Assembly: GCA_944384015.1 (NCBI GenBank)
Contig: CALWRT010000045.1
Coordinates: 1 to 64,000, forward strand
Origin: an uncultured Lachnospiraceae bacterium
Lineage (GTDB): Bacteria > Bacillota > Clostridia > Lachnospirales > Lachnospiraceae
DNA: 64,000 nt
Direction of reading: 5' to 3'
The position numbers and the translations under genes were made by a program. This document shows, one piece after another, positions 1-64,000 of this stretch. Numbering within the stretch: the first letter of the stretch is position 1; each line of letters begins with the position of its first letter. The notes beneath the pieces were generated by a model. It was not told the DNA's origin, made no database searches, and saw only the letters and a program-made list of their open reading frames with translations.

Positions 1-16
1 ATACTGGATACCGCAC

Positions 17-66
17 AAAAAACGGAAGAAATTCGTAAACTAAGCAGAATTCCTTCCGTTTTTCTA
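17..66. terminator. Bidirectional hairpin terminator beyond gyrA
   Basis: An inverted repeat pairs AAAACGGAAG near 17-28 with CTTCCGTTTT near 53-63. A T run follows the stem on the plus strand and an equivalent T run follows it on the minus strand, so it could stop transcription from either side. It would serve as the second of two terminators behind the leftward gyrA. Confidence 0.6.
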
Positions 67-75
67 TCAGACAGA

Positions 76-126
76 GAGGGCGGCGCTCCATCTCCTAATT
101 CAATGGTTTTGCGCCGCCCTCTTCTT
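76..126 (+). terminator. GC-rich hairpin between gyrA and the window edge
   Basis: A perfect 11-bp stem pairs GAGGGCGGCGC (76-86) with GCGCCGCCCTC (111-121). The plus-strand side is followed by a pyrimidine-rich TTCTT tract; the minus-strand side lacks a clean T run. It probably ends a plus-strand transcript and may also slow the transcript leaving gyrA. Confidence 0.5.
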
Positions 127-149
127 ACGTTCTTTCAAAATATTCCTTA

Positions 150-2660
150 TTAATTCTCGGAAAAATCGGTATCCGACATCTCTTCTTCTTCATCTGCAGG
201 TTCTTCTTCTGTCTTAGCCGTATCTTCCCGCACCTTTGCAATACTTGCCACCGATACGTCAGTATCAACATTCATCAACTTTACCCCGGAAGCAATTCTT
301 CCCATCTTCGAGATATCTTCACAGGAGATGCGAATGATAATGCCTTCCGTCGTGATCATCATCACTTCATTGTCATTGTTGACAGCTTTGACTCCTATGA
401 CATTTCCGGTTTTATCGGTGATCTTATAGCATTTTACTCCTTTGCCGCCTCGGAACTGAGGCGAGAATTCATCGATAGAAGTCATTTTGCCCATGCCGTT
501 CTCCGAGACAATCAGAAGATATTCTCCCTGGGTATCCAGCTGCATTCCGATTACTTCATCTCCATGGGCCAGATTCATGCCAATGACTCCCATGGATGTA
601 CGTCCGGTAGGTCTCACATCTGTTTCATGGAAACGAATACACTGTCCATATTTTGTCACGAGGAAAATGTCCTTTTCATTATCCGTCGCCTTCACTTCGA
701 TCAGTTCATCTTCTTCCCGAAGATTGATAGCCGCAAGCCCAGTCTTACGCACATTCATATATTCTGTAATGGAGGTCTTCTTTACAATTCCATTCTTCGT
801 GGCCATGAACAAGAACTTATCTCTGTCATATTTCCGAATGGGGATTACAGCTGTGATTTTCTCTTCCGGCTCCAGCTGAAGGAGATTGATAATCGCCGTC
901 CCCCTCGCCGTTCGGCTTGCCTCCGGAATCTCATAAGTCTTCAGCCTATATACCTTTCCCTTATTTGTAAAAAACATCATATAATGATGGGTTGTGGTCA
1001 TCAGCAGTTCTTCGATATAGTCGTTCTCCAACGTCTGCATTCCCTTGATGCCCTTGCCGCCCCGGTTCTGACTCTTGAAGTTGTCAACTGTCATACGCTT
1101 GATATATCCACGGTTGGTCATCGTAATCACGACGTTTTCCACAGGAATCAAATCTTCTGTGGATATGTCATAGGCATCAAATCCTATAGAAGTCCTTCTC
1201 TCATCCCCATACTTTTCGGAGATCAGAAGGATTTCCTTGCGGATAACGCCGAGAAGGAGCTTTTCATCCGCCAAAATTGCCTTCAATTCCGCAATTTTAT
1301 CCATCAGCTCCTTGTATTCCTGCTCCAGCTTCTCTCTCTCCAATCCAGTGAGAGCTCTTAATCTCATATCTACAATTGCTTGAGACTGCACATCATCCAG
1401 GGAAAATCTCTCCATTAAACGTTCCTTAGCGATCTGTGCAGAGCGGGAACTCCTGATAATCTGTATCACTTCATCAATATTATCCAGCGCAACAAGCAGT
1501 CCCTGCAAGATATGAGCTCTCTCTTCTGCCTTATTCAGGTCATACTTTGTACGCCTTGTAACGACATCTTCCTGATGCCGCAGATAGTGCTCCAACATCT
1601 CGCTCAGGTTCATCACCTTCGGCTCATTGTTCACAAGAGCCAGCATGATGACTCCGAAGGTATCCTGAAGCTGCGTGTGCTTGTACAGCCTGTTCAGAAC
1701 CACATTAGCATTCACATCTTTGCGCAGCTCAATACAGATGCGCATACCGGAACGATCTGACTCATCTCTCAAATCCGTGATGCCGTCAATCTTCTTATCC
1801 CTCACAAGCTCGGCAATTTTCTCAATCAGCCTAGCCTTATTGACCATATAGGGGAGCTCCGACACGATAATCCGGCTCTTACCATTGGCCATCGTCTCAA
1901 TCTCCGTGACAGCTCTTGTGCGGATCTTTCCTCTTCCAGTGCGGTACGCCTCCTCAATTCCTCTTGTTCCAAGAATCATAGCGCCTGTGGGAAAATCCGG
2001 CCCCTTTACAATTTCCAACAACTCCTCTATGGATGTCTTACGATTCTCTTTTACCTTATTATCAATAATTTTTACGACAGCCCCAATAATCTCCTTCAGA
2101 TTGTGAGGCGGAATATTGGTAGCCATTCCCACAGCAATGCCAGAAGTTCCATTGACAAGCAGGTTCGGATATCTGGAAGGAAGAACAAGGGGTTCTCTCT
2201 CGGTCTCGTCAAAGTTCGGTCCGAAATCTACCGTATCCTTGTTAATGTCAGCCAACATTTCCATAGAAATTTTGCTTAAACGTGCCTCCGTATAACGCAT
2301 AGCGGCAGCACCGTCTCCGTCCACAGAACCAAAATTGCCGTGTCCGTCCACAAGGGGATAGCGGGTAGACCACTCCTGGGCCATATTCACCAGAGCTCCA
2401 TAGATGGAACTGTCTCCGTGAGGGTGATATTTACCCATGGTATCACCGACGATACGGGCACACTTCCTATGGGGTTTGTCTGGGCCATTATTCAGCTCGA
2501 TCATGGAATAAAGAACCCTTCTCTGAACCGGCTTAAGCCCGTCCCTTACATCGGGGAGGGCGCGGGCCGCGATGACGCTCATTGCATAATCGATGTAGGA
2601 GGTTTCCATGGTTTTCTTTAAATCCACATCATGGATCTTGTCAAAAATATTATCTTCCAT
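150..2660 (-). CDS. gyrA: DNA gyrase subunit A
   Basis: This is the breakage-reunion subunit of gyrase, an A2B2 enzyme that introduces negative supercoils with ATP. At 836 aa it has normal family length. The active-site tyrosine is Y123 in [12 protein letters not shown]. The quinolone-determining stretch is [18 protein letters not shown] (residues 78-95); the residue matching E. coli D87 is glycine (G88). The GyrA box is [10 protein letters not shown], and the C-terminus is an acidic tail rich in Glu and Asp. The start ATG at 2660 has AGGAGG eight bases upstream. It lies 11 bp after gyrB in the leftward replication operon. Confidence 0.97.
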
Positions 2661-2671
2661 TTTTCATCCTC

Positions 2672-4609
<1,938 letters not shown>

Positions 4610-5695
4610 CTAATTTTCAGTAGTCACTGTCCCATTCTCCACACGGAATATCCGATTGATAGGGAACCGATTATTAACAAATTCATCCAGACCTGTACAT
4701 GTAATAAAAGTCTGTATATCATGGATACTATTCAATAGATAGTTTTGCCTGTTTGCGTCTAGTTCAGACAATACGTCGTCCAAGAGCAAAATAGGCGTAT
4801 CCTTTATGATTTTTTTTACCAGTTCTATTTCTGACAACTTTAAAGACAGGGCAGAAGTTCTCTGCTGCCCCTGAGATCCGTATTTCCGAATATCTATGCC
4901 GTGTACACGGAAACTTAAATCATCCCGGTGAGGACCAGAAGAAGTCGTCTTACTGCGCATATCCTTCTCCCTGTCCCGCTTCAGCTGCTCATAGAGGCGG
5001 TCTGCCTGAATATTCGGTTCATATCCGATACTCAGATGTTCTTTTCCACCCGTCAGCTTTTCATGAATTTCACCAGACAGAACATTCATTTGCTCTGCAA
5101 ATATAGCTCTTCGCTTAATAATTTTCGCCCCATAGCCAGCAAGCTGCATATCCCACACATCCAGTGTATCTTCCCACTCCGGATGGAAGGCAATGTCTTT
5201 CAGCAGTTTATTTCTCTGATTGACAATTTTGTTATAGCAGCTCAAATTATGAAGATATATTTTATCCAGCTGGCATAGCTCCATATCCAGAAATCTTCTT
5301 CTCTCTGCCGGCCCATTTTTGATAATATTCAGATCCTCAGGCGAGAAAAATACCATATTAATAATACCAAACAGTTCCGACGCCTTCTTAATGGGAATAC
5401 CGTTGACTGCGACCCCCTTCGTTCGGTTTTTCTTCAGATGGAGATCAATTTTATACTGGATGTTCCCCTTCTGCACAAATGTCCTTACATGGGACTCTTC
5501 TGAGGAAAAAAATATCATCTCCCTGTCTTTGCTTCCTTTATGGGATTTTGTTGTCCCGCTCAAATAGACAGCCTCTAAAATATTTGTCTTTCCCTGGGCA
5601 TTGTCTCCATAGAAAATATTTGTATTTTTGTCAAATTCCACATATAACGTATGGTAATTTCTGAAATTTTCCAATTCCAGAGATTTTACAATCAT
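4610..5695 (-). CDS. recF: DNA replication and repair protein RecF
   Basis: RecF is an SMC-like ATPase that helps load RecA at single-strand gaps and acts in recombinational repair near replication forks. The Walker A motif is GDNAQGKTN (residues 30-38), an ABC signature-like segment includes GSQGQQRTSALSLKLSE, and Walker B is LLLDDVLSELD near the C-terminus. At 361 aa it matches the family. It lies between yaaA and gyrB in the conserved dnaA-dnaN-yaaA-recF-gyrB order, and its stop codon sits in the gyrB leader. Confidence 0.96.
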   Translation of the reverse strand: MIVKSLELENFRNYHTLYVEFDKNTNIFYGDNAQGKTNILEAVYLSGTTKSHKGSKDREMIFFSSEESHVRTFVQKGNIQYKIDLHLKKNRTKGVAVNGIPIKKASELFGIINMVFFSPEDLNIIKNGPAERRRFLDMELCQLDKIYLHNLSCYNKIVNQRNKLLKDIAFHPEWEDTLDVWDMQLAGYGAKIIKRRAIFAEQMNVLSGEIHEKLTGGKEHLSIGYEPNIQADRLYEQLKRDREKDMRSKTTSSGPHRDDLSFRVHGIDIRKYGSQGQQRTSALSLKLSEIELVKKIIKDTPILLLDDVLSELDANRQNYLLNSIHDIQTFITCTGLDEFVNNRFPINRIFRVENGTVTTEN

Positions 5696-5718
5696 AGATA
5701 CACCAACTTACGCTGTTG

Positions 5719-5928
5719 CTATTTTTCGATTCGAATTTCCTGTCCCTGGTAAGATACCAGATCCCCTTCATAAAGCTTTTTCCCTCTCTGCAGCTGGACG
5801 GCTCCATTGACCATCACACTGCCGCCCGCAATTGCTTCCTTTGCCTCCACGCCGGAGGACACAAGGCCTGCAGCCTTAAGCGCCTGCCCAAGCTTAATGT
5901 ATTCTTCTCTTAAATGAATGACTTCCAT
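5719..5928 (-). CDS. yaaA: S4-domain RNA-binding protein (YaaA/RlbA type)
   Basis: This 69-aa protein is essentially one S4 RNA-binding domain, with the signature KLGQALKAAG ... SGVEAKEAIAGGSVMVNG. Members of this family sit between dnaN and recF in many Firmicutes and have been tied to ribosome assembly. The position here, 22 bp after dnaN and 23 bp before recF, is the canonical one. No catalytic domain is present. The exact RNA target cannot be read from the sequence. Confidence 0.9.
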   Translation of the reverse strand: MEVIHLREEYIKLGQALKAAGLVSSGVEAKEAIAGGSVMVNGAVQLQRGKKLYEGDLVSYQGQEIRIEK

Positions 5929-5950
5929 TTTTGCTTCCTTTCTACTGCTG

Positions 5951-7063
5951 TCAGATAGCAGCCGCGTTGAAGTTTACCGGAAGGATCAGGTAGATATAAC
6001 TCTGTTCTTCATCTCTAATAAAGCACGGCGCCTTGGGATTCATCAAATACACCGAAATTGTCTCATCATCAATGACACGAAGAGCATCCATCAGAAATTT
6101 TGGATTGAACCCAATCATGATATCTCTGCCTTCTTTCTCTATATCGATTTCTTCATTCATGGATCCAATCTGAGAATGGATGCGAAGTTCCATTCCATCG
6201 TCGGTAATATTGATGATAATCGGCTTTTTATCTCCTTCTTTCACAAGAAGGGTCGCCCTGTCGATACAATCCAAAAATTCCCTTTTGTTAATAGCAATTT
6301 TCGTCTCATAATCGTTGGAGAGCATTTGCTCGATGCGGAAATATTCTCCTTCTATCAGACGAGATACCACTGTTGTCTGGTCAAATTCAAAAACAATATG
6401 ATTAGAAGTAAAGAAAATTTTTACTTCACTCTCAGCATCCCCAGATAAGATTTTGCTGATCTCCTGCAAAGTTTTGCCGGGAACGACTACCTTATGGTCT
6501 CCGTAAGCTTCTTTCAGCTCTACCGTGCGGATTGAGATACGATGTCCGTCCAGAGACGCCACCTTCAATGTATTCCCATGTATCTCAAACAATTCTCCTG
6601 TCATCAGTTTGTTGTTGTCATTATCTGCGATAGAAAAAATAGTCTGGCGTATCATATCTTTCAAGGTGAACTGCGATAATGTTACATGATCATTCTTTTC
6701 TACATAAGGCAGGTAAGAGAAATCTTCTCCAGATTTACCAGAGATATTGAATTTTGCTTTCTCACATGTAATCTTTGTATGAAAGCTGTCATCTGTCTCA
6801 ATTACTACTTCATTATCCGGAAGCTTTCTTACAATTTCTGAAAAGATTTTAGCATCAATCGCCACAACTCCGCGTTCTTCAATTGTTCCTTCTACAGTCG
6901 TCTCAATACCAAGTTCCATATCGTTGGCGGTAAAGGTAATAGAGCTTTTAGAAGCGTCGATCAAGATGCATTCCAGAATAGACATGGTTGTTCTTGAAGG
7001 AACGGCTTTCAGTACAATATTTACTCCGTGAAGAAGTTCTGATTTTGAACAGATGATTTTCAT
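5951..7063 (-). CDS. dnaN: DNA polymerase III sliding clamp, beta subunit
   Basis: The processivity clamp that tethers DNA polymerase III to DNA. At 370 aa it has family length, with the three repeated clamp folds. Typical segments are the N-terminal MKIICSKSELLHGVN, LDGHRISIRT near the middle and the C-terminal LILPVNF hydrophobic pocket. The start ATG at 7063 is preceded by GAGAGGAG. It follows dnaA by 264 bp; that spacer carries DnaA-box-like sites (see the entry for 7138-7336), so dnaN may be controlled by DnaA. Confidence 0.97.
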   Translation of the reverse strand: MKIICSKSELLHGVNIVLKAVPSRTTMSILECILIDASKSSITFTANDMELGIETTVEGTIEERGVVAIDAKIFSEIVRKLPDNEVVIETDDSFHTKITCEKAKFNISGKSGEDFSYLPYVEKNDHVTLSQFTLKDMIRQTIFSIADNDNNKLMTGELFEIHGNTLKVASLDGHRISIRTVELKEAYGDHKVVVPGKTLQEISKILSGDAESEVKIFFTSNHIVFEFDQTTVVSRLIEGEYFRIEQMLSNDYETKIAINKREFLDCIDRATLLVKEGDKKPIIINITDDGMELRIHSQIGSMNEEIDIEKEGRDIMIGFNPKFLMDALRVIDDETISVYLMNPKAPCFIRDEEQSYIYLILPVNFNAAAI

Positions 7064-7137
7064 TGTTGATATCTCCTCTCTTAGGCGGCGTGATATATAT
7101 TGATATAGAATGATTTCGCAGTAATCGTAGTAAGGGA

Positions 7138-7336
7138 TGTGGATATGTGCAAAATTATCTTTAAGCCCCTGTATTACAGGAAAAACATATGCGGATAAGT
7201 ATGTAGACGGGACAAATGATCTATGAGGATAACTGTGAAGTTATTCACAGTCACTTTTATTTGCTTAAAATGCCAATTATCGTTATCCACAAGCAATTCA
7301 CTGTATCTGCACAGGATGTCCACAATGTTATCCAGG
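7138..7336. other. DnaA-box cluster between dnaA and dnaN
   Basis: The 264-bp dnaA-dnaN spacer holds one perfect DnaA box, TTATCCACA (7283-7291). It also holds near-matches TTATTCACA (7241-7249), TGTGGATAT (7138-7146), TGAGGATAA (7224-7232) and TTATCCAGG (7328-7336, overlapping the dnaA stop). An 18-base imperfect palindrome, CTGTGAAGTTATTCACAG, spans 7233-7250. Together with the dnaA-rpmH spacer this gives a bipartite origin layout, as in Bacillus subtilis. Confidence 0.75.
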
Positions 7337-8689
7337 ACTTAATTTTTTGATAATCGTTTCAATAGTATTTCTGGATACATCATTGGTCTCCATTTCTTTA
7401 TTAATTTTCTTGATGCCGTTGAGAACAGTTGTGTGGTCTCTGTTGCCGACAGCCTTCCCTACAAGCTGCAGGCTGGTATCTGTCATAGTGCGGATCAGAT
7501 ACATGCAAATTTGGCGCGGAAATACGATTTCCGCATTTCTCTTCTGTCCAAGAATATCTGCAGGCTGAATGCCAAAATGTTCTGCGACAGTGTCAATAAT
7601 CACGGCAGGTGTAATCTCCCGCTTGGAATCCGGGGATATGATATCCCGTAAGGCGTCTTTGGCCATGCTCAGATTAATTTCCTTTTTTTCCAAATTAGAC
7701 ATAGCAATCAGTTTGTTAAGGGCCCCTTCCAATTCACGGATGTTGGATTTCACATTTGTGGCGATGTATTGGATGACATCGTCGTCGATGTTGTATCCGT
7801 CCATCTCTTCCTTTTTGCGAAGGATTGCCATGCGAGTCTCGTAGTCAGGGGAAGAAATATCAGCCATAGTACCCCATTCAAACCGGCTGCGCAGCCTCTC
7901 TTCCAACGTCTCAATGTCCTTTGGAGGACGGTCGCTGGAGATGACAATCTGTTTTTTCAGACCGTGGAGATGATTGAAGGTATGGAAAAACTCTTCCTGA
8001 GTAGCTTCTTTACCTATTATGAACTGAATATCATCCACAAGAAGAACATCGATATTGCGGTATTTTTCCCGGAATTCGTTCATTGCGGTGGCGTTGGCCT
8101 TATTACGGATGGAATCAATCAGTTCATTCGTAAAAACCTCTGATGTGACATAGAGTATCTTCGCATTTGGATTAGAATCCAATATATAATGAGCGATAGA
8201 GTGCATCAGATGGGTTTTGCCGAGTCCAACTCCTCCGTAGAGAAAGAGGGGATTATATGCTTCGCCGGGACTCTCTGCTACTGCAAGTGCCGCTGCATGG
8301 GCAAAAGAATTATTCTTGCCGACTACAAATGTATCAAAAGTATATTTTGGATTCAGACCAAAACGTTCTTTTATCATATCATTGGAAGCAGATGGATTCG
8401 AGGGGAAAGAGGGAACCTCTTTGCGGGCGTCTTTCTCCAATAGAAAAGCAACTTCGTATTTTTTGTCTAAAAGCTCTTCAATCGCTACTTCCAGAAGCAT
8501 CTTATATTTTTTGGAAATGATATTGATGGCAGGCTCCTTGTCGGAAGGTATCATAAGAGTGATGACATCTTCCGTCACGTCGTATACTTTGAGGGGACGA
8601 AGCCATGTATTATAGGAAACTTCTGTCAGAAGGTTGTCATTCTTAACCCTTTCAATAATTTCTGTCCACTTTTCTTCAACTTTGTTCAT
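7328..8689 (-). CDS. dnaA: Chromosomal replication initiator protein DnaA
   Basis: DnaA is the AAA+ initiator that binds DnaA boxes and unwinds oriC. At 453 aa it shows the four usual domains: domain I (residues 1-85), a short linker near 86-105, the AAA+ domain with Walker A GGVGLGKTH (152-160) and Walker B LLVDDIQF, and the C-terminal DNA-binding helix-turn-helix with the signature GNRDHTTVLNGI. It is the first gene of the leftward replication operon and is flanked on both sides by DnaA boxes, so autoregulation is likely. Confidence 0.98.
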   Translation of the reverse strand: MNKVEEKWTEIIERVKNDNLLTEVSYNTWLRPLKVYDVTEDVITLMIPSDKEPAINIISKKYKMLLEVAIEELLDKKYEVAFLLEKDARKEVPSFPSNPSASNDMIKERFGLNPKYTFDTFVVGKNNSFAHAAALAVAESPGEAYNPLFLYGGVGLGKTHLMHSIAHYILDSNPNAKILYVTSEVFTNELIDSIRNKANATAMNEFREKYRNIDVLLVDDIQFIIGKEATQEEFFHTFNHLHGLKKQIVISSDRPPKDIETLEERLRSRFEWGTMADISSPDYETRMAILRKKEEMDGYNIDDDVIQYIATNVKSNIRELEGALNKLIAMSNLEKKEINLSMAKDALRDIISPDSKREITPAVIIDTVAEHFGIQPADILGQKRNAEIVFPRQICMYLIRTMTDTSLQLVGKAVGNRDHTTVLNGIKKINKEMETNDVSRNTIETIIKKLSPG

Positions 8690-9446
8690 GTAATCCGCTC
8701 CAAAATAAATCTGTTACCGTCCTTTTCAATAAACGTGCCGTCAATAAAGCAACGAATATAGAACAAGAACCGTAACTCTGCTGTCTTCTTAATTTTAAAC
8801 TTTCTCAACAATATATTACGACAAAAATAATAAATAAGCAAGAAACGATTTTCAGTTTGCACGGAATCTAGTTCGCATTGGTGAGAGAATCTGCAGGACT
8901 TCCTGCTGTGGATATGGCAGAATCATTATTGACGGGGGCAGAAAATTAAGGTTAACATATAAATGAATGTCTGTAAACGATGTTCAAAAGGTAAATAATG
9001 TTATGAACATGTAAAAAGATTGAAAACAAAGGTTTTTTTGTCGATGAAAAATAGTTTTGCACAGGTTGTCCAACGAGTTATCCACAAATTATCCACATTT
9101 TGTGGATAATTTTATGTTACCCTTTCTTTTGTGCATAAGTAATATCTGGTTGTGGATTCTTTTGTGGATAATAATTTTAAAGAATTTATAAGTAAAAAAG
9201 GCAGGAATCACTTGACTTTGTGGAGCTTTCTCAATATAATTGAAATGATGTTTTTTAATAAACATGTACAATTTTTACCAAATATTTACTATAAAGGTCA
9301 CGGGCAGCGCTTATATGTATGTACATCCATGTGCGTGCAGACATATGGGCATTGGACGGGTTCATTTACATGTGATGTTGTCCGCCTTAGTGGGCATATC
9401 CGTTTAGATAGATATTTTGGTTATAGCAAAGGAGGTGCCTTATATT
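8690..9446. other. oriC: dnaA-rpmH intergenic region
   Basis: This 757-bp non-coding spacer carries a dense DnaA-box cluster. Perfect boxes are TTATCCACA at 9078-9086 and 9089-9097, and the inverted form TGTGGATAA at 9101-9109 and 9163-9171. Near-matches are TGTGGATTC (9151-9159), TGTGCATAA (9130-9138) and TGTGGATAT (8907-8915). Long A/T tracts near 8770-8850 and 9160-9260 could be the unwinding element. Transcription diverges here, with dnaA leftward and rpmH rightward, as expected of an origin. Short open frames in the spacer (for example 9152-9469) have no support. Confidence 0.9.
9212..9240 (+). promoter_or_regulatory. Sigma-A type promoter for rpmH
   Basis: TTGACT (9212-9217) and TATAAT (9235-9240) are separated by exactly 17 bases, a near-consensus vegetative promoter. 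It lies about 200 bases before the rpmH start and next to the DnaA-box cluster, so initiation at oriC and transcription of the rpmH operon could influence each other. Confidence 0.75.
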
Positions 9447-9581
9447 ATGAAGATGACATTTCAGCCTAAGAAAAGACAGAGAGCAAAGGTACATGGATTT
9501 CGTTCCAGAATGAGTACATCTGGCGGAAGAAAAGTTCTGGCAGCAAGAAGAGCAAAAGGAAGAAAAAGATTGTCAGCATAA
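9447..9581 (+). CDS. rpmH: 50S ribosomal protein L34
   Basis: A 44-aa, strongly basic protein starting [18 protein letters not shown] and containing the family signature [28 protein letters not shown] split over its C-terminal half. This is the standard length and sequence of L34, a large-subunit ribosomal protein. GGAGGT lies ten bases before the ATG. It is the first gene of the rightward rpmH-rnpA-yidD-yidC-jag operon. Confidence 0.97.
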
Positions 9582-9605
9582 GGCCGCTTCAATGTGGCCT
9601 TTTCT
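9580..9605 (+). terminator. Weak hairpin/attenuator between rpmH and rnpA
   Basis: AAGGCC (9580-9585) pairs with GGCCTT (9596-9601) around a ten-base loop and is followed by TTCTT. The stem is short. It probably lowers rnpA expression relative to rpmH rather than ending transcription fully. Confidence 0.45.
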
Positions 9606-9655
9606 TCGCTCTAAAGCAATGATTATATTATAAGGAAAGTAAAGGTTGCGGTTTT

Positions 9656-10042
9656 ATGGAATTTACAGAATCCCTTAAAAAAAACAGGGAATTTCAGTTC
9701 GTGTACCGGAACGGGAAATCTTATGCAAATAAGTACTTGGTAATGTACATTTTGGATAATCATTGGGAAAAAAACCGCCTGGGGATATCTGTAAGCAAAA
9801 AAGTAGGGAACAGTGTAATAAGGCACAGGATGAAAAGGCTGATAAAAGAAAGTTACCGTGCCTTAGAAAAAGATTTTATAAAGGGATTGGATATTGTAGT
9901 GATCGCAAGGGTCTCTGCGAAGAATGCCGATTATAAGGAAATCAAAAGTGCCCTTGCGCATTTGGGAAGAATTCATTCAATTATAAGTGTAAAAGAGATG
10001 AAAAGTCGTTATGATGAAGAAGCTGTTGTTGGGAATGATTAA
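9656..10042 (+). CDS. rnpA: Ribonuclease P protein component
   Basis: RnpA is the protein cofactor of RNase P, which matures the 5' ends of tRNAs. It is 128 aa, with the early segment [18 protein letters not shown] and the conserved basic motif [17 protein letters not shown] (RNR-like motif) near residues 55-71. Its 3' end overlaps the start of yidD by about 30 bases in another frame, which is normal for this operon. Confidence 0.96.
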
Positions 10043-10226
10043 GTTTTACCGAAAGTATATTTCTCCCATTAAGGGTCCGGGACACTGTATTTATTACCCT
10101 ACATGTTCTCAATACGGCCTTGAGGCGATTGAAAAATATGGGGCATGTAAAGGACTGTATCTGACTATAAGGAGAATATTGAGGTGCCACCCGTTCCATA
10201 AAGGCGGCTATGATCCTGTTCCGTAA
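10011..10226 (+). CDS. yidD: Membrane protein insertion efficiency factor YidD
   Basis: YidD is a small amphipathic protein that aids YidC-dependent membrane insertion. It is 70-71 aa with the family signature [33 protein letters not shown] and the C-terminal [13 protein letters not shown], including three conserved cysteines. Two ATG codons in tandem (10011 and 10014) are possible starts. It overlaps rnpA and sits 12 bp before yidC. Confidence 0.93.
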
Positions 10227-10238
10227 GAGGAGGTTTTA

Positions 10239-11492
10239 TTGTTGTTGGGAATTGCATTGACACAGTATGATGGGGCGATATTAGGACCCATAGCAAGACT
10301 GCTTGGCTATATTATCAATGCGATATATAGTGTAATGGAGTCTGTAGGAATACAGAATATCGGTATCAGCATTATTTTATTTACCATTGTTGTAAATGTG
10401 CTTCTTCTGCCGCTGACAATTAAGCAGCAGAAAACATCTAAAATGACAGCAAGGATGAATCCTGAGCTTCAGGCCATCCAAAAGAAATATAGAGGAAAAC
10501 GGGACAACATCTCCATGCAGAAGATGAATGATGAGATGAATGCCGTCTATGAAAAGTATGGAACATCGATGTATGGAGGATGTCTTCCGCTTCTTATCCA
10601 GATGCCTATTTTGCTGGCATTGTGGAGAGTAATCAGTAATATACCTGCTTATGTCAGCTCGGTAAAGGCGATGTTTACCGGAGCGGTTACGGCAATTACA
10701 AGTATAGCGGGATATCAGGATATTATTCAGCAGTTTGTTTCCGATCACAATATGAATGTGACGTTGAATTTTGCGACGAATGAAGCGGCGCAGAATTCTA
10801 TCATTGATGTCATCTACTTATTGAAGGGGACAGAATGGAATAGTTTTGAGCAGATTAGCCAATTTCAGTCAATTGGTTCTCAATTGGGCGAGCTGAGGAC
10901 AAATCTGGAACATGTAAATTATTTTCTTGGCTTAAATATAACAGAATCTCCTATCAGTATTATTCAAACAGCATTTGCCACGGGAGCATTTCTTCTCATC
11001 ATTGGGGCCATCATGGTTCCGTTGCTGTCAGCATTGTCTCAGTGGATTAACGCAAAGTTAATGCCGCAGGCAGCTGCTGGGGGAGCAGATGATACGACTG
11101 CTAACATGATGCGTTCCATGAACATGACGATGCCTATTATGTCAGCAATTTTCTGTTTTTCTTTTCAGATAGGACTCGGAATTTACTGGATTTCCAGTTC
11201 GGTTGTACGTTCAGTTATACAGGTGATTATTAATAAGAAGCTGGATACCATGTCTGTGGATGAGCTTATTGAAAAGAATATCGAAAAAGCAAATAAAAAG
11301 AGGGAGAAAAAGCAAGGGGTTACAAAAGAGCATATTAACCAGGCGGCCAGGTCGAGCGCTAAGAGTATTGACCCGTATGGAAAGAGAATATCTAAGCTGC
11401 AGGATTTGGATTACAGTAAAGAAGTAAAGCCTGGAAGTTTGGCGGAGAAGGCAAGAATGGTGCAGAAGTTTAATGAAAAGAACAAGAAGTAG
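10239..11492 (+). CDS. yidC: Membrane protein insertase YidC/OxaA (SpoIIIJ type)
   Basis: YidC inserts and folds membrane proteins with or without SecYEG. The protein is 417 aa and starts with TTG; AGGAGG at 10228-10233 is five bases upstream and no nearby ATG competes. The conserved core runs from IGISIILFTIVVNVLLLPLTIKQQKTS through YGGCLPLLIQMPILLALWRVI to the C-terminal IGLGIYWISSSVVRSVIQ, with five hydrophobic segments. A long basic tail follows. An extra loop of roughly 100 residues lies between the second and third membrane segments. Confidence 0.95.
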   Translation: MLLGIALTQYDGAILGPIARLLGYIINAIYSVMESVGIQNIGISIILFTIVVNVLLLPLTIKQQKTSKMTARMNPELQAIQKKYRGKRDNISMQKMNDEMNAVYEKYGTSMYGGCLPLLIQMPILLALWRVISNIPAYVSSVKAMFTGAVTAITSIAGYQDIIQQFVSDHNMNVTLNFATNEAAQNSIIDVIYLLKGTEWNSFEQISQFQSIGSQLGELRTNLEHVNYFLGLNITESPISIIQTAFATGAFLLIIGAIMVPLLSALSQWINAKLMPQAAAGGADDTTANMMRSMNMTMPIMSAIFCFSFQIGLGIYWISSSVVRSVIQVIINKKLDTMSVDELIEKNIEKANKKREKKQGVTKEHINQAARSSAKSIDPYGKRISKLQDLDYSKEVKPGSLAEKARMVQKFNEKNKK

Positions 11493-11510
11493 ACAAGAGG
11501 GGGATTGAGT

Positions 11511-12308
11511 ATGGAATTTTTAGAGTTTACGGGGAAAACCGTAGATGACGCCCTTACAGAAGCACTTGTAAAATTAGGGACAACCAGTGATAAGATTGAA
11601 TATGAGGTTGTAGACAAAGGGAGCGCCGGTTTTTTGGGATTTAACAGCAAGCCGGCGAGAATAAGGGCAAGAAAAAAATATTCCATGGAGGAGAATGTAC
11701 GGGAATTTCTTCAGGGTGTATTTCATTGTATGAATATGCAGGTTGAAATAGAAATGGCATATTCAGAGGAAGAAGGTTCGTTGAATATCGAGCTTAAAGG
11801 CGACGATATGGGCGTTCTAATCGGCAAGAGGGGCCAGACATTAGACTCTCTTCAGTATTTGACAAGTCTTGTTGCGAATAAGAAATCGGAAAATTATGTA
11901 CGTGTCAAGATCGATACAGAAGATTATAGACAGAGAAGAAGGAGTACACTGGAAAATCTGGCTAAGAATATTGCTTTTAAGGTTAAAAAGACAAGAAAGC
12001 CAGTCGTCCTTGAGCCTATGAATCCATATGAGAGAAGGATTATTCATTCTGCCCTTCAAAATGACAAGTATGTGTGCACACACAGCGAAGGAGAAGAGCC
12101 ATATCGGAAGGTTATTGTTTCCCTTAAGAATGAATACAAAGAAGAGAAGAGAGGCGGACGCCGCGGGAATTATTCCAGAGGCGGGTACAGCCGAGGATAT
12201 TCCGCAAGAGGATATAAGAAGGATTCTTACAGAGAAGAAAAGAAAGATTTTTACGAGCGGGAAGAGGATACTGTACGGGAGAGTCAGACTACGTCAGAGA
12301 GTGAATAG
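11511..12308 (+). CDS. jag: RNA-binding protein Jag/KhpB (SpoIIIJ-associated)
   Basis: Three domains are visible: an N-terminal Jag domain (MEFLEFTGKTVDDALTEAL), a central KH domain with the loop GKRGQTLDSLQYL, and an R3H domain including YERRIIHSALQ near residue 170. A low-complexity tail rich in Arg, Gly and Tyr follows (repeated YSRGG/YSARG). The family partners with KhpA to bind RNA and affects cell division and elongation. A TTG at 11505 is only one base from the SD; the ATG at 11511, seven bases from GAGGGGG, is preferred. Confidence 0.93.
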   Translation: MEFLEFTGKTVDDALTEALVKLGTTSDKIEYEVVDKGSAGFLGFNSKPARIRARKKYSMEENVREFLQGVFHCMNMQVEIEMAYSEEEGSLNIELKGDDMGVLIGKRGQTLDSLQYLTSLVANKKSENYVRVKIDTEDYRQRRRSTLENLAKNIAFKVKKTRKPVVLEPMNPYERRIIHSALQNDKYVCTHSEGEEPYRKVIVSLKNEYKEEKRGGRRGNYSRGGYSRGYSARGYKKDSYREEKKDFYEREEDTVRESQTTSESE

Positions 12309-12319
12309 TGATTATGGAA

Positions 12320-12360
12320 AAGAGAAAAGGGAAGAGGATATCTTCTCTTTTCTCTTATAT
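12320..12360 (+). terminator. Hairpin between jag and mnmE
   Basis: AAGAGAAAAG (12320-12329) pairs with CTTTTCTCTT (12347-12356), and GAAGA pairs with TCTTC inside it. The descending arm is T-rich but no separate T run follows. It likely gives partial termination, so mnmE-mnmG-rsmG may be partly uncoupled from the rpmH operon. Confidence 0.5.
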
Positions 12361-12377
12361 ATAAAGGGGAATGATCG

Positions 12378-13751
12378 ATGGAAACGGATACAATAGCTGC
12401 CATAGCGACCGGGTTGTCTAACAGTGCAATTAGTATAGTAAGAATAAGCGGCAGAGACAGTATTAAAATTGCTGACAGTATCGTTTTTCTTGGAGATGGA
12501 AAATCTCTTGATCAATGTAAGACGCATACGGTTCATCATGGATGGATTTGTGATGGGAAAGAAATTATAGATGAAGTGTTGATTGTCTTCATGAAAGCCC
12601 CTCACACATATACGGGAGAAGATACGATAGAAATTAACTGTCATGGAGGAAGTTTTGTCACTGCCAGAATTTTAGAAACTGCGGTAAAATATGGGGCGAG
12701 ACCGGCTCAGCCAGGTGAATTTACAAAGAGGGCTTTCTTAAACGGTAAGATGGATTTATCTCAGGCAGAGGCCGTGGGAGATCTTATTTCTTCAAAGAAT
12801 GAATTAGCGCTCAAAAATTCTATTCGGCAGCTGAAGGGAAGTCTGAAGGGGAGTATTATCAAGATTCGGGAGGAAATCTTATATGAGATTGCTTTTATAG
12901 AATCTGCCCTGGACGATCCAGAACATATTAGCTTGGAAGGATATCCGGAGAGGCTGGATGCTATTGTGAAGAGGTTGTGCGCATGTCTGGAGAAGATGAT
13001 TGATACCTTTCACGAAGGAAAACTGGTAAAAGAAGGGATACAGACAGTGATTCTTGGAAGGCCCAATGCGGGAAAATCTTCTCTGATGAATATGCTGCTG
13101 GGAGAAGAGAGAGCGATCGTCACAGATATTGAGGGAACGACCAGGGATACGCTGGAGGCGCAAATAAACCTCAGAGGTATATTATTGAATATCGTAGATA
13201 CAGCCGGGATCAGGAAGACAGAAGATTTTGTTGAAAAAATTGGCGTCAGCAGGGCAATGAAGTCAGCAGAACAGGCAGATCTGATTATTTATGTAGCTGA
13301 TTCCTCAAGAGAACCGGATGCCGGAGATGAAGAAATTCTATCATTTATTAAGGATAAGCAGGCAGTCGTTCTGCTGAATAAGTCAGATTTAAGACCAGTG
13401 TACACGGAGGAGGAGCTGAGACAGAAGACATCCCATCCGGTAATCTCTTTTTCAGTGAAGGATGGAACGGGCATTGATCGGTTGGAGACGGAATTAGAGA
13501 GTATGTTTTTCCTAGGAAAGATTCAGCCGGATCAAGAGGTGCTCATTACAAATATACGCCATAAGAAGGAACTGAAAGAGGCTCTTGCGTCTCTGCACAG
13601 AGTTAAGAAGAGTATTGCGGATCATATGCCGGAAGATTTCTATTCTATTGATTTGACAGATGCTTATGAACATTTGGGATTTATATTGGGAGAATCTATA
13701 GGAGAAGACCTGGTTAATGAAATTTTCTCAAAATTTTGCATGGGAAAATAA
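12378..13751 (+). CDS. mnmE: tRNA uridine-5-carboxymethylaminomethyl GTPase MnmE
   Basis: MnmE works with MnmG to modify the wobble uridine of several tRNAs. At 457 aa it has an N-terminal folate-binding domain ([12 protein letters not shown]), a helical domain, an inserted G domain with P-loop GRPNAGKSS near residues 224-232, DTAG and NKSD motifs, and the C-terminal zinc/redox-type motif FCMGK, in which the usual Ile of CIGK is Met. It lies 14 bp before mnmG. Confidence 0.96.
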
Positions 13752-13765
13752 AAGGAGACATTACT

Positions 13766-15682
13766 ATGCAGGATAGATATGATATAATGAGCGAAAGCGG
13801 ATATGATATAGCAGTGATAGGAGCGGGGCATGCGGGATGTGAGGCTGCTCTTGCGTCGGCAAGGCTCGGACTTGAGACAATCCTGTTTACTGTCAGTATG
13901 GAGAACGTCGCCCTTATGCCATGTAATCCGAATATAGGGGGCAGTTCCAAAGGCCATATTGTGAGAGAGATTGATGCCCTTGGGGGAGAGATGGGCAAGA
14001 ATATTGACAAAACTTACATTCAGTCGAAGATGCTCAATCTGTCCAAGGGACCGGCGGTACATTCTTTGAGGGCGCAGGCGGACAAGGCTATGTACAGCCG
14101 CCAGATGAGAATGACATTGGAGAATACGGAACATTTGACATTAAAACAGGCAGAAGTGACAGAGATTGTTACAGCAGGGGATGAAGTAACAGGTGTCATA
14201 ATTGGAACCGGTATAAAATATAACTGCAAGGCTGTGATTATTTGTTCTGGTACCTATTTGAGAGCAAGATGCCTCTGCGGGGAGTCGATCACTTATACAG
14301 GTCCTAATGGACTGATGGCCGCGAATCATCTCTCAGATTGTCTGAAGTCTATGGGAATTCGTATGTACCGCTTTAAAACCGGCACGCCGGCCAGAATGGA
14401 TAAGAGGACGATTGATTTTGACAAGATGGAGGAACAGAAGGGAGATGAGAAGGTAAGGCCCTTCTCCTTCTCCAATAATCCAGAGGATATCGCCCGGGAA
14501 CAAGTTTCCTGCTGGCTTACTTATACAAATGAGGAGACTCACAGGGTTATAAAGGAGAATTTGCACAGATCTCCACTGTACGCTGGTGTCATTGAAGGAG
14601 TAGGGCCTAGGTACTGTCCGTCAATCGAGGATAAGGTCGTTCGCTTTGCAGACCGCAAGAGACATCAGGTATTTATTGAGCCTGAGGGAGAGTATACCAA
14701 TGAAATGTATGTAGGAGGAATGTCCAGCTCTCTCCCGGAAGATGTTCAGCTGAAGATGTATCATACCGTTCCAGGACTGGAACATGCCAAAATTGTCAGA
14801 AATGCCTATGCCATTGAGTACGACTGTATCGATGCGAGACAGTTGAATCCTACTTTGGAATTTAAGAAAATAAAAGGTCTCTTCAGCGCTGGACAATTTA
14901 ATGGAAGCTCTGGTTATGAGGAAGCGGCCGGGCAGGGACTGGTGGCTGGAATTAATGCCTCTATGAAGATTTTAGGAAGAGAAATGCTGGTTTTGGACAG
15001 GTCAGAATCTTATATCGGAGTGCTTATTGACGACCTTGTCACAAAAGAAAATAAAGAGCCGTACCGAATGATGACTTCTAGGGCAGAGTATCGGCTTCTT
15101 CTCAGACAGGATAACGCAGATTTGCGGCTGATGGAGAAAGGACATCAAGTAGGTCTTATCAGACACAGACAATATGAGAAGTTAATGGAAAAAGAGTCCT
15201 TGATCAGTCAGGAGATCGAGAGGGCAGAGCATACGAATATTGGTACGTCAGATGAGAAGGTAAAGGAGCTTTTGGCCGCATACGGAACGCAGGAATTAAA
15301 GTCTGGAACGACTATCGCCGAGTTAATCAGACGGCCAGAATTGGATTATGAGAAATTAGAGCCTATTGATCCCGAAAGGCCACATCTTCCCTGGGATGTA
15401 AAGGAACAGGTCAATATTAATATAAAATATGACGGATATATTAGACGTCAGAAAAAGCAAGTAGAGCAATTTAAGAAGATGGAAGAGAAAAAAATACCGG
15501 AGACGATTTGTTATGATGAAATTCCAAGTCTTCGCTTGGAGGCAAGACAAAAATTAAAAGAATTTTCTCCGATATCTATCGGACAGGCTTCCAGAATATC
15601 TGGAGTTACTCCGGCCGATATTGCGGTATTATTAGTTTATTTAGAAGCAAAACGAAGAATGGAGGATCATAGATATGAATAA
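13766..15682 (+). CDS. mnmG: tRNA uridine-5-carboxymethylaminomethyl FAD enzyme MnmG
   Basis: The FAD-dependent partner of MnmE. From this start it is 638 aa. It has the N-terminal dinucleotide-binding motif [13 protein letters not shown], the GidA signature segments [15 protein letters not shown] and [16 protein letters not shown], and the C-terminal helical domain that docks on MnmE. An in-frame ATG at 13736 overlaps mnmE; the ATG at 13766 has AAAGGAG eight bases upstream and is preferred. It overlaps rsmG by eight bases. Confidence 0.96.
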
Positions 15683-16397
15683 AGAAGAAATTGTAAAATT
15701 TATGGAAGGGTTAGACATCCTCAATATATATCTTTCTGAAAATCAATATCGCCAGTTTCATAAGTTTTTTGACATGCTCTTGGAATGGAATGAAGTGATG
15801 AATCTTACCGCTATCACAGATGGGATCGAAATTGTACAGAAGCATTTTATTGACAGCTTAACGATAGTGAAGGCTTTGGATCCCATGGACATTGATCGTG
15901 TGATTGATGTAGGAACAGGAGCCGGATTTCCGGGGATTCCTATAAAAATTGCTTATCCTCATTTGGAGATGACGTTGGTGGATTCTCTGGAGAAACGTGT
16001 AAAGTTTTTAAATGAAGTAATAAAAGAATTGGGATTAAAGAATATTACATGTATTCACGGAAGAGCGGAAGACTTAGGACATGGGGAATTGAGAGAACAG
16101 TTTGATCTGTGTGTTTCTAGAGCAGTGGCAAATCTTGCTACACTGTCAGAATACTGTGTGCCATTTGTAAAGCCCAATGGGAATTTTGTGGCTTATAAAT
16201 CCGGAAATATGAATGAGGAACTGGCTGCGGCTAGAAATGCGGTTCATATGCTCGGCGGAGAAGTAAAACAGGAAATAGCCTTTTTCCTGCCAGGGACGGA
16301 TATTCCTCGTTCTCTTATCTGGATTGTAAAAGAAATGCGCACTCCTCAGATTTATCCGAGAAAAGCAGGTATACCATCAAAACAGCCAATAGAATAA
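15675..16397 (+). CDS. rsmG: 16S rRNA m7G527 methyltransferase RsmG
   Basis: RsmG methylates G527 (E. coli numbering) of 16S rRNA using S-adenosylmethionine. At 240 aa it has the SAM-binding motif [17 protein letters not shown] near residue 76 and the segment [16 protein letters not shown]. The ATG at 15675 has GGAGG nine bases upstream and overlaps the mnmG stop, so the two are translationally coupled. Confidence 0.96.
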
Positions 16398-16410
16398 AGG
16401 AGTAGTGCTC

Positions 16411-17361
16411 ATGAAGAAGAGAAAACTTTGGAAATCAGTGGTCACATTAACAGGGACAACTATCGCAGGAATTGCTGTTATCAACAAATTTCTAAATGTG
16501 ACAGCCAGCAGGCTTCATCTATTGGATCGCCAGGAAGGAGAATACTATGATTGGCGGTTTGGTAAGATTTTTTATAGAAAAATAGGAGAGGGAGAACCAA
16601 TAGTTTTCATCCATACTCTAGATGCGGCGGTATCATCAAGGGAATGGTCAAGAATGGAAAAAGAACTTTCTAAAAATCACACGGTGTATTTGATTGATTT
16701 GCTTGGCTGCGGAAAGTCAGATAAACCTAAATTGACCTATACCAACTACTTGTATGTACAGCTGCTCACAGATTTTATAAATAATGTCGTGAAAAGGCCG
16801 GCAGATATCATTGTGTCAGGAAATTCTGCAAGCTTTGTTATTATGACTTGTAATATTGACAGTAAATTGTTCCGACGCATATTCATCTTTAATCCGATAC
16901 CTTTGCAGGAAGGGCAGAAAATTCCAACTGCAGGGCTGAAATGTATGAAAAAGCTTATTGAGTTTCCTGTGATAGGAACACTGCTCTATAATATTTTATA
17001 TAGCAAAGGCCATATGGAGAAGAGACTTATTGAAAGATATATGTATTTTGGATATATGGATTCAGATGTGTTAGATGTATATTATGAGAGTGCCCACAGT
17101 CAGGAAGAATGCGGAAAATATCTATTTTCCAGTATGAAGGCAAATTACCTGAATATAAATTTTGCATCGGCCTTGAAAAATATAGATAACAGTATGTTTA
17201 TTTTCATTGGTGAGAATTGTCTTGATAAGGAAAAGCTAGTCGAGTCCTATCTTATGTGTAATCCTGCAATTGAAATTGTTACGGTGCATCATGCAAAAAA
17301 CTATGTACAGCTGGAACAGCCGAATCGATGTCTGAATCAAATTGCAATTTATATGGACTGA
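16411..17361 (+). CDS. Alpha/beta hydrolase-fold protein, membrane-anchored
   Basis: A 316-aa protein with an N-terminal hydrophobic segment (SVVTLTGTTIAGIAVINKF) that probably anchors it, followed by an alpha/beta hydrolase core. EPIVFIHTL is the oxyanion strand, YLIDLLGCGKSDKP the typical loop, and the nucleophile elbow reads SGNSAS rather than the common GxSxG. The substrate cannot be inferred. A GTG at 16405 is too close to AAAGGAG; the ATG at 16411, eight bases away, is chosen. It follows rsmG by 13 bp and precedes the parS region. Confidence 0.75.
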   Translation: MKKRKLWKSVVTLTGTTIAGIAVINKFLNVTASRLHLLDRQEGEYYDWRFGKIFYRKIGEGEPIVFIHTLDAAVSSREWSRMEKELSKNHTVYLIDLLGCGKSDKPKLTYTNYLYVQLLTDFINNVVKRPADIIVSGNSASFVIMTCNIDSKLFRRIFIFNPIPLQEGQKIPTAGLKCMKKLIEFPVIGTLLYNILYSKGHMEKRLIERYMYFGYMDSDVLDVYYESAHSQEECGKYLFSSMKANYLNINFASALKNIDNSMFIFIGENCLDKEKLVESYLMCNPAIEIVTVHHAKNYVQLEQPNRCLNQIAIYMD

Positions 17362-17371
17362 GAGCATGGAA

Positions 17372-17387
17372 TGTTTCACGTGAAACA
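17372..17387. promoter_or_regulatory. parS site 1
   Basis: A perfect 16-bp parS palindrome, TGTTTCACGTGAAACA, the ParB nucleation site of Firmicutes. It lies just after the alpha/beta hydrolase gene and 660 bp before parA. Confidence 0.96.
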
Positions 17388-17402
17388 AAAAAATATAAAA
17401 GG

Positions 17403-17431
17403 GAGGTGGATTTATCCACCTCTTCTTTTCA
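17403..17431. terminator. Hairpin terminator after the mnmE-rsmG operon
   Basis: GAGGTGGA (17403-17410) pairs perfectly with TCCACCTC (17415-17422) around a four-base loop and is followed by TTCTTTTC. The opposite strand also has a T-rich tract after the stem, so it may work in both directions. Confidence 0.8.
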
Positions 17432-17697
17432 TTTTAGTCAAAGAGCAGCAAGAGAATACATATATCACATTTGATAATGATGACGATACTTGATTAGCAG
17501 ACATCGAAATGGAATATAAAGCATTTTAGAGACAGATAAAGGCCCATCTATTTACAGAAAATCTACAGTTTAATAAACTTTCTATTTTACATCCTGCCTG
17601 TCGATTGACATGTCTATTTTTATAGATAAAAGTTATATTACTTAATCAGTATACCTGCCGAGGCAAATATATTTTGAAACTAAACGGATACATTTGT

Positions 17698-17858
17698 AGA
17701 AAGCCCATAAATGGCTGCGCACTAAGTGCTCCCGCCATTTGTCCCCATTCGCAATCCATCCTATCATCCTACTTGCTCATGGGGATAACGTCTCGAAAGC
17801 ATAGACAACCCGGTCTGCAAGCAGCCCGTATTGCCTCTGCTTTGAGACTGGGCTTTCT
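17698..17858 (-). repeat. Structured interspersed repeat, copy B (minus orientation)
   Basis: This 161-bp block matches the reverse complement of the element at 20581-20749 over most of its length. Conserved parts include the segments with AAAGCAGAGGC, ATGAGCAAG, GGATTGCGAAT and ATGGCGGGAGCAC. Its ends form a perfect 9-bp inverted repeat, AGAAAGCCC/GGGCTTTCT, different in sequence from the ends of the other copy but again complementary. The short open frame 17674-17883 over it is not credible as a protein. It lies between the two parS sites. Confidence 0.8.
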
Positions 17859-17895
17859 GGCATTTTGTATATTTTTTACCTAATTTTATAAAAAA

Positions 17896-17911
17896 TGTTT
17901 CACGTGAAACA
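17896..17911. promoter_or_regulatory. parS site 2
   Basis: A second perfect TGTTTCACGTGAAACA palindrome, 135 bp before the parA start and immediately upstream of a candidate parA promoter. Confidence 0.96.
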
Positions 17912-18046
17912 TCTGGATTAAATAGCATAATAGTGATATAATTCCATTAGTGTTTAATTTATTGTTACGCGTCATAGTTAAAATTAGAAAACAAAATGAA
18001 AAAGTAAGATCAAAAGCTTATAATTAAGGAAGGTAGTATTTCTGAT

Positions 18047-18811
18047 ATGGGGAGAACAATCGCTATTGCTAATCAGAAAGGCGGCGTTGGAAAGACAACG
18101 ACAGCTATTAATCTCTCAGCAGCTTTGGCTGAAAAAGGGAAAAAGGTTCTTACAATCGACTTAGATCCACAAGGCAATACAACAAGTGGATTAGGCGTAG
18201 ATAAAAATAAATGTAAATATACAATATACGAATTAATGTTGGATGAGTGTTCAATCAAACAATGTATACGCTCAAATGTATATGATAATTTGTACTTACT
18301 CCCTTCCAATGTTAATCTTGCGGCTGCGGAGATTGAATTAATTGGTATCAAAGATAAAGAATATATTTTAAGAAAAGAAGTGGAGTGGATAAAAGATGAT
18401 TATGATTATATTATTATTGACTGCCCCCCTTCTCTTAATATGCTTACTGTTAATGCAATGACAACAGCAGATACGGTGATTGTTCCAATCCAATGTGAGT
18501 ATTATGCGCTGGAAGGACTATCACAGCTCCTTCATACGATTCATCTTGTTAAGGAGAGACTAAATCCACAATTGGAGGTGGAGGGAGTCGTATTCACAAT
18601 GTACGATGCGAGAACAAACTTGTCGCTTCAAGTAGTAGAAAATGTCAAGAACCACCTTCACCAGCAGATATATAAAACAATTATACCGAGAAACGTGAAG
18701 CTTGCAGAGGCTCCTAGTTACGGCCTACCGATAACGATTTACGACAGTAAGTCTGCGGGGGCCGAAAGCTATAGACAGTTGGCAGATGAAGTAATTCATT
18801 ATCATCAATAA
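18047..18811 (+). CDS. parA: Chromosome partitioning ATPase ParA/Soj
   Basis: A 254-aa deviant-Walker ATPase that with ParB and parS segregates origins and, in Bacillus, also controls DnaA. The deviant Walker A motif is KGGVGKTTT near residues 11-19, Walker A' is LTIDLDPQGNTT, and Walker B is YIIIDCPPSLN. GGAAGG lies upstream of the ATG. It is followed closely by parB. Confidence 0.97.
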   Translation: MGRTIAIANQKGGVGKTTTAINLSAALAEKGKKVLTIDLDPQGNTTSGLGVDKNKCKYTIYELMLDECSIKQCIRSNVYDNLYLLPSNVNLAAAEIELIGIKDKEYILRKEVEWIKDDYDYIIIDCPPSLNMLTVNAMTTADTVIVPIQCEYYALEGLSQLLHTIHLVKERLNPQLEVEGVVFTMYDARTNLSLQVVENVKNHLHQQIYKTIIPRNVKLAEAPSYGLPITIYDSKSAGAESYRQLADEVIHYHQ

Positions 18812-18831
18812 TATAGAAAGTGAGAATACAT

Positions 18832-19737
18832 ATGGCAGTCAGAAAAAAAGGCGGGTTGGGTAAGGGACTGGATTCTCTTATTCCATTGAATAATACGGTG
18901 GATGATACGAGGGATAACTCAGAAGGGCGGGCAGAACAGCCTGAACCGGATACTTATCTGAGATTGTCTGAGGTAGAACCGAATAGGGGTCAGCCTAGAA
19001 AAAAGTTTGACGAGGATGCTCTTCAGGAACTTGCAGATTCTATTAAACAATTTGGAATTATTCAGCCCATTATTGTACAGAAGAGAGAAGATTATTATGA
19101 GATTATCGCAGGGGAGAGAAGATGGAGGGCAGCAAAACTCGCTGGACTGAAGAAGGTCCCTGTTATCATTCGCGACTATACTGACCAGGAAATTGTAGAA
19201 ATTTCATTAATTGAGAATATACAGAGGGAAAATCTGAACCCAATTGAGGAAGCACAGGCCTATAAAAGATTATTAGAAGAATTCCATTTGAAGCAGGATG
19301 AAGTTGCTGAGAGAGTGTCCAAAAGCAGAACAGCAGTAACAAATTCTATGCGTCTGTTGAAGTTGGACGAACGAGTTCAGCAGATGGTTATTGATGAGAT
19401 GATCAGCACCGGTCATGCACGGGCTATATTGGCTCTTGAGAACAAAGATATCCAATACTCCACGGCAATGCAGGTTTTTGATCAGAAATTGAGTGTAAGA
19501 GAGACTGAAAAGTTAGTAAAGAAAATAGGGACGGAAAAACCGGAAAAAGCAGTCAATGAGACAGCAAACGATTTTGTCTATAAGGATATGGAAGAAAAAA
19601 TAAGAAATATTTTTGGTACGAAGGTTTACGTAAATCATAAAAGAAATAATAAGGGAAAGATAGAAATTGAATACTATTCTAAGGAAGAATTGGAGAGAAT
19701 CTATGATCTTCTCATTTCCGTATCACAGCGGGGATAA
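18832..19737 (+). CDS. parB: Chromosome partitioning protein ParB/Spo0J
   Basis: ParB is the CTP-dependent clamp that loads at parS. The protein is 301 aa. It has the N-terminal KKGGLGKGLDSLIP segment, the ParB/Srx nucleotide-binding motif IAGERRWRAAKLAG and LIENIQRENLNPIEEA, a helix-turn-helix (LKQDEVAERVSKSRTAVTNSMRLL) and a C-terminal dimerisation domain. A GTG at 18820 is possible, but the ATG at 18832 gives the canonical N-terminus and a better SD spacing. Confidence 0.96.
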   Translation: MAVRKKGGLGKGLDSLIPLNNTVDDTRDNSEGRAEQPEPDTYLRLSEVEPNRGQPRKKFDEDALQELADSIKQFGIIQPIIVQKREDYYEIIAGERRWRAAKLAGLKKVPVIIRDYTDQEIVEISLIENIQRENLNPIEEAQAYKRLLEEFHLKQDEVAERVSKSRTAVTNSMRLLKLDERVQQMVIDEMISTGHARAILALENKDIQYSTAMQVFDQKLSVRETEKLVKKIGTEKPEKAVNETANDFVYKDMEEKIRNIFGTKVYVNHKRNNKGKIEIEYYSKEELERIYDLLISVSQRG

Positions 19738-19754
19738 TATACTTTAAGGAGGAA

Positions 19755-20345
19755 ATGGAAACAGTGAACAGTCCGATATTAGAGATGATAGGAATTGATC
19801 CGGCAGTCTGGTTTATCGTCTTGCTGGTTATGATATTGATTTTATTGATAATGGTAATCGTCTGCATGTCCAAGCTAAGCAATACCAACAGAAGATTAGA
19901 TGAATTAATGAGAGGACGAGACGCAGAGAGCTTAGAGGATACGATCGTAGACTTGATCGCAGAGATTGATCGGCTAAAAGCATCTGACGCGCAGAAGCGC
20001 AGGGAATTGAAGCGAATTAACGATAATTTGATGATAACCTATCAGAAGCAGGGAATTGTAAAGTATGATGCTTTTCAGGAAATGGGAGGCAAGCTTAGCT
20101 TTGCCCTAGCTCTGCTTGACAAAAATAATAATGGATTTGTCATCAATTCTATTCACAGCCGGGAAGGCTGTTATACATATATAAAGGAAATTGTAAAGGG
20201 CGAGTCCTATATTCTTCTAGGGGAAGAAGAACGTCAGGCGCTGGCAAAAGCTGTAGACGAGGAAGACCTGATGGAAGATTTGAAAGAATTCAAAGAACTG
20301 GATAAAAAATCAAAGGATAAGAAAAAAAGAGAAAAGCAAGATTAA
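19755..20345 (+). CDS. DUF4446 family membrane-anchored coiled-coil protein
   Basis: A 196-aa protein with one N-terminal membrane helix (WFIVLLVMILILLIMVIVCM), a coiled-coil segment near residues 45-90 and a compact C-terminal domain (YDAFQEMGGKLSFALALLD), typical of DUF4446, whose function is unknown. The ATG at 19755 is only two bases from AAGGAGG; the GTG at 19764 (MNSPILEMIG) is eleven bases away and may be the true start. Its Lys-rich end includes a run of seven A, after which another frame stays open (see Findings). It follows parB by 17 bp. Confidence 0.85.
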   Translation: METVNSPILEMIGIDPAVWFIVLLVMILILLIMVIVCMSKLSNTNRRLDELMRGRDAESLEDTIVDLIAEIDRLKASDAQKRRELKRINDNLMITYQKQGIVKYDAFQEMGGKLSFALALLDKNNNGFVINSIHSREGCYTYIKEIVKGESYILLGEEERQALAKAVDEEDLMEDLKEFKELDKKSKDKKKREKQD

Positions 20346-20580
20346 GAGGAAAAAGCAATCAAGCGGGAAATTGGTTGTCAAAAGTAAAGTTAACAATAAT
20401 AAGGAAGTATATAGTAATAAAACACAGCAATTGAGCACGTCTAATCAGAAAGCTGTATCTACAGCGACTTCCGCCGCTTTGCAAAACGTAGTTCATCAAA
20501 GGGTTATGGCTAAACTGCTGCAATAAAATGGCAATTACAGGTAAGGAAGCCTTGAAAAGAAAAATATAAAAGAATATAAT

Positions 20581-20749
20581 ACTATAAAAGCCCAGTCACA
20601 AAGCAGAGGCGGAAGGACTGCAGGCAGTCCAAGACGGCTATGCTTATGGGACGCTTACCCAAATGAGCAAGAAGGCCGACAGGCCGGATTGCGAATAGGG
20701 TATGAATGGCGGGAGCACATAGTGCGAAGCCATTCAAGGCTTTTATAGT
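20581..20749 (+). repeat. Structured interspersed repeat, copy A
   Basis: A 169-bp element bounded by a perfect 12-bp terminal inverted repeat, ACTATAAAAGCC/GGCTTTTATAGT, with TAAT directly on both outer flanks (a possible 4-bp target duplication). Internal hairpins: GGACTGC/GCAGTCC (near 20608-20623), GGCC/GGCC (near 20672-20684) and GCAC/GTGC nested within ATGGC/GCCAT (near 20705-20732). Copy B at 17698-17858 keeps the layout but changes stem sequences in a compensatory way. It could be a MITE-like repeat or a structured RNA. Confidence 0.8.
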
Positions 20750-20758
20750 TAATCCAGA

Positions 20759-20812
20759 CACCCAGTCACAAAGCAGAGGCGGAAGGACTGCAGGCAGTCC
20801 AAGACGGCTATG
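20759..20812 (+). repeat. Truncated repeat, copy C, in the serS leader
   Basis: These 54 bases repeat the 5' part of copy A almost exactly, from CCCAGTCACAAAGC through the GGACTGC/GCAGTCC hairpin to GACGGCTATG, then diverge. It lies about 50 bases before serS and would be inside the serS leader transcript. Confidence 0.85.
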
Positions 20813-20863
20813 TTCACGCTTCTTGAAGAAAGATGAAAACATATAATCAGCAGGAGGATTCCC

Positions 20864-22144
20864 ATGTTAGATATAAAATTTTTAAGAGAAAATCCAGAGG
20901 CAGTAAAACAGAACATCAGAAATAAATTCCAGGATCAGAAACTGGGACTTGTAGATGAAGTCATTGAGCTAGATGCGAAGAAGAGAAAAACTCAACAGGA
21001 GGCAGACCAGCTGCGCGCTGACAGGAAGAAAATATCAAAACAGATCGGAAGCCTGATGGGAGCAGGCAAAAAGGCAGAGGCAGAAGCAATGAAAGAGAAA
21101 GTAAACGCGGATGCCGCACGTCTGGAAGAGCTTTCAGAATTAGAGAAAGAATTAGATGAAAAAATCCTGAAGATCATGATGGTTATTCCAAATATCATTG
21201 ATCCCAGCGTTCCTATCGGCAAGGATGACAGTGAAAATGTCGAGATCGAGAAATTCGGAGAGCCGGTAGTTCCAGATTTTGAAATTCCTTATCACACGGA
21301 TATTATGGAGAGCCTTCACGGGCTAGATTTAGACAGTGCCAGAAAGGTTGCCGGCAATGGATTCTACTACTTAATGGGAGATATCGCAAGGCTTCATTCT
21401 GCAGTAATTGCTTATGCAAGAGATTTCATGATTAACCGAGGATTTACCTATTGTATTCCTCCCTTTATGATCCGGAGCAATGTTGTGACCGGAGTTATGA
21501 GTTTCGCAGAAATGGATGCGATGATGTACAAAATTGAGGGAGAAGATCTCTACCTTATTGGAACCAGCGAACATTCCATGATTGGCAAATTTATTGATAC
21601 AATTATTCCAGAAGAGGAGCTGCCTAAGACTCTGACAAGCTATTCCCCTTGCTTCCGCAAAGAGAAGGGGGCCCACGGCATAGAGGAGAGAGGAATTTAC
21701 CGGATTCACCAGTTTGAAAAGCAGGAAATGATCGTTGTGTGCAAGCCGGAAGACAGCATGATGTGGTTTGACAAATTATGGAAGAATACTGTAGATTTAT
21801 TCCGATCCATGGATATCCCGGTAAGAACGCTGGAATGCTGTTCCGGGGATTTGGCTGATTTGAAAGTGAAATCAATAGACGTAGAGGCATGGTCACCTAG
21901 ACAGAAGAAATATTTTGAGGTGGGAAGCTGTTCTAATCTGGGAGATGCCCAGGCAAGGAGACTAAAAATCCGTGTCAGCGGCAGCGACGGTAAGTATTTT
22001 GCCCACACTCTGAATAATACGGTAGTGGCTCCTCCTCGCATGTTAATTGCATTTTTGGAAAATAACCTTCAGGAGGACGGTTCCATCCGTATTCCTGATG
22101 TACTCGTGCCGTATATGGGAGGCATGAAGTCAATCACGAAATAA
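20864..22144 (+). CDS. serS: Seryl-tRNA synthetase
   Basis: Charges tRNA-Ser with serine. At 426 aa it has the N-terminal antiparallel coiled-coil arm (residues 30-105, rich in Lys/Glu/Ala) and a class II core. Motif 2 is SPCFRKEKGAHGIEERGIYRIHQFEKQE and motif 3 is NNTVVAPPRMLIAFLENN. The start MLDIKFLRENPE is the family norm and AGGAGG lies eight bases upstream. Confidence 0.97.
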   Translation: MLDIKFLRENPEAVKQNIRNKFQDQKLGLVDEVIELDAKKRKTQQEADQLRADRKKISKQIGSLMGAGKKAEAEAMKEKVNADAARLEELSELEKELDEKILKIMMVIPNIIDPSVPIGKDDSENVEIEKFGEPVVPDFEIPYHTDIMESLHGLDLDSARKVAGNGFYYLMGDIARLHSAVIAYARDFMINRGFTYCIPPFMIRSNVVTGVMSFAEMDAMMYKIEGEDLYLIGTSEHSMIGKFIDTIIPEEELPKTLTSYSPCFRKEKGAHGIEERGIYRIHQFEKQEMIVVCKPEDSMMWFDKLWKNTVDLFRSMDIPVRTLECCSGDLADLKVKSIDVEAWSPRQKKYFEVGSCSNLGDAQARRLKIRVSGSDGKYFAHTLNNTVVAPPRMLIAFLENNLQEDGSIRIPDVLVPYMGGMKSITK

Positions 22145-22158
22145 TAGTGGAGAAACAA

Positions 22159-23037
22159 ATGCACAGATATTTAAGGGCAATCGGATTCAGCGAACTTTCA
22201 GACAAGGACGAATTGAAGAAGATACTGGAAGATTCTGTGGAGCACAATGATGAGGAGGATCTCATACAGTACGGCAAAGGGCCCAGCTATGGGGAATTAA
22301 GAAGGGAATATGCCGACGGGATCGGAATATGCTCCAGAGGCGAAGTGAAAAAGGAATATTTTGAATTTGAATATTACTACCCGTACTTTGAGGGAACAGG
22401 CATCACGACACGAGAGGAAATCTATGTGGAGAGGCAGGCGGAGAAAGAGAGCTATCTGGGCGCCTGCGATGATAACCGCGTGGGGGTGACGATTATATTC
22501 TATCTGCAGAATATGATCGAATATCTGAAAGAAGCTGGAAGCAAGGATAAGAGAGGAAAAACTTCTCTTACCCTCAGCGCTTTGTCCGTCGATGGGAGAA
22601 TACTGCTGTCAGTAAGCAAAGATAAAGAAAAAAGCAGACACGATAAGGAAGAATACCGGAACCGCAGCAGGCTGATCGAGAAGGCCAAGCGGGGAGACGA
22701 AGAGGCGATGGAGAGCCTGACGTTAAGCGATATGGATCTGTATTCCAGAATATCCAGGAGAATAATGGATGAAGATGTTTTTTCCATTGTGGATACATAC
22801 TTTATGCCTTATGGCATGGAGTGCGATAAATATTCTGTAATGGGAGAAATTTTAACCCTGGAGGAAAGGAAGAACAGCTGTACCGGTGAAGTCCTCTATA
22901 TCATGGGCATCAACTGTAATGAGATGATATTTGACGTGTGCATTAATAAGAAAGATCTGCTGGGTGAGCCGCTTCCTGGAAGACGATTTAAGGGAACCGT
23001 CTGGCTTCAGGGAAAGATTAATTTTGAAAAAGCTTGA
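22159..23037 (+). CDS. DUF3881 family protein
   Basis: A 292-aa soluble, charged protein beginning MHRYLRAIGFSELSDKDEL. It matches the DUF3881 family, known mainly from Lachnospiraceae, with no assigned role. A GTG at 22147 lies upstream; the ATG at 22159 has GGAG six bases upstream and gives the usual N-terminus. No membrane segment or recognised catalytic motif is visible. It starts 14 bp after serS and is probably cotranscribed. Confidence 0.8.
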   Translation: MHRYLRAIGFSELSDKDELKKILEDSVEHNDEEDLIQYGKGPSYGELRREYADGIGICSRGEVKKEYFEFEYYYPYFEGTGITTREEIYVERQAEKESYLGACDDNRVGVTIIFYLQNMIEYLKEAGSKDKRGKTSLTLSALSVDGRILLSVSKDKEKSRHDKEEYRNRSRLIEKAKRGDEEAMESLTLSDMDLYSRISRRIMDEDVFSIVDTYFMPYGMECDKYSVMGEILTLEERKNSCTGEVLYIMGINCNEMIFDVCINKKDLLGEPLPGRRFKGTVWLQGKINFEKA

Positions 23038-23062
23038 TTTGAGTACTATATGATGATATAAT
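23034..23062 (+). promoter_or_regulatory. Promoter of the tRNA-Arg gene
   Basis: TTGATT (23034-23039) and TATAAT (23057-23062) are 17 bases apart, about 30 bases before the tRNA. The -35 box overlaps the DUF3881 stop codon. Confidence 0.75.
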
Positions 23063-23092
23063 ATATAAGCTGTTAACAGCTATTATAGATAG

Positions 23093-23166
23093 GTTTCCGT
23101 AGCTCAGCAGGATAGAGCGACCGCCTCCTAAGCGGTAGGTCGGGTGTTCGAATCACCTCGGGAACG
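23093..23166 (+). tRNA. tRNA-Arg (anticodon CCT)
   Basis: A full cloverleaf can be drawn. The acceptor stem is GTTTCCG/CGGGAAC, the D arm GCTC/GAGC, the anticodon stem ACCGC/GCGGT with loop CTCCTAA (anticodon CCT, reading AGG) and the T arm GGGTG/CACCT with loop TTCGAAT. The discriminator base is G. CCA is not encoded, so it is added after transcription. Confidence 0.95.
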
Positions 23167-23172
23167 TAGAAA

Positions 23173-23214
23173 AGCGCCGATGACTTTGTTGAAGAGAAGT
23201 TGTCGGCGTTTTTG
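23173..23214 (+). terminator. Rho-independent terminator after tRNA-Arg
   Basis: GCGCCGA near 23174-23180 pairs with TCGGCG at 23203-23208, extended by GACTT/AAGTT, and is followed by five T. A clear terminator for the tRNA transcript. Confidence 0.88.
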
Positions 23215-23265
23215 TATTTTCCAGAAAATTCTCTAATAAAAATAAATTTCTTCAGCAAAAGGGGG

Positions 23266-23296
23266 TTGCTTGTGACGTTGGGTCATGATATATAAT
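23266..23296 (+). promoter_or_regulatory. MerR-type promoter with long spacer and central dyad
   Basis: TTGCTT (23266-23271) and TATAAT (23291-23296) are separated by 19 bases, the stretched spacing typical of MerR-activated promoters. The dyad TGAC-N5-GTCA (23273-23285) lies within the spacer, where MerR proteins bind. It is the expected self-controlled promoter of the MerR-ABC operon. Confidence 0.75.
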
Positions 23297-23319
23297 GCGG
23301 GATAGGAGGTGAAGGAAGA

Positions 23320-24123
23320 ATGACGAAATATGGGGCGATACCGCCAGGTTATATGACTGTGGGGGAAGCAGCCAAGAGGATGGGAGTTACTGTTCGAACA
23401 TTGCAGTACTACGACAAAGAGAAATTGCTCTCCCCTTCAGCCCAGAGCGAGGGAGGGAGAAGGCTTTACACAGATAAAGACTTGATAAAGCTTCACCAGA
23501 TTCTATCTCTGAAATCTCTTGGATTTTCCCTGGAAGATATAAAAGAACGACTAATTGAGCTGGATACTCCGCAAGATGTGGCAAATGCTCTTGAGGATCA
23601 GGCGAATTCCATACGCGGTAAGATAGAACAATTGTCGGAGTCGCTAAAAGCGATCGAACAGCTGCGAGAGGAAGTGCTGCAGATGAAGTCAGTCGATTTT
23701 AAAAAATATGCTGATATCATCGTCAACTTGCAGATGAATAATGAATTCTATTTTCTTATCAAGAAATTTGACGACGACATGCTGGACCATATACGTAGCC
23801 GCTTTGATAAGGAGAGCGGATTGGAATTCATACACCGCTTCGACAGATTAAATGAGGAGATTCTTATAGCAAAAGAGGCGCAAATACCGCCGGAGAATGA
23901 GCAATGTCAGAAGCTTGCCGGGGAATACTGGAATTTAATAATGGAATTTACAGGAGGGGATATGAGCCTGCTTCCTAAATTGAAGGATTTCGGAAATTTT
24001 GAAAATGCAAATGGAGAATGGGAAGAAAAGCAGAAGATGATCAGTACTTATATGGAATCTGCTCTGGAAATCTATTTTTCAAAGATGGGGAAGAATCCTT
24101 TTGAGGAGGAGAATCATGAGTGA
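23320..24123 (+). CDS. MerR family regulator with effector-type C-terminal domain
   Basis: A 267-aa regulator with a winged helix-turn-helix (MTVGEAAKRMGVTVRTLQYYDKEKLL, residues 12-37) and the dimerisation coiled coil around residues 80-120. The long C-terminal domain resembles the TipAS-like drug-sensing class in length and helical character but was not matched residue by residue. It is followed by, and overlaps, an ABC exporter, so it probably senses a compound and induces its own operon. Confidence 0.88.
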   Translation: MTKYGAIPPGYMTVGEAAKRMGVTVRTLQYYDKEKLLSPSAQSEGGRRLYTDKDLIKLHQILSLKSLGFSLEDIKERLIELDTPQDVANALEDQANSIRGKIEQLSESLKAIEQLREEVLQMKSVDFKKYADIIVNLQMNNEFYFLIKKFDDDMLDHIRSRFDKESGLEFIHRFDRLNEEILIAKEAQIPPENEQCQKLAGEYWNLIMEFTGGDMSLLPKLKDFGNFENANGEWEEKQKMISTYMESALEIYFSKMGKNPFEEENHE

Positions 24124-24925
24124 CGCGATCCAGGTAGAAGGGTTGGTAAAGAAATATGGACGGCATGCCGTACTGAGAGGAATTGACCTGCATATAAGGC
24201 AAGGTGAAATTTTTGCGCTGCTAGGAGTCAATGGAGCCGGGAAGACGACGGCGCTGGAATGTATAGAAGGAATGAGGAATTACGACAGCGGCCGCATCAC
24301 TATAGAGGGGAAAATAGGTATTCAGCTGCAGTCTTCCTCACTGCCGGCCCATATTAAGTCAAAGGAAGCAGTCACTTTGTTTGCAAAATGGAATAGAACC
24401 AAGATAGACAACGACATGCTGGCAGCCCTGGGATTAGATGAGATATGGGAGAGACAGTATGAGAGTATGTCGACCGGGCAGAAGAGGCGGCTCCATCTGG
24501 CTCTGGCCCTTGCCGGACGTCCTGATATCCTATTTCTGGATGAGCCGACCGCTGGCCTTGATGTGGAAGGAAGGCAGTCCCTCCACGGGCAGATTCGAAA
24601 ATGGAAAGAGGATGGGAAGACAATTGTGCTGGCCACCCACGACATGGCGGAGGTGGAGGCCCTGTGCGATAGGATTGCGATTTTGAGCGGCGGCAATATT
24701 ATATTTTGCGGTACGGCCGATGAATTAACGGATCGTATTTCCAGAAGATTTACTGTGCAGATTAGGACAGGGCGGGGGACAGAGTCTGTCGAGACAGATA
24801 ATGTAGCAGATACGCTGTTGATGCTGCTGGAGGATATCAAGGAGAGGCAGGAGCAGATATTTGATATCAAAATTGACAGAGGGACGCTGGAAGAACATTT
24901 TCTTGAATTGACAGGAGGGGTGTAA
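24116..24925 (+). CDS. ABC transporter ATP-binding protein
   Basis: A 269-aa ABC-2 type exporter ATPase. Walker A is GVNGAGKTT near residues 38-46, the signature motif reads MSTGQKRRLHLALALAG, Walker B is ILFLDEPTAGLD and the H-loop is THDMAE. The ATG at 24116 has GAGGAGG six bases upstream and overlaps the merR stop by eight bases. Substrate unknown; drug or peptide export is likely from the MerR context. Confidence 0.92.
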   Translation: MSDAIQVEGLVKKYGRHAVLRGIDLHIRQGEIFALLGVNGAGKTTALECIEGMRNYDSGRITIEGKIGIQLQSSSLPAHIKSKEAVTLFAKWNRTKIDNDMLAALGLDEIWERQYESMSTGQKRRLHLALALAGRPDILFLDEPTAGLDVEGRQSLHGQIRKWKEDGKTIVLATHDMAEVEALCDRIAILSGGNIIFCGTADELTDRISRRFTVQIRTGRGTESVETDNVADTLLMLLEDIKERQEQIFDIKIDRGTLEEHFLELTGGV

Positions 24926-24927
24926 TC

Positions 24928-25644
24928 ATGAATGCTTTTCTTTATTCGGCGGCAATACAGTGGAAATTGGATATCAGAAGCAGATCCTTGCTGATTGCCT
25001 GCTATATTGTTCCGCTTCTCTTCTTTCTTCTGATGGGAAGTATTTTTACTTCTGTTATGCCAGAGATGAAAGATACGTTGATACAGACAATGATCGTTAT
25101 GGGAGTATCTATGGGATCTTTGATTGGACTGCCGCCTTCCCTTGCGGAGACATATGGAGGAGATGTGAAAAAAGTATATCAGGCCAATGGGGTCCCGCTG
25201 TATGCCGGCCTTGCAGCTATGTTTCTCTCCGCATACATCCATCTGACAATTATGTGTATGGTCATCCTCTTTGCAGCTCCTATTCTCTTTGATGCGGCAG
25301 TGCCTGCAGATTTGCCGGGATTTTTCGCGGGGCTGGCGGTCTATCTTACAGTATCCTGCAGCATGGGAAGTGTTCTGGGAATTGGAATCCGAGAACAGGC
25401 AAAGCTTACAATGGCCGAGCAGGCTCTGTTCCTTCCTTCTATTATGCTGTCCGGCATTATGTTTCCGGTCAGCCTGCTGCCGGATGCTTTGGAGTTCGTT
25501 GGAAATTTGTTTCCTGCTGCTTGGGGCTATCGGCTGATGCAGCACGGAGGCTTTTGCCTGGAAAATTTGTGGTACTTGCTGCTTGTGTTCATAGTGGCAG
25601 TCTGCTTATGCGCTGTTAGAATGAAGGGGTTACGGCAGTCATAG
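24928..25644 (+). CDS. ABC-2 type transporter permease
   Basis: A 238-aa membrane protein with about six hydrophobic segments, including LLIACYIVPLLFFLLMGSIF near the N-terminus and the ABC-2 style FLPSIMLSGIMFPVSLLP. It lies two bases after the ATPase gene with its own GGAGGG site, and completes the MerR-regulated exporter. Confidence 0.9.
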   Translation: MNAFLYSAAIQWKLDIRSRSLLIACYIVPLLFFLLMGSIFTSVMPEMKDTLIQTMIVMGVSMGSLIGLPPSLAETYGGDVKKVYQANGVPLYAGLAAMFLSAYIHLTIMCMVILFAAPILFDAAVPADLPGFFAGLAVYLTVSCSMGSVLGIGIREQAKLTMAEQALFLPSIMLSGIMFPVSLLPDALEFVGNLFPAAWGYRLMQHGGFCLENLWYLLLVFIVAVCLCAVRMKGLRQS

Positions 25645-25655
25645 GACAATGTGCG

Positions 25656-26441
25656 TTAATGCAGATCCTTTAACAAATGGAGAATTTCATTTTTCCGGTC
25701 AGCGGAATTCATCGCCAGCAAGGTTGTCTTAGAATCGATAGGAAGAGCGTTTCCATCCAGTGTGAAGACAGCCCCTCCGGCTTCCTGCACGATAATCCGT
25801 CCGGCATTGTGATCCCAAGGGCAAGACTGGGCGGCTGCTAAGAGGTCCGATTCGCCGGCGGCAACTTCACACAGCTCCAGAGCAACAGAACCAATGCCCC
25901 TGACACCCCGGACCTCCCGCGCCAGGCGGAAGAACCCCTGTTGATACGGATGGCTGTCCAGGAAGGCATGCTGGATCCCTGGAATGGTAAGCAGCATGTC
26001 GCCAATGGATTCCCGGCGGGAGACATGGATTGGCTCTTCATTGCACCAGGCTCCTTCTCCTCTTTTGGCCCAGTATAACAGCTGGCGCTCTACATCCATC
26101 ACCAAGCCGAACAGAGGGCGGTCTTGCTCCCAGCAGCCGACAGAGATGGCATAATTCCGGTGCTGATTGATAAAATTTGTAGTTCCGTCAATCGGATCCA
26201 AATACCAAGTGACCGGCGCCCCGCCGCTGTTGGCCGGAGGGTATTCCTCTCCCACAATGGCGTCCTGGGGAAAAGAGTCAAGAATGGACTCTCTTAAAAT
26301 TTGTTCCGTTCTGCGGTCATAATAAGTTACCAAATCCTTATGATCTGTCTTAATATGGATGTCCTCTTCTCTCAGATGACACTGCCTGAGGATGGCTGCA
26401 GCCTTTGTTACTGTATCATATGCTAATGCAAATCGTTCCAT
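25656..26441 (-). CDS. Inositol monophosphatase family protein
   Basis: A 261-aa Mg-dependent, Li-sensitive type phosphatase. Metal-binding motifs are GEE (64-66), LDPIDGTTNF (81-90) and CPWDHNAG near residue 210. Substrates in this superfamily include inositol phosphates and 3'-phosphoadenosine 5'-phosphate, and the sequence does not decide between them. It is the last gene of a leftward operon with the Y-family polymerase and YolD-like genes and is convergent with the ABC permease gene, with only 11 bp between them. Confidence 0.92.
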   Translation of the reverse strand: MERFALAYDTVTKAAAILRQCHLREEDIHIKTDHKDLVTYYDRRTEQILRESILDSFPQDAIVGEEYPPANSGGAPVTWYLDPIDGTTNFINQHRNYAISVGCWEQDRPLFGLVMDVERQLLYWAKRGEGAWCNEEPIHVSRRESIGDMLLTIPGIQHAFLDSHPYQQGFFRLAREVRGVRGIGSVALELCEVAAGESDLLAAAQSCPWDHNAGRIIVQEAGGAVFTLDGNALPIDSKTTLLAMNSADRKNEILHLLKDLH

Positions 26442-26485
26442 GATTCACCTGCTTTCTAAATTCTTTCGCCTTAATCAAAACATAT

Positions 26486-26938
26486 TCATCCACTGATGTC
26501 AAGATCCCAATCAGAGGGCAGGCCGCTGATGGCTGTGATCGAGGCGATAGGAATTTTCCTGCCGTCCTCCAATAAGAGGATTCTGTGATAAGAATCCAGG
26601 CTATGGATAACCCCATGGATTGTCTGATAGGAACCGCCGGATTTCCTTTCGTCTGGTACGAAGTAAGTCAAGGTGATGTGAGACCTTGGCTTAGGCTGAT
26701 TCAGAGCAATTTGAAGCTGCCGATCGAGGACTTCTTTGCTGGACTCAGAGAGTTCTATTTCCTCTGATGTGTACCGGGAGGTCTCCTGAATGATGTCTTT
26801 ATAGCCTGTCAGGGCCGCGAAAGGAGAGAACTGCGCGGCCCGCTCATCCATTGGCATCTGGGGATGACGGGCGGAGATATGATGAGGCAGATCTATGATA
26901 TCATCGTAATCTTTGTTCTTGTGGGATTGCTCTGGCAT
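26486..26938 (-). CDS. YolD-like protein, partner of the Y-family polymerase
   Basis: A 150-aa protein with the segment DDIIDLPHHISARHPQMPMDERAAQFSPFAALTGY, typical of the YolD-like proteins encoded next to UmuC-type polymerases in Lachnospiraceae, and a C-terminal small beta domain (HGVIHSLDSYHRILLLEDGRKIPIASI). An upstream ATG exists, but AGGAGG six bases before the ATG at 26938 fixes the start. It lies 34 bp after the polymerase gene, supporting a functional pair. Confidence 0.85.
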   Translation of the reverse strand: MPEQSHKNKDYDDIIDLPHHISARHPQMPMDERAAQFSPFAALTGYKDIIQETSRYTSEEIELSESSKEVLDRQLQIALNQPKPRSHITLTYFVPDERKSGGSYQTIHGVIHSLDSYHRILLLEDGRKIPIASITAISGLPSDWDLDISG

Positions 26939-26972
26939 GTATTCCTCCTGTAAAAAATGTGATACTTGCATA

Positions 26973-28529
26973 CTATGCTTTATGGCCGCCAATTTGTGCG
27001 TTGCGCTGCCTGGCAGTAGCGCCGTCCGAGAGACTCATGCCTTTGAGGACAGCGTTCTTTCCATATTTTTTCTTAATCTCCAATACGGCTTTCTGAGCCT
27101 TTTTCTCCCGGTCAAGGGAAGCCTGTTTTGCTGCCTCCTGCTGCTGAAGGGACGTATAATCGGTGAAGAGATCCAGCTGCTGATAGGATGGGAGGCGGGC
27201 CAGATCAGCTTCACTGACTATATGAGCGGCGGTCAGGCTGATCCGCCGGATAAGCAGCGTCTTATCTACAATCTGATCGAACAGGCTTGCCGCGGCCTCT
27301 GCCGCCTGTCTGGAAGAGGAGGTATACGAACTTAGATTGGCCGTACCGTGGGCGTGCTTTGGAATGGCTCTTCCATACCGGTCTTGTTTAATTTCTCCTT
27401 GAAAACTGTGGCGCAAGGCAGGATCTCTCAAATTATCAATATCATAGCCGACGGTGAGAACCAGCTGTTTTGTCACAAGCCCTTTGTCTATTAAGTCCAG
27501 CATAAGTTGGTCCGCCATCTCGCGGACAACCAATCTGGCTTTCTCATAAGAATAGGGGCAGGGTAATACCTGACCGCCTCCGATACTGCGATTGGCCGGT
27601 TTATAGGCTTTGATGTCCGCAATCGTACAGGGCTCCCATCCCCAGGCATGGTCAATGAGCAGCTGGGCGTTGACGCCGAACAGCTTATACAGGAGATCTT
27701 CATTATAATAATCAGAGGGAGCACCGACAGAACAGCGGGCGATATCTCCCATTGTGTACAGACCATGATCCTCCAGCTTTTTCGCATAACCTCTTCCAAT
27801 ACGCCAGAAATCCGTAAGCGGCCGATGAGACCAGAGAGAGCGGCGATAGGAGAGTTCGTCCAGCTGAGCAATGCGTACTCCGTCTTCATCTGCCGGAATA
27901 TGTTTTGCCTCAATATCCATGGCGACTTTGCACAGATAGAGATTGGTGCCGATGCCGGCCGCTGCTGGAATACCTGTCGTGTTCAGCACATCAAGAATCA
28001 TCCGCTTAGCTAGCTCCCTGGCAGACAGGCCATAAGTTTTCAGATACGAGGCAGCGTCGATGAACACTTCATCAATGGAATATACATGGATATCCTCAGG
28101 AGCCACATATTTTAGATAAATATGATAGATATCGGCGCTGACCTTCATATAATGAGACATCTGGGGAGGGGCAACAATATAATCTGCGGCGAGATCATCA
28201 TGGGCATTCAATTCGGTATCCAGGAAGGAGGAACCTTGGAAATCTTCTCCCCGCAGTTGCTTACGTCTCTGATCATTGATCTGACGCATGCGCCTGGCGA
28301 CTTCAAACAGACGCGGACGGCCGGAGATGCCGTAAGCCTTCAAAGAGGGGGATACGGCCAGGCAGATGGTCTTCTCTGTCCTGGATGGGTCGGCGACGAC
28401 AAGATTTGTCCTCATTGGATCCAGTCCGCGCTCGATACACTCCACCGAGGCATAGAAAGATTTTAAATCAATGGCGATATAAGATTTCTGTTCGATGACT
28501 CTATAACCCCCTTTCCAAATGAAGGACAT
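26973..28529 (-). CDS. Y-family DNA polymerase (UmuC/DinB-like)
   Basis: A translesion polymerase of about 518 aa. The catalytic palm shows the first acidic motif YIAIDLKSFYASVE (Asp near residue 21) and the second, YSIDEVFID, near residue 150. The fingers segment KTICLAVSPSLKAYG and a helix-hairpin-helix region (FWRIGRGYAKKLEDHGLYTMGDIA) are present, with a little-finger domain after it. The start is uncertain: a TTG at 28538 and an ATG at 28529 both lie close to GGAGG. It leads the operon with the YolD-like gene. Confidence 0.9.
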   Translation of the reverse strand: MSFIWKGGYRVIEQKSYIAIDLKSFYASVECIERGLDPMRTNLVVADPSRTEKTICLAVSPSLKAYGISGRPRLFEVARRMRQINDQRRKQLRGEDFQGSSFLDTELNAHDDLAADYIVAPPQMSHYMKVSADIYHIYLKYVAPEDIHVYSIDEVFIDAASYLKTYGLSARELAKRMILDVLNTTGIPAAAGIGTNLYLCKVAMDIEAKHIPADEDGVRIAQLDELSYRRSLWSHRPLTDFWRIGRGYAKKLEDHGLYTMGDIARCSVGAPSDYYNEDLLYKLFGVNAQLLIDHAWGWEPCTIADIKAYKPANRSIGGGQVLPCPYSYEKARLVVREMADQLMLDLIDKGLVTKQLVLTVGYDIDNLRDPALRHSFQGEIKQDRYGRAIPKHAHGTANLSSYTSSSRQAAEAAASLFDQIVDKTLLIRRISLTAAHIVSEADLARLPSYQQLDLFTDYTSLQQQEAAKQASLDREKKAQKAVLEIKKKYGKNAVLKGMSLSDGATARQRNAQIGGHKA

Positions 28530-28717
28530 TACCTCCAATGAAAATTATACCAGATTCATCAGACAAGAATCCATCAGAAAATATTACCGACGGGAGGTTT
28601 CTCTCTTGCCGCAGGTAAGGAAAAGCAGCAGGAGATAGGCCGTACAGACAGCGAGAGCTTCGCTGAGGGAATAGCATACCTCCTAATTGTAAAATTTGCT
28701 CCAGAGATTTCTCTGCA

Positions 28718-28752
28718 ACAAAAAAGACCTGCGTATGTGCGGCGCAGGCCTA
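28718..28752 (-). terminator. Terminator of the NimA-like gene
   Basis: Read on the minus strand, GGCCTGCG (28750-28743) pairs with CGCAGGTC (28733-28726) and is followed by six T. It ends the transcript of the flavin-binding protein gene. The rest of the 28530-28808 gap shows no gene. Confidence 0.85.
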
Positions 28753-28808
28753 CTATACGATATACAACCCCCGGCGGGTATTGCTATCTGCTGTTTCCTT
28801 CTTGTCAC

Positions 28809-29309
28809 TTATCCTCTTGACTGTCTCATTCTGACAAGTTCGATCGCCTCTTTACCGGAGACATGATCCACAGTCAGTTCCAGCATGCATAGAGGATCCC
28901 ACTCCCGTTCAACTGCGCGGCGGCGGTTAGCCGGGCTGTCCTCCGGCGCATATTTGACAGCCAGCATCTCGATTGTCCGGCGTATCTCCTGTTCATCCTC
29001 CAGAACATGGACAGTACCGAAGACGATGACACTTCGGAAATAACTGGTATATTCCTCCGGCATAACTTGATCTTGCCCAATAACACAGAAGGATGCCTTG
29101 GCATTTCTTTTGACGGCGTCCAACTTATGACCAGATTTGGCGCAGTGGAAATAGATATGTTCCCCGTCATAGACATAACTTAGGGGGACAGCGTAAGGAT
29201 ATCCGTTGTCACCAGATACTGCCAGAACGCCGCTGCTTCCCTCCCGAAGAATAGCATCACAGTCTTCTCGGGAGAGCTTTTGTCTTTTTCTGCGCATCTC
29301 GCGGAACAT
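28809..29309 (-). CDS. Pyridoxamine 5'-phosphate oxidase-like flavoprotein (NimA-like)
   Basis: A 166-aa split-barrel FMN-binding protein starting MFREMRRKRQKLSREDCDAILREG. Its features PYAVPLSYVYDGEHIYFHCAKSGHKLDAVKRN are typical of the NimA-like branch of the PNPOx superfamily. Some relatives reduce nitroimidazoles, but many have unknown substrates, and resistance should not be assumed. It is monocistronic, with its own terminator. Confidence 0.88.
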   Translation of the reverse strand: MFREMRRKRQKLSREDCDAILREGSSGVLAVSGDNGYPYAVPLSYVYDGEHIYFHCAKSGHKLDAVKRNAKASFCVIGQDQVMPEEYTSYFRSVIVFGTVHVLEDEQEIRRTIEMLAVKYAPEDSPANRRRAVEREWDPLCMLELTVDHVSGKEAIELVRMRQSRG

Positions 29310-29742
29310 GGTTCATTCCCCTCTTCTGAATAACATCTTTCGTCCGCTCCGCCATAGATTGAGATTAGGCAAGTTGGGACATAGCTGCTGTTCCAGCAGC
29401 CACTCCACTATAGCAAACAACAGTGGAAAAGTCAAGAATATAAGATTTGTACAACCTTATCAGGATATACTTGTTAAGGAAAATATCAGGGTGACTTTCA
29501 TAAAATCTGCGAAAGATGAGCAAATTTTGCCTGAAAATTGATCATTTTTCTAGAATAAAGCCGTTACACACAGATGATTTTATGTTAAAATTATATATAA
29601 TAGATATATAGTAGAAGACATAAGGCAGACTTCTAGAAAATACGGTTGTAGTCGGCGGTTCTTAAGAGCCCAAGGGATAAGCAGGCATACTCGCTTGGTT
29701 CTCTGCCGCGGCAATCAACTGCCTGTGAAGTGAGGAGATTGG
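29310..29742. other. Divergent intergenic region before the Pel-type operon
   Basis: A 433-bp gap between the leftward NimA-like gene and the rightward Pel operon. It holds a small hairpin GCTGCTG/CAGCAGC (29384-29400), an A/T-rich stretch with TATAAT (29596-29601) but no clear -35 box at the right distance, and then the structured leader described at 29643-29722. No gene is supported here. Confidence 0.65.
29643..29722 (+). promoter_or_regulatory. Rod-like structured leader of the Pel operon
   Basis: Four nested helices can be drawn: GTTG (29645-29648) with CAAC (29716-29719), GCGG (29655-29658) with CCGC (29706-29709), AGAG (29665-29668) with CTCT (29701-29704) and CCAAG (29670-29674) with CTTGG (29694-29698). 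A 19-base purine-rich loop lies at 29675-29693. It ends 20 bases before the first start codon and has no T run, so control would act on translation or RNA stability. It does not match the c-di-GMP-I or -II riboswitch sequences I know. Confidence 0.55.
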
Positions 29743-31878
29743 ATGGGAACTATTTTAATCAGCGGAAATACGGAGCTGTTTACAGAGAACGTTATAGAAC
29801 GTCTGGCGGAAGAATATAAGGTGATTATAGCTGGGAAAATCTCGGTTTCCGATAAGAATAAGCGAGTAAGAGTCTATCATACACAGCCTGCAGAAGAACA
29901 GTTTCATCAATTGTTCGACGTCTATAGCTTTCAGGCAGTATACTACATAAGCGGATACGCTGACGGAGGAAGAGGTCTGTACGGCGAGATGCAGCAGCTG
30001 GAACAGGTGATGCTGGAATGCGGAAGATCCAGGGTAGAGAAGCTGATAGTCCTGTCCACCCTGGAGAGCCAGAACTATATATTAGGGTATGAGGGTACGG
30101 AGGGGACAAAGGAGTATTCCTCCTCACGGAATTTTGCGGCTGGACAGATGGAGCAGCTCTGCAGATATTTTGTGGAGAAGACGAAGATACGCACTGTCGT
30201 ATTGAGACTGCCGTATTTGGCAGACAGAGTGAATGAACACAATTTTCTTGGAGAAGTATTCCGCTGCATGTATGAGGGAGAACGGGTAATGCTTCCGTAT
30301 CACAGGGAGGATCCGATCGATTTTCTTACGATGTCCGATCTCACGGAATTGCTCTGTCAGATTACAGACGAGACAGAAGATTCCAGCGGGACCTATGATG
30401 TGGTAAGCGGGTATCACTATCAGTATGGAGATCTGGAAGATATGCTGATGCTGGCTGTGCCCGGACAGCAGGTTGTATATGAGAACTATCCCTTCACCGC
30501 TCAGCTGCCTGATTATCCCTATGAATTGAGAAGGAAGTACGGATTTGTCCCGAAAGACAATGTAATGGAAAATATTGGGGCGTACTACCGCATTTATGCG
30601 AGGGAGACTGCGGGAGGAAGGAGGGGACTCGGCGGAAAACTGATGGACATAGCCCGCAGAGCAGGCAAGGGAATATTCAAATATATTGAGTTGATACTCG
30701 TCTTTCTTGCGGCAGAGATTATCAGTTATTTTACTTCCGATTCTATCTATTTCCGTTTTGTCGATGTTCGGCTGTGTTATGTGGTGATTATGGGGACGAT
30801 TCACGGCATGCGTATGGGACTGTTCGCGGCGCTGTTGGAGAGTCTAGTCCTTATTAGAGAATATGCCGTGATAGGAATGAGCGGGACGCTGATTTTTTAC
30901 AATATAGAGAACTGGATTCCGTTCGTCGTCTATCTGACGGCGGGTTCTATTGCAGGTTATGTGTGCGATAAGAGGGGGAACGACCTTTCTTTTACAAAAT
31001 GGCAGTATTCTCTGCTGAGGGATAAATATTTGTTCTTGAGCAATGTATACCACGGAGCTGTAGAGAATAAAGGACAATATAAGAAGCAGATTTTGGGATT
31101 CAAGGACAGTTTCGGCAAAATTTTTGACGCGATCCAGAAGCTGGACAGTGAGCTCCCCGAGAGCGTATTTTTTGATGGACTCAAAGTGTTGGAAGATATA
31201 CTGGAAAATCATACGATTGCCATCTATACGCTGGATTCCTGGCAGAAATTTGGAAGGCTGGCAGTATGTTCCAGCAGCCAGCTGCATAATCTCACCAAAT
31301 CCATTCTCATAGAAGATTACAAGCCAATGTATGAAAAGCTAAAAAGCGGTCAGGTATGGAAGAACACGGATATGGCAGAAGGTTATCCCATGTATGCCTG
31401 CGGCATCTTCCAAAACGGAGAAATGGTGCTGATGATCACAATACAGAAAGCGGAGCCGGAACAGTATGGCATGCACTATATGAATATTTTCCAGATACTG
31501 TGCGGGCTTGTACAGGCGTCATTCCTGCGGGCGAGAGAGTACGAAGAGCTTGCGGAAGAGCGGATTTATTACCCGGATACGCATATTATCTATCCGGATC
31601 GATTTTATCACTTGCTGAGTGTGCAAAAGGAGATGAAGCAGTCTGGTGTTGCCGACTATGTGCTGGTGCGGTTCCTGGACAAAGATAAGAAGCGGATCAG
31701 TGAACTGCTCGCGGGGCTCGTGAGGGCAAGCGATGTTCTGGGGACAGACGAGGAAGGAAATATTTACTTGCTGCTTGTGCAGATGGATGAGAAGAATTTC
31801 CGAATTGTCGGCGACCGGCTGAAGCAGAAGGGGCTGAAATACGGCATTGTTCAACAGGAAGGCAGGAGAGTAGAGTAA
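29743..31878 (+). CDS. pelD: SDR-PelD fusion, c-di-GMP receptor of the Pel-type locus
   Basis: A 711-aa fusion. Residues 1-285 form an SDR/NAD-dependent epimerase-like domain (MGTILISGNTELFTENVIERL; VVLRLPYLAD). Around residues 305-405 come several membrane helices, then a GAF-like domain (about 430-580) and a C-terminal degenerate GGDEF domain. There the inhibitory-site motif RASD (R661-D664) is intact while the catalytic GGDEF position reads EEGNI (670-674). PelD in Pseudomonas binds c-di-GMP at this RxxD site to switch on polymer synthesis. The same role is inferred here. The N-terminal domain may be a PelX-like epimerase or a structural relic; the usual YxxxK motif was not located with confidence. 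Confidence 0.85.
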   Translation: MGTILISGNTELFTENVIERLAEEYKVIIAGKISVSDKNKRVRVYHTQPAEEQFHQLFDVYSFQAVYYISGYADGGRGLYGEMQQLEQVMLECGRSRVEKLIVLSTLESQNYILGYEGTEGTKEYSSSRNFAAGQMEQLCRYFVEKTKIRTVVLRLPYLADRVNEHNFLGEVFRCMYEGERVMLPYHREDPIDFLTMSDLTELLCQITDETEDSSGTYDVVSGYHYQYGDLEDMLMLAVPGQQVVYENYPFTAQLPDYPYELRRKYGFVPKDNVMENIGAYYRIYARETAGGRRGLGGKLMDIARRAGKGIFKYIELILVFLAAEIISYFTSDSIYFRFVDVRLCYVVIMGTIHGMRMGLFAALLESLVLIREYAVIGMSGTLIFYNIENWIPFVVYLTAGSIAGYVCDKRGNDLSFTKWQYSLLRDKYLFLSNVYHGAVENKGQYKKQILGFKDSFGKIFDAIQKLDSELPESVFFDGLKVLEDILENHTIAIYTLDSWQKFGRLAVCSSSQLHNLTKSILIEDYKPMYEKLKSGQVWKNTDMAEGYPMYACGIFQNGEMVLMITIQKAEPEQYGMHYMNIFQILCGLVQASFLRAREYEELAEERIYYPDTHIIYPDRFYHLLSVQKEMKQSGVADYVLVRFLDKDKKRISELLAGLVRASDVLGTDEEGNIYLLLVQMDEKNFRIVGDRLKQKGLKYGIVQQEGRRVE

Positions 31879-31892
31879 AGTTGGGAGTTTTA

Positions 31893-32765
31893 TTGCTGAT
31901 TATTCATATTCTATTATGCATAGCGGTCTACCTATGTATGCGTGTCAGGATATTGAAAAGCACGTCCATGATCATGCCGCTTGTGTGCATGGTTCCGGCG
32001 GCAGGCCTGGCCGCGCTGATCGTGCTGGAAATCAGAAGCCGGGGCAGGCAGGAAATTCTGGAAGAAGTAGGCATCGAGAAATTGAAAATTAATGATGAAA
32101 TCCACAGGAGCATCCTGATGGATGAAGATCCCGCTGAAGACCGGATTGTTCCGCTGCAGGAGGCGCTGCTCATCAATGAGCCGTCCACCCGCCGGGAATT
32201 GATGATGGAGATCATGTACGCCAATCCCAACGATTATGTGGAACAGCTCAAAGAGGCCAGTATGAATGATGACACAGAGGTAGTGCACTATGCAGTGACA
32301 GCGCTGTCAGAACTTCAGAAAGAATACGACCTCCAGTTCCAAGATTTGGAATGGCAGATGAAAAAGGATCCGGATAGCGAGGAATTAGAAGAGCGATATA
32401 CAAACCTGCTCCGCAGATATCTGGACAGCGGTCTGGCAGAAGGCAACGCTAAGATGATAAAGCTTCGGACATACAGCGAGATGCTGGAACGGAGGCTAAA
32501 GGAGAAGGAGGACAGCCTTCGGCTGTATCGGGATAAAGTTGAAACTGACCTTCAAATCAAGGAGTATGAGAAGGCATATGAAATGATTGAGAAGGTATTA
32601 GAAAAATGGGAGAAAAATGAGGCCGGATATCTGCTTTTGCTGAAATATTACGCGGCGATGAACAGAAGAAGAGGTATTGACAGCGTGCTCCGATCCATCG
32701 AGAGAAAAGGAATCTATTTGAGTCCAGAGGGCAGATCGGCTGTCCGTTTCTGGTCGGAGGAATGA
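31893..32765 (+). CDS. pelE: PelE-like membrane protein
   Basis: A protein of about 290 aa with two N-terminal hydrophobic helices (LLIIHILLCIAVYLCM and MIMPLVCMVPAAGLAALIVLE) and a long helical, charged C-terminal part with TPR-like character (residues 110-290). Size, topology and position between pelD and the DUF2194 genes fit PelE, which helps assemble the synthase complex. A TTG at 31881 lacks a good SD; the TTG at 31893, five bases from GGGAG, is preferred. The identification rests mostly on context. Confidence 0.72.
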   Translation: MLIIHILLCIAVYLCMRVRILKSTSMIMPLVCMVPAAGLAALIVLEIRSRGRQEILEEVGIEKLKINDEIHRSILMDEDPAEDRIVPLQEALLINEPSTRRELMMEIMYANPNDYVEQLKEASMNDDTEVVHYAVTALSELQKEYDLQFQDLEWQMKKDPDSEELEERYTNLLRRYLDSGLAEGNAKMIKLRTYSEMLERRLKEKEDSLRLYRDKVETDLQIKEYEKAYEMIEKVLEKWEKNEAGYLLLLKYYAAMNRRRGIDSVLRSIERKGIYLSPEGRSAVRFWSEE

Positions 32766-32816
32766 GATAGTACGGATGAAATCAGTATTTCTATAAAGAA
32801 CAGCAGGTGACAGACA

Positions 32817-34655
32817 ATGAGAAGGGCAAGAAGAAAGCGGCCGTTTCATCTCCAATTTAGACGAATGCAGGCGATCATTGGAGCTTTTATCTGCATAGCG
32901 GTGTTTTTATATCTTGTACAGAGGAATGTAAGCTATCAGCCTCGGAGCAGGCTGCTGGAGCCAGCTGACCAAGACCTTTTGAGCGAAGAGATTCCTGAGC
33001 AGGAAGCGGAATGTCTGATCTTATGGCAGGACGACGCCAGCGGTCTGAGCGGCCTTGCCATGATGGAGAGTGTCTTGGGGCAGATGAAGATTCCGTACGA
33101 TACATGTGAGGGAATCCAGATGGAACCGGAGCATTTGGCGGCTTATGAGACTGTAATATTGTCTATGACGCAGTATAATCTCCTGGGTGACCGGCTGCTG
33201 GATATACTTGACTGGACAGAAAGCGGAGGAGGGCTGCTGATTCTATATCCCCCAGACGGCAACGGAAGCTTCCAGAGTATTGCCCCGCAGCTGGGCATCC
33301 AGAGTCTGGGAAGCAGTATGGCAGTGGTAGAGGGCCTGCATTTTGTCGGCCCGCTCATGATTGGCGGACAGGAGAAGGATTATAAAATTACAGATCCTTA
33401 CGAATCCTCTCTGATGGCAGTTTTGGACTCTGACTGTGAAGTCTATCTGGAATCAGACGATGAGGCGAAGGTTCCCCTTATTTGGAAGAAGAACCAGGGC
33501 GAGGGGACGATTGTTGTGAACAATATGGGATTTTTGGAGAAGGCGTACCGGGGATTTTACAGCGCGTCTTACAGCCTTCTTCAGGATGTGTGCGCCTACC
33601 CGGTTATTAATGCGTCCATTTTTTATATCGATGACTTCCCGTCGCCGGTACCAGGAGGAGAGAGCAATTATATTCAGGAAGATTACGGCATGAACATCAG
33701 TGACTTCTATACGCAGGTCTGGTGGAATGATGTTTATAACCTGGGGAAGGAGTACGGCATCCGCTATACAGGGCTTGTGATCGAACAGTATTCTGACCAG
33801 GTGGAGGGAGAGTTCCAGAGGAACGAGGATACCCAGCGGTATCGCTATTTTGGCAATATGCTCCTCGGCGCAGGCGGAGAGATCGGATTTCATGGCTATA
33901 ACCATATGCCGCTGTGCCTGCTTGGCTTTGAATATGGGGAAGAATATGAATCTTACCGCCTATGGCCGAGCTATGAAGATATGCGGGCGTCTATCACAGA
34001 GCTCGCGGGATTTTGCGCCGAACTATTTCCGGAAGAGAGATTCCGGGTGTATGTTCCGCCGTCGAATATCTTGTCTGAAGAAGGACGGGAGATGCTCAGC
34101 CGGGAGATGGAGGATCTGGCGGCAATTGCCAGTATTTATTTCCCAGGTACTGTGGAATATGAGCAGGAGTTCGATGTAGGGGAAGATGGAATTATCAATA
34201 CCCCCAGGGTGATTTCCGGATATGTACTGGATGATTACATGCAGATCGCGGCGCTGTCGGAACTGAATTTTCACTATGTAAATTCTCATTTCCAGCATCC
34301 GGACGACGTTCTGGACGTGGACAGAGGGGCTGCTCTCGGGTGGGAAGAATTGTTCCATCGCCTGTCAGACTACGTGGAGTGGCTGTACGAAGCGGCTCCT
34401 GACATCCGGACATTGACAGGGACGGAGATGGCCGGGGCAGTACAGAGATATGACGCGATAGGGGTAGAGAGGGAATGGTCGGAGGGAAGACTGGTACTGA
34501 ACCTGACAAATTTCCTGGATGAGGCATGGTTTTTCGTCCGCGTCAACGAGGGTACCCCAGGGACTGTGACTGGCGGGACGCTCACACAGGTTCAAGAAGG
34601 GCTGTACTTGCTGGAGGCCTGGCAGGAACAGGTGGAAATAGAAATTTTGCAGTAG
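32817..34655 (+). CDS. DUF2194 protein, PelA-like polysaccharide deacetylase (active-type)
   Basis: A 612-aa protein with one N-terminal membrane anchor (IIGAFICIAVFLYLVQ), a flavodoxin-like region (about 65-260) and a carbohydrate deacetylase-type C-terminal half. The metal-ligand signatures are present: FYIDDFPSP with D272-D273, and GFHGYNHMP with H359 and H363. A conserved VYVPPSNILSEEG loop follows. DUF2194 proteins take the PelA deacetylase place in Gram-positive Pel loci, so it probably removes acetyl groups from the nascent extracellular polymer. It is 52 bp after pelE and is followed by a degenerate paralogue. Confidence 0.82.
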   Translation: MRRARRKRPFHLQFRRMQAIIGAFICIAVFLYLVQRNVSYQPRSRLLEPADQDLLSEEIPEQEAECLILWQDDASGLSGLAMMESVLGQMKIPYDTCEGIQMEPEHLAAYETVILSMTQYNLLGDRLLDILDWTESGGGLLILYPPDGNGSFQSIAPQLGIQSLGSSMAVVEGLHFVGPLMIGGQEKDYKITDPYESSLMAVLDSDCEVYLESDDEAKVPLIWKKNQGEGTIVVNNMGFLEKAYRGFYSASYSLLQDVCAYPVINASIFYIDDFPSPVPGGESNYIQEDYGMNISDFYTQVWWNDVYNLGKEYGIRYTGLVIEQYSDQVEGEFQRNEDTQRYRYFGNMLLGAGGEIGFHGYNHMPLCLLGFEYGEEYESYRLWPSYEDMRASITELAGFCAELFPEERFRVYVPPSNILSEEGREMLSREMEDLAAIASIYFPGTVEYEQEFDVGEDGIINTPRVISGYVLDDYMQIAALSELNFHYVNSHFQHPDDVLDVDRGAALGWEELFHRLSDYVEWLYEAAPDIRTLTGTEMAGAVQRYDAIGVEREWSEGRLVLNLTNFLDEAWFFVRVNEGTPGTVTGGTLTQVQEGLYLLEAWQEQVEIEILQ

Positions 34656-34692
34656 CGGGAGCTGTCAGGACAGAAGATGGAGGAGAGGCGGA

Positions 34693-36579
34693 ATGGAGAA
34701 AAAACACAGGCAGTATTTATCAGTACTTATCATTCTGGGAGTGTTTCTCCTGATCACGGCAGCCGTCCTAGGGCAGTATGGCTGGATGATCAATCTCTCT
34801 GCCCAGTCAGAGCTGGCTGTCCTGGATGATGAAGTCTTTCAGAAAAGCGCCGGCACCGAGGAGACGGAGAACGGCGGTTGGGACTGCCTCTATTTGTGGG
34901 ACAGCGAGGATGAAAACTCCCAGGTGTTCTATGAGCAGATGCCTCAGATTCTGGAAGATATGCGGGCGGATTATCATATGGAGGATATCAGCCTGGCAGA
35001 TGATGTGGATCTCCAAGGCTATGAGTCGGTGGTCATTGGATTTGCCAATTATCAGGATCACCGGGAGCTGATGCTGAACGTGATGGATTGGACAGAGCAG
35101 GGAGGCCAGCTTCTGATTGCCCAGGTGCCGGAGACTGGAAGCGTATATCGATGGATGAGCCCCAAATTGGGCGTCCGAAATATGGGAGGGACTTATTACG
35201 AGACGGAAGGAATCCGCCTTGTGAGCGATGGAATGCTCACCGGGGATACGCAGGAATATACCGTCGCTTATCCTTATGAGTCTACGCTGGTTGTGGAGCT
35301 GGACGATGAGTGCGAAATCCATCTTGTGACTGCCGACAGCGGCGAGGTGCCCATTCTATGGGAGCGGCCCGCAGGGGCGGGAAGGGTTGTGGTGGTGAAT
35401 CTTGGCCACTATGATAAGGCATACAGGGGTATTTATTCCTTTGCCTACAGCCTGCTTGGCGAATACTGCGCATGGCCGGTGATCAACGCCGCAGCGTTTT
35501 ACCTGGACGGATTCCCGCTTCCGGTCACCCAGAGCGAGAATGGCTATATTACCGCCGTATATGGGGAGAATACAGACCTCTATTCTTTCTATGTAAGAGA
35601 GTGGTGGAATGACCTGATGGAGCTGGCCGCAGAATATGGCATTCACTATTGCGCAGCTATGCTGGAAAATAACGATGATGAGGTGGAACCGCCTTACGAA
35701 GAGAAAGGGACACATAACCGGTATCAATATTTCCTGTCTATGGTGATAGAGAGCGGAGGCGACATGGGATTGTACGGCTACAATCAGCAGCCCTTGTGCC
35801 TGGAAGATCACCCTCTGGTCACTGCGGACGGAAGCACAGGGGTGGATTATGAAGAGGACTTGGGACTTGTCTATTGGAAAAGCAGGGAAGATATCGCGGG
35901 GGCTCTTGAGGAGGCCGTCAGGTTCCAGAAAAGTATATTAGATGGGGCCGATATGTGCGTGTATGTGCCTCCGTCCAATATCTGGTCCGAAGAAGGCATC
36001 CAGGTATTAAAGGACACTCTTCCTGATATTAAGGCAGTAGCAGGGAGCTATCGGGATTCCGGCTACGCGGCAGGTCAGGAATTTGAAGTGGACGAGGATG
36101 GAATGATCTGTACGCCCCGGGTAACATCTGGAAGCTATGTTTCAGAGGAGGCCAGGATGATCGCATTCTCGGAGCTGAACCTGCATTATGTGAATACCCA
36201 CGCCATCTCCCCGAATGATGTGGTGAATCCAGACGCGGGAGCAGATATGGGCTGGCCTGCTATGCTGGAAAGGCTGGAAGAGATGGAGGAGTGGCTCGCC
36301 TCGGCGGCCCCAGATCTGCGGCAGCTGAATGGGCAGGAGACGGCAGCCGCAGTGCAGAGATTTTATTACCTGGATATGAACTGCCGGGAGACAGACAGCG
36401 GCCTGGAGGTGCTGCTCTCCAACTTTCACGATGAAGCTTGGCTGATGCTTCGGCTGAATGAATGGGAGCCGGATTTGGAGGCTGTGGAGGGAGGAGAGCT
36501 GACCAGACTTCAGGGGAATTTATATCTTCTGCGGGCTGACCAGGAACAGATTACCATCCAGAGGGAGACAGGATTATGA
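34693..36579 (+). CDS. DUF2194 paralogue with lost metal ligands (pseudo-deacetylase)
   Basis: A 628-aa paralogue of the preceding protein with the same layout: one N-terminal membrane helix, a flavodoxin-like region and a deacetylase fold. The key residues differ: the DD pair is now D272-G273 (FYLDGFPLP), and the two histidines are Y361 and Q365 (GLYGYNQQP). Scaffold motifs such as CVYVPPSNIWSEEG are kept, so it is not a decaying gene. It may be a scaffold, regulator or polymer-binding partner of the active copy. It overlaps pelF by four bases. Confidence 0.82.
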   Translation: MEKKHRQYLSVLIILGVFLLITAAVLGQYGWMINLSAQSELAVLDDEVFQKSAGTEETENGGWDCLYLWDSEDENSQVFYEQMPQILEDMRADYHMEDISLADDVDLQGYESVVIGFANYQDHRELMLNVMDWTEQGGQLLIAQVPETGSVYRWMSPKLGVRNMGGTYYETEGIRLVSDGMLTGDTQEYTVAYPYESTLVVELDDECEIHLVTADSGEVPILWERPAGAGRVVVVNLGHYDKAYRGIYSFAYSLLGEYCAWPVINAAAFYLDGFPLPVTQSENGYITAVYGENTDLYSFYVREWWNDLMELAAEYGIHYCAAMLENNDDEVEPPYEEKGTHNRYQYFLSMVIESGGDMGLYGYNQQPLCLEDHPLVTADGSTGVDYEEDLGLVYWKSREDIAGALEEAVRFQKSILDGADMCVYVPPSNIWSEEGIQVLKDTLPDIKAVAGSYRDSGYAAGQEFEVDEDGMICTPRVTSGSYVSEEARMIAFSELNLHYVNTHAISPNDVVNPDAGADMGWPAMLERLEEMEEWLASAAPDLRQLNGQETAAAVQRFYYLDMNCRETDSGLEVLLSNFHDEAWLMLRLNEWEPDLEAVEGGELTRLQGNLYLLRADQEQITIQRETGL

Positions 36580-37988
36580 AGATATGCGTAATATTAGAAG
36601 GCTGTTACCCCTATGTGACAGGAGGTGTCTCCACATGGATGCATCAATATATCCAGGCGATGCCGGAGCATGAATTTGTTGTGTGGGCAGTAGGGGCTAA
36701 CGCCAGGGACAGAGGCAAATTCAAATACAAAATGCCGGAAAATGTGACGGAAGTTAGAGAAGTATTCCTGGACGACGCCCTTACTATGCGCTTTGAGAAG
36801 AAAAAGTATTCGTTCAGCGAAGAAGAGCTTTTTGCGCTGAGAGAGTTCGTCAACTGCCGCAGGCCGGATTGGGATCGGCTGTTCCGCATGTATCATGACT
36901 CGAAAGTTTCCCCGATTGAATTCCTGATGAGCGAGGATTTTCTGGAGATCCTCATCAAAATCTGTCATGAAGAGTATCCGTATACGAGCTTTTCGGATCT
37001 CTTTCACACTGTGCGGTCTATGCTGCTGCCGGTGCTCTATATTATGCAGACAGACATACCGGAAGCGGATATTTACCATGCAGTTGCCACAGGCTACAGC
37101 GGGGTGCTGGCAAGGCTTGGAGCTTACGTGAATCACGTCCCTTATATGATTACCGAGCACGGGATCTATACGAGAGAGAGGGAAGAGGAGATCATCCGCG
37201 CGAAATGGGTCCCCCCGGCCTTCAAAAGATTTTGGGTTCGATTTTTCTACATGCTGTCTGAGGCGGCTTATAGTAAGGCATCCATGATTACAAGCCTATT
37301 TGACCGGGCCAGGGAGACGCAGATCGAGATGGGCTGTGATCCGGACAGATGCCGGTACATTACCAACGGGATTCACTATAATCGTTTTAAGGATATCCCG
37401 CTGAAAAGGCCCAATGGCTATATTGACATCGGAGCGGTGCTGCGGATCGCGCCCATCAAAGACGTGAAAACACTGCTCTATGCGTTTGCCGATCTGAAGG
37501 AGCGGGTGCCCAACGCCCGCCTGCATATCGCCGGGCCGGAGGATGATGAAGAGTACGCCCAGGAATGCTATGCCCTCAAGGAGCAGCTTGGATTGGAAGA
37601 CGCCTATTTTCTTGGAACAGTCAATGTTCTGGAATATATGGAGAACTTTGACTTTACAATGCTGACAAGTATTTCTGAAGGGCAGCCGCTGGCAGTGCTG
37701 GAATCCTTCGCCGCCGGGAGGCCCTGTGTAACAACGGATGTGGGCTGCTGCAAGCAGCTCATCTATGGGATGGAGGGAGATGACTTCGGGCAGGCAGGCT
37801 TCGTTGTCCCGCCTATGCACAGGGCTGCTATCAGCGATGCGATGGAACAGCTCTGCGTCCGCCCGGACATGTGTTATCAAATGGGGCAGAACGGGAAGAG
37901 ACGAGTAGAGAAGTTCTTCCGGCATGAAGATATGATCCGCAATTATCAGGAGGCATACGACGAGGTGTTTAGAAAATGGCAGGAATAG
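36576..37988 (+). CDS. pelF: PelF, GT4 glycosyltransferase
   Basis: A 470-aa cytoplasmic glycosyltransferase that polymerises the Pel polysaccharide from UDP-sugars in known systems. The N-terminus MKICVILEGCYPYVTGGVSTWMHQ is the PelF signature. The donor-binding domain has ITNGIHYNRF and the E-x7-E motif SEGQPLAVLE near residue 370. Start and stop overlap both neighbours (four bases with DUF2194, 13 with pelG), a sign of tight translational coupling. Confidence 0.93.
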   Translation: MKICVILEGCYPYVTGGVSTWMHQYIQAMPEHEFVVWAVGANARDRGKFKYKMPENVTEVREVFLDDALTMRFEKKKYSFSEEELFALREFVNCRRPDWDRLFRMYHDSKVSPIEFLMSEDFLEILIKICHEEYPYTSFSDLFHTVRSMLLPVLYIMQTDIPEADIYHAVATGYSGVLARLGAYVNHVPYMITEHGIYTREREEEIIRAKWVPPAFKRFWVRFFYMLSEAAYSKASMITSLFDRARETQIEMGCDPDRCRYITNGIHYNRFKDIPLKRPNGYIDIGAVLRIAPIKDVKTLLYAFADLKERVPNARLHIAGPEDDEEYAQECYALKEQLGLEDAYFLGTVNVLEYMENFDFTMLTSISEGQPLAVLESFAAGRPCVTTDVGCCKQLIYGMEGDDFGQAGFVVPPMHRAAISDAMEQLCVRPDMCYQMGQNGKRRVEKFFRHEDMIRNYQEAYDEVFRKWQE

Positions 37989-40900
37989 GTTTTAGTTTGA
38001 AGCGATTGTTCAGCAAAAAAGGGGTTCTTCAGCTGTGCCGCGCCTACGGTTACGCGGGGGTGATCTGCGCCGGCCCGATGATACTGGGAGTTATCCTGCT
38101 GGCAGGCATGAGCCTAGTATCAAGACTGGCAGGGATGGATTCCCATGACAGGGAATTGATGAATTGCATGCTCACTTACAGCTTGCTCGTATCCCTTACC
38201 GTTACAAGCTGGTTCAATATGGTAACGACCAGATATGTATCGGATATGCTGTATGAAGAGAAGATGGAGAAAATTATGCCCTCTTTCTACGGAAGCTGCT
38301 CTGTCATGCTTGTGATCGGCGGAGTGCTCTATAGCATTTTTCTATTTTTCTCCGGAGTACCGTTCTTATACCAGCTTCTGTGCTTGTGGTTTTCTATGGT
38401 ACTGATTGTTGTCTGGATGCAGATGGTCTATCTGACGGCGCTGAAAGATTACAAGGGAATTGTATTGGCATTTACCATCTCCCTCATGGTTGGCTTCTTG
38501 GCGGCGCTGATCCTGGTTGTCATCGGCTGGGTGAGCATTCCAAGCCTTATGCTTTGCGTGATATTAGCCTATGGAATTTTGATGGTGTGGTATTATAAAT
38601 TGCTGCTGGACTATTTCCCTAAGAGTGATGGAAGCAAATATGCCTTTTTGCGGTGGTTCGATAAATACCGCCCGCTGGCGTTTACAGGAGGGTTCATCAA
38701 TATCGGGCTGTTCGCCCACTTGGTAATTATGTATTTCGGACCTTTGCAGGTGCAGGTGGAAGGATTGTTTTACGGGGCGCCTATGCACGATGTGCCTGCG
38801 CTGTTTGCGTTTTTTTCTATACTAATTACTACCGTGAACTTTGTCACATCCGTGGAGGTGCGGTTCTATCCGGCGTACCGGAATTATTATAGTTTGTTTA
38901 ACGACAACGGATCTATTCGGGATATTGAGCAGGCAGAGGTGGAGATGCTGTCCATTCTGAAGCAGGAGCTGACGTTTAACGGGCATAAGCAGCTGATCTC
39001 TACGATTTTGTTCATCGTGCTCGGGAGCTTCCTGCTGGAGTGGATGCCGATGGGATTTACCGATACGTCTATAGGAATTTACCGTTTTCTCTGCGCAGGT
39101 TATGGAATCTACGCCATCAGCAATACGATTATGCTGATACTGCTGTATTTTGAAGATTATGCCGGGGCCTTGGCCGGAACGTTGGCCTTCGCCGCTGTGA
39201 GCGTGGCGGCGACGATCTATCAGATACTCTTCGTGTCCCCGGTGTTTTTCGGCCTGGGATTCCTGCTGGGCGGAGTGGCCTTCTACTTCATTGTGTGGCT
39301 GAGGTTGGAATGGTATACGAGGAGGCTTCCGTATTTCCTTCTCTGCCGGAAGTCTATGGTAGCCGGAACGGAGAAGGGGCTGTTTGTGAAGCTGTGCGAT
39401 TACCTGGACGGAAGGGATCAGAAAAAGGAAGGCAAGAGGAAGAAGAAATGGAAGGCAAAACGGATGAAATCCGCCATGATGTTCTTGGCATTGTGTATGT
39501 GCGGCCTGAGCGGATGCGTCAGCAGCGGGTCAGACCAGGTGCAGGCGGAAGAGGAAAGAGCGCCAGAGGGGGACTATGTGGAGAAGGAGACGCTTGAGGA
39601 TGAGGAGGAGAAGCTCCAGGAAAACAAGCTGATTTACAGTGAAGATGACGAGACATCCGTGGTTACGATGTATCTCACCCTCAGGGAGGGCAATGAGGCA
39701 GACAATACCGATCACACATGGACAGAAGTCAATACCTATTCCACTTACTATTATGAGGACAATGGGCTGGATCGGTATAACTGCGAGGCGATTCTCCAGA
39801 TAGGAGATGAGAGAGGCCCCTTGGAAGGCGAGTTCGGCTATGGGGAAACAGTGCCCAATGCGGCCGTTCAGATACGCGGGCAGACATCCTCCCGAAATGA
39901 CCAGAAGAATTATAAAATCAGGATCAAAGAGGAGAAAGGAGAATGGCGGGGCCAGAGGACGATCGCTCTTAATAAGCATGTGGGAGATCCAATCCGATTC
40001 CGGAATAAGCTGGCATACGACTTGATCAAGGAAACCCCCCAGATGGTAAGCGCAAGAACTCAGTTTGTCCATCTCTATGTGAAGGACGAAACGGCCGGGG
40101 GAAGCGGAGAATTTGTAGATTACGGACTCTATACCCAAGTGGAACAGATTAATAAGACCTATCTGAAAAATCATGGTTTGGATAATCGGGGGCATCTGTA
40201 TAAGATTAATTTCTTTGAGTGGTATGAGTACGAAGATGTGCTGAAGCTCTCCACCGACCCGGAATATGACGTGACGGCGTTCGAGGAATACTTGGAAATC
40301 AAGGGGAATGATGATCATACGAAACTGCTGAAGACACTGCAGGATGTCAATGACTATTCGATTCCAATAGAAGAAATTGTCGAGAAATATTTTGACATGG
40401 AGAACATATGCTATTGGATGGCCTTTCATATATTAACCGGCAATTATGATGTGGGAGCCCGAAATTATTATATTTACAGCCCGCTGAATTCCGAGAAATG
40501 GTATTTTATATCATGGGACAACGACGCGTCTTTCCCCAGAACTTATTTTCGGATGAATGATGGATATCAGGATGGAGGCTCCTGGGAGAGAGGCTTGACC
40601 CAGTTTATGCATATCGTGCTGTTCAACCGTATCTTCCGGGAGGAGCAGTATCGGGATCAGCTGACGGCGGCGATTGAAGATTTGATGAACAATTATCTGA
40701 CCCAGGAGAAACTGACGGAGATGCTCAGCTCTTATGCAGAAGTGGTGAAGCCGTATGTGTACAGCATACCGGACGCGGAACATGCCCGGGTAGATGAGAC
40801 AGAGTATGATCAGATTCTCGCCGGAATGCCTGGAGAGATACAGGAGAATTATGGATATTACCTGGAGAGCCTTGAGAAGCCGCTGCCCTTCTATGTGGGC

Positions 40901-41236
40901 ACGCCTTACGAGGAAGACGGGAGGATTTCTGTCCTGTGGGATGCCTCTTATGACTTTGACGGCGAAGATATTACCTATACCTTCCTTCTGTCCACAGATT
41001 TAGCGTTCGAGAATGTGATCGCCAGCGAATATGGACTGAGGCTTCCGGAGGCGTCCTTCGATTTGCTGGAGCCGGGCATATATTACATACGGGTTCAGGC
41101 TGTCAACGAATCCGGATATGTGCAGGACTGTTACGATTATTATTCGGGGGATGAAGGCAAGATATACGGCGTGAAAGAGTTTGCTGTCCAGGCAGATGGA
41201 ACAATCACAAATGTCATAAGAGAGGAAGGAGAATAG
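37976..41236 (+). CDS. pelG: PelG flippase fused in frame to a CotH kinase domain
   Basis: A 1086-aa open frame. Residues 1 to about 470 are PelG, beginning MAGIGFSLKRLFSKKG, with about twelve membrane helices; it moves the polymer across the membrane. A basic linker (KEGKRKKKWKAKR) leads to a second hydrophobic segment starting at M497 and ending in the perfect lipobox LSGC (C514). A CotH-type kinase domain (LNKHVGDPIRFRNKLAYDL, YGLYTQVEQINKTYL, WYFISWDNDASF) and a fibronectin-like C-terminal domain follow. No stop codon separates the parts. The CotH half may also be made alone from the internal start at 39464. Confidence 0.88.
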   Translation: MAGIGFSLKRLFSKKGVLQLCRAYGYAGVICAGPMILGVILLAGMSLVSRLAGMDSHDRELMNCMLTYSLLVSLTVTSWFNMVTTRYVSDMLYEEKMEKIMPSFYGSCSVMLVIGGVLYSIFLFFSGVPFLYQLLCLWFSMVLIVVWMQMVYLTALKDYKGIVLAFTISLMVGFLAALILVVIGWVSIPSLMLCVILAYGILMVWYYKLLLDYFPKSDGSKYAFLRWFDKYRPLAFTGGFINIGLFAHLVIMYFGPLQVQVEGLFYGAPMHDVPALFAFFSILITTVNFVTSVEVRFYPAYRNYYSLFNDNGSIRDIEQAEVEMLSILKQELTFNGHKQLISTILFIVLGSFLLEWMPMGFTDTSIGIYRFLCAGYGIYAISNTIMLILLYFEDYAGALAGTLAFAAVSVAATIYQILFVSPVFFGLGFLLGGVAFYFIVWLRLEWYTRRLPYFLLCRKSMVAGTEKGLFVKLCDYLDGRDQKKEGKRKKKWKAKRMKSAMMFLALCMCGLSGCVSSGSDQVQAEEERAPEGDYVEKETLEDEEEKLQENKLIYSEDDETSVVTMYLTLREGNEADNTDHTWTEVNTYSTYYYEDNGLDRYNCEAILQIGDERGPLEGEFGYGETVPNAAVQIRGQTSSRNDQKNYKIRIKEEKGEWRGQRTIALNKHVGDPIRFRNKLAYDLIKETPQMVSARTQFVHLYVKDETAGGSGEFVDYGLYTQVEQINKTYLKNHGLDNRGHLYKINFFEWYEYEDVLKLSTDPEYDVTAFEEYLEIKGNDDHTKLLKTLQDVNDYSIPIEEIVEKYFDMENICYWMAFHILTGNYDVGARNYYIYSPLNSEKWYFISWDNDASFPRTYFRMNDGYQDGGSWERGLTQFMHIVLFNRIFREEQYRDQLTAAIEDLMNNYLTQEKLTEMLSSYAEVVKPYVYSIPDAEHARVDETEYDQILAGMPGEIQENYGYYLESLEKPLPFYVGTPYEEDGRISVLWDASYDFDGEDITYTFLLSTDLAFENVIASEYGLRLPEASFDLLEPGIYYIRVQAVNESGYVQDCYDYYSGDEGKIYGVKEFAVQADGTITNVIREEGE
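39450..39466 (+). promoter_or_regulatory. Candidate internal translation start for a free CotH lipoprotein
   Basis: Within the pelG-cotH frame, GGAAGG (39450-39455) sits eight bases before an in-frame ATG (39464-39466). Translation from it gives a 590-aa lipoprotein with signal MKSAMMFLALCMCGLSGC, nearly the same size and layout as the separate CotH lipoprotein encoded next (584 aa). Confidence 0.5.
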
Positions 41237-41239
41237 AGG

Positions 41240-42994
41240 ATGAAGAGAAAGATAAAATGGGCAGCCGGACTGGCAGGTGCGCTGATGGCCTCTGTTTTTC
41301 TCTCAGGCTGTATCATCTCCGGCGAAAGCCAGTATCTTGTGAGTGCAGACGAGACATATGAGACAGCCAGCGGCTACGATTTAGAGGATAAGAAATCGCT
41401 GTATGATGAGGACGGTGCTGAAGTAATTACCATGTACCTCACAGTAGGGCAGGGAAATGAAGAAGAGGGCACGAACTATACATGGACCCAGGTGAACAGC
41501 TATTCCATGAGTTATTATGAAGAGCGCGGAATTGAGCCATATAAGTGCGAGGCTGTCCTGCAGATCGGCGATGAGAATGGACCGGTAGAAGGAGAATTCG
41601 GCTACGGAGAGCGGGCGGCCAATGCCACGGTCAGGCTGAGAGGCACGGGCGCTTCCGAACACCAGCAGAAGAGCTACCGCATAGACATCAAGCAGGATAT
41701 GGGGAAATGGGAAGATCAGAAGGTGATTGTGCTGAATAAGCATGCGGCGGATCCTGTGCGGTTCAAAAATAAGATGGCCTATTCCCTCATGTCGGAGATA
41801 CCCCAGATGATTAGTGCCAGGACGACGTTTGTACATTTGTACGTAAAAGATAAGACAGAAGGGGAAGATGGAGTGTTCCAGGACTATGGCCTGTACACCC
41901 AGGTAGAGCAGATTAATAAGACATACTTGAGAAATCACGGCTTTGACAGCGACGGAAATCTGTATCAGGCAGTTGATTTTGACTGGGGACGCCATGAGGA
42001 CACGATTGTGAACTCGACAGACGCCGGCTACAGCCTGGAAGCCTTCGAACAATATCTGGAGGTGAAGGGAGACGAAGACCACAGTAAGCTCATAGAGATG
42101 CTGGAGGCGGTCAATGACGAGACGAACTCAATCAGCGGCGTGATAGACCAGTATTTTGACAGAGAGAATCTATATTATTGGATGGCGTTCCACATACTGA
42201 TGGGCAATAAAGATGTGCTGAACGGCAATTACTATCTGTACAGTCCCCGGGGGGTGGATACCTGGTATTTTCTATCTTGGGACAATGACAGTATATTGGA
42301 AGAGACCTACGAGGAAATGCGGGATGCCGGCTATGACCGCTCGTGGAATTATGGGATTTTTACATATACAGACTCTGTGCTGTTCCGAAGAATATTACAG
42401 GATGAGGCCTGCCGGTCAGAATTGGATATGGCGGTAAGGGATCTGCGGGAGAATTATTTAACGCAGGAAAATCTGCAGGAGAAGATGGCGGAATATGCCG
42501 AGGCAATACAGGAATATGTATACGCACTGCCGGATCGTACGTTCGCGAGAGTAACGGAAAGTGACTATGAGATCCTGCTGGGGGAGATGGCAGGCGAGGT
42601 GGAGGAGAACTTTCAGGCATATAACGAGAGTATGAATGCTCCTTGGCCTTTTCACATTTTGGCGCCTTCTGTGAGCGGGGATTCCATAACATTGAGCTGG
42701 GAGGAAGCCTATATCTTCCAGGGAGAAGAGGCTGTCTACACGGTGGAGCTGGGAGAAGACTATACCTTTCAGAATCCAATCCTATCAGAGCAGGTGACAG
42801 GAACATCCTATTCCGCCAGCGCACTCCCGGCAGGACAATACTTCCTCCGGGTAAGAGCCAGCGGAGGGGATGTTGATCAGGATGCCTATGAGTACTATCA
42901 TACCGAGGCGGGAAGTACCGTCTGCAGTACGATGTGCTTCTACGTCCAGACAGACGGAAGCATTGCCGTATCCGCCTATATAGGAGATGATTGA
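41240..42994 (+). CDS. CotH kinase family lipoprotein
   Basis: A 584-aa lipoprotein with signal peptide and lipobox (MASVFLSGC, Cys near residue 24). Its CotH-type kinase domain includes LNKHAADPVRFKNKMAYSL, YGLYTQVEQINKTYL and WYFLSWDNDSIL, and a fibronectin-like C-terminal domain follows (GDSITLSWEEAYIFQG). It is a clear paralogue of the C-terminal half of the preceding gene. CotH of Bacillus phosphorylates spore-coat proteins; here the targets would be surface proteins or the polysaccharide, which is inference. Confidence 0.88.
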   Translation: MKRKIKWAAGLAGALMASVFLSGCIISGESQYLVSADETYETASGYDLEDKKSLYDEDGAEVITMYLTVGQGNEEEGTNYTWTQVNSYSMSYYEERGIEPYKCEAVLQIGDENGPVEGEFGYGERAANATVRLRGTGASEHQQKSYRIDIKQDMGKWEDQKVIVLNKHAADPVRFKNKMAYSLMSEIPQMISARTTFVHLYVKDKTEGEDGVFQDYGLYTQVEQINKTYLRNHGFDSDGNLYQAVDFDWGRHEDTIVNSTDAGYSLEAFEQYLEVKGDEDHSKLIEMLEAVNDETNSISGVIDQYFDRENLYYWMAFHILMGNKDVLNGNYYLYSPRGVDTWYFLSWDNDSILEETYEEMRDAGYDRSWNYGIFTYTDSVLFRRILQDEACRSELDMAVRDLRENYLTQENLQEKMAEYAEAIQEYVYALPDRTFARVTESDYEILLGEMAGEVEENFQAYNESMNAPWPFHILAPSVSGDSITLSWEEAYIFQGEEAVYTVELGEDYTFQNPILSEQVTGTSYSASALPAGQYFLRVRASGGDVDQDAYEYYHTEAGSTVCSTMCFYVQTDGSIAVSAYIGDD

Positions 42995-42996
42995 GT

Positions 42997-43779
42997 ATGG
43001 CTGGGATATATAGGAAGCGGGAACAGTACCGCAGCGAGTGGAAGTACTACATATCTTTATGGGAAGCCGAGCTGCTCAAACAGCGCCTTCTTCCGTTTAT
43101 GGAGCTGGATCCTTATGCAGTAGAAGGCAAATATACGATACGAAGCCTCTATTTTGATGATTACTGGAATTCCTCCTATGAAGAGAAGATTATGGGGGTG
43201 GATAACCGCAAAAAATGGAGGATCCGGATCTACGGATTTCAGGACACCGGCATCAAGCTGGAGCGCAAGAAAAAGTGGAACAGCTATATTTATAAGAAAT
43301 CCGCGTCCCTGACGAGGGAAGAATATGACAGCTTGATGGCAGGGGAGTATGATTTTCTCCTTCATCACGAAGAGCCGCTGTGCAGAGAGTTCTACTACGA
43401 ATGTACCGTGAATCTCCAGAGACCGAAGGTCATTGTGGATTATGAGAGAGAGCCGCTGATACGCCCGGAGGGGGACGTGAGGATCACCTTTGACGCGGAT
43501 GTGCGGACCGCAGTCTCCAGCTTTGATATTTTTGATCCCGATCTCCCCACACTGGCGGTTCTCGATGAGGGGATGATTGTGCTGGAAGTAAAATTTACCC
43601 AGCTGCTGCCGGAGATGATCAAGGAGCTGCTGCCTGCGGCGGGCCAAGAATTCTCCGCGATATCAAAATACACGCTATGTTATGAAAAAGCCCATCATTT
43701 AACAGATGTGATGGCGGGAATATCTAAAACGAATAATTGGGGAAGAAAGTTTGGAAGCCAGCTTCCAAATCTGCCTTAA
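42997..43779 (+). CDS. VTC domain polyphosphate polymerase-like protein
   Basis: A 260-aa protein that is almost wholly a VTC/triphosphate-tunnel domain. Tunnel motifs are visible in order: EWKYYIS, IRSLYFDD, WRIRIYG, IKLERKKKW, KVIVDYERE, IVLEVKF and ISKYTLCYEKA, giving the expected ring of Arg, Lys and Glu. The yeast Vtc4 domain makes polyphosphate from ATP. No membrane segment is present; the DUF4956 neighbour may supply it. A TTG at 42991 overlaps the previous stop; the ATG at 42997 is ten bases from AGGAG. Confidence 0.88.
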   Translation: MAGIYRKREQYRSEWKYYISLWEAELLKQRLLPFMELDPYAVEGKYTIRSLYFDDYWNSSYEEKIMGVDNRKKWRIRIYGFQDTGIKLERKKKWNSYIYKKSASLTREEYDSLMAGEYDFLLHHEEPLCREFYYECTVNLQRPKVIVDYEREPLIRPEGDVRITFDADVRTAVSSFDIFDPDLPTLAVLDEGMIVLEVKFTQLLPEMIKELLPAAGQEFSAISKYTLCYEKAHHLTDVMAGISKTNNWGRKFGSQLPNLP

Positions 43780-43811
43780 TGACGCAGCAGGTGCGTCGGG
43801 AGGAGGAAAAC

Positions 43812-44495
43812 ATGAACTTGCAGGATTATTTTAAAAATTCCGTATGGGAATCCTTTACAAGCAGTCAGGGCCTGACGGTGGATTTTGTCGTTACGGCGAC
43901 GATTGCAATGGTACTCGCCATTGTATTGGGAATTTATATTTACAAAATTTATGGTCATTTCTTTGGAGGGGTTGTCTTTTCCAGCTCATTTGCTGCCACA
44001 TTGGTGGGGATGACGGTACTCACCTGTATGCTGACCTTGGCAATAAGCAGCAATATCGTTATATCACTCGGTATGATCGGAGCCCTGTCCATCGTACGTT
44101 ACCGGACGGCGATCAAAGATCCCATGGATCTGCTGTATCTGTTCTGGGCGATATCTATCGGGATAACCCTGGGGGCTGGATTGTATGTTCTCGCGATTAT
44201 TACAATGCTGGTGATGACAGCAGTTATCTTTTTGTTCTATAATAAAAGAAAGAGGGGGACGATTTTTATCCTAGTGGCTCATTATGAGTCAGAGATGGCG
44301 GGGGACGAGATCCTCAGGGTACTCAATAAAGTACGTCATCAGCTGAAGTCTAAGACCATCCGGGGAAACCTCACGGAGCTGACGATTGAGCTGATCAGCA
44401 GGAACAGCAATACGCTGTTCATGGAGCAGATCAATAAGATTGAAGGGGTGAAGGATGTGACACTGATTCAGTATAATGGAGAATATCATGGATAG
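43812..44495 (+). CDS. DUF4956 membrane protein
   Basis: A 227-aa protein with four hydrophobic segments in the first 150 residues, including the conserved SLGMIGALSIVRYRTAIKDPMDLLYLFWAISIG motif region of DUF4956, and a soluble C-terminal domain. DUF4956 genes commonly stand beside VTC-domain and CotH genes, suggesting that this protein forms a membrane partner or channel for the polymerase. An upstream in-frame ATG at 43737 overlaps the VTC gene; the ATG at 43812 has AGGAGG five bases before it. Confidence 0.88.
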   Translation: MNLQDYFKNSVWESFTSSQGLTVDFVVTATIAMVLAIVLGIYIYKIYGHFFGGVVFSSSFAATLVGMTVLTCMLTLAISSNIVISLGMIGALSIVRYRTAIKDPMDLLYLFWAISIGITLGAGLYVLAIITMLVMTAVIFLFYNKRKRGTIFILVAHYESEMAGDEILRVLNKVRHQLKSKTIRGNLTELTIELISRNSNTLFMEQINKIEGVKDVTLIQYNGEYHG

Positions 44496-44504
44496 GAGAA
44501 GAAC

Positions 44505-45893
44505 ATGGCCCAGAGAAGGAGTTCTAAGGCACCATATATCGTAATTCTTTTGCTTGGGGCAGCGATAGCGGGACTTCTGCTGTATATCGTCCCATACCGC
44601 TATCAGCTGAACCATACGGAAGTATACCAGGAATCAGATGATTCTCTGGACAATCCGCTTACTGGGTATGCTCCGAATGCGGAATCTGTCGAGGAATGCC
44701 AGGATTCAAAACTTGTCTATATAGGCATTCCGTGGAGCTTATGGGAGCCGGCAGAGGGAGAGTATGATATAGAGGCGCTGGAAGAGACATTTCATATCCA
44801 GAGATGGAAAGAGGAGAATAAGCATGCGGTGCTTCGCTTCCTGTGTGATGTGCCGGGGGAAGCGGGACATATGGACATCCCGGCGTGGCTGTATGACCGG
44901 ACAAGGGATGGAACCTTCTATGAGACGTCTTACGGGGGAGGGTATTCTCCGGACTATTCCAATGAATATTTCCAGGAGAGACACAGTATGGCGCTGGAGG
45001 CATTGGCCGAATATTTTAACGAAGACGATTTCCTAGCTTATGTAGAACTTGGCAGCCTGGGACATTGGGGAGAATGGCATACGAACACCGATGAGGGGGT
45101 GCCTCCGCTGCCGGATGCTCAAATCTGCTGGGAATACGTGCTGGATTATTCAGATAATTTTCACAATGCCCGGCTGCTGATGCGTAGAAATTATGTTATG
45201 GCGGCGGACGGAGGAATGGGCTTGTTTAATGATATGACGGGAAGCGCTGCCGATACCGAGGAATGGATGGACTGGATTGCCCGCGGGGGAAGCTTTGAGA
45301 CAGCAGGGGCGGACCTGACCTATGAACCAATGCCTGATTTCTGGAAGTCGGCGCCGTCCGGCGGAGAATTTACCAGTATGTATCCTATGGAGGAGCTGCT
45401 GGGAGAACGGCTGCAGGAGACGATTCAGATGATTCGGGATACCCATATGTCCTTTATTGGCCCTAAATGCCCGGAAGGAAGCCTGAAGGACAGCGCTGCG
45501 TCAGAGATTATTCGTGAGGAGCTGGGGTATCGCTATTACATATCTCAAATGCAGACACAGTACTCTTTTACAGACAGTTCCATCCAGGTAGAGCTGACAT
45601 GGGAAAATTCCGGAATCGCGCCCATTTATTGGGATTGGCCGGTGACCATGTATGTATATGACAGAGATGGGGAGCTTTCTTACTGGGAGTCGGTGGATAT
45701 CCATCTCTCAGAACTGCTTCCCGGGGAGCAGATAGTGACGGTGACAAGTATTCCGTTTACAGACAGATTCCGCCAGGGATACCGCGTAGGCATAGGAATC
45801 ACGGATCCAGATGAAATGGAGACGATTCGTCTGGCCATGGATGTGGAGATGGAAGACGGGATACATATGATATATGAATATAGCGGGGATTAA
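44505..45893 (+). CDS. DUF4832 glycoside hydrolase-like protein
   Basis: A 462-aa protein with an N-terminal membrane anchor (YIVILLLGAAIAGLLLYIV), a TIM-barrel-type region and a C-terminal beta domain. Signatures are PLTGYAPN, VYIGIPWSLWEPAEGEYD and YVELGSLGHWGEWH, as in the DUF4832/DUF4874 group related to beta-glycosidases. Glutamates in the last two motifs are candidate catalytic residues. It would face outside and may trim or modify the Pel-type polymer, perhaps covering the hydrolase part of Pseudomonas PelA. Function is inferred. Confidence 0.78.
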   Translation: MAQRRSSKAPYIVILLLGAAIAGLLLYIVPYRYQLNHTEVYQESDDSLDNPLTGYAPNAESVEECQDSKLVYIGIPWSLWEPAEGEYDIEALEETFHIQRWKEENKHAVLRFLCDVPGEAGHMDIPAWLYDRTRDGTFYETSYGGGYSPDYSNEYFQERHSMALEALAEYFNEDDFLAYVELGSLGHWGEWHTNTDEGVPPLPDAQICWEYVLDYSDNFHNARLLMRRNYVMAADGGMGLFNDMTGSAADTEEWMDWIARGGSFETAGADLTYEPMPDFWKSAPSGGEFTSMYPMEELLGERLQETIQMIRDTHMSFIGPKCPEGSLKDSAASEIIREELGYRYYISQMQTQYSFTDSSIQVELTWENSGIAPIYWDWPVTMYVYDRDGELSYWESVDIHLSELLPGEQIVTVTSIPFTDRFRQGYRVGIGITDPDEMETIRLAMDVEMEDGIHMIYEYSGD

Positions 45894-45906
45894 AGGAGGG
45901 AGCCCT

Positions 45907-46788
45907 ATGGTGACAAACAATATGTTCAGAAAAGTGCTCTTTGGCGGGTTCAATAAGGCTGATGTGGAAGAATATATCCAGACGCTGGAAAATGAGATCG
46001 ATTCGATCAAGGTACTGCACCAGAAGGAAAAAGGAGAGTGGATGCACAGGCTGGACGCGGCAAATGAGGAGATACAGGCCATGCAGGAGCAGGTGAAGGA
46101 GGCGGCAGAGGCCGTGCCAAAGGCAGATACAGAGGAGGAAGACAGGCTGAGGGATGAGATTGCCAGCCTGAGAAGCCAGCTGGAAGCCGCGAAAGAGGAA
46201 AAAGAGAAATGGATGAACTATGCAGACGAAGGGAAGCAGGACAGCGATGAAGACAGTAAGGAGAGGCCGCCTTTGCGCATAGAAGAGGAGGAAGCGTATC
46301 AGCAGCTTCGCAGAGAGAATGAGAGGCTTAAGAAGGAGCTGGAAGAGCGCAGGACAGAGGAGAGTTACGACAGGGCGGGCGAGGATGAAGGATTCGTCGA
46401 CTACGGTACTATTAAGAAAGTACTGGAAGATGCTAACCGCAATGCCCGTCTTATAGAAGAGGAGGCCAGACAGCGGGCAGATGAGCTGCTGAAAGAGGCC
46501 CAGGAAGAGATTAAGCAGCAGAAAGCAGACGCGGCCTCCAAAATGGATGCTCAGCTGGAGGAAAAGGGAATACAGCTCATTGCCGCCAAATATAAAATTG
46601 AGCAGTATGCGAAGGAACTTTGCAGTACTCAGCAGGGCATTTATAATATATACAGCCGGATGAACAAGCTGATCGAAAATATGCCGGTGCGCCTGGACGA
46701 TTATTGGGAGGGAGAGCATTACCGAATGCTGGAGGATGAACGGCGGTCTTCAGAAAATTTAGAAACAGGCCGTCTGGAGGAAGAGTGA
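45907..46788 (+). CDS. DivIVA-like coiled-coil protein
   Basis: A 293-aa soluble protein. The N-terminus, FRKVLFGGFNKADVEEYIQTLENEID, matches the DivIVA lipid-binding N-terminal motif. Residues 25-130 and 135-235 are strongly predicted coiled coil (rich in Glu, Lys, Leu and Arg). The C-terminal part is charged. It may localise the Pel machinery to poles or septa, which is inference. An upstream ATG overlapping DUF4832 is less likely than the ATG at 45907 behind AAAGGAGGG. It is the last gene of the operon. Confidence 0.8.
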   Translation: MVTNNMFRKVLFGGFNKADVEEYIQTLENEIDSIKVLHQKEKGEWMHRLDAANEEIQAMQEQVKEAAEAVPKADTEEEDRLRDEIASLRSQLEAAKEEKEKWMNYADEGKQDSDEDSKERPPLRIEEEEAYQQLRRENERLKKELEERRTEESYDRAGEDEGFVDYGTIKKVLEDANRNARLIEEEARQRADELLKEAQEEIKQQKADAASKMDAQLEEKGIQLIAAKYKIEQYAKELCSTQQGIYNIYSRMNKLIENMPVRLDDYWEGEHYRMLEDERRSSENLETGRLEEE

Positions 46789-46811
46789 AAAGAGAATAAA
46801 GAAACGTAAAA

Positions 46812-46851
46812 GAGAAAGCCCCGCAGGCCATACGGCCGGCAGGGCTTTCGC
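46812..46851. terminator. Convergent terminator between the Pel operon and ABC operon
   Basis: GAAAGCC (46814-46820) pairs with GGCTTTC (46843-46849) and GGCC with GGCC inside. On the minus strand the stem is followed by TCTTTTAC, so it ends the leftward ABC operon. On the plus strand there is no T run, so it would only weakly stop the Pel transcript. Confidence 0.72.
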
Positions 46852-46853
46852 CA

Positions 46854-47876
46854 TCAGCTGGAGCGGATCTCTTGGCGCATAAAGCCTACATAAGAGATGG
46901 CAAAAGATGCCAGCATGAGGGCTGCTAATCCGGTAAGATGAGGCCAGACGAGCAGCAGGCTTTGTCCAAGGGACAGGTAGCCAGAGACGGCTCCTTCCAG
47001 CTGACTTACTGTTACCACATTTATAGAGCGTACAGTCGGGCTCAGGATGGTAGAGACAGCTTCGCTGTACAAGTAATAGGGGGAGAGCCGGTTCAGGTTC
47101 AGTTCCCAAGTATAATTGTTGTAGCTGTTGAACAGTGCCTCAACATCCGTGGATATGGGGAAAACAGCATTTGCGATGATGCTGGCGATCAGGCTCATGA
47201 AGATGGAGAAGAAAATCCACAGCGCAATCACCGACATGGCCGAGGTGGCTGAGTGCCTGCATATGACGGAGAAGAGGATCGACACCCCAAGCCAGAAGGA
47301 GATATAGATACAAGTGAACATGAGAAATATGACAATTCGGAGCACTTCTTCCAGCTGCGGCACAAGACCGGTGCCAAGCATTCCAAGAGCCCCCACTGCA
47401 ATTCCCATGGAAAATACAGTAATAGCAATGACCGTACTGCCGGCCAGGAATTTTCCTATGATAATGGCGTCCCGGTAAATAGGCTGGGCCACAAGACGAT
47501 TCAGCGTACCGCCCATACGTTCTCCGTTAATTGCATCGAAGCCCAATGTCATGCCGATAAAGGGACCCAGCAAAGCAATGAAGCTGGCAAACGAGGGAAT
47601 GGAATTGCTGCTGGTGGTATATAGTTTCAGAAATAGGTAATGGCTGTCAGACTGAGCCGCCTCGCTGATGCCTGACATGGCGCCGTATAGGCTGGCGAAA
47701 CTGGTAATGTAGATGAGCAGCAGGATAATAAAAAAGCGCCTGCTGGACAGATGATCTGCCAGCTCCTTGTGATAGAGGGCCTTAAGCCCGGCTCTGCCTG
47801 CGGAGCTTCTTTCGGATTTTACTGCCAAATCCTGAAATAGTTTTGTGAGTTTTTGTGCTGCCGGAACTGCTTTCAT
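46854..47876 (-). CDS. ABC-2 type transporter permease
   Basis: A protein of about 340 aa with a cytoplasmic N-terminus, then about six membrane helices, beginning FFIILLLIYITSFASLYGAM. The large loop between the first two holds the ABC-2 signature region GFDAINGERMGGTLNRLVAQPIYRDAIIIGKFLAG. An upstream ATG at 47921 has no SD; the ATG at 47876 has AGGTGA eight bases before it. Even so, the start lies about 95 bases inside the end of the ATPase gene. Confidence 0.85.
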   Translation of the reverse strand: MKAVPAAQKLTKLFQDLAVKSERSSAGRAGLKALYHKELADHLSSRRFFIILLLIYITSFASLYGAMSGISEAAQSDSHYLFLKLYTTSSNSIPSFASFIALLGPFIGMTLGFDAINGERMGGTLNRLVAQPIYRDAIIIGKFLAGSTVIAITVFSMGIAVGALGMLGTGLVPQLEEVLRIVIFLMFTCIYISFWLGVSILFSVICRHSATSAMSVIALWIFFSIFMSLIASIIANAVFPISTDVEALFNSYNNYTWELNLNRLSPYYLYSEAVSTILSPTVRSINVVTVSQLEGAVSGYLSLGQSLLLVWPHLTGLAALMLASFAISYVGFMRQEIRSS

Positions 47877-48822
47877 CGCTGTTTTCACCTGCCTTTTCAA
47901 AGTAAAGTCTGTATATTTCATCTAAGTCGCCGCCGCGCTGATGCATGTGAAGGATTGTGTACCCGCCTGCGCCTAGAGTGGCGGTAATTGATGGGCGGAT
48001 ATCCTGTGAAGACTGAATCATAATCATATCGCCGTCTGGAGTGACCTCTTCCACTCCGGGCATATGGCGGACTGCACCGAGAATATTCTCGTCTTGAGGG
48101 GACACAGACAGCTCTAATAGATAATGATTTTGGCTCTGAACTTGGCGGCCCAGCTCTCCGATTTCCCCGCAGGCAATCAGGCTGCCGCCGACAAAGATCC
48201 CTACGCGGTCGCATACCTGCTGTATCTGATAGAGCTGGTGAGAGGAGATCAGCAGCGTCCTCCCATCCTGCTTGGACAGATCCTGCATAAGAGCAAGGAG
48301 CTGGCGCATGCCCTCAGGATCGATGCCAAGAGTCGGCTCATCCATGATGATAACCTGCGGATCCTTCATCAGCACATCGGCAATGCCAAGACGCTGTTTC
48401 ATACCCTTGGAGTAGGTTCCCGTCTTCTGATCGGCAGCGTGGGTCATACCCACCCGCGCCAGGAGCATTTCGGCCCGCTCATGGATAAGTTTCTCTTCAA
48501 GCCCATTCAGCCGTCCGGTAAAATACAAGTTTTCACGTCCGGTCATATCGGGATAGAAACCTACATTATCGGGGAGATAGCCGACGATCCGCTTAATGGC
48601 CAGAGAATTCCTCGTACAGTTCAGATCTTTGATAAAAGCATTGCCGTAAGTAGGCTCTGTCAGGCCGAGCAGCATAAGAATGGTTGTGGTCTTGCCGGCG
48701 CCGTTAGGGCCAAGCAAGCCGAAAATCTCTCCATCCCGTATGGATAGATCTAACTGCTTGACCGCTGTCTTCGTTCCGTATATTTTTGTCAGTTTTTCAG
48801 TTCTGATAATTGTTCTATCCAT
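47782..48822 (-). CDS. ABC transporter ATP-binding protein
   Basis: A 346-aa ATPase with Walker A GPNGAGKTT near residue 35, signature YSKGMKQRLGIADVLM, Walker B VIIMDEPTLGID and H-loop SSHQLYQ. The C-terminal extension (about 100 residues) is longer than minimal ATPases, and its last part overlaps the permease gene in another frame. Start at 48822 with GAAGG seven bases upstream. It is four bases after the NEW3-domain gene. Confidence 0.92.
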   Translation of the reverse strand: MDRTIIRTEKLTKIYGTKTAVKQLDLSIRDGEIFGLLGPNGAGKTTTILMLLGLTEPTYGNAFIKDLNCTRNSLAIKRIVGYLPDNVGFYPDMTGRENLYFTGRLNGLEEKLIHERAEMLLARVGMTHAADQKTGTYSKGMKQRLGIADVLMKDPQVIIMDEPTLGIDPEGMRQLLALMQDLSKQDGRTLLISSHQLYQIQQVCDRVGIFVGGSLIACGEIGELGRQVQSQNHYLLELSVSPQDENILGAVRHMPGVEEVTPDGDMIMIQSSQDIRPSITATLGAGGYTILHMHQRGGDLDEIYRLYFEKAGENSDESSSGSTKTHKTISGFGSKIRKKLRRQSRA

Positions 48823-48826
48823 GATT

Positions 48827-50017
48827 TTACCTTCTTCCATACTTCTTGAACAGGTAGTAGAGGCCTACGATGAGAAGCAGAATAATGATAATTGCTGCAA
48901 TGCCCCATGTGGTGCGAGTTTTCACTGATACACGGAACTGGGCATCTGCCGAAGTTTCACTGTTGCTTACGGTAATGGTTGTCACGTAATCCCCGGTAAC
49001 CGCTTCAGAACTAGGGGTAATATAGGCGGTAACTTCCACAGAGCCGCCGGCCTCCAGCGTGTCGATGGACGATTGCGCGAAACTCACCTCCCAATCTGTG
49101 GGCGCAGAAGAACTAAGCGTCAGGTTATTCAGATCTACATTGCCGTTGTTCTGGATGAGGAGGGTAAAGGATTCCTCGGAGTTGGCGTAGGCATCCAGAC
49201 TCAGATTGCCGGTAGGGGTAGAGAGGGCTACTTCATAGGTGCCTGTTATCTCAATGATCAGTTCCGTGGAGAGAGTCTCATTGGCAGAGACTGCTGTAAG
49301 AGGGATGGTATATTCTCCCTGCTCGACATTTTCCGGCGGGGTAATAGACACAGTAAGGCCCTGGCTGGAGCCGGCTTCCACCGCGATGCTGGCCACCTGG
49401 CTGCTCTCGCCGGAGGGGGAGAAGCCTATCTGCCAGCCGCTGGGAACTTCCGCAGACAGACTGTAGGACTGATCTGTTCCCCGATTATTCACGATGGTTG
49501 TATCGAAGGTGAAGCTGGTGCCGGTAGAGCCTTGCTGTTCCGGGTATTCAGAGGTAAAGGAACCCTGCCCGGCGCTCTCGGCGCTGACGTCGATGACAAG
49601 CTCCAGGATGTCAGAGGCTCCATTCCCTGCGTCAGCCTGCAGCTGCACCTGATAACTGCCTTCCTGGGTATCCTCCGGAATGCTGAGGGAGAAGGTAGCG
49701 GCTGATGCCTCTGTACCGCTGCCCTCCACATGCGCGCGGCTGATCTGGCTGTCACTGCCCATGAAATAGCCGCTCCAGCCATCCGGCAGAGATTCGATCG
49801 AAAGATTAGCATCCAGGCCTCCTGCCGTGCTGGTAAAAGTTAGATCGAAATCTACGTCTTCTCCGGCCTGGACAGTGATGCCGGGATAGTCGGTGCTCAT
49901 TTCCAGACCTCCGGCAGCGTCCGCCTGAAGAGGCCTGAAAAAGAAAAAGAGCCATGCGGCCAGGACAAAGAGTATGACCACAGTGAATTCCCGTTTTAAC
50001 GCACATTTTTTCATCAT
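48827..50017 (-). CDS. NEW3-domain exported protein, C-terminally membrane anchored
   Basis: A 396-aa protein with an N-terminal signal segment (TVVILFVLAAWLFFFFRPLQADAA), three or more repeated immunoglobulin-like NEW3 domains (paired motifs such as EDTQEGSYQVQLQADAG and ENVEQGEYTIPLTAVSAN) and a C-terminal membrane helix followed by KKYGRR. NEW3 proteins coupled to ABC-2 exporters are common in Clostridia, though their substrate is unknown. The open frame extends to 50236, but AAAGGAG seven bases before the ATG at 50017 marks the start. Confidence 0.85.
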   Translation of the reverse strand: MMKKCALKREFTVVILFVLAAWLFFFFRPLQADAAGGLEMSTDYPGITVQAGEDVDFDLTFTSTAGGLDANLSIESLPDGWSGYFMGSDSQISRAHVEGSGTEASAATFSLSIPEDTQEGSYQVQLQADAGNGASDILELVIDVSAESAGQGSFTSEYPEQQGSTGTSFTFDTTIVNNRGTDQSYSLSAEVPSGWQIGFSPSGESSQVASIAVEAGSSQGLTVSITPPENVEQGEYTIPLTAVSANETLSTELIIEITGTYEVALSTPTGNLSLDAYANSEESFTLLIQNNGNVDLNNLTLSSSAPTDWEVSFAQSSIDTLEAGGSVEVTAYITPSSEAVTGDYVTTITVSNSETSADAQFRVSVKTRTTWGIAAIIIILLLIVGLYYLFKKYGRR

Positions 50018-50125
50018 GACTGAACTCCTTTTTATGCATATTTTCTTAATTTTATGTCTTGAATGTGACAAATCATTGTCTAAAATGTGTTTTTTTTGTG
50101 GACATAATGACAGAACAGGAAGCAG

Positions 50126-50165
50126 AAAAACGCCCAGAGCACGGAAATATGCGCTGGGCGTTTCT
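50126..50165. terminator. Terminator of the lsrK operon
   Basis: AAACGCCCAG near 50128-50137 pairs with CTGGGCGTTT near 50154-50163. Read leftward it is followed by TTTTT, so it ends the leftward lsrR-lsrK-cupin-AllA-like transcript. Confidence 0.8.
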
Positions 50166-50235
50166 AGCTGTCCGATATATAGGAATATGCCGGTTGGAAT
50201 AAAGTTTCTACTGCGGCGATTGATCAATCCATCCA

Positions 50236-50730
50236 TTACAGCTGAATTTGTATGTAGTCCTTCTCTTCAAAAACAATCTTGCATGTATCGTTCAGATAAG
50301 TGCGCTCCGGAAGGCAGATGAGCACTGTGCCGTCGCCGTTGACTGGGAACGGGGCGCCATGCCATACGCCGGCCCGGAATACAACCATTGTGCCCTTGGG
50401 AATCAGGAAAGCCACATGCTTATCATATTCCACTTCGCCGCCGTTGGCTGGCGCGGCGTACATCACCATGTCATCATCCAGCGGCATCATTGCCTCCATA
50501 GCATAGCTGTGATATTCGCTGTCCTGGATGACCATATCCCGCTTGCCTACCTTCAGACTGCCGAAGGCCGTACAGGAAGGAGAGGCGTTCGGTGCGATGA
50601 TCATATCCCGGTGGAACGTACATGGATATTCCCCAATTCCGTATGCATCGCCGGGATTGGCAATATTAGCAATAAAGCCATAGGGAGCAAAATTTTCCGG
50701 AGTAACGGGAATCGCCTGGATTGCTTTCAT
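50236..50730 (-). CDS. Ureidoglycolate lyase (AllA)-like cupin protein
   Basis: A 164-aa protein with AllA-like features: MKAIQAIPVTPENFAPYG at the N-terminus, a HRDM segment, and near the C-terminus the AFLIPKGTMVVFRAGVWHGAPFPV motif with a candidate metal-binding histidine. No other allantoin-pathway gene is nearby, so its role is more likely tied to AI-2 breakdown, which is inference. The ATG at 50730 has AGGAGGTG upstream. It follows the small cupin gene by 14 bp. Confidence 0.78.
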   Translation of the reverse strand: MKAIQAIPVTPENFAPYGFIANIANPGDAYGIGEYPCTFHRDMIIAPNASPSCTAFGSLKVGKRDMVIQDSEYHSYAMEAMMPLDDDMVMYAAPANGGEVEYDKHVAFLIPKGTMVVFRAGVWHGAPFPVNGDGTVLICLPERTYLNDTCKIVFEEKDYIQIQL

Positions 50731-50744
50731 CAAAAGACACCTCC

Positions 50745-51095
50745 TTAATATACAGGGTTTTCAACCTCGACCTTATCAACTTCCTGGTAAGGAGCGAGAG
50801 TGGAAATCATTTTAACCGGCGCATCATAGGCGTTCCGGCAATAGTGCACTTCGCCTGGCTCAATATGGATCAGGTCACCGGCGCTGAGCGTGTTCACTTT
50901 GCCATCTACGACAATGTCAATTTTTCCTTCCAGGATGAAAAAATTTTCTTCCATTATGTTGTGATAGTGTGCGTGGAAATCTTCGCCTGGCATGAACTGC
51001 ACGATTGCGAAGTTCGAACGGGGGCCTTTCATCAGATATTTCGGGCCGCTGTTTCCAAAGCGGTATTCTCTCTCATTTTCATTAATGATAAACAT
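50745..51095 (-). CDS. Small single-domain cupin protein
   Basis: A 116-aa cupin_2 protein with the first motif PGEDFHAHYHNIMEENFFILEG (His, His, Glu ligands) and the second motif IHIEPGEVHYCRN. It belongs to the lsrK operon, 45 bp after lsrK. Because this locus lacks an LsrG-type gene (a small beta-barrel protein that isomerises phospho-AI-2 products), this cupin is a candidate for the missing step. This is a hypothesis. Confidence 0.82.
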   Translation of the reverse strand: MFIINENEREYRFGNSGPKYLMKGPRSNFAIVQFMPGEDFHAHYHNIMEENFFILEGKIDIVVDGKVNTLSAGDLIHIEPGEVHYCRNAYDAPVKMISTLAPYQEVDKVEVENPVY

Positions 51096-51140
51096 AGTGA
51101 TCTCTCCTCTTTCTCTCTAGATCTAGAATGCCGCCGGAAC

Positions 51141-52703
51141 TTACAGTCCCGGTGCAATCCACATATTTTTGGTAAGCTTGCGGTCACACAGCTCTAACTG
51201 CGCGGCATATACTTGGCGCCAGGGCCCGTACATCTCTTCATACACGGCGTGGTTAGCTGGATTGGGAATATAGGTGGCATCCATCTTGACCGTGCGCTTA
51301 GCGCCTTCTGCGATACTCGGATAGATACCAACTCCGTATCCTGCCAGGATGGCAGCGCCGAGAGCGGTAGCCTCTTTGACGACTGGCGTCTTGACTGGCT
51401 TGCCCGTTACATCCGCCAGTATCTGTGCCCACAGCGGGCTCTTGGATGCGCCGCCGGCAAAGATCAGCTCGTCAGGCTCATGGCCGGTGGCTTCTCTCAC
51501 CAGAGCGATATGGCCTTTTACCAGCATTGCGGTATTTTCCAGTATTGCGCGGTAGAATGTGTAACGGTTGAACTTCTCTGGCTCTAGCTCGAAGTTCGTG
51601 AAGGTGGGCGAGGCGTGCTTCCAGGAAATAAAATTCATCACATCGCTGAAACAGCACATCATGCCGTAGCAGCCGGCAGGGATCTTCTCAGCCTCCCGGT
51701 TCATAAGGTCATAGGGATCCGTGTGCTGCTCCTGTGCCAGCTTCTTCTCCAGCTGGCAGAAGCCGTCCCGGAACCAACGCATAACCATTCCGGGCTTGAA
51801 CGCAAGCGCTTCGTACTGCCATACGCCGGGTACTGCATGGCAGTTGACTCTCACCCGGCATTCCGAATCCGTCTTGCCGCTGTCTGTATTGAACTCATAT
51901 TGCCAGAAGCTGCCGCCGAAGACAGCCGCCTGGCCGGGATCACAAGCTCCGACGCCAATGGTGCCAAGCTGGCAGTCGCCGCCGCCTACAACGACAGGGG
52001 TTCCCTCTGCAAGGCCAGTCTGGGCAGCCCCCTGGGCATTGACAGAGCCTGCCACAGAACCGCATTCCAATATCGGAGGGAAAATATCTTCCCGAAGGCC
52101 GCAGCGGCGGGCAATACTCGGATCCCACTGCCGGCTGTTCAGATCCAGCAGGCCTGTTGTAGAACCATTGCTTGGCTCTACAGCCAGAATGCCGGTGAGT
52201 TTATAGATCAGCCAGTCGTTAAACATGCCGACAGCTGCCGTCTGCTCATATATTTCAGGCATTTTGTTCTTGACCCACAAAATACGGGGGATGGCATTGA
52301 GGGCATATGTCTGGCCAGACTGCAGATACAGTTCTTTCTCCAATTCCGGATCTTGACGTACGAGCTGAGCCACCTCGTCGTTGCTGCGGGCGTCCACGTT
52401 GGCGCATGCCCAAATCTCTTTGCCATTTTTGTCATACAGGAGAATTCCTTCTCTCATACAGGTGGTTGAGACGGCGGCAATATCACTGGGAGCGATACCT
52501 GTCTCCTTGAGAACCCCGCGGATACAGCCGCTTGCCAGGTTCCAATTGAACTCCCAATCGAAGTCCATGCTGCCGGGAAAACGGGGATCCTCTTTGTGCG
52601 TCCATTCCTCCTGAACACAGCCAAGCTGATTGCCGTCCAGGTCAAAGACAACTGCGCGGACACTGCCGGTTCCGGCATCTACCGCCATGAAATACTTAGC
52701 CAT
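51141..52703 (-). CDS. lsrK: Autoinducer-2 kinase LsrK
   Basis: A 520-aa FGGY-family carbohydrate kinase starting MAKYFMAVDAGTGSVRAVVFD, with the phosphate-binding and hinge motifs GGGDCQLGTIGVG and LIFAGGASKSPLWAQILADVTGKPV. The long match to LsrK architecture and its place beside lsrR and the lsr transporter indicate that it phosphorylates imported AI-2. Phospho-AI-2 is the inducer for LsrR in known systems. It lies 80 bp after lsrR. Confidence 0.92.
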   Translation of the reverse strand: MAKYFMAVDAGTGSVRAVVFDLDGNQLGCVQEEWTHKEDPRFPGSMDFDWEFNWNLASGCIRGVLKETGIAPSDIAAVSTTCMREGILLYDKNGKEIWACANVDARSNDEVAQLVRQDPELEKELYLQSGQTYALNAIPRILWVKNKMPEIYEQTAAVGMFNDWLIYKLTGILAVEPSNGSTTGLLDLNSRQWDPSIARRCGLREDIFPPILECGSVAGSVNAQGAAQTGLAEGTPVVVGGGDCQLGTIGVGACDPGQAAVFGGSFWQYEFNTDSGKTDSECRVRVNCHAVPGVWQYEALAFKPGMVMRWFRDGFCQLEKKLAQEQHTDPYDLMNREAEKIPAGCYGMMCCFSDVMNFISWKHASPTFTNFELEPEKFNRYTFYRAILENTAMLVKGHIALVREATGHEPDELIFAGGASKSPLWAQILADVTGKPVKTPVVKEATALGAAILAGYGVGIYPSIAEGAKRTVKMDATYIPNPANHAVYEEMYGPWRQVYAAQLELCDRKLTKNMWIAPGL

Positions 52704-52752
52704 AGCTTCTCATCTCCTTCTAAAAAAATAGTCATAATCTATCGGAAAGATA

Positions 52753-52762
52753 ATTTGTGACA
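52753..52762. promoter_or_regulatory. ATTTGTGACA motif between lsrR and lsrK
   Basis: The same ten-base core (ATTTGTGAC) occurs twice more in the lsrR-lsrA spacer. Its position 50 bp before lsrK makes it a candidate regulator site for a second, internal lsrK promoter. Confidence 0.4.
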
Positions 52763-52783
52763 TTCTGTCTTGTGGGGCGGCTC

Positions 52784-53737
52784 TTACCGCTCATCTTCGC
52801 GGGTGCTCGGCTGATCACCTACCAGGGCATAAGCAGTATCTTCATCCGTGATCAGCACATCCAGATAACCTCCGGTTAGAACAGCGCGGATGGCAGCAAC
52901 CTTGTGCCTGCCGCCTGCGACGCCGATGACATTGTCCATCTTGCGCAGATCTTCCAGGGAAGTGCTCACCAGCCGGTCTTCTAAGTCATTCTCGACAGGG
53001 TTGCCGTCCTTGTCAATAAAATGGCTCAGGATATCGCCCACGGCTCCCTGCATAGCCAGGACCAGGAAGTCGGATTTTGATAAAATCCCGTTCTGGAGAA
53101 TGGTGGCGTTGTCCGTCATACCGCCTATACCTACAACGGTCAGCTTCGCAATGTTGATCAGCTTCTGAATGCGCTGGACAGATTCTTCCCTGCGCATCCA
53201 TTCAGCCATCTCCGGACTTCCCATAATGAGCGGAGACGGAATCAAATGCAGGCGGGCGTTAAACACGCTGGACTGTATATTCGGAAGATAATAAGTGACG
53301 CCGCCGGTTAGGGACACCACATCAACCGGAGTATCTATGGAGCGGGCCAGGTAATTCAGGGCTCGGCTGGGGGTATCCCCGTATCCCATATTAATAAAAG
53401 TATTCGTACCGAGCCGGTCGCGGATATACATTGCGGCCGCCTGAGCCAAGCTCTCGTTGACATCGCTTACCTGATTGCTGCCGATGGGCAGGACGAAGGC
53501 ATCTTTAAGCCCATATTGGCTGATCAGGGCTTTCTCAGCGCGCATATGACGGTTGTTCTCCTTTTTGATACAGAAACTGACAATTCCGGTTTGGCGCGCC
53601 TTGTCCAGCAGACGAATGACCCGGACTCGGCTGATGCCGAGAAGCTCCGATATCTTCTGTTGGGTATAATTCTCAATATAATAGTACCAAACGGTCTTGA
53701 ACATCAGTACCTCTTCATAATTGAAATCGCCTTCCAT
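52784..53737 (-). CDS. lsrR: LsrR-type transcriptional regulator (SorC family)
   Basis: From this start the protein is 317 aa. An N-terminal helix-turn-helix (YYIENYTQQKISELLGISRVRVIRLLDKARQTG) is followed by a SorC-type sugar-binding domain (GYGDTPSRALNYLAR; GGVTYYLPNIQSSVFNARLHLIPSPL; VAGGRHKVAAIRAVLTGGYLDVLITDEDTA). In E. coli LsrR represses lsr genes until phospho-AI-2 binds. An upstream in-frame ATG exists, but GGGAGGTG four bases before the ATG at 53737 points to the shorter form. Confidence 0.92.
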   Translation of the reverse strand: MEGDFNYEEVLMFKTVWYYYIENYTQQKISELLGISRVRVIRLLDKARQTGIVSFCIKKENNRHMRAEKALISQYGLKDAFVLPIGSNQVSDVNESLAQAAAMYIRDRLGTNTFINMGYGDTPSRALNYLARSIDTPVDVVSLTGGVTYYLPNIQSSVFNARLHLIPSPLIMGSPEMAEWMRREESVQRIQKLINIAKLTVVGIGGMTDNATILQNGILSKSDFLVLAMQGAVGDILSHFIDKDGNPVENDLEDRLVSTSLEDLRKMDNVIGVAGGRHKVAAIRAVLTGGYLDVLITDEDTAYALVGDQPSTREDER

Positions 53738-54156
53738 GCAGCACCTCCCGATAGTCTTATAGGCGGATAACAAATCAGAAAGAAAATCTTTCTGATTCAT
53801 AGGTTTACAAAAATTAATAAAAGAATCAAATGTTTACCTTTTTATGAGTATAGCATTTGAGGATACGGCATGTCAATGACAATTTTTTTGAGGGGTATTC
53901 TGAGAGGGTTCTTATACGAAAGTTATAATAAAATATTTTGTTTGAAAATTAGATGATATAAAATTTATATAATAAGTATACAAATAATTCAACAAAGCAC
54001 GTTTAATTTGTGTGATTTGTAGAAAATAAGTGCGCATTTTATTTGTGACGGAATGGGCAAGAAAGCAATTGACAAAGCCCAAAAAATATATTATCATAAT
54101 TTGTAACAAAAGATACAATGCAGTTACATTTGTGACGTAAACAAGGAGGTATTAAC
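53738..54156. promoter_or_regulatory. Divergent lsrR/lsrA control region
   Basis: A 419-bp A/T-rich spacer. Toward lsrA it has TTGACA (54069-54074) and TATCAT (54092-54097) separated by 17 bases, a strong promoter. Direct repeats of ATTTGTGACG lie at 54041-54050 and 54128-54137, flanking the promoter, with the related TTTGTAACA at 54100-54108 and the inverted pair TGTAAC (54102-54107) / GTTACA (54123-54128). These are candidate LsrR operators. Confidence 0.7.
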
Positions 54157-55677
54157 TTGGCAGACACGACAACCTCCGCAGGCAGCGAGAAGCTGCTGTC
54201 GGTTCGTAATGTGTATAAGGCTTTCGGTTTAAATACCGTACTTAAAGGAATCAGTCTCGATCTGGACCGCGGCGAGGTATTAGCCTTGATCGGCGGCAAT
54301 GGCGCCGGCAAGAGTACCCTGATGAAAATCATTATGGGAATCTATACGCCGGATAAGGGTGAGATTCTGGTGAACGGCAAGGGGATGGCCGCAGGCAAGA
54401 CATCGGAGGCGCTGGCCAGCGGCGTGTATATGGTGCCCCAGGAGCCGCTTCTGTTCCCGAACATGTCAGTAGAAGAGAATATAATCATCGGATTCCAGAG
54501 ACCGCGGGCAGAACTGCACAAAGAGCTTGTGGAGACAATGGAGAATATCGGATGGCATATTGCCCTTGATCGGAAGGCGAGCAGTCTTTCCATCGCAGAG
54601 CAGCAGCTCGTAGAGATCTTAAGAGGACTGATGCGCAAGGCGAAGGTTCTGATCCTAGACGAGCCTACCAGCGCTCTGACCTTCAAAGAGGTGGAGAGCC
54701 TTTTCCGCTGCGTGGAGGATCTGAAGGCGAATGGAATCGGTATTATTTACATAACTCACCGTCTGAATGAAGTTTTCCAAATCGCTACAACAGTAGCAAT
54801 TATGCGCGACGGCGTTATAACCTTATCGGGAGATGTGGGAGAATTTAACCATAATGCGCTGGTGAAGGGCCTGCTCCCGACAGGAGCCGAGCAGGAGACG
54901 AAGGAGACAAGCATCCCTGTGGACTACGGCAAGGAACCTGTGCTGGAGCTGCAGAATTTCAGCGGCTATGGATTCACAGACGTTTCGCTGAAGCTGTATC
55001 CGGGCGAAATTTTGGGCTTGGCCGGCGTGGTCGGCGCCGGACGTACGGAGATGGCTACGACTATTTTCGGTATGGACAAGGTGTTGGGCGGCAAGGTGCT
55101 GCTCAACGGCAAGGACATTACCGGAATGAAGACAAGAGACGTTATCAAGGCCGGACTGAATTATGTTCCGGAAGACCGTCATGCCAACGGCCTGTTCAAG
55201 ATCAGCGATGTGGCGGCCAACACAACAAGCGCCGTGCTGAAGGGGCCGAAGCTCGGAAAGTTCCTTTTAAATAAGAAGACGGAGCGGGAAATGACACAGA
55301 AGTATGTGGATGATTTCCGCATTAAGGTGACCGGACAGGATCAGCTTACGGGAAGCTTATCCGGAGGAAATCAGCAGAAGATTGTAATTGGGCGCAGTCT
55401 CTGCACAGATCCGAAGGTGGTTATCTTGGATGAGCCGACTCGAGGCATTGACGCGGCGGCCCGCGGCGATGTATACAAAATCATCCATAAGCTCAGAGAG
55501 GAAGGGGTATCGATCCTTCTCATCTCTTCTGACATGGAAGAGATTATGGAGCTGAGCGACAGGGCCATGACAATTTATCAGGGCCGCGTAAATTGTGAAT
55601 TTTCAAAAGAGGACATTAATCAGGATAACCTGACGAGCGCCGCTTTCGGTCTGACTAAGAAGGAGGTTGGAGCATGA
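54157..55677 (+). CDS. lsrA: AI-2 ABC transporter ATP-binding protein LsrA
   Basis: A 506-aa sugar-type ABC protein with two ATPase halves. The first has Walker A GGNGAGKSTL near residue 48, signature LSIAEQQLVEI and Walker B VLILDEPTSAL. The second has signature LSGGNQQKIVIGRSL and Walker B VVILDEPTRGID; its Walker A is GVVGAGRTE, the usual relaxed form. The start is TTG, with AAGGAGGT six bases upstream. It overlaps lsrC by four bases. Confidence 0.93.
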   Translation: MADTTTSAGSEKLLSVRNVYKAFGLNTVLKGISLDLDRGEVLALIGGNGAGKSTLMKIIMGIYTPDKGEILVNGKGMAAGKTSEALASGVYMVPQEPLLFPNMSVEENIIIGFQRPRAELHKELVETMENIGWHIALDRKASSLSIAEQQLVEILRGLMRKAKVLILDEPTSALTFKEVESLFRCVEDLKANGIGIIYITHRLNEVFQIATTVAIMRDGVITLSGDVGEFNHNALVKGLLPTGAEQETKETSIPVDYGKEPVLELQNFSGYGFTDVSLKLYPGEILGLAGVVGAGRTEMATTIFGMDKVLGGKVLLNGKDITGMKTRDVIKAGLNYVPEDRHANGLFKISDVAANTTSAVLKGPKLGKFLLNKKTEREMTQKYVDDFRIKVTGQDQLTGSLSGGNQQKIVIGRSLCTDPKVVILDEPTRGIDAAARGDVYKIIHKLREEGVSILLISSDMEEIMELSDRAMTIYQGRVNCEFSKEDINQDNLTSAAFGLTKKEVGA

Positions 55678-56687
55678 CAGCAATAAAGAGGCTTTTGAAG
55701 GTACGCGAGCTGAGCAGCCTGCTGTTCCTGATTGCCCTGTTTGTGATTGTTAGTATCATCAATCCCAGCTTTGCCAGCTCGGAGAATATATCTGCTTGTT
55801 TTAATTCTTCCGTTGTTTATATGCTGGTGGCAGTAGGAATGGGATTTGCGGTAATTGTAGGGGAGATCGACGTATCCGTCGGCTCTAATCTGGGATTTGT
55901 GGCAACGGTTGTGGGCAGCATGCTCAGAGATGGGGAGAACTGGCTGCTGGCGTTTGCAGTGGGGATCCTTATCGGAGCGGCGATCGGTTTGTTCAACGGA
56001 TGGGGCGTGTCGATTATGGGCGTTCCGTCCCTGATATTTACGCTGGGAACCAATGGAATCCTGAGAGGGGCCATGTATGTATATTCAGGAGGCGCCTGGG
56101 TGGAGAATCTGCCGAAGGCGTTCAAAGATTTCTCGTCTGTGAATTTAGTAGGAGATCTGACTGTATACTGCTGCGGATGCATCATCCTGGTGGCTGTTAT
56201 TCATCTTCTGCTGACGAAGACCCGCAGAGGCCGTTATTTCACAGCTGTAGGAGACAATCCGAACGGTGCGGTTCTGGTAGGTATTTCCGCTGTGTGGACG
56301 AAGGTAGCCGCATATATCATATGCGGGGTGATGTCAGCACTGGCAGGAATTATCTTCTGCAGCAGAATCGGATTTATCACGTCGACTTCCGGCAACGGCT
56401 ATGAGATGAAGGCAGTGGCAGCCTGCGTGCTTGGCGGGATCAGCCTTTCAGGAGGCGTAGGAAGCGTAGTTGGAGCGGCTATCGGGTCTGTCATCATGAG
56501 CTCGATCAGTTATCTGCTTGTGTTTATGGGATTTTCATCAAACTATGACAACGCAATCACCGGTATTATTCTGATTGTTATCGTAGTAACAGACTCCCTG
56601 ATGCAGTACCGTCAGTCGGTGCGCAACCGTCATGAGCGGCTGTCTGCCCGGACAGCAGGGACAGTGGAAGGAGGCGCTTCTAAATGA
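55674..56687 (+). CDS. lsrC: AI-2 ABC transporter permease LsrC
   Basis: A 337-aa permease of the ribose/AI-2 type with about nine hydrophobic segments and the conserved VIVGEIDVSVGSNLGFVATVVG and AAVGGISLSGGVGSV-like region (ACVLGGISLSGGVGSVVGAAIG). It starts at the ATGA overlap with lsrA and ends in another ATGA overlap with lsrD. Confidence 0.92.
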   Translation: MTAIKRLLKVRELSSLLFLIALFVIVSIINPSFASSENISACFNSSVVYMLVAVGMGFAVIVGEIDVSVGSNLGFVATVVGSMLRDGENWLLAFAVGILIGAAIGLFNGWGVSIMGVPSLIFTLGTNGILRGAMYVYSGGAWVENLPKAFKDFSSVNLVGDLTVYCCGCIILVAVIHLLLTKTRRGRYFTAVGDNPNGAVLVGISAVWTKVAAYIICGVMSALAGIIFCSRIGFITSTSGNGYEMKAVAACVLGGISLSGGVGSVVGAAIGSVIMSSISYLLVFMGFSSNYDNAITGIILIVIVVTDSLMQYRQSVRNRHERLSARTAGTVEGGASK

Positions 56688-57733
56688 AACAGAATGCTTC
56701 AAAAGCAGGAGGGCCGAATAAGCTGACAAAGGGCTTAAAGAATTGGAATACTTTCCTGGTTATTGTGCTGGTTCTGGAGTTTGTAATATTTGGCGCGGCG
56801 AATGAGAGGTTTTTGCGCATACCGCTGCTGCTGCTGAGTGTAAATGACTTTATTTCCATATGTATTATTAGCCTGTTCGTCACATTCGTTATGATTACCG
56901 GCGGGATTGATATACAGGCAGGATCCATTGTAGGGCTGACATCGATTGTGATTGGTGTTACGTGGCAGGATTTCGGCCTGCCTATATGGGCGGCAGTTGC
57001 CTTGGCGGTGGCCGTGGCAGCGCTGTGCGGAGCTCTGTCTGGATTTTTCATTGCCTACTGCCGCGTGCAGGCGATGGTTATTACCTTGGGCGGAAGCTTC
57101 CTGTATTCCGGCATCGCGCTGCTGGTATCTACTCTGAGCTCTACAGAAAGCTATCAGGGGATCAGCGGATTCCCGGACAGCTTCAAGTTCATTACAAGCT
57201 TTAAGCTGTTTGACTTGATTCCGATGCAGCTGGTTATTTTTGCCGTGCTTGTAGTAATTGCGTATCTGCTTCTGCACGTGAGCAAATACGGGCGCCAGGT
57301 ATTTCTTGTGGGCGTGAACCAGGATGCCGCAGAATTCTCGGGAATCAATTCCAAGCTAGTAATTTTGTCTACTTATGTGCTGAGCGGCATCAGCGCAGCC
57401 ATTGCGGGAATTGTACTTACTTCTTATCTGGGGACAGCGAAGAGTGACTTGGGCGATACTCTGACAATGAATATCATTACGGCCTGCGTGCTGGGCGGAA
57501 CTCTCTCAACCGGCGGCAAGGGCAGCGTAATCGGAACAGCTCTGGCTTCGATTATTATCGGAATTATGAGATTCGGCATGCCGCTTTGCTTCGATGTGAA
57601 TACACAGTATTTGGATATCCCCATCGGAATCCTGCTGATTGTAGTCGTCGTAGGGCGCGCGATGGTAAATAAACCAAGAACCGCAGCTATATTGGCAGGC
57701 TTGAAGAATAAGTTCACAGGCGCCAAGGCATAA
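56684..57733 (+). CDS. lsrD: AI-2 ABC transporter permease LsrD
   Basis: A 349-aa permease paralogous to LsrC with the motifs MITGGIDIQAGSIVGLTSIV and CVLGGTLSTGGKGSVIGTALASIIIG. It forms a heterodimeric channel with LsrC in known Lsr systems. Its end is followed by a 161-bp spacer with hairpins before lsrB. Confidence 0.92.
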   Translation: MKQNASKAGGPNKLTKGLKNWNTFLVIVLVLEFVIFGAANERFLRIPLLLLSVNDFISICIISLFVTFVMITGGIDIQAGSIVGLTSIVIGVTWQDFGLPIWAAVALAVAVAALCGALSGFFIAYCRVQAMVITLGGSFLYSGIALLVSTLSSTESYQGISGFPDSFKFITSFKLFDLIPMQLVIFAVLVVIAYLLLHVSKYGRQVFLVGVNQDAAEFSGINSKLVILSTYVLSGISAAIAGIVLTSYLGTAKSDLGDTLTMNIITACVLGGTLSTGGKGSVIGTALASIIIGIMRFGMPLCFDVNTQYLDIPIGILLIVVVVGRAMVNKPRTAAILAGLKNKFTGAKA

Positions 57734-57754
57734 GAGACATCGTATTGAGAGGCC

Positions 57755-57866
57755 GGAAGGCCGGCGTAAAGGCAAGTATAATGAGGATACAAACTTGTTG
57801 GAATCTGACAGCTTAGGGGAAGCAGAAAAACGATGTGATGTATTTTAGGGGGCTGACCCTCTAAGA
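57755..57866 (+). other. Hairpins between lsrD and lsrB
   Basis: GGCCGGAAGGCC near 57761-57772 forms a self-complementary stem, and TTAG-GGG / CCC-CTAA near 57845-57864 forms a second. Neither has a T run. They may separate expression of the highly needed binding protein LsrB from the membrane genes by RNA processing. Confidence 0.4.
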
Positions 57867-57894
57867 TAGATATTATTAAAAAGGAGGAATCTAT

Positions 57895-59079
57895 ATGATG
57901 AAAAAGGCACTCTCTATCTTGCTCACAATGAGCTTGGTCGTGGCGCTCACAGCCTGCAGCAGCAGTTCTAGTGACACAGCTGCTGACGATGCAGCGGCGG
58001 CCGAAGAGAGCACAACCGAGGAAGACGCTGCCGCAGAAGACGCAGCGGAGGAGACAACAGACGATGCTGCAGCGGCAGAGGGAGCTTCTGTAGAAGGAAT
58101 GAACGTTACTTTCATCCCGAAGGTAACCGGCAATGCATTCTTCGAGGTTGCCAACAGCGGCGCGCAGGAGTATGCGGCTGACTGGGGCATTACTGTTGAC
58201 TACCAGGGAAGCGCTAATGCAGCAGTTGCAGACCAGGTACAGGTAATTAATACTGCAGTGGCTTCTGGAACAGACGCAATCTGCATTTCTACCGTTGACG
58301 CGGCAGGTGTGTCTGACGCTCTCAAGGCTGCGGCAGAAGCCGGCGTTATCGTTACCACCTGGGACTCTGACGCTCTTCCTGAGGATCGTGACCTGATGGT
58401 ATCCCAGGGAACACCGGAAGTTCTTGGACAGATGCTGGTTGACATGGCAGTTGCCGGACTGGAAGCCCGCGGCATTGACCCTGCAAATGACGAGGTTACC
58501 TATTGCTGGCATTATTCTCAGGCAACTGTTACAGACCAGAACAGCTGGCAGGTAGCCGGCGAGGCTATTATCGCTGAGAATTATCCGAACTGGACAAATG
58601 TCGCACCGGATAACTACTACTCCAATCAGGATGCTGAGGAAGCCATCACAGTAGGCGAGGCTGTTTTAAGCGCACATTCTGATATTGACCTGATTATCTG
58701 CAACGACTCCACGGCTCTTCCTGGACAGCTTCAGGCTGCTGAGAACCTTGGATATGATATGAACAGCATTACTATCACAGGATTTGCTACACCGAACGCG
58801 ATCAAAGAGTACTGCAACAACGGAACTCTGTACAATTGGGGTCTGTGGGACTGCCAGATCCAGGGCGCAATGGGCTGCTACGTAGCTGCATACCTGGCTG
58901 CAGGCAACACAGTAACGGTTGGCGATACAATCAGCATTCCTGGAATCGGTGATGTAGAAGTGCTGGCGAACGACAGCATCGCAGAGGGCGCTACAACTGG
59001 TGAGGAGAACAACGGTGTTGTTCTGCTTCCTGAGACCCTTGTATTCACGGCTGAGAACATGAATGATTACGACTTCTAA
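57895..59079 (+). CDS. lsrB: AI-2 binding lipoprotein LsrB
   Basis: A 394-aa lipoprotein with lipobox LTAC (C21), a low-complexity Asp/Ala/Glu/Thr linker (about 22-66) and a periplasmic-binding-protein fold. It aligns with E. coli LsrB through FIPK, TWDSD, QGTP, TVTDQN, GFATPN, GLWD and the C-terminal GVVLLPE...YDF. Of the six AI-2 contacts known from Salmonella LsrB, Lys (K76), Asp (in WDSD) and the Asp-Gln pair (D214-Q215) are kept. The Pro and Ala positions read Asn and Ser (IICNDSTALP, residues 268-277). Confidence 0.9.
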   Translation: MMKKALSILLTMSLVVALTACSSSSSDTAADDAAAAEESTTEEDAAAEDAAEETTDDAAAAEGASVEGMNVTFIPKVTGNAFFEVANSGAQEYAADWGITVDYQGSANAAVADQVQVINTAVASGTDAICISTVDAAGVSDALKAAAEAGVIVTTWDSDALPEDRDLMVSQGTPEVLGQMLVDMAVAGLEARGIDPANDEVTYCWHYSQATVTDQNSWQVAGEAIIAENYPNWTNVAPDNYYSNQDAEEAITVGEAVLSAHSDIDLIICNDSTALPGQLQAAENLGYDMNSITITGFATPNAIKEYCNNGTLYNWGLWDCQIQGAMGCYVAAYLAAGNTVTVGDTISIPGIGDVEVLANDSIAEGATTGEENNGVVLLPETLVFTAENMNDYDF

Positions 59080-59121
59080 GGTTGTGTGATTAGAGGTTAA
59101 GCACAAGATGCAGGGAATTTC

Positions 59122-59195
59122 GGAACACGGCTAAGCACGTGTTCCGTTCCCGCGGATACTCAGGCATGCTGCAGAACGGTGCCTGTATCCGCGGG
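59122..59195 (+). other. Two stable hairpins between lsrB and lsrF
   Basis: Hairpin 1 pairs GGAACACG (59122-59129) with CGTGTTCC (59138-59145). Hairpin 2 pairs CCCGCGGATAC (59149-59159) with GTATCCGCGGG (59185-59195), with AGGCA and TGCCT pairing inside. No T run follows. The likely role is protecting the lsrB message end and lowering lsrF expression. Confidence 0.7.
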
Positions 59196-59268
59196 AGCGG
59201 ATAAAACAGAATAACCGCATCCAAATGGACAACTAATAAATTATCGTAAAAGAAGGAGGATACTGTCT

Positions 59269-60150
59269 ATGGCAGATTTGGAAGGCCTGAAAGTTGCCAA
59301 GGATTACCATGTTGACACCCCGTTCGCAAATCAGGACGGATTCTTTTTAAAGGGCGCAAACAGCCTGGATTGGGGAATGAAACGTCACCTGTCCAATATA
59401 TTCAATCCCAAGAGCGGAAATACAGTTATGTTCGCATTTGACCATGGATATTTCATGGGAAGTACTTCGGGATTAGAGAGGCTTGATCTTCTGCTTCCCA
59501 AGCTGGCCCCTTACGTAGACTGCTTTATGGGAACAAGAGGAGCGATTCGTACCTGTGTTCCGCCGCATCTGACCAATGCGGTTGCCTTGAGAGTTAGCTC
59601 GGGATCCAGCATGCTGCAGGATGACCTGAGCCATGAAGTGGTTGCAGTGGATATTGAGGATTCTATCCGCATGAACGCTGACTGTATGGCAGTTCAAACC
59701 TTTATCGGAGCTGACGGCCAGCTCTCCAGTTTGGACAACCTGAACCGCGTTATCAATGCGGGAATGCGCTACAGCATCCCGACGCTGGGCGTGTGTGCGG
59801 TTGGCAAGGATATGGCCCGCACGGATAAATTCTTCAAGCTGGCGACACGTATTATCGCTGAGATGGGATGCCAGATTGTGAAGACTTATGACTGTGAGAA
59901 CTTTGAAGAAGTTGTTGCAGCCTGCCCGGTACCGATCGTAGTTGCCGGCGGCAAGAAGCTGTCCGAGCCTGATGCGCTGAAGCTGGCTTATGGCGTTATG
60001 CAGAAAGGCGCCCGCGGAGTAGATATGGGAAGAAATATTTTCCAGAGTACACATCCGGTTGAGATGGCTCAGGCAGTAAATAAGATTGTACATGAAGGGT
60101 ATACCGATAAAGAAGCTTATGAGTTCTTCCAGGACATGATCCATTCGTGA
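59269..60150 (+). CDS. lsrF: 3-hydroxy-5-phosphonooxypentane-2,4-dione thiolase LsrF
   Basis: A 293-aa class I aldolase-like thiolase that transfers the acetyl group of processed phospho-AI-2 to CoA. The Schiff-base lysine is K205 in IVKTYDCENFEEV, matching K203 of E. coli LsrF. AFDHGYFMG and GGKKLSEPDALKL are further family motifs. GGAGG precedes the ATG. It is the last gene of lsrACDBF. Confidence 0.94.
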   Translation: MADLEGLKVAKDYHVDTPFANQDGFFLKGANSLDWGMKRHLSNIFNPKSGNTVMFAFDHGYFMGSTSGLERLDLLLPKLAPYVDCFMGTRGAIRTCVPPHLTNAVALRVSSGSSMLQDDLSHEVVAVDIEDSIRMNADCMAVQTFIGADGQLSSLDNLNRVINAGMRYSIPTLGVCAVGKDMARTDKFFKLATRIIAEMGCQIVKTYDCENFEEVVAACPVPIVVAGGKKLSEPDALKLAYGVMQKGARGVDMGRNIFQSTHPVEMAQAVNKIVHEGYTDKEAYEFFQDMIHS

Positions 60151-60204
60151 GAGATGCCGGAAAAGAAGACTCCGAACCATACTTCTTTATAATAGGGACG
60201 AAAG

Positions 60205-60244
60205 GAGCGGGGCTGTTGCCGGGAGCAACAGCCCCGCTCGTCTT
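60205..60244 (+). terminator. Terminator after lsrF
   Basis: A perfect 15-bp stem pairs GAGCGGGGCTGTTGC (60205-60219) with GCAACAGCCCCGCTC (60225-60239), followed by a weak GTCTTG tail. The stem is very strong; the short T tract suggests partial termination. Confidence 0.75.
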
Positions 60245-60258
60245 GAAGGGGGAATACG

Positions 60259-61188
60259 ATGATATTAAGTGTATTGGAAATGGTCATCCCGGTCTTGCTG
60301 ATGCTCGGCATCGGGTGCTGGTGTAACCGAAGCCAAATTTTCGATATGTCCGGGCTGGCAGGAATAAAATCCGTTATCAGCAATGTCCTGCTTCCAGTAG
60401 TGCTGTTCAACGCCTTCTTTACAGCGGAATACAGTGTTACGGTGGTCATTTTATTTGCCGCGGTCTATGCCGGCTTCGCCGCTGCGTTAGCGGCCGGCTT
60501 TGCTTTTCGCCCGCTTGTGCGGCCCTTTGGCAAATTCCTGCCGTTCCTGCTCACAAGCGCGGAGGGAGGTATGCTGGGCTATGCCCTCTACGGCCTTCTG
60601 ACCGGGGAGCAGAGCGGCTTCGCTGCGGCAGATTTGGGGCAGACTGTATTTGCCTACACAGCGTTTCTGGGAGCATTGAAGGCAGTAGATGGAAGGGAAG
60701 CGCTTACTCCCAAGAAGATGGCGCTGATTATGGTGAAGAACCGATGCTTCATGGGCATGCTGCTGGGGATTGTACTGGGAGCGGCCGGTGTGGGAAGCCT
60801 CGTCCTGGGCAGCAGCATAGGCGGGCTGGTGACGGGGATCATTTCTATGATAACGACGCCCACCAGTGCGCTGGTACTCCTTGTGGTAGGCTATGAATTG
60901 AATCTGAAGAAAGAACTGCTTAGGCCAGTGCTGGTGACTGTGGCGCTGCGCCTTGTATTGATGGGGATTATTCTGGCAGGAGTCAGCTTTGTCGTCTTCT
61001 GGCTGGTACCGCCGTCCAAAGAGCTCATGCTGGCGCTGATGGTCATGTACTCGCTTCCGGCCCCCTTCATCATACCGCTCTTTGCCGATGTGGGAGAAGA
61101 TGCGGAATATATTTCCACCAGCCTGTCAGTACACACATTATGTACGATGGCGCTGTTTGCGGCTATCGCCGTATACGCGGTCTCGTGA
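60259..61188 (+). CDS. AEC family transporter
   Basis: A 309-aa membrane protein with about ten hydrophobic segments. The pattern ISVLEMVIPVLLMLGIGCW at the N-terminus and YSLPAPFIIPLFAD with VHTLCTMALF near the C-terminus are typical of the auxin efflux carrier family, which in bacteria exports or imports organic acids such as malate. It stands between lsrF and an exonuclease gene; a link with AI-2 products is possible but unsupported. Confidence 0.85.
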   Translation: MILSVLEMVIPVLLMLGIGCWCNRSQIFDMSGLAGIKSVISNVLLPVVLFNAFFTAEYSVTVVILFAAVYAGFAAALAAGFAFRPLVRPFGKFLPFLLTSAEGGMLGYALYGLLTGEQSGFAAADLGQTVFAYTAFLGALKAVDGREALTPKKMALIMVKNRCFMGMLLGIVLGAAGVGSLVLGSSIGGLVTGIISMITTPTSALVLLVVGYELNLKKELLRPVLVTVALRLVLMGIILAGVSFVVFWLVPPSKELMLALMVMYSLPAPFIIPLFADVGEDAEYISTSLSVHTLCTMALFAAIAVYAVS

Positions 61189-61244
61189 GATAGATGACAG
61201 AGGAAGAAGGAGAAGGAAGCGGATAGAGGATGATAGGACAGGCG

Positions 61245-61273
61245 TTGAAGAATTAGAAATTTTGTGATACACT
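61245..61273 (+). promoter_or_regulatory. Promoter before the exonuclease gene
   Basis: TTGAAG (61245-61250) and TACACT (61268-61273) are 17 bases apart, about 90 bases before the exonuclease ATG. It is a moderate match to a vegetative promoter. Confidence 0.5.
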
Positions 61274-61363
61274 TTCTGCGGGTAACTACAAGCGGGAGGA
61301 GAATAGCACTCCGCTGGGATGTAAGCAAGACAATCCGGCGGCATCAGTGCCGGTGACTGCCAT

Positions 61364-62362
61364 ATGGATTATATAGTATTTGACTTGGAATGGAATCAGA
61401 GCAGCGATAAAGCGCTGGAAAATGAGAAAATTCCCTTTGAGATTGTAGAAATAGGGGCAGTGAAGCTGGACAGCAATTTCCAGGTTGTCGAAAGTTTTTC
61501 TCAGCTTATTTGTCCTTCAGTGTATCAGGAATTAAATGAGAGAACGCAGAAGCTTATTGGGCTGACGGCAGAAGAACTGGCGGGCGGGGTGCCTTTTCAG
61601 GCGGCCGCCTGCCGTTTTCTGGATTGGTGCGGGAAAGAAGGCACGTTTTGCACATGGGGCAATATGGATTTGACGGAGCTGCAGCGCAACATGAGGTTTT
61701 TTGGAGTAGAGAGCAGGCTGGCTAAGCCGCTGAAATACTTTGATGTACAGAAATTATTTTCCCTTGCGTATGAAGACCGTAAGGCGCGCCGAAGCTTAGA
61801 ATACGCGGTGGATTACCTGCACCTCTCTAAGGACTGCGTGTTCCATCGGGCGCTGGAGGACGCAAACTATACGGCCCAGATATTCAGGCAGATAGACCGG
61901 AAGTATTTGGTCAACTACAGTATCGACTACTATCAATGCCCGCGCAGCCGCGCAGAAGAAATATACGCGGTATTCCCAACCTACAGCAAATATGTCTCCA
62001 GAGAGTTTGCGTCGAAGGAAAGGGCAATGTCAGACCGGGAAGTTACAAGTACTCGATGCTGTCTGTGCGGAAGACCGGCCAAGAGGAAAATTCGCTGGTT
62101 TGCCGGACAGGGAAGAAATTATTACTGTCTCGCCTGGTGCGAGGAGCATGGCTACCTGAAGGGAAAAATCAGGCTGAAGAAGGCGGAAGACGGAAGGCTA
62201 TTTGCTGTGAAAACGCTGAAGAGCGTCACGGGGGAGGAGGCCGGTAGCATAAAGGAGCGCCAGGAACAGCTGAGACAGCGCAGAAAGGAGAAGCGAAGAA
62301 AGCGGCTAAAAGGAGAGGACCCAAAGAAGAGAAAGTATAAAGAGCGAGGGCGGAAAGAATAA
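61364..62362 (+). CDS. DnaQ-like 3'-5' exonuclease with zinc-finger-like tail
   Basis: A 332-aa protein. The N-terminal 180 residues are a DEDD-type exonuclease: motif I FDLEWNQ, motif II TWGNMDLTELQRN and motif III HRALEDANYTAQ, as in the KapD/Eri1-like group. A cysteine-rich segment (RCCLCGRPAK ... CLAWCEEHG) resembles a zinc-binding site, and the extreme C-terminus is strongly basic, suggesting RNA or DNA binding. Whether DNA or RNA is the substrate is not decided by sequence. Confidence 0.88.
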   Translation: MDYIVFDLEWNQSSDKALENEKIPFEIVEIGAVKLDSNFQVVESFSQLICPSVYQELNERTQKLIGLTAEELAGGVPFQAAACRFLDWCGKEGTFCTWGNMDLTELQRNMRFFGVESRLAKPLKYFDVQKLFSLAYEDRKARRSLEYAVDYLHLSKDCVFHRALEDANYTAQIFRQIDRKYLVNYSIDYYQCPRSRAEEIYAVFPTYSKYVSREFASKERAMSDREVTSTRCCLCGRPAKRKIRWFAGQGRNYYCLAWCEEHGYLKGKIRLKKAEDGRLFAVKTLKSVTGEEAGSIKERQEQLRQRRKEKRRKRLKGEDPKKRKYKERGRKE

Positions 62363-62371
62363 GACGAAATA

Positions 62372-62406
62372 AAAACAGACGGATGTGAAATCCCGTCTGT
62401 TTTACT
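62372..62406. terminator. Convergent terminator
   Basis: ACAGACGG (62375-62382) pairs with CCGTCTGT (62393-62400), with GAT and ATC closing inside, followed by TTT. The opposite strand also carries five T after the stem. It separates the exonuclease gene from the leftward recombinase gene. Confidence 0.8.
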
Positions 62407-62414
62407 AGAATACG

Positions 62415-63152
62415 CTATTTTAACTTGCGAAATTCTTCTGCGAGCTCTTCAAATTCACTGATTAAGCAGTCTGCCTTGCCGCAGAATTCAATCGTTGTAT
62501 CTTCACTGTAAATCCCGTGCCGGATGTCTTCCAAAAATTGCTGAAGATGCTGGATACGTCGGTTGCCGTTATCTTCCATCTTCAGGGATTTCCAGCTGCG
62601 TTCGTTTTCGTCCGGCGTCATTTTCTTAAGGACAATGCCGATATTGGGCTTTTCGCCGATATAGCGGTATGTAATAGAAGGAGACGCATGGTTAAAGAGA
62701 TTCTGGAGATAGTAGATATCGCCGGTCCTCTTATAGTAATTCCAGGCAAAGGTCTTGCGCATTGTCTGGGCGCCAATGGAATTCAAGCCGATATTGCGCC
62801 CGGCTGCTTTGAAGACTCGGTAAGCCTGTTCTCTGGTCAGGGCAGAACGAGAGCTGGAATAGCCCTGAATCAAAAAATCCTCGTCTTCCTTGCCCGCGAT
62901 GAAACTATTGATGATTGCCTGCAGCTCCGGAGGGATGTGGAAAACTGTCTGGATACTTTTTGTCCCGATTGAGACAACAATCTGATCCTTGCCCCGTATA
63001 TCTCCGACTTTGAGTTTCAGGATGTCCTGCAGCAGCATCCCGGTACCAATACCAATTTCAAACATAATATAATATTTTATATCATATTCTTTCAGCGAGT
63101 TCTTAAAGTTTTGAAGCGTTGTTGCATCTTTGATTGGTGATACCCAATTCAC
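62415..63152 (-). CDS. Tyrosine recombinase family protein with altered active site
   Basis: A 245-aa protein resembling the catalytic domain of tyrosine recombinases but lacking a full N-terminal core-binding domain. The C-terminal box reads QTMRKTFAWNYYKRTG with the second Arg kept, and FNHASPSITYRYIG has the usual His and the nucleophile Tyr. The first catalytic Arg is replaced: GTGMLLQDILKL instead of TGLR-type. His of the HxxR motif is Gln. A charged helical tail of about 60 residues follows. It may be inactive or repurposed. No att sites or phage genes are nearby. Confidence 0.82.
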   Translation of the reverse strand: MNWVSPIKDATTLQNFKNSLKEYDIKYYIMFEIGIGTGMLLQDILKLKVGDIRGKDQIVVSIGTKSIQTVFHIPPELQAIINSFIAGKEDEDFLIQGYSSSRSALTREQAYRVFKAAGRNIGLNSIGAQTMRKTFAWNYYKRTGDIYYLQNLFNHASPSITYRYIGEKPNIGIVLKKMTPDENERSWKSLKMEDNGNRRIQHLQQFLEDIRHGIYSEDTTIEFCGKADCLISEFEELAEEFRKLK

Positions 63153-63183
63153 ATATTTTCCTCCTTTCGTGTACTAGCAAAGG

Positions 63184-64000
63184 TTAGAAATAAGAATCCC
63201 CATCGACGGATTGTTTTCTCAGCAGGCGCTTTTTCCGGCGTTCCCTCCTTCGTCTGTTGATAGCAAGACGGTTGCGTATCATTAGAAAAATAGCTGTAAG
63301 AAAAACGATAATGACTAAGACTATTATAGCGAATACGATATATCTCACATAAGCGATAAGACCAGAAGAATTGTCTTCAGAAGCCGGCGCGGAGGCCGTC
63401 TCGGCACTATTGGAAGCTACTGAAGCAGAGGCCGTCTGTAGGGGCGTATACTCCAGCTTTAGCGTAATACAGCCTAGACATCGGTCTTCATACATATAGG
63501 AGATAACTTCCTCTGCATCGGCATCAGTCCTTTCTGTAGATGAGACGGAAGGGGTCAGCGATTCCAGAGTGAGAGTGTTCGGCACAACAGCATAATCGGG
63601 TACGTCTTCAGCCACAGAAGATGCCGTAACCGAGGAAGCGTTCAGAGATGACAGGATAGAAGCCTGTACATCGGATGCAAGACTGTCAAAACTCGTGGGA
63701 AGCTGTACCTTCGTAAAATTATCAGTGACATAATCCAGAAGAGACGCCGTGTCGGGATAGGAATAACCGCTTTCTGTCCGCATCGTTACACAGATAATCT
63801 CCATATCGCTGCGCACAGCGCAGGTGACTAAAGTATTAAGCGCATCTGTGGTGTACCCATTCTTGCCGGCGAATACTGTTTCGTCGTAGTATTGAGCGGT
63901 ACGGTGCTTGCTCATCATCGCGTGATGATGAAACATCATCAGTTCCTCGTCGTTCTTGTTGGTGGCTGGAAGCGTATACTGCGCAGTCCCGGCAATCTCC
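63184..64000 (-). CDS. D-alanyl-D-alanine carboxypeptidase (PBP5/DacF type), 3' part
   Basis: The gene is cut by the window edge; 272 C-terminal codons are visible and the frame runs on past 64000. The visible part starts EIAGTAQYTLPATN and contains FAGKNGYTTDALNTL at the place of the KTG motif (here KNG), then a beta-rich domain. Near the C-terminus a single membrane helix (YIVFAIIVLVIIVFLTAIFLM) is followed by a basic tail. Family members trim the terminal D-Ala of peptidoglycan stem peptides. The catalytic SxxK and SxN motifs lie outside the window. Confidence 0.85.
   Translation of the reverse strand, partial: EIAGTAQYTLPATNKNDEELMMFHHHAMMSKHRTAQYYDETVFAGKNGYTTDALNTLVTCAVRSDMEIICVTMRTESGYSYPDTASLLDYVTDNFTKVQLPTSFDSLASDVQASILSSLNASSVTASSVAEDVPDYAVVPNTLTLESLTPSVSSTERTDADAEEVISYMYEDRCLGCITLKLEYTPLQTASASVASNSAETASAPASEDNSSGLIAYVRYIVFAIIVLVIIVFLTAIFLMIRNRLAINRRRRERRKKRLLRKQSVDGDSYF

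Follow-up and report, generated by a model that had tools for sequence, protein, structure and literature searches.

Positions 29743 to 46788 of the window, the analysed 64,000-nucleotide stretch of DNA from a gut bacterium of the family Lachnospiraceae, hold a locus that we read, including its proposed working and at a probability of roughly 0.6, as a lineage-specific form of the already published Gram-positive pel operons with SDR-PelD and the known CotH/VTC/DUF4956/DUF4832 set. The locus is largely known; among its new features, the exporter PelG and the first CotH-type kinase are encoded in one chain with an embedded predicted cleavage signal. Read directly from the sequence are which genes are present and how they are conserved, that PelG and CotH share a frame, that the lipobox is invariant, and which catalytic residues are kept or lost.

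Gene content and layout of the locus

The locus comprises eleven families, all on the + strand with intergenic gaps of -13 to +51 bases, and the nearest genes of opposite orientation end at 29309 and 46854. A sequence-only reading had placed a set of named parts in one same-strand run, and every one of them was found there:

29743..31878 (+): PelD, with N-terminal degenerate SDR/epimerase part, TM helices, GAF-like domain and degenerate GGDEF domain with RxxD (profile and motif)
31881..32765 (+): PelE-like protein, 2 TM helices and TPR-like tail (position and conserved neighbourhood profile)
32817..34655 (+): DUF2194 copy a, PelA deacetylase-like (PF09960, E 3.5e-150; DD, HxxxH and HPDD intact)
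34693..36579 (+): DUF2194 copy b, pseudo-deacetylase (PF09960, E 4e-124; DG, YxxxQ, SPND)
36576..37988 (+): PelF glycosyltransferase (NF038011, E 1.1e-105)
37976..41236 (+): PelG exporter and first CotH-type kinase in one ORF of 1086 codons (PF16933, residues 1-453; PF08757, residues 631-961)
39464..39517 (+): putative embedded signal peptide at the PelG-CotH junction, with basic tail, hydrophobic core and lipobox L-S-G-C (Cys514)
41240..42994 (+): second CotH-type kinase, predicted lipoprotein (LSGC; PF08757, E 2.5e-59; catalytic Asp and WDND retained)
42991..43779 (+): VTC, polyphosphate polymerase-like, cytoplasmic (PF09359, E 1.9e-37; profile match to Vtc4, 3g3q)
about 43812..44495 (+): DUF4956 membrane protein, VTC partner (PF16316, E 5.4e-10)
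44505..45893 (+): DUF4832, membrane-anchored glycoside hydrolase-like protein (PF16116, E 1.3e-18)
45907..46788 (+): DivIVA/GpsB-like coiled coil (PF05103, E 5e-4, sub-threshold)

No predicted promoter or terminator stands out between the genes of the locus. A riboswitch upstream of pelD was ruled out, given that the Rfam search of this region gave no riboswitch family at the gathering threshold and no credible sub-threshold match, and that the pelD leader folds like its shuffled versions (z 0.00).

Membership among Gram-positive Pel systems is indicated by PelF and PelG (NF038011, PF16933) together with a predicted c-di-GMP site in PelD. In 24 PelDs, R661 and D664 of the RxxD motif and the distal R692 are invariant, which supports, at the level of the protein sequence, the c-di-GMP control proposed earlier; RxxD is kept in the PelD of nearly all loci, and the genome itself encodes six GGDEF proteins. 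A profile of the same 24 PelDs matched the UDP-GlcNAc 4-epimerase 3m2p over residues 2-281 (E 5.7e-20), in agreement with an SDR part. No Pfam family matched the PelE-like protein. The two DUF2194 proteins that had been proposed are both present, with one correction: copy a carries the motifs corresponding to D262/D263, H350/H354 and H488/D491 of Bacillus cereus PelADA, as a PelA-type deacetylase does, whereas copy b has its metal ligands and catalytic acid substituted. Both CotH copies hold the Asp228 equivalent and the second acidic motif WDND expected of a CotH kinase, and the second copy matched the solved CotH structure 5jd9 with E 1.5e-11.

Conservation of the extended gene set and published counterparts

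The last five genes had been suggested to belong with the pel core, and the neighbourhood analysis bears this out. Among 200 Lachnospiraceae genomes, the extended set was found at 12 of 35 pelG loci, almost wholly within one deep PelG clade, and in close relatives CotH, VTC and DUF4956 follow pelG at all 20 complete loci with enough contig, a gene order beyond chance. Because the extended set is conserved, the added genes belong to the locus. In the window, the CotH, polyphosphate polymerase-like, DUF4956 and DUF4832 genes are all contiguous with the pel core, and the SDR-PelD is present.

The same families contiguous with the pel core are known from the pelDEADAFG operons of Whitfield et al. 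2020 (PMC7112168), who, in the available portions of their paper, described for clostridia and streptococci the cotH-polyP polymerase-DUF4956-DUF4832 set beside SDR-pelD-type operons, together with a correlation of the SDR domain on PelD with this accessory set. Those portions mention neither a shared PelG-CotH frame nor a second, dead DUF2194, a second CotH or a DivIVA-like gene; all four occur here. The pel operon of Streptococcus intermedius likewise carries CotH, polyP polymerase-like, DUF4956-like and DUF4832 genes beside pelDEADAFG; it differs in that its PelD has no GGDEF domain and its pelG and cotH are separate, where the window has a degenerate GGDEF domain and a single PelG-CotH frame. 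In a 2025 mBio study each of these accessory genes (SIR_1591-1594) was deleted in S. intermedius, and Pel was still made in every single mutant: aggregation was unaffected by loss of VTC or DUF4832, and the DUF4956 and CotH deletions changed both Pel levels and aggregation (PMC12345266). In S. intermedius at least, the accessory genes therefore seem to adjust the polymer rather than being needed to make it. The same work found the DUF4832 protein SIR_1591 to be an active hydrolase (PMC12345266).

PelG and the first CotH-type kinase in a single frame

PelG and the first CotH had been taken for two separate genes; both are present, in a single open reading frame instead. Eight related genomes, including the complete Claveliimonas bilis chromosome, share this unbroken frame with the window, which rules out a sequencing error as its cause. 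All 14 other strong PelG matches among 391 sampled genomes of the class have short frames, and the fusion is therefore rare. In each of the nine fused proteins the junction holds the sequence features of an embedded lipoprotein signal (basic region, hydrophobic core, L-x-G-C). From these sequences we infer that PelG-CotH is a polyprotein, predicted to be cut by signal peptidase II. If true, lipoprotein processing would release a bacterial exporter and a surface kinase from a common chain, which would be a simple means of forcing 1:1 assembly. The genome has two LspA genes, and a search of the draft genome for Lgt gave no match, the same search also having missed Lgt in the Bacillus subtilis control.

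It is unlikely that the chain stays uncut, with a thirteenth membrane helix tethering CotH to PelG and the lipobox surviving as a relic of an ancestral separate lipoprotein. The AF2 model of the fused protein, with 12 membrane helices, a long helix (469-509) continuous into the linker and disorder at 510-543 around Cys514, is compatible with such an arrangement, and the tree places the fusion recently (2 changes), so that relic motifs could persist. However, of the positions up to 25 residues from the junction Cys, only L(-3), G(-1) and C(0) are invariant across nine genomes and two supported clades, with a hydrophobic helix kept at the junction and the sequence of core and linker varying freely, a pattern that argues against a mere relic. 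We regard as quite improbable that CotH is also initiated internally, the single frame reflecting merely the loss of a stop codon and translation itself yielding the two proteins. In the window's fused gene an in-frame ATG AAA lies just before the hydrophobic segment, preceded at a suitable distance by GGAAGG as a possible ribosome site, so that a separate CotH start is possible in the window genome alone; but an internal start yielding a positively charged signal peptide is absent from eight of the nine fused genes, most of those outside the window having no ATG, GTG or TTG upstream of the hydrophobic segment that would leave one.

For a polyprotein cut at the lipobox, a parallel is found in FbcH of Bradyrhizobium, a cytochrome b/c1 polyprotein in which a membrane protein and an exported domain also share one chain with an internal signal; FbcH is cut by signal peptidase I, whereas the lipobox of PelG-CotH points to signal peptidase II. 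A literature search for a precedent with an internal lipobox found none, which does not prove that there is none.

VTC and its DUF4956 partner

The AF2 model of the VTC protein (pLDDT 88) aligned to 3g3r with Z 18.2, and its R77, R79 and E199, which correspond to R264, R266 and E426 of Vtc4, are conserved in 35 of 35 sequences. A triple change of these Vtc4 residues impairs yeast VTC (PMC9911596). Since the triphosphate-tunnel fold of the model and the Vtc4 catalytic residues are kept, polyphosphate synthesis by this protein is plausible; of the polyphosphate role suggested earlier, this part is upheld by sequence and model, and the formation and export of the polymer stand as a proposal. PPK1 is encoded elsewhere in the genome, and VTC is therefore not its sole polyphosphate source.

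VTC and DUF4956 are a near-obligate pair far beyond Pel; in genomes that lack PelG they are adjacent at 59 of 60 loci. In the yeast VTC complex, where Vtc4 is the polymerase and Vtc1/Vtc3 form the channel (PMC9911596), the catalytic domain is of the same kind; the window protein differs in having no SPX domain and in its partner DUF4956, for which no relation to Vtc1 is claimed. Because a small membrane partner nearly always adjoins VTC, the analogy suggests that synthesis and translocation could be coupled as in yeast.

The wide distribution of the pair (VTC occurs in 150 of 200 Lachnospiraceae genomes and PelG in 36) raises the question of whether it has any polyphosphate role at Pel loci or serves more generally in the envelope or in stress and came into the operon along with CotH. 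We consider the latter rather doubtful. It would fit the location of the pair mostly outside Pel and the S. intermedius VTC deletion without aggregation phenotype, but the position of the genes is tightly conserved within one deep Pel clade, the Vtc4 catalytic residues are fully retained, and in S. intermedius loss of DUF4956 or CotH did alter Pel levels and aggregation. The CotH-VTC-DUF4956 trio was also found without Pel, twice in the window's own genome, whereas the S. intermedius study states that it is absent outside Pel (PMC12345266); our observation corrects that claim and suggests an envelope phosphate module of more general use.

Proposed working of the locus

In the scheme that we propose, binding of c-di-GMP by PelD would activate polymerisation by PelF of a GalNAc-rich Pel polymer, which would exit via PelG and be deacetylated outside by DUF2194 copy a, with the catalytically dead copy b probably binding or holding the polymer and the DUF4832 hydrolase trimming or releasing it. 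The first CotH, made in one chain with PelG, would most likely be lipidated at the embedded signal and cut by signal peptidase II, and the kinase would thus be produced 1:1 with the exporter. VTC may make polyphosphate at the inner face, and DUF4956 may pass it on or out, an export that we infer, as we do the cleavage, the kinase substrates and the localisation. The CotH-type kinases, presumed lipoproteins, would work at the outer face; the Bacillus spore-coat CotH (PMC7821199; 5jd9) is of the same kinase family and shares the catalytic Asp, and the window CotHs differ from it as predicted surface lipoproteins with a beta-rich C-terminal domain, encoded in a polysaccharide operon. ATP is scarce outside the cell, and for this reason the surface CotHs could draw their phosphate from polyphosphate on its way out, synthesised by VTC and transported by DUF4956; in that case the trio would make up a portable module for extracellular phosphorylation, here coupled 1:1 to the Pel exporter through the signal peptidase II-cut polyprotein, an idea that we hold to be a long shot.

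Where the complex sits on the membrane may be set by the DivIVA-like protein. Such a part had been named from the sequence and is present, its label resting on a sub-threshold PF05103 match (20.5 bits, cut-off 28) and on an N-terminal motif conserved in relatives, so that it is called DivIVA-like only. Of 19 loci in close relatives, 15 end with this gene, and none in more distant relatives does; an impression from the family sample that it was an oddity of the window was ruled out by its presence in close relatives. No DivIVA-like paralogue was found in the window's own genome. This clade-restricted gene is the one basis, read from sequence, for the suggestion that the system may be positioned in the cell.

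The second CotH has lost its catalytic residues in other lineages. Catalytic loss in a second copy has thus occurred repeatedly, in the deacetylase of one lineage and in the kinase of others, which suggests that pseudo-enzymes act by binding during matrix assembly.

Gene content and conservation of the Pel-type locus

The genome holding the window is a 2.78 Mb Lachnospiraceae draft, whose nearest named relatives are an uncultured Lachnospiraceae MAG, Claveliimonas bilis, Candidatus Blautia faecipullorum and Merdimonas. Its Pel-type cluster consists of eleven reading frames on a single strand, spaced by -13 to +51 bases, in which PelG and the first CotH share one frame. Pfam and NCBIfam confirmed two DUF2194, PelF, PelG, two CotH, VTC, DUF4956 and DUF4832 at this locus.

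29743-46788 (+): SDR-PelD, PelE, DUF2194-a, DUF2194-b, PelF, PelG-CotH, CotH, VTC, DUF4956, DUF4832, DivIVA-like
17700-17856 (-) and 20586-20744 (+): two nearby copies of the Clostridiales-1 RNA family (RF01699), on opposite strands

The sequence-only reading, that the five extra genes belong to a c-di-GMP-controlled Pel locus joining polymer export to phosphorylation or polyphosphate, is largely already in print, since Whitfield et al. 2020 (PMC7112168) describe a second accessory group (cotH, polyphosphate polymerase, DUF4956, DUF4832) that adjoins pelDEADAFG in streptococci and clostridia and is linked to an SDR domain on PelD, and a 2025 mBio study (PMC12345266) deleted each accessory gene one by one in S. 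intermedius. Pel production persisted in all cases, its amount being increased in the DUF4956-like mutant and decreased in the CotH mutant, both of which showed reduced aggregation in one medium; the DUF4832 protein was an active hydrolase (PMC12345266).

PelG was present in 36 of 200 Lachnospiraceae genomes, mostly drafts, and CotH, VTC and DUF4956 lay 3' of pelG in 12 of the 35 pelG loci read, these samples not being independent draws. The majority of the remaining loci have another gene set, which includes DUF4832 and an additional GT4 glycosyltransferase, and the PelG tree shows a deep split between the two types, VTC presence requiring 7 changes versus a shuffled mean of 19. Some loci of the first type scored as lacking VTC are simply on contigs that are cut off; in L059 the VTC gene seems to have been truly lost, and L045 looks like a transfer. 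Among close relatives (26 loci from named genomes), each of the 20 whose contig is long enough has CotH, VTC and DUF4956, or its contig ends right past VTC (L083). In the second locus type (L036-L044, L051-L054 and L068, with the extra GT4 gene and DUF4832 genes) there is in many cases an unassigned stretch of 2.4-3 kb 3' of pelE, and the DUF2194-like proteins are without the usual motifs.

The CotH-VTC-DUF4956 trio outside Pel loci

The VTC profile matched yeast Vtc4, and the VTC model superimposed on 3g3r with Z 18.2 (rmsd 3.2, 224 residues), other tunnel enzymes scoring lower (Z about 14). Vtc4 residues R264, R266 and E426, whose joint change impairs the yeast complex (PMC9911596), align with R77, R79 and E199 here, all three unchanged across 35/35 sequences. 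VTC was found in 150 of the 200 genomes, so for the most part it does not belong to Pel loci. A set of 60 VTC loci, all in PelG-negative genomes, was hand-picked in two batches from a score-ranked list; DUF4956 adjoins VTC in 59 of them, and 13 also contain CotH, one of these 13 (L150) being a short contig. The window's own genome has two more trios, on contigs C24 and C160. The mBio study stated that the trio was not found outside Pel (PMC12345266), which does not hold in Lachnospiraceae.

On C24 (304-9430), the trio lies directly 5' of a second polysaccharide locus, with genes for GT2 glycosyltransferases, a sugar-phosphate transferase and an LCP-like protein. On C160 (2336-7746), VTC, DUF4956 and CotH come after genes for a sigma factor, an RsgI-like protein and a lipoprotein that has an RsgI-M domain and acidic DY/N/T-rich repeats; this lipoprotein is a possible substrate of CotH.

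A single PelG-CotH reading frame

The window encodes PelG (residues 1-453) and CotH (631-961) in one frame uninterrupted by a stop, an arrangement shared by eight further genomes, one of them the complete chromosome of Claveliimonas bilis; a fused gene may be drawn, unremarked, in supplementary figures of Whitfield et al. 2020 (PMC7112168). Since the fused state requires two changes on the PelG tree, the fusion had two origins, or a single origin followed by splitting. In related loci, where pelG and cotH overlap in different frames, a small indel would be enough for fusion.

At the junction, a basic stretch (7-12 K/R) is followed by a hydrophobic segment ending in L-x-G-C. In an alignment of the nine fused proteins on the Cys, no position up to 25 residues to either side is invariant other than L(-3), G(-1) and C(0); the Cys itself was located by an L-x-G-C pattern, so the safer wording is that 9/9 have one such motif at that place. 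Most CotHs encoded by separate genes are lipoproteins and carry this motif N-terminally. In most fused genes, no ATG, GTG or TTG is positioned for a charged signal peptide, the window being an exception, with one ATG that could provide it for CotH. The AF2 model (pLDDT 89, pTM 0.56) shows twelve membrane helices, a helix at 469-509 and disorder at 510-543, beyond which come the CotH fold and a C-terminal domain rich in beta structure. Given twelve helices and an N-terminus in the cytoplasm, the PelG tail would lie inside, so that the extra helix brings CotH outside. We infer that PelG-CotH would be lipidated and cut by signal peptidase II; the genome encodes LspA.

PelD, the DivIVA-like protein and degenerate copies

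PelD alone gave no strong match in Pfam, but across residues 2-281 a profile of 24 PelDs matched UDP-sugar epimerases (3m2p, E 5.7e-20), which shows the SDR part to be genuine. Both its glycine motif and its Tyr-Lys pair are degenerate, as Whitfield et al. also reported in clostridia (PMC7112168). The RxxD and distal Arg (R661, D664, R692) are invariant across the 24 PelDs, a pattern that agrees with c-di-GMP control, and the genome encodes six GGDEF proteins.

The DivIVA-like gene matched Pfam below the cut-off. A homologue, at times as two genes, lies 3' of DUF4832 in 15 of 19 close-relative loci, with a conserved N-terminal pattern FR..LFGG.NK.DV.EYI; none followed DUF4832 in more distant loci and no further copy was found in the window's genome. 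A positioning role for this protein is a guess.

DUF2194-a keeps all the reference residues of B. cereus PelADA (D262, D263, H350, H354 and H488; PMC13254593), and DUF2194-b has DG, YxxxQ and SPND at these positions. The same loss recurs in six compared loci (L075, L076, L077, L096, L097, L099), and both copies have most or all motifs in eight others (L079, L081, L082, L083, L089, L091, L092, L095). Both CotH copies of the window retain the Asp228 equivalent and WDND; in L058/L084, L061, L079, L080, L081, L082 and L087, the catalytic Asp and/or WDxD (WDND) of the second tandem CotH is wholly or partly lost. The polymer of another Pel locus (L085, 4844-8564) may be left undeacetylated, because metal-binding residues are absent from both of its DUF2194 copies. 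In the Cuneatibacter caecimuris pel locus (L080, 3300-6500), the first DUF2194 gene holds an in-frame stop.
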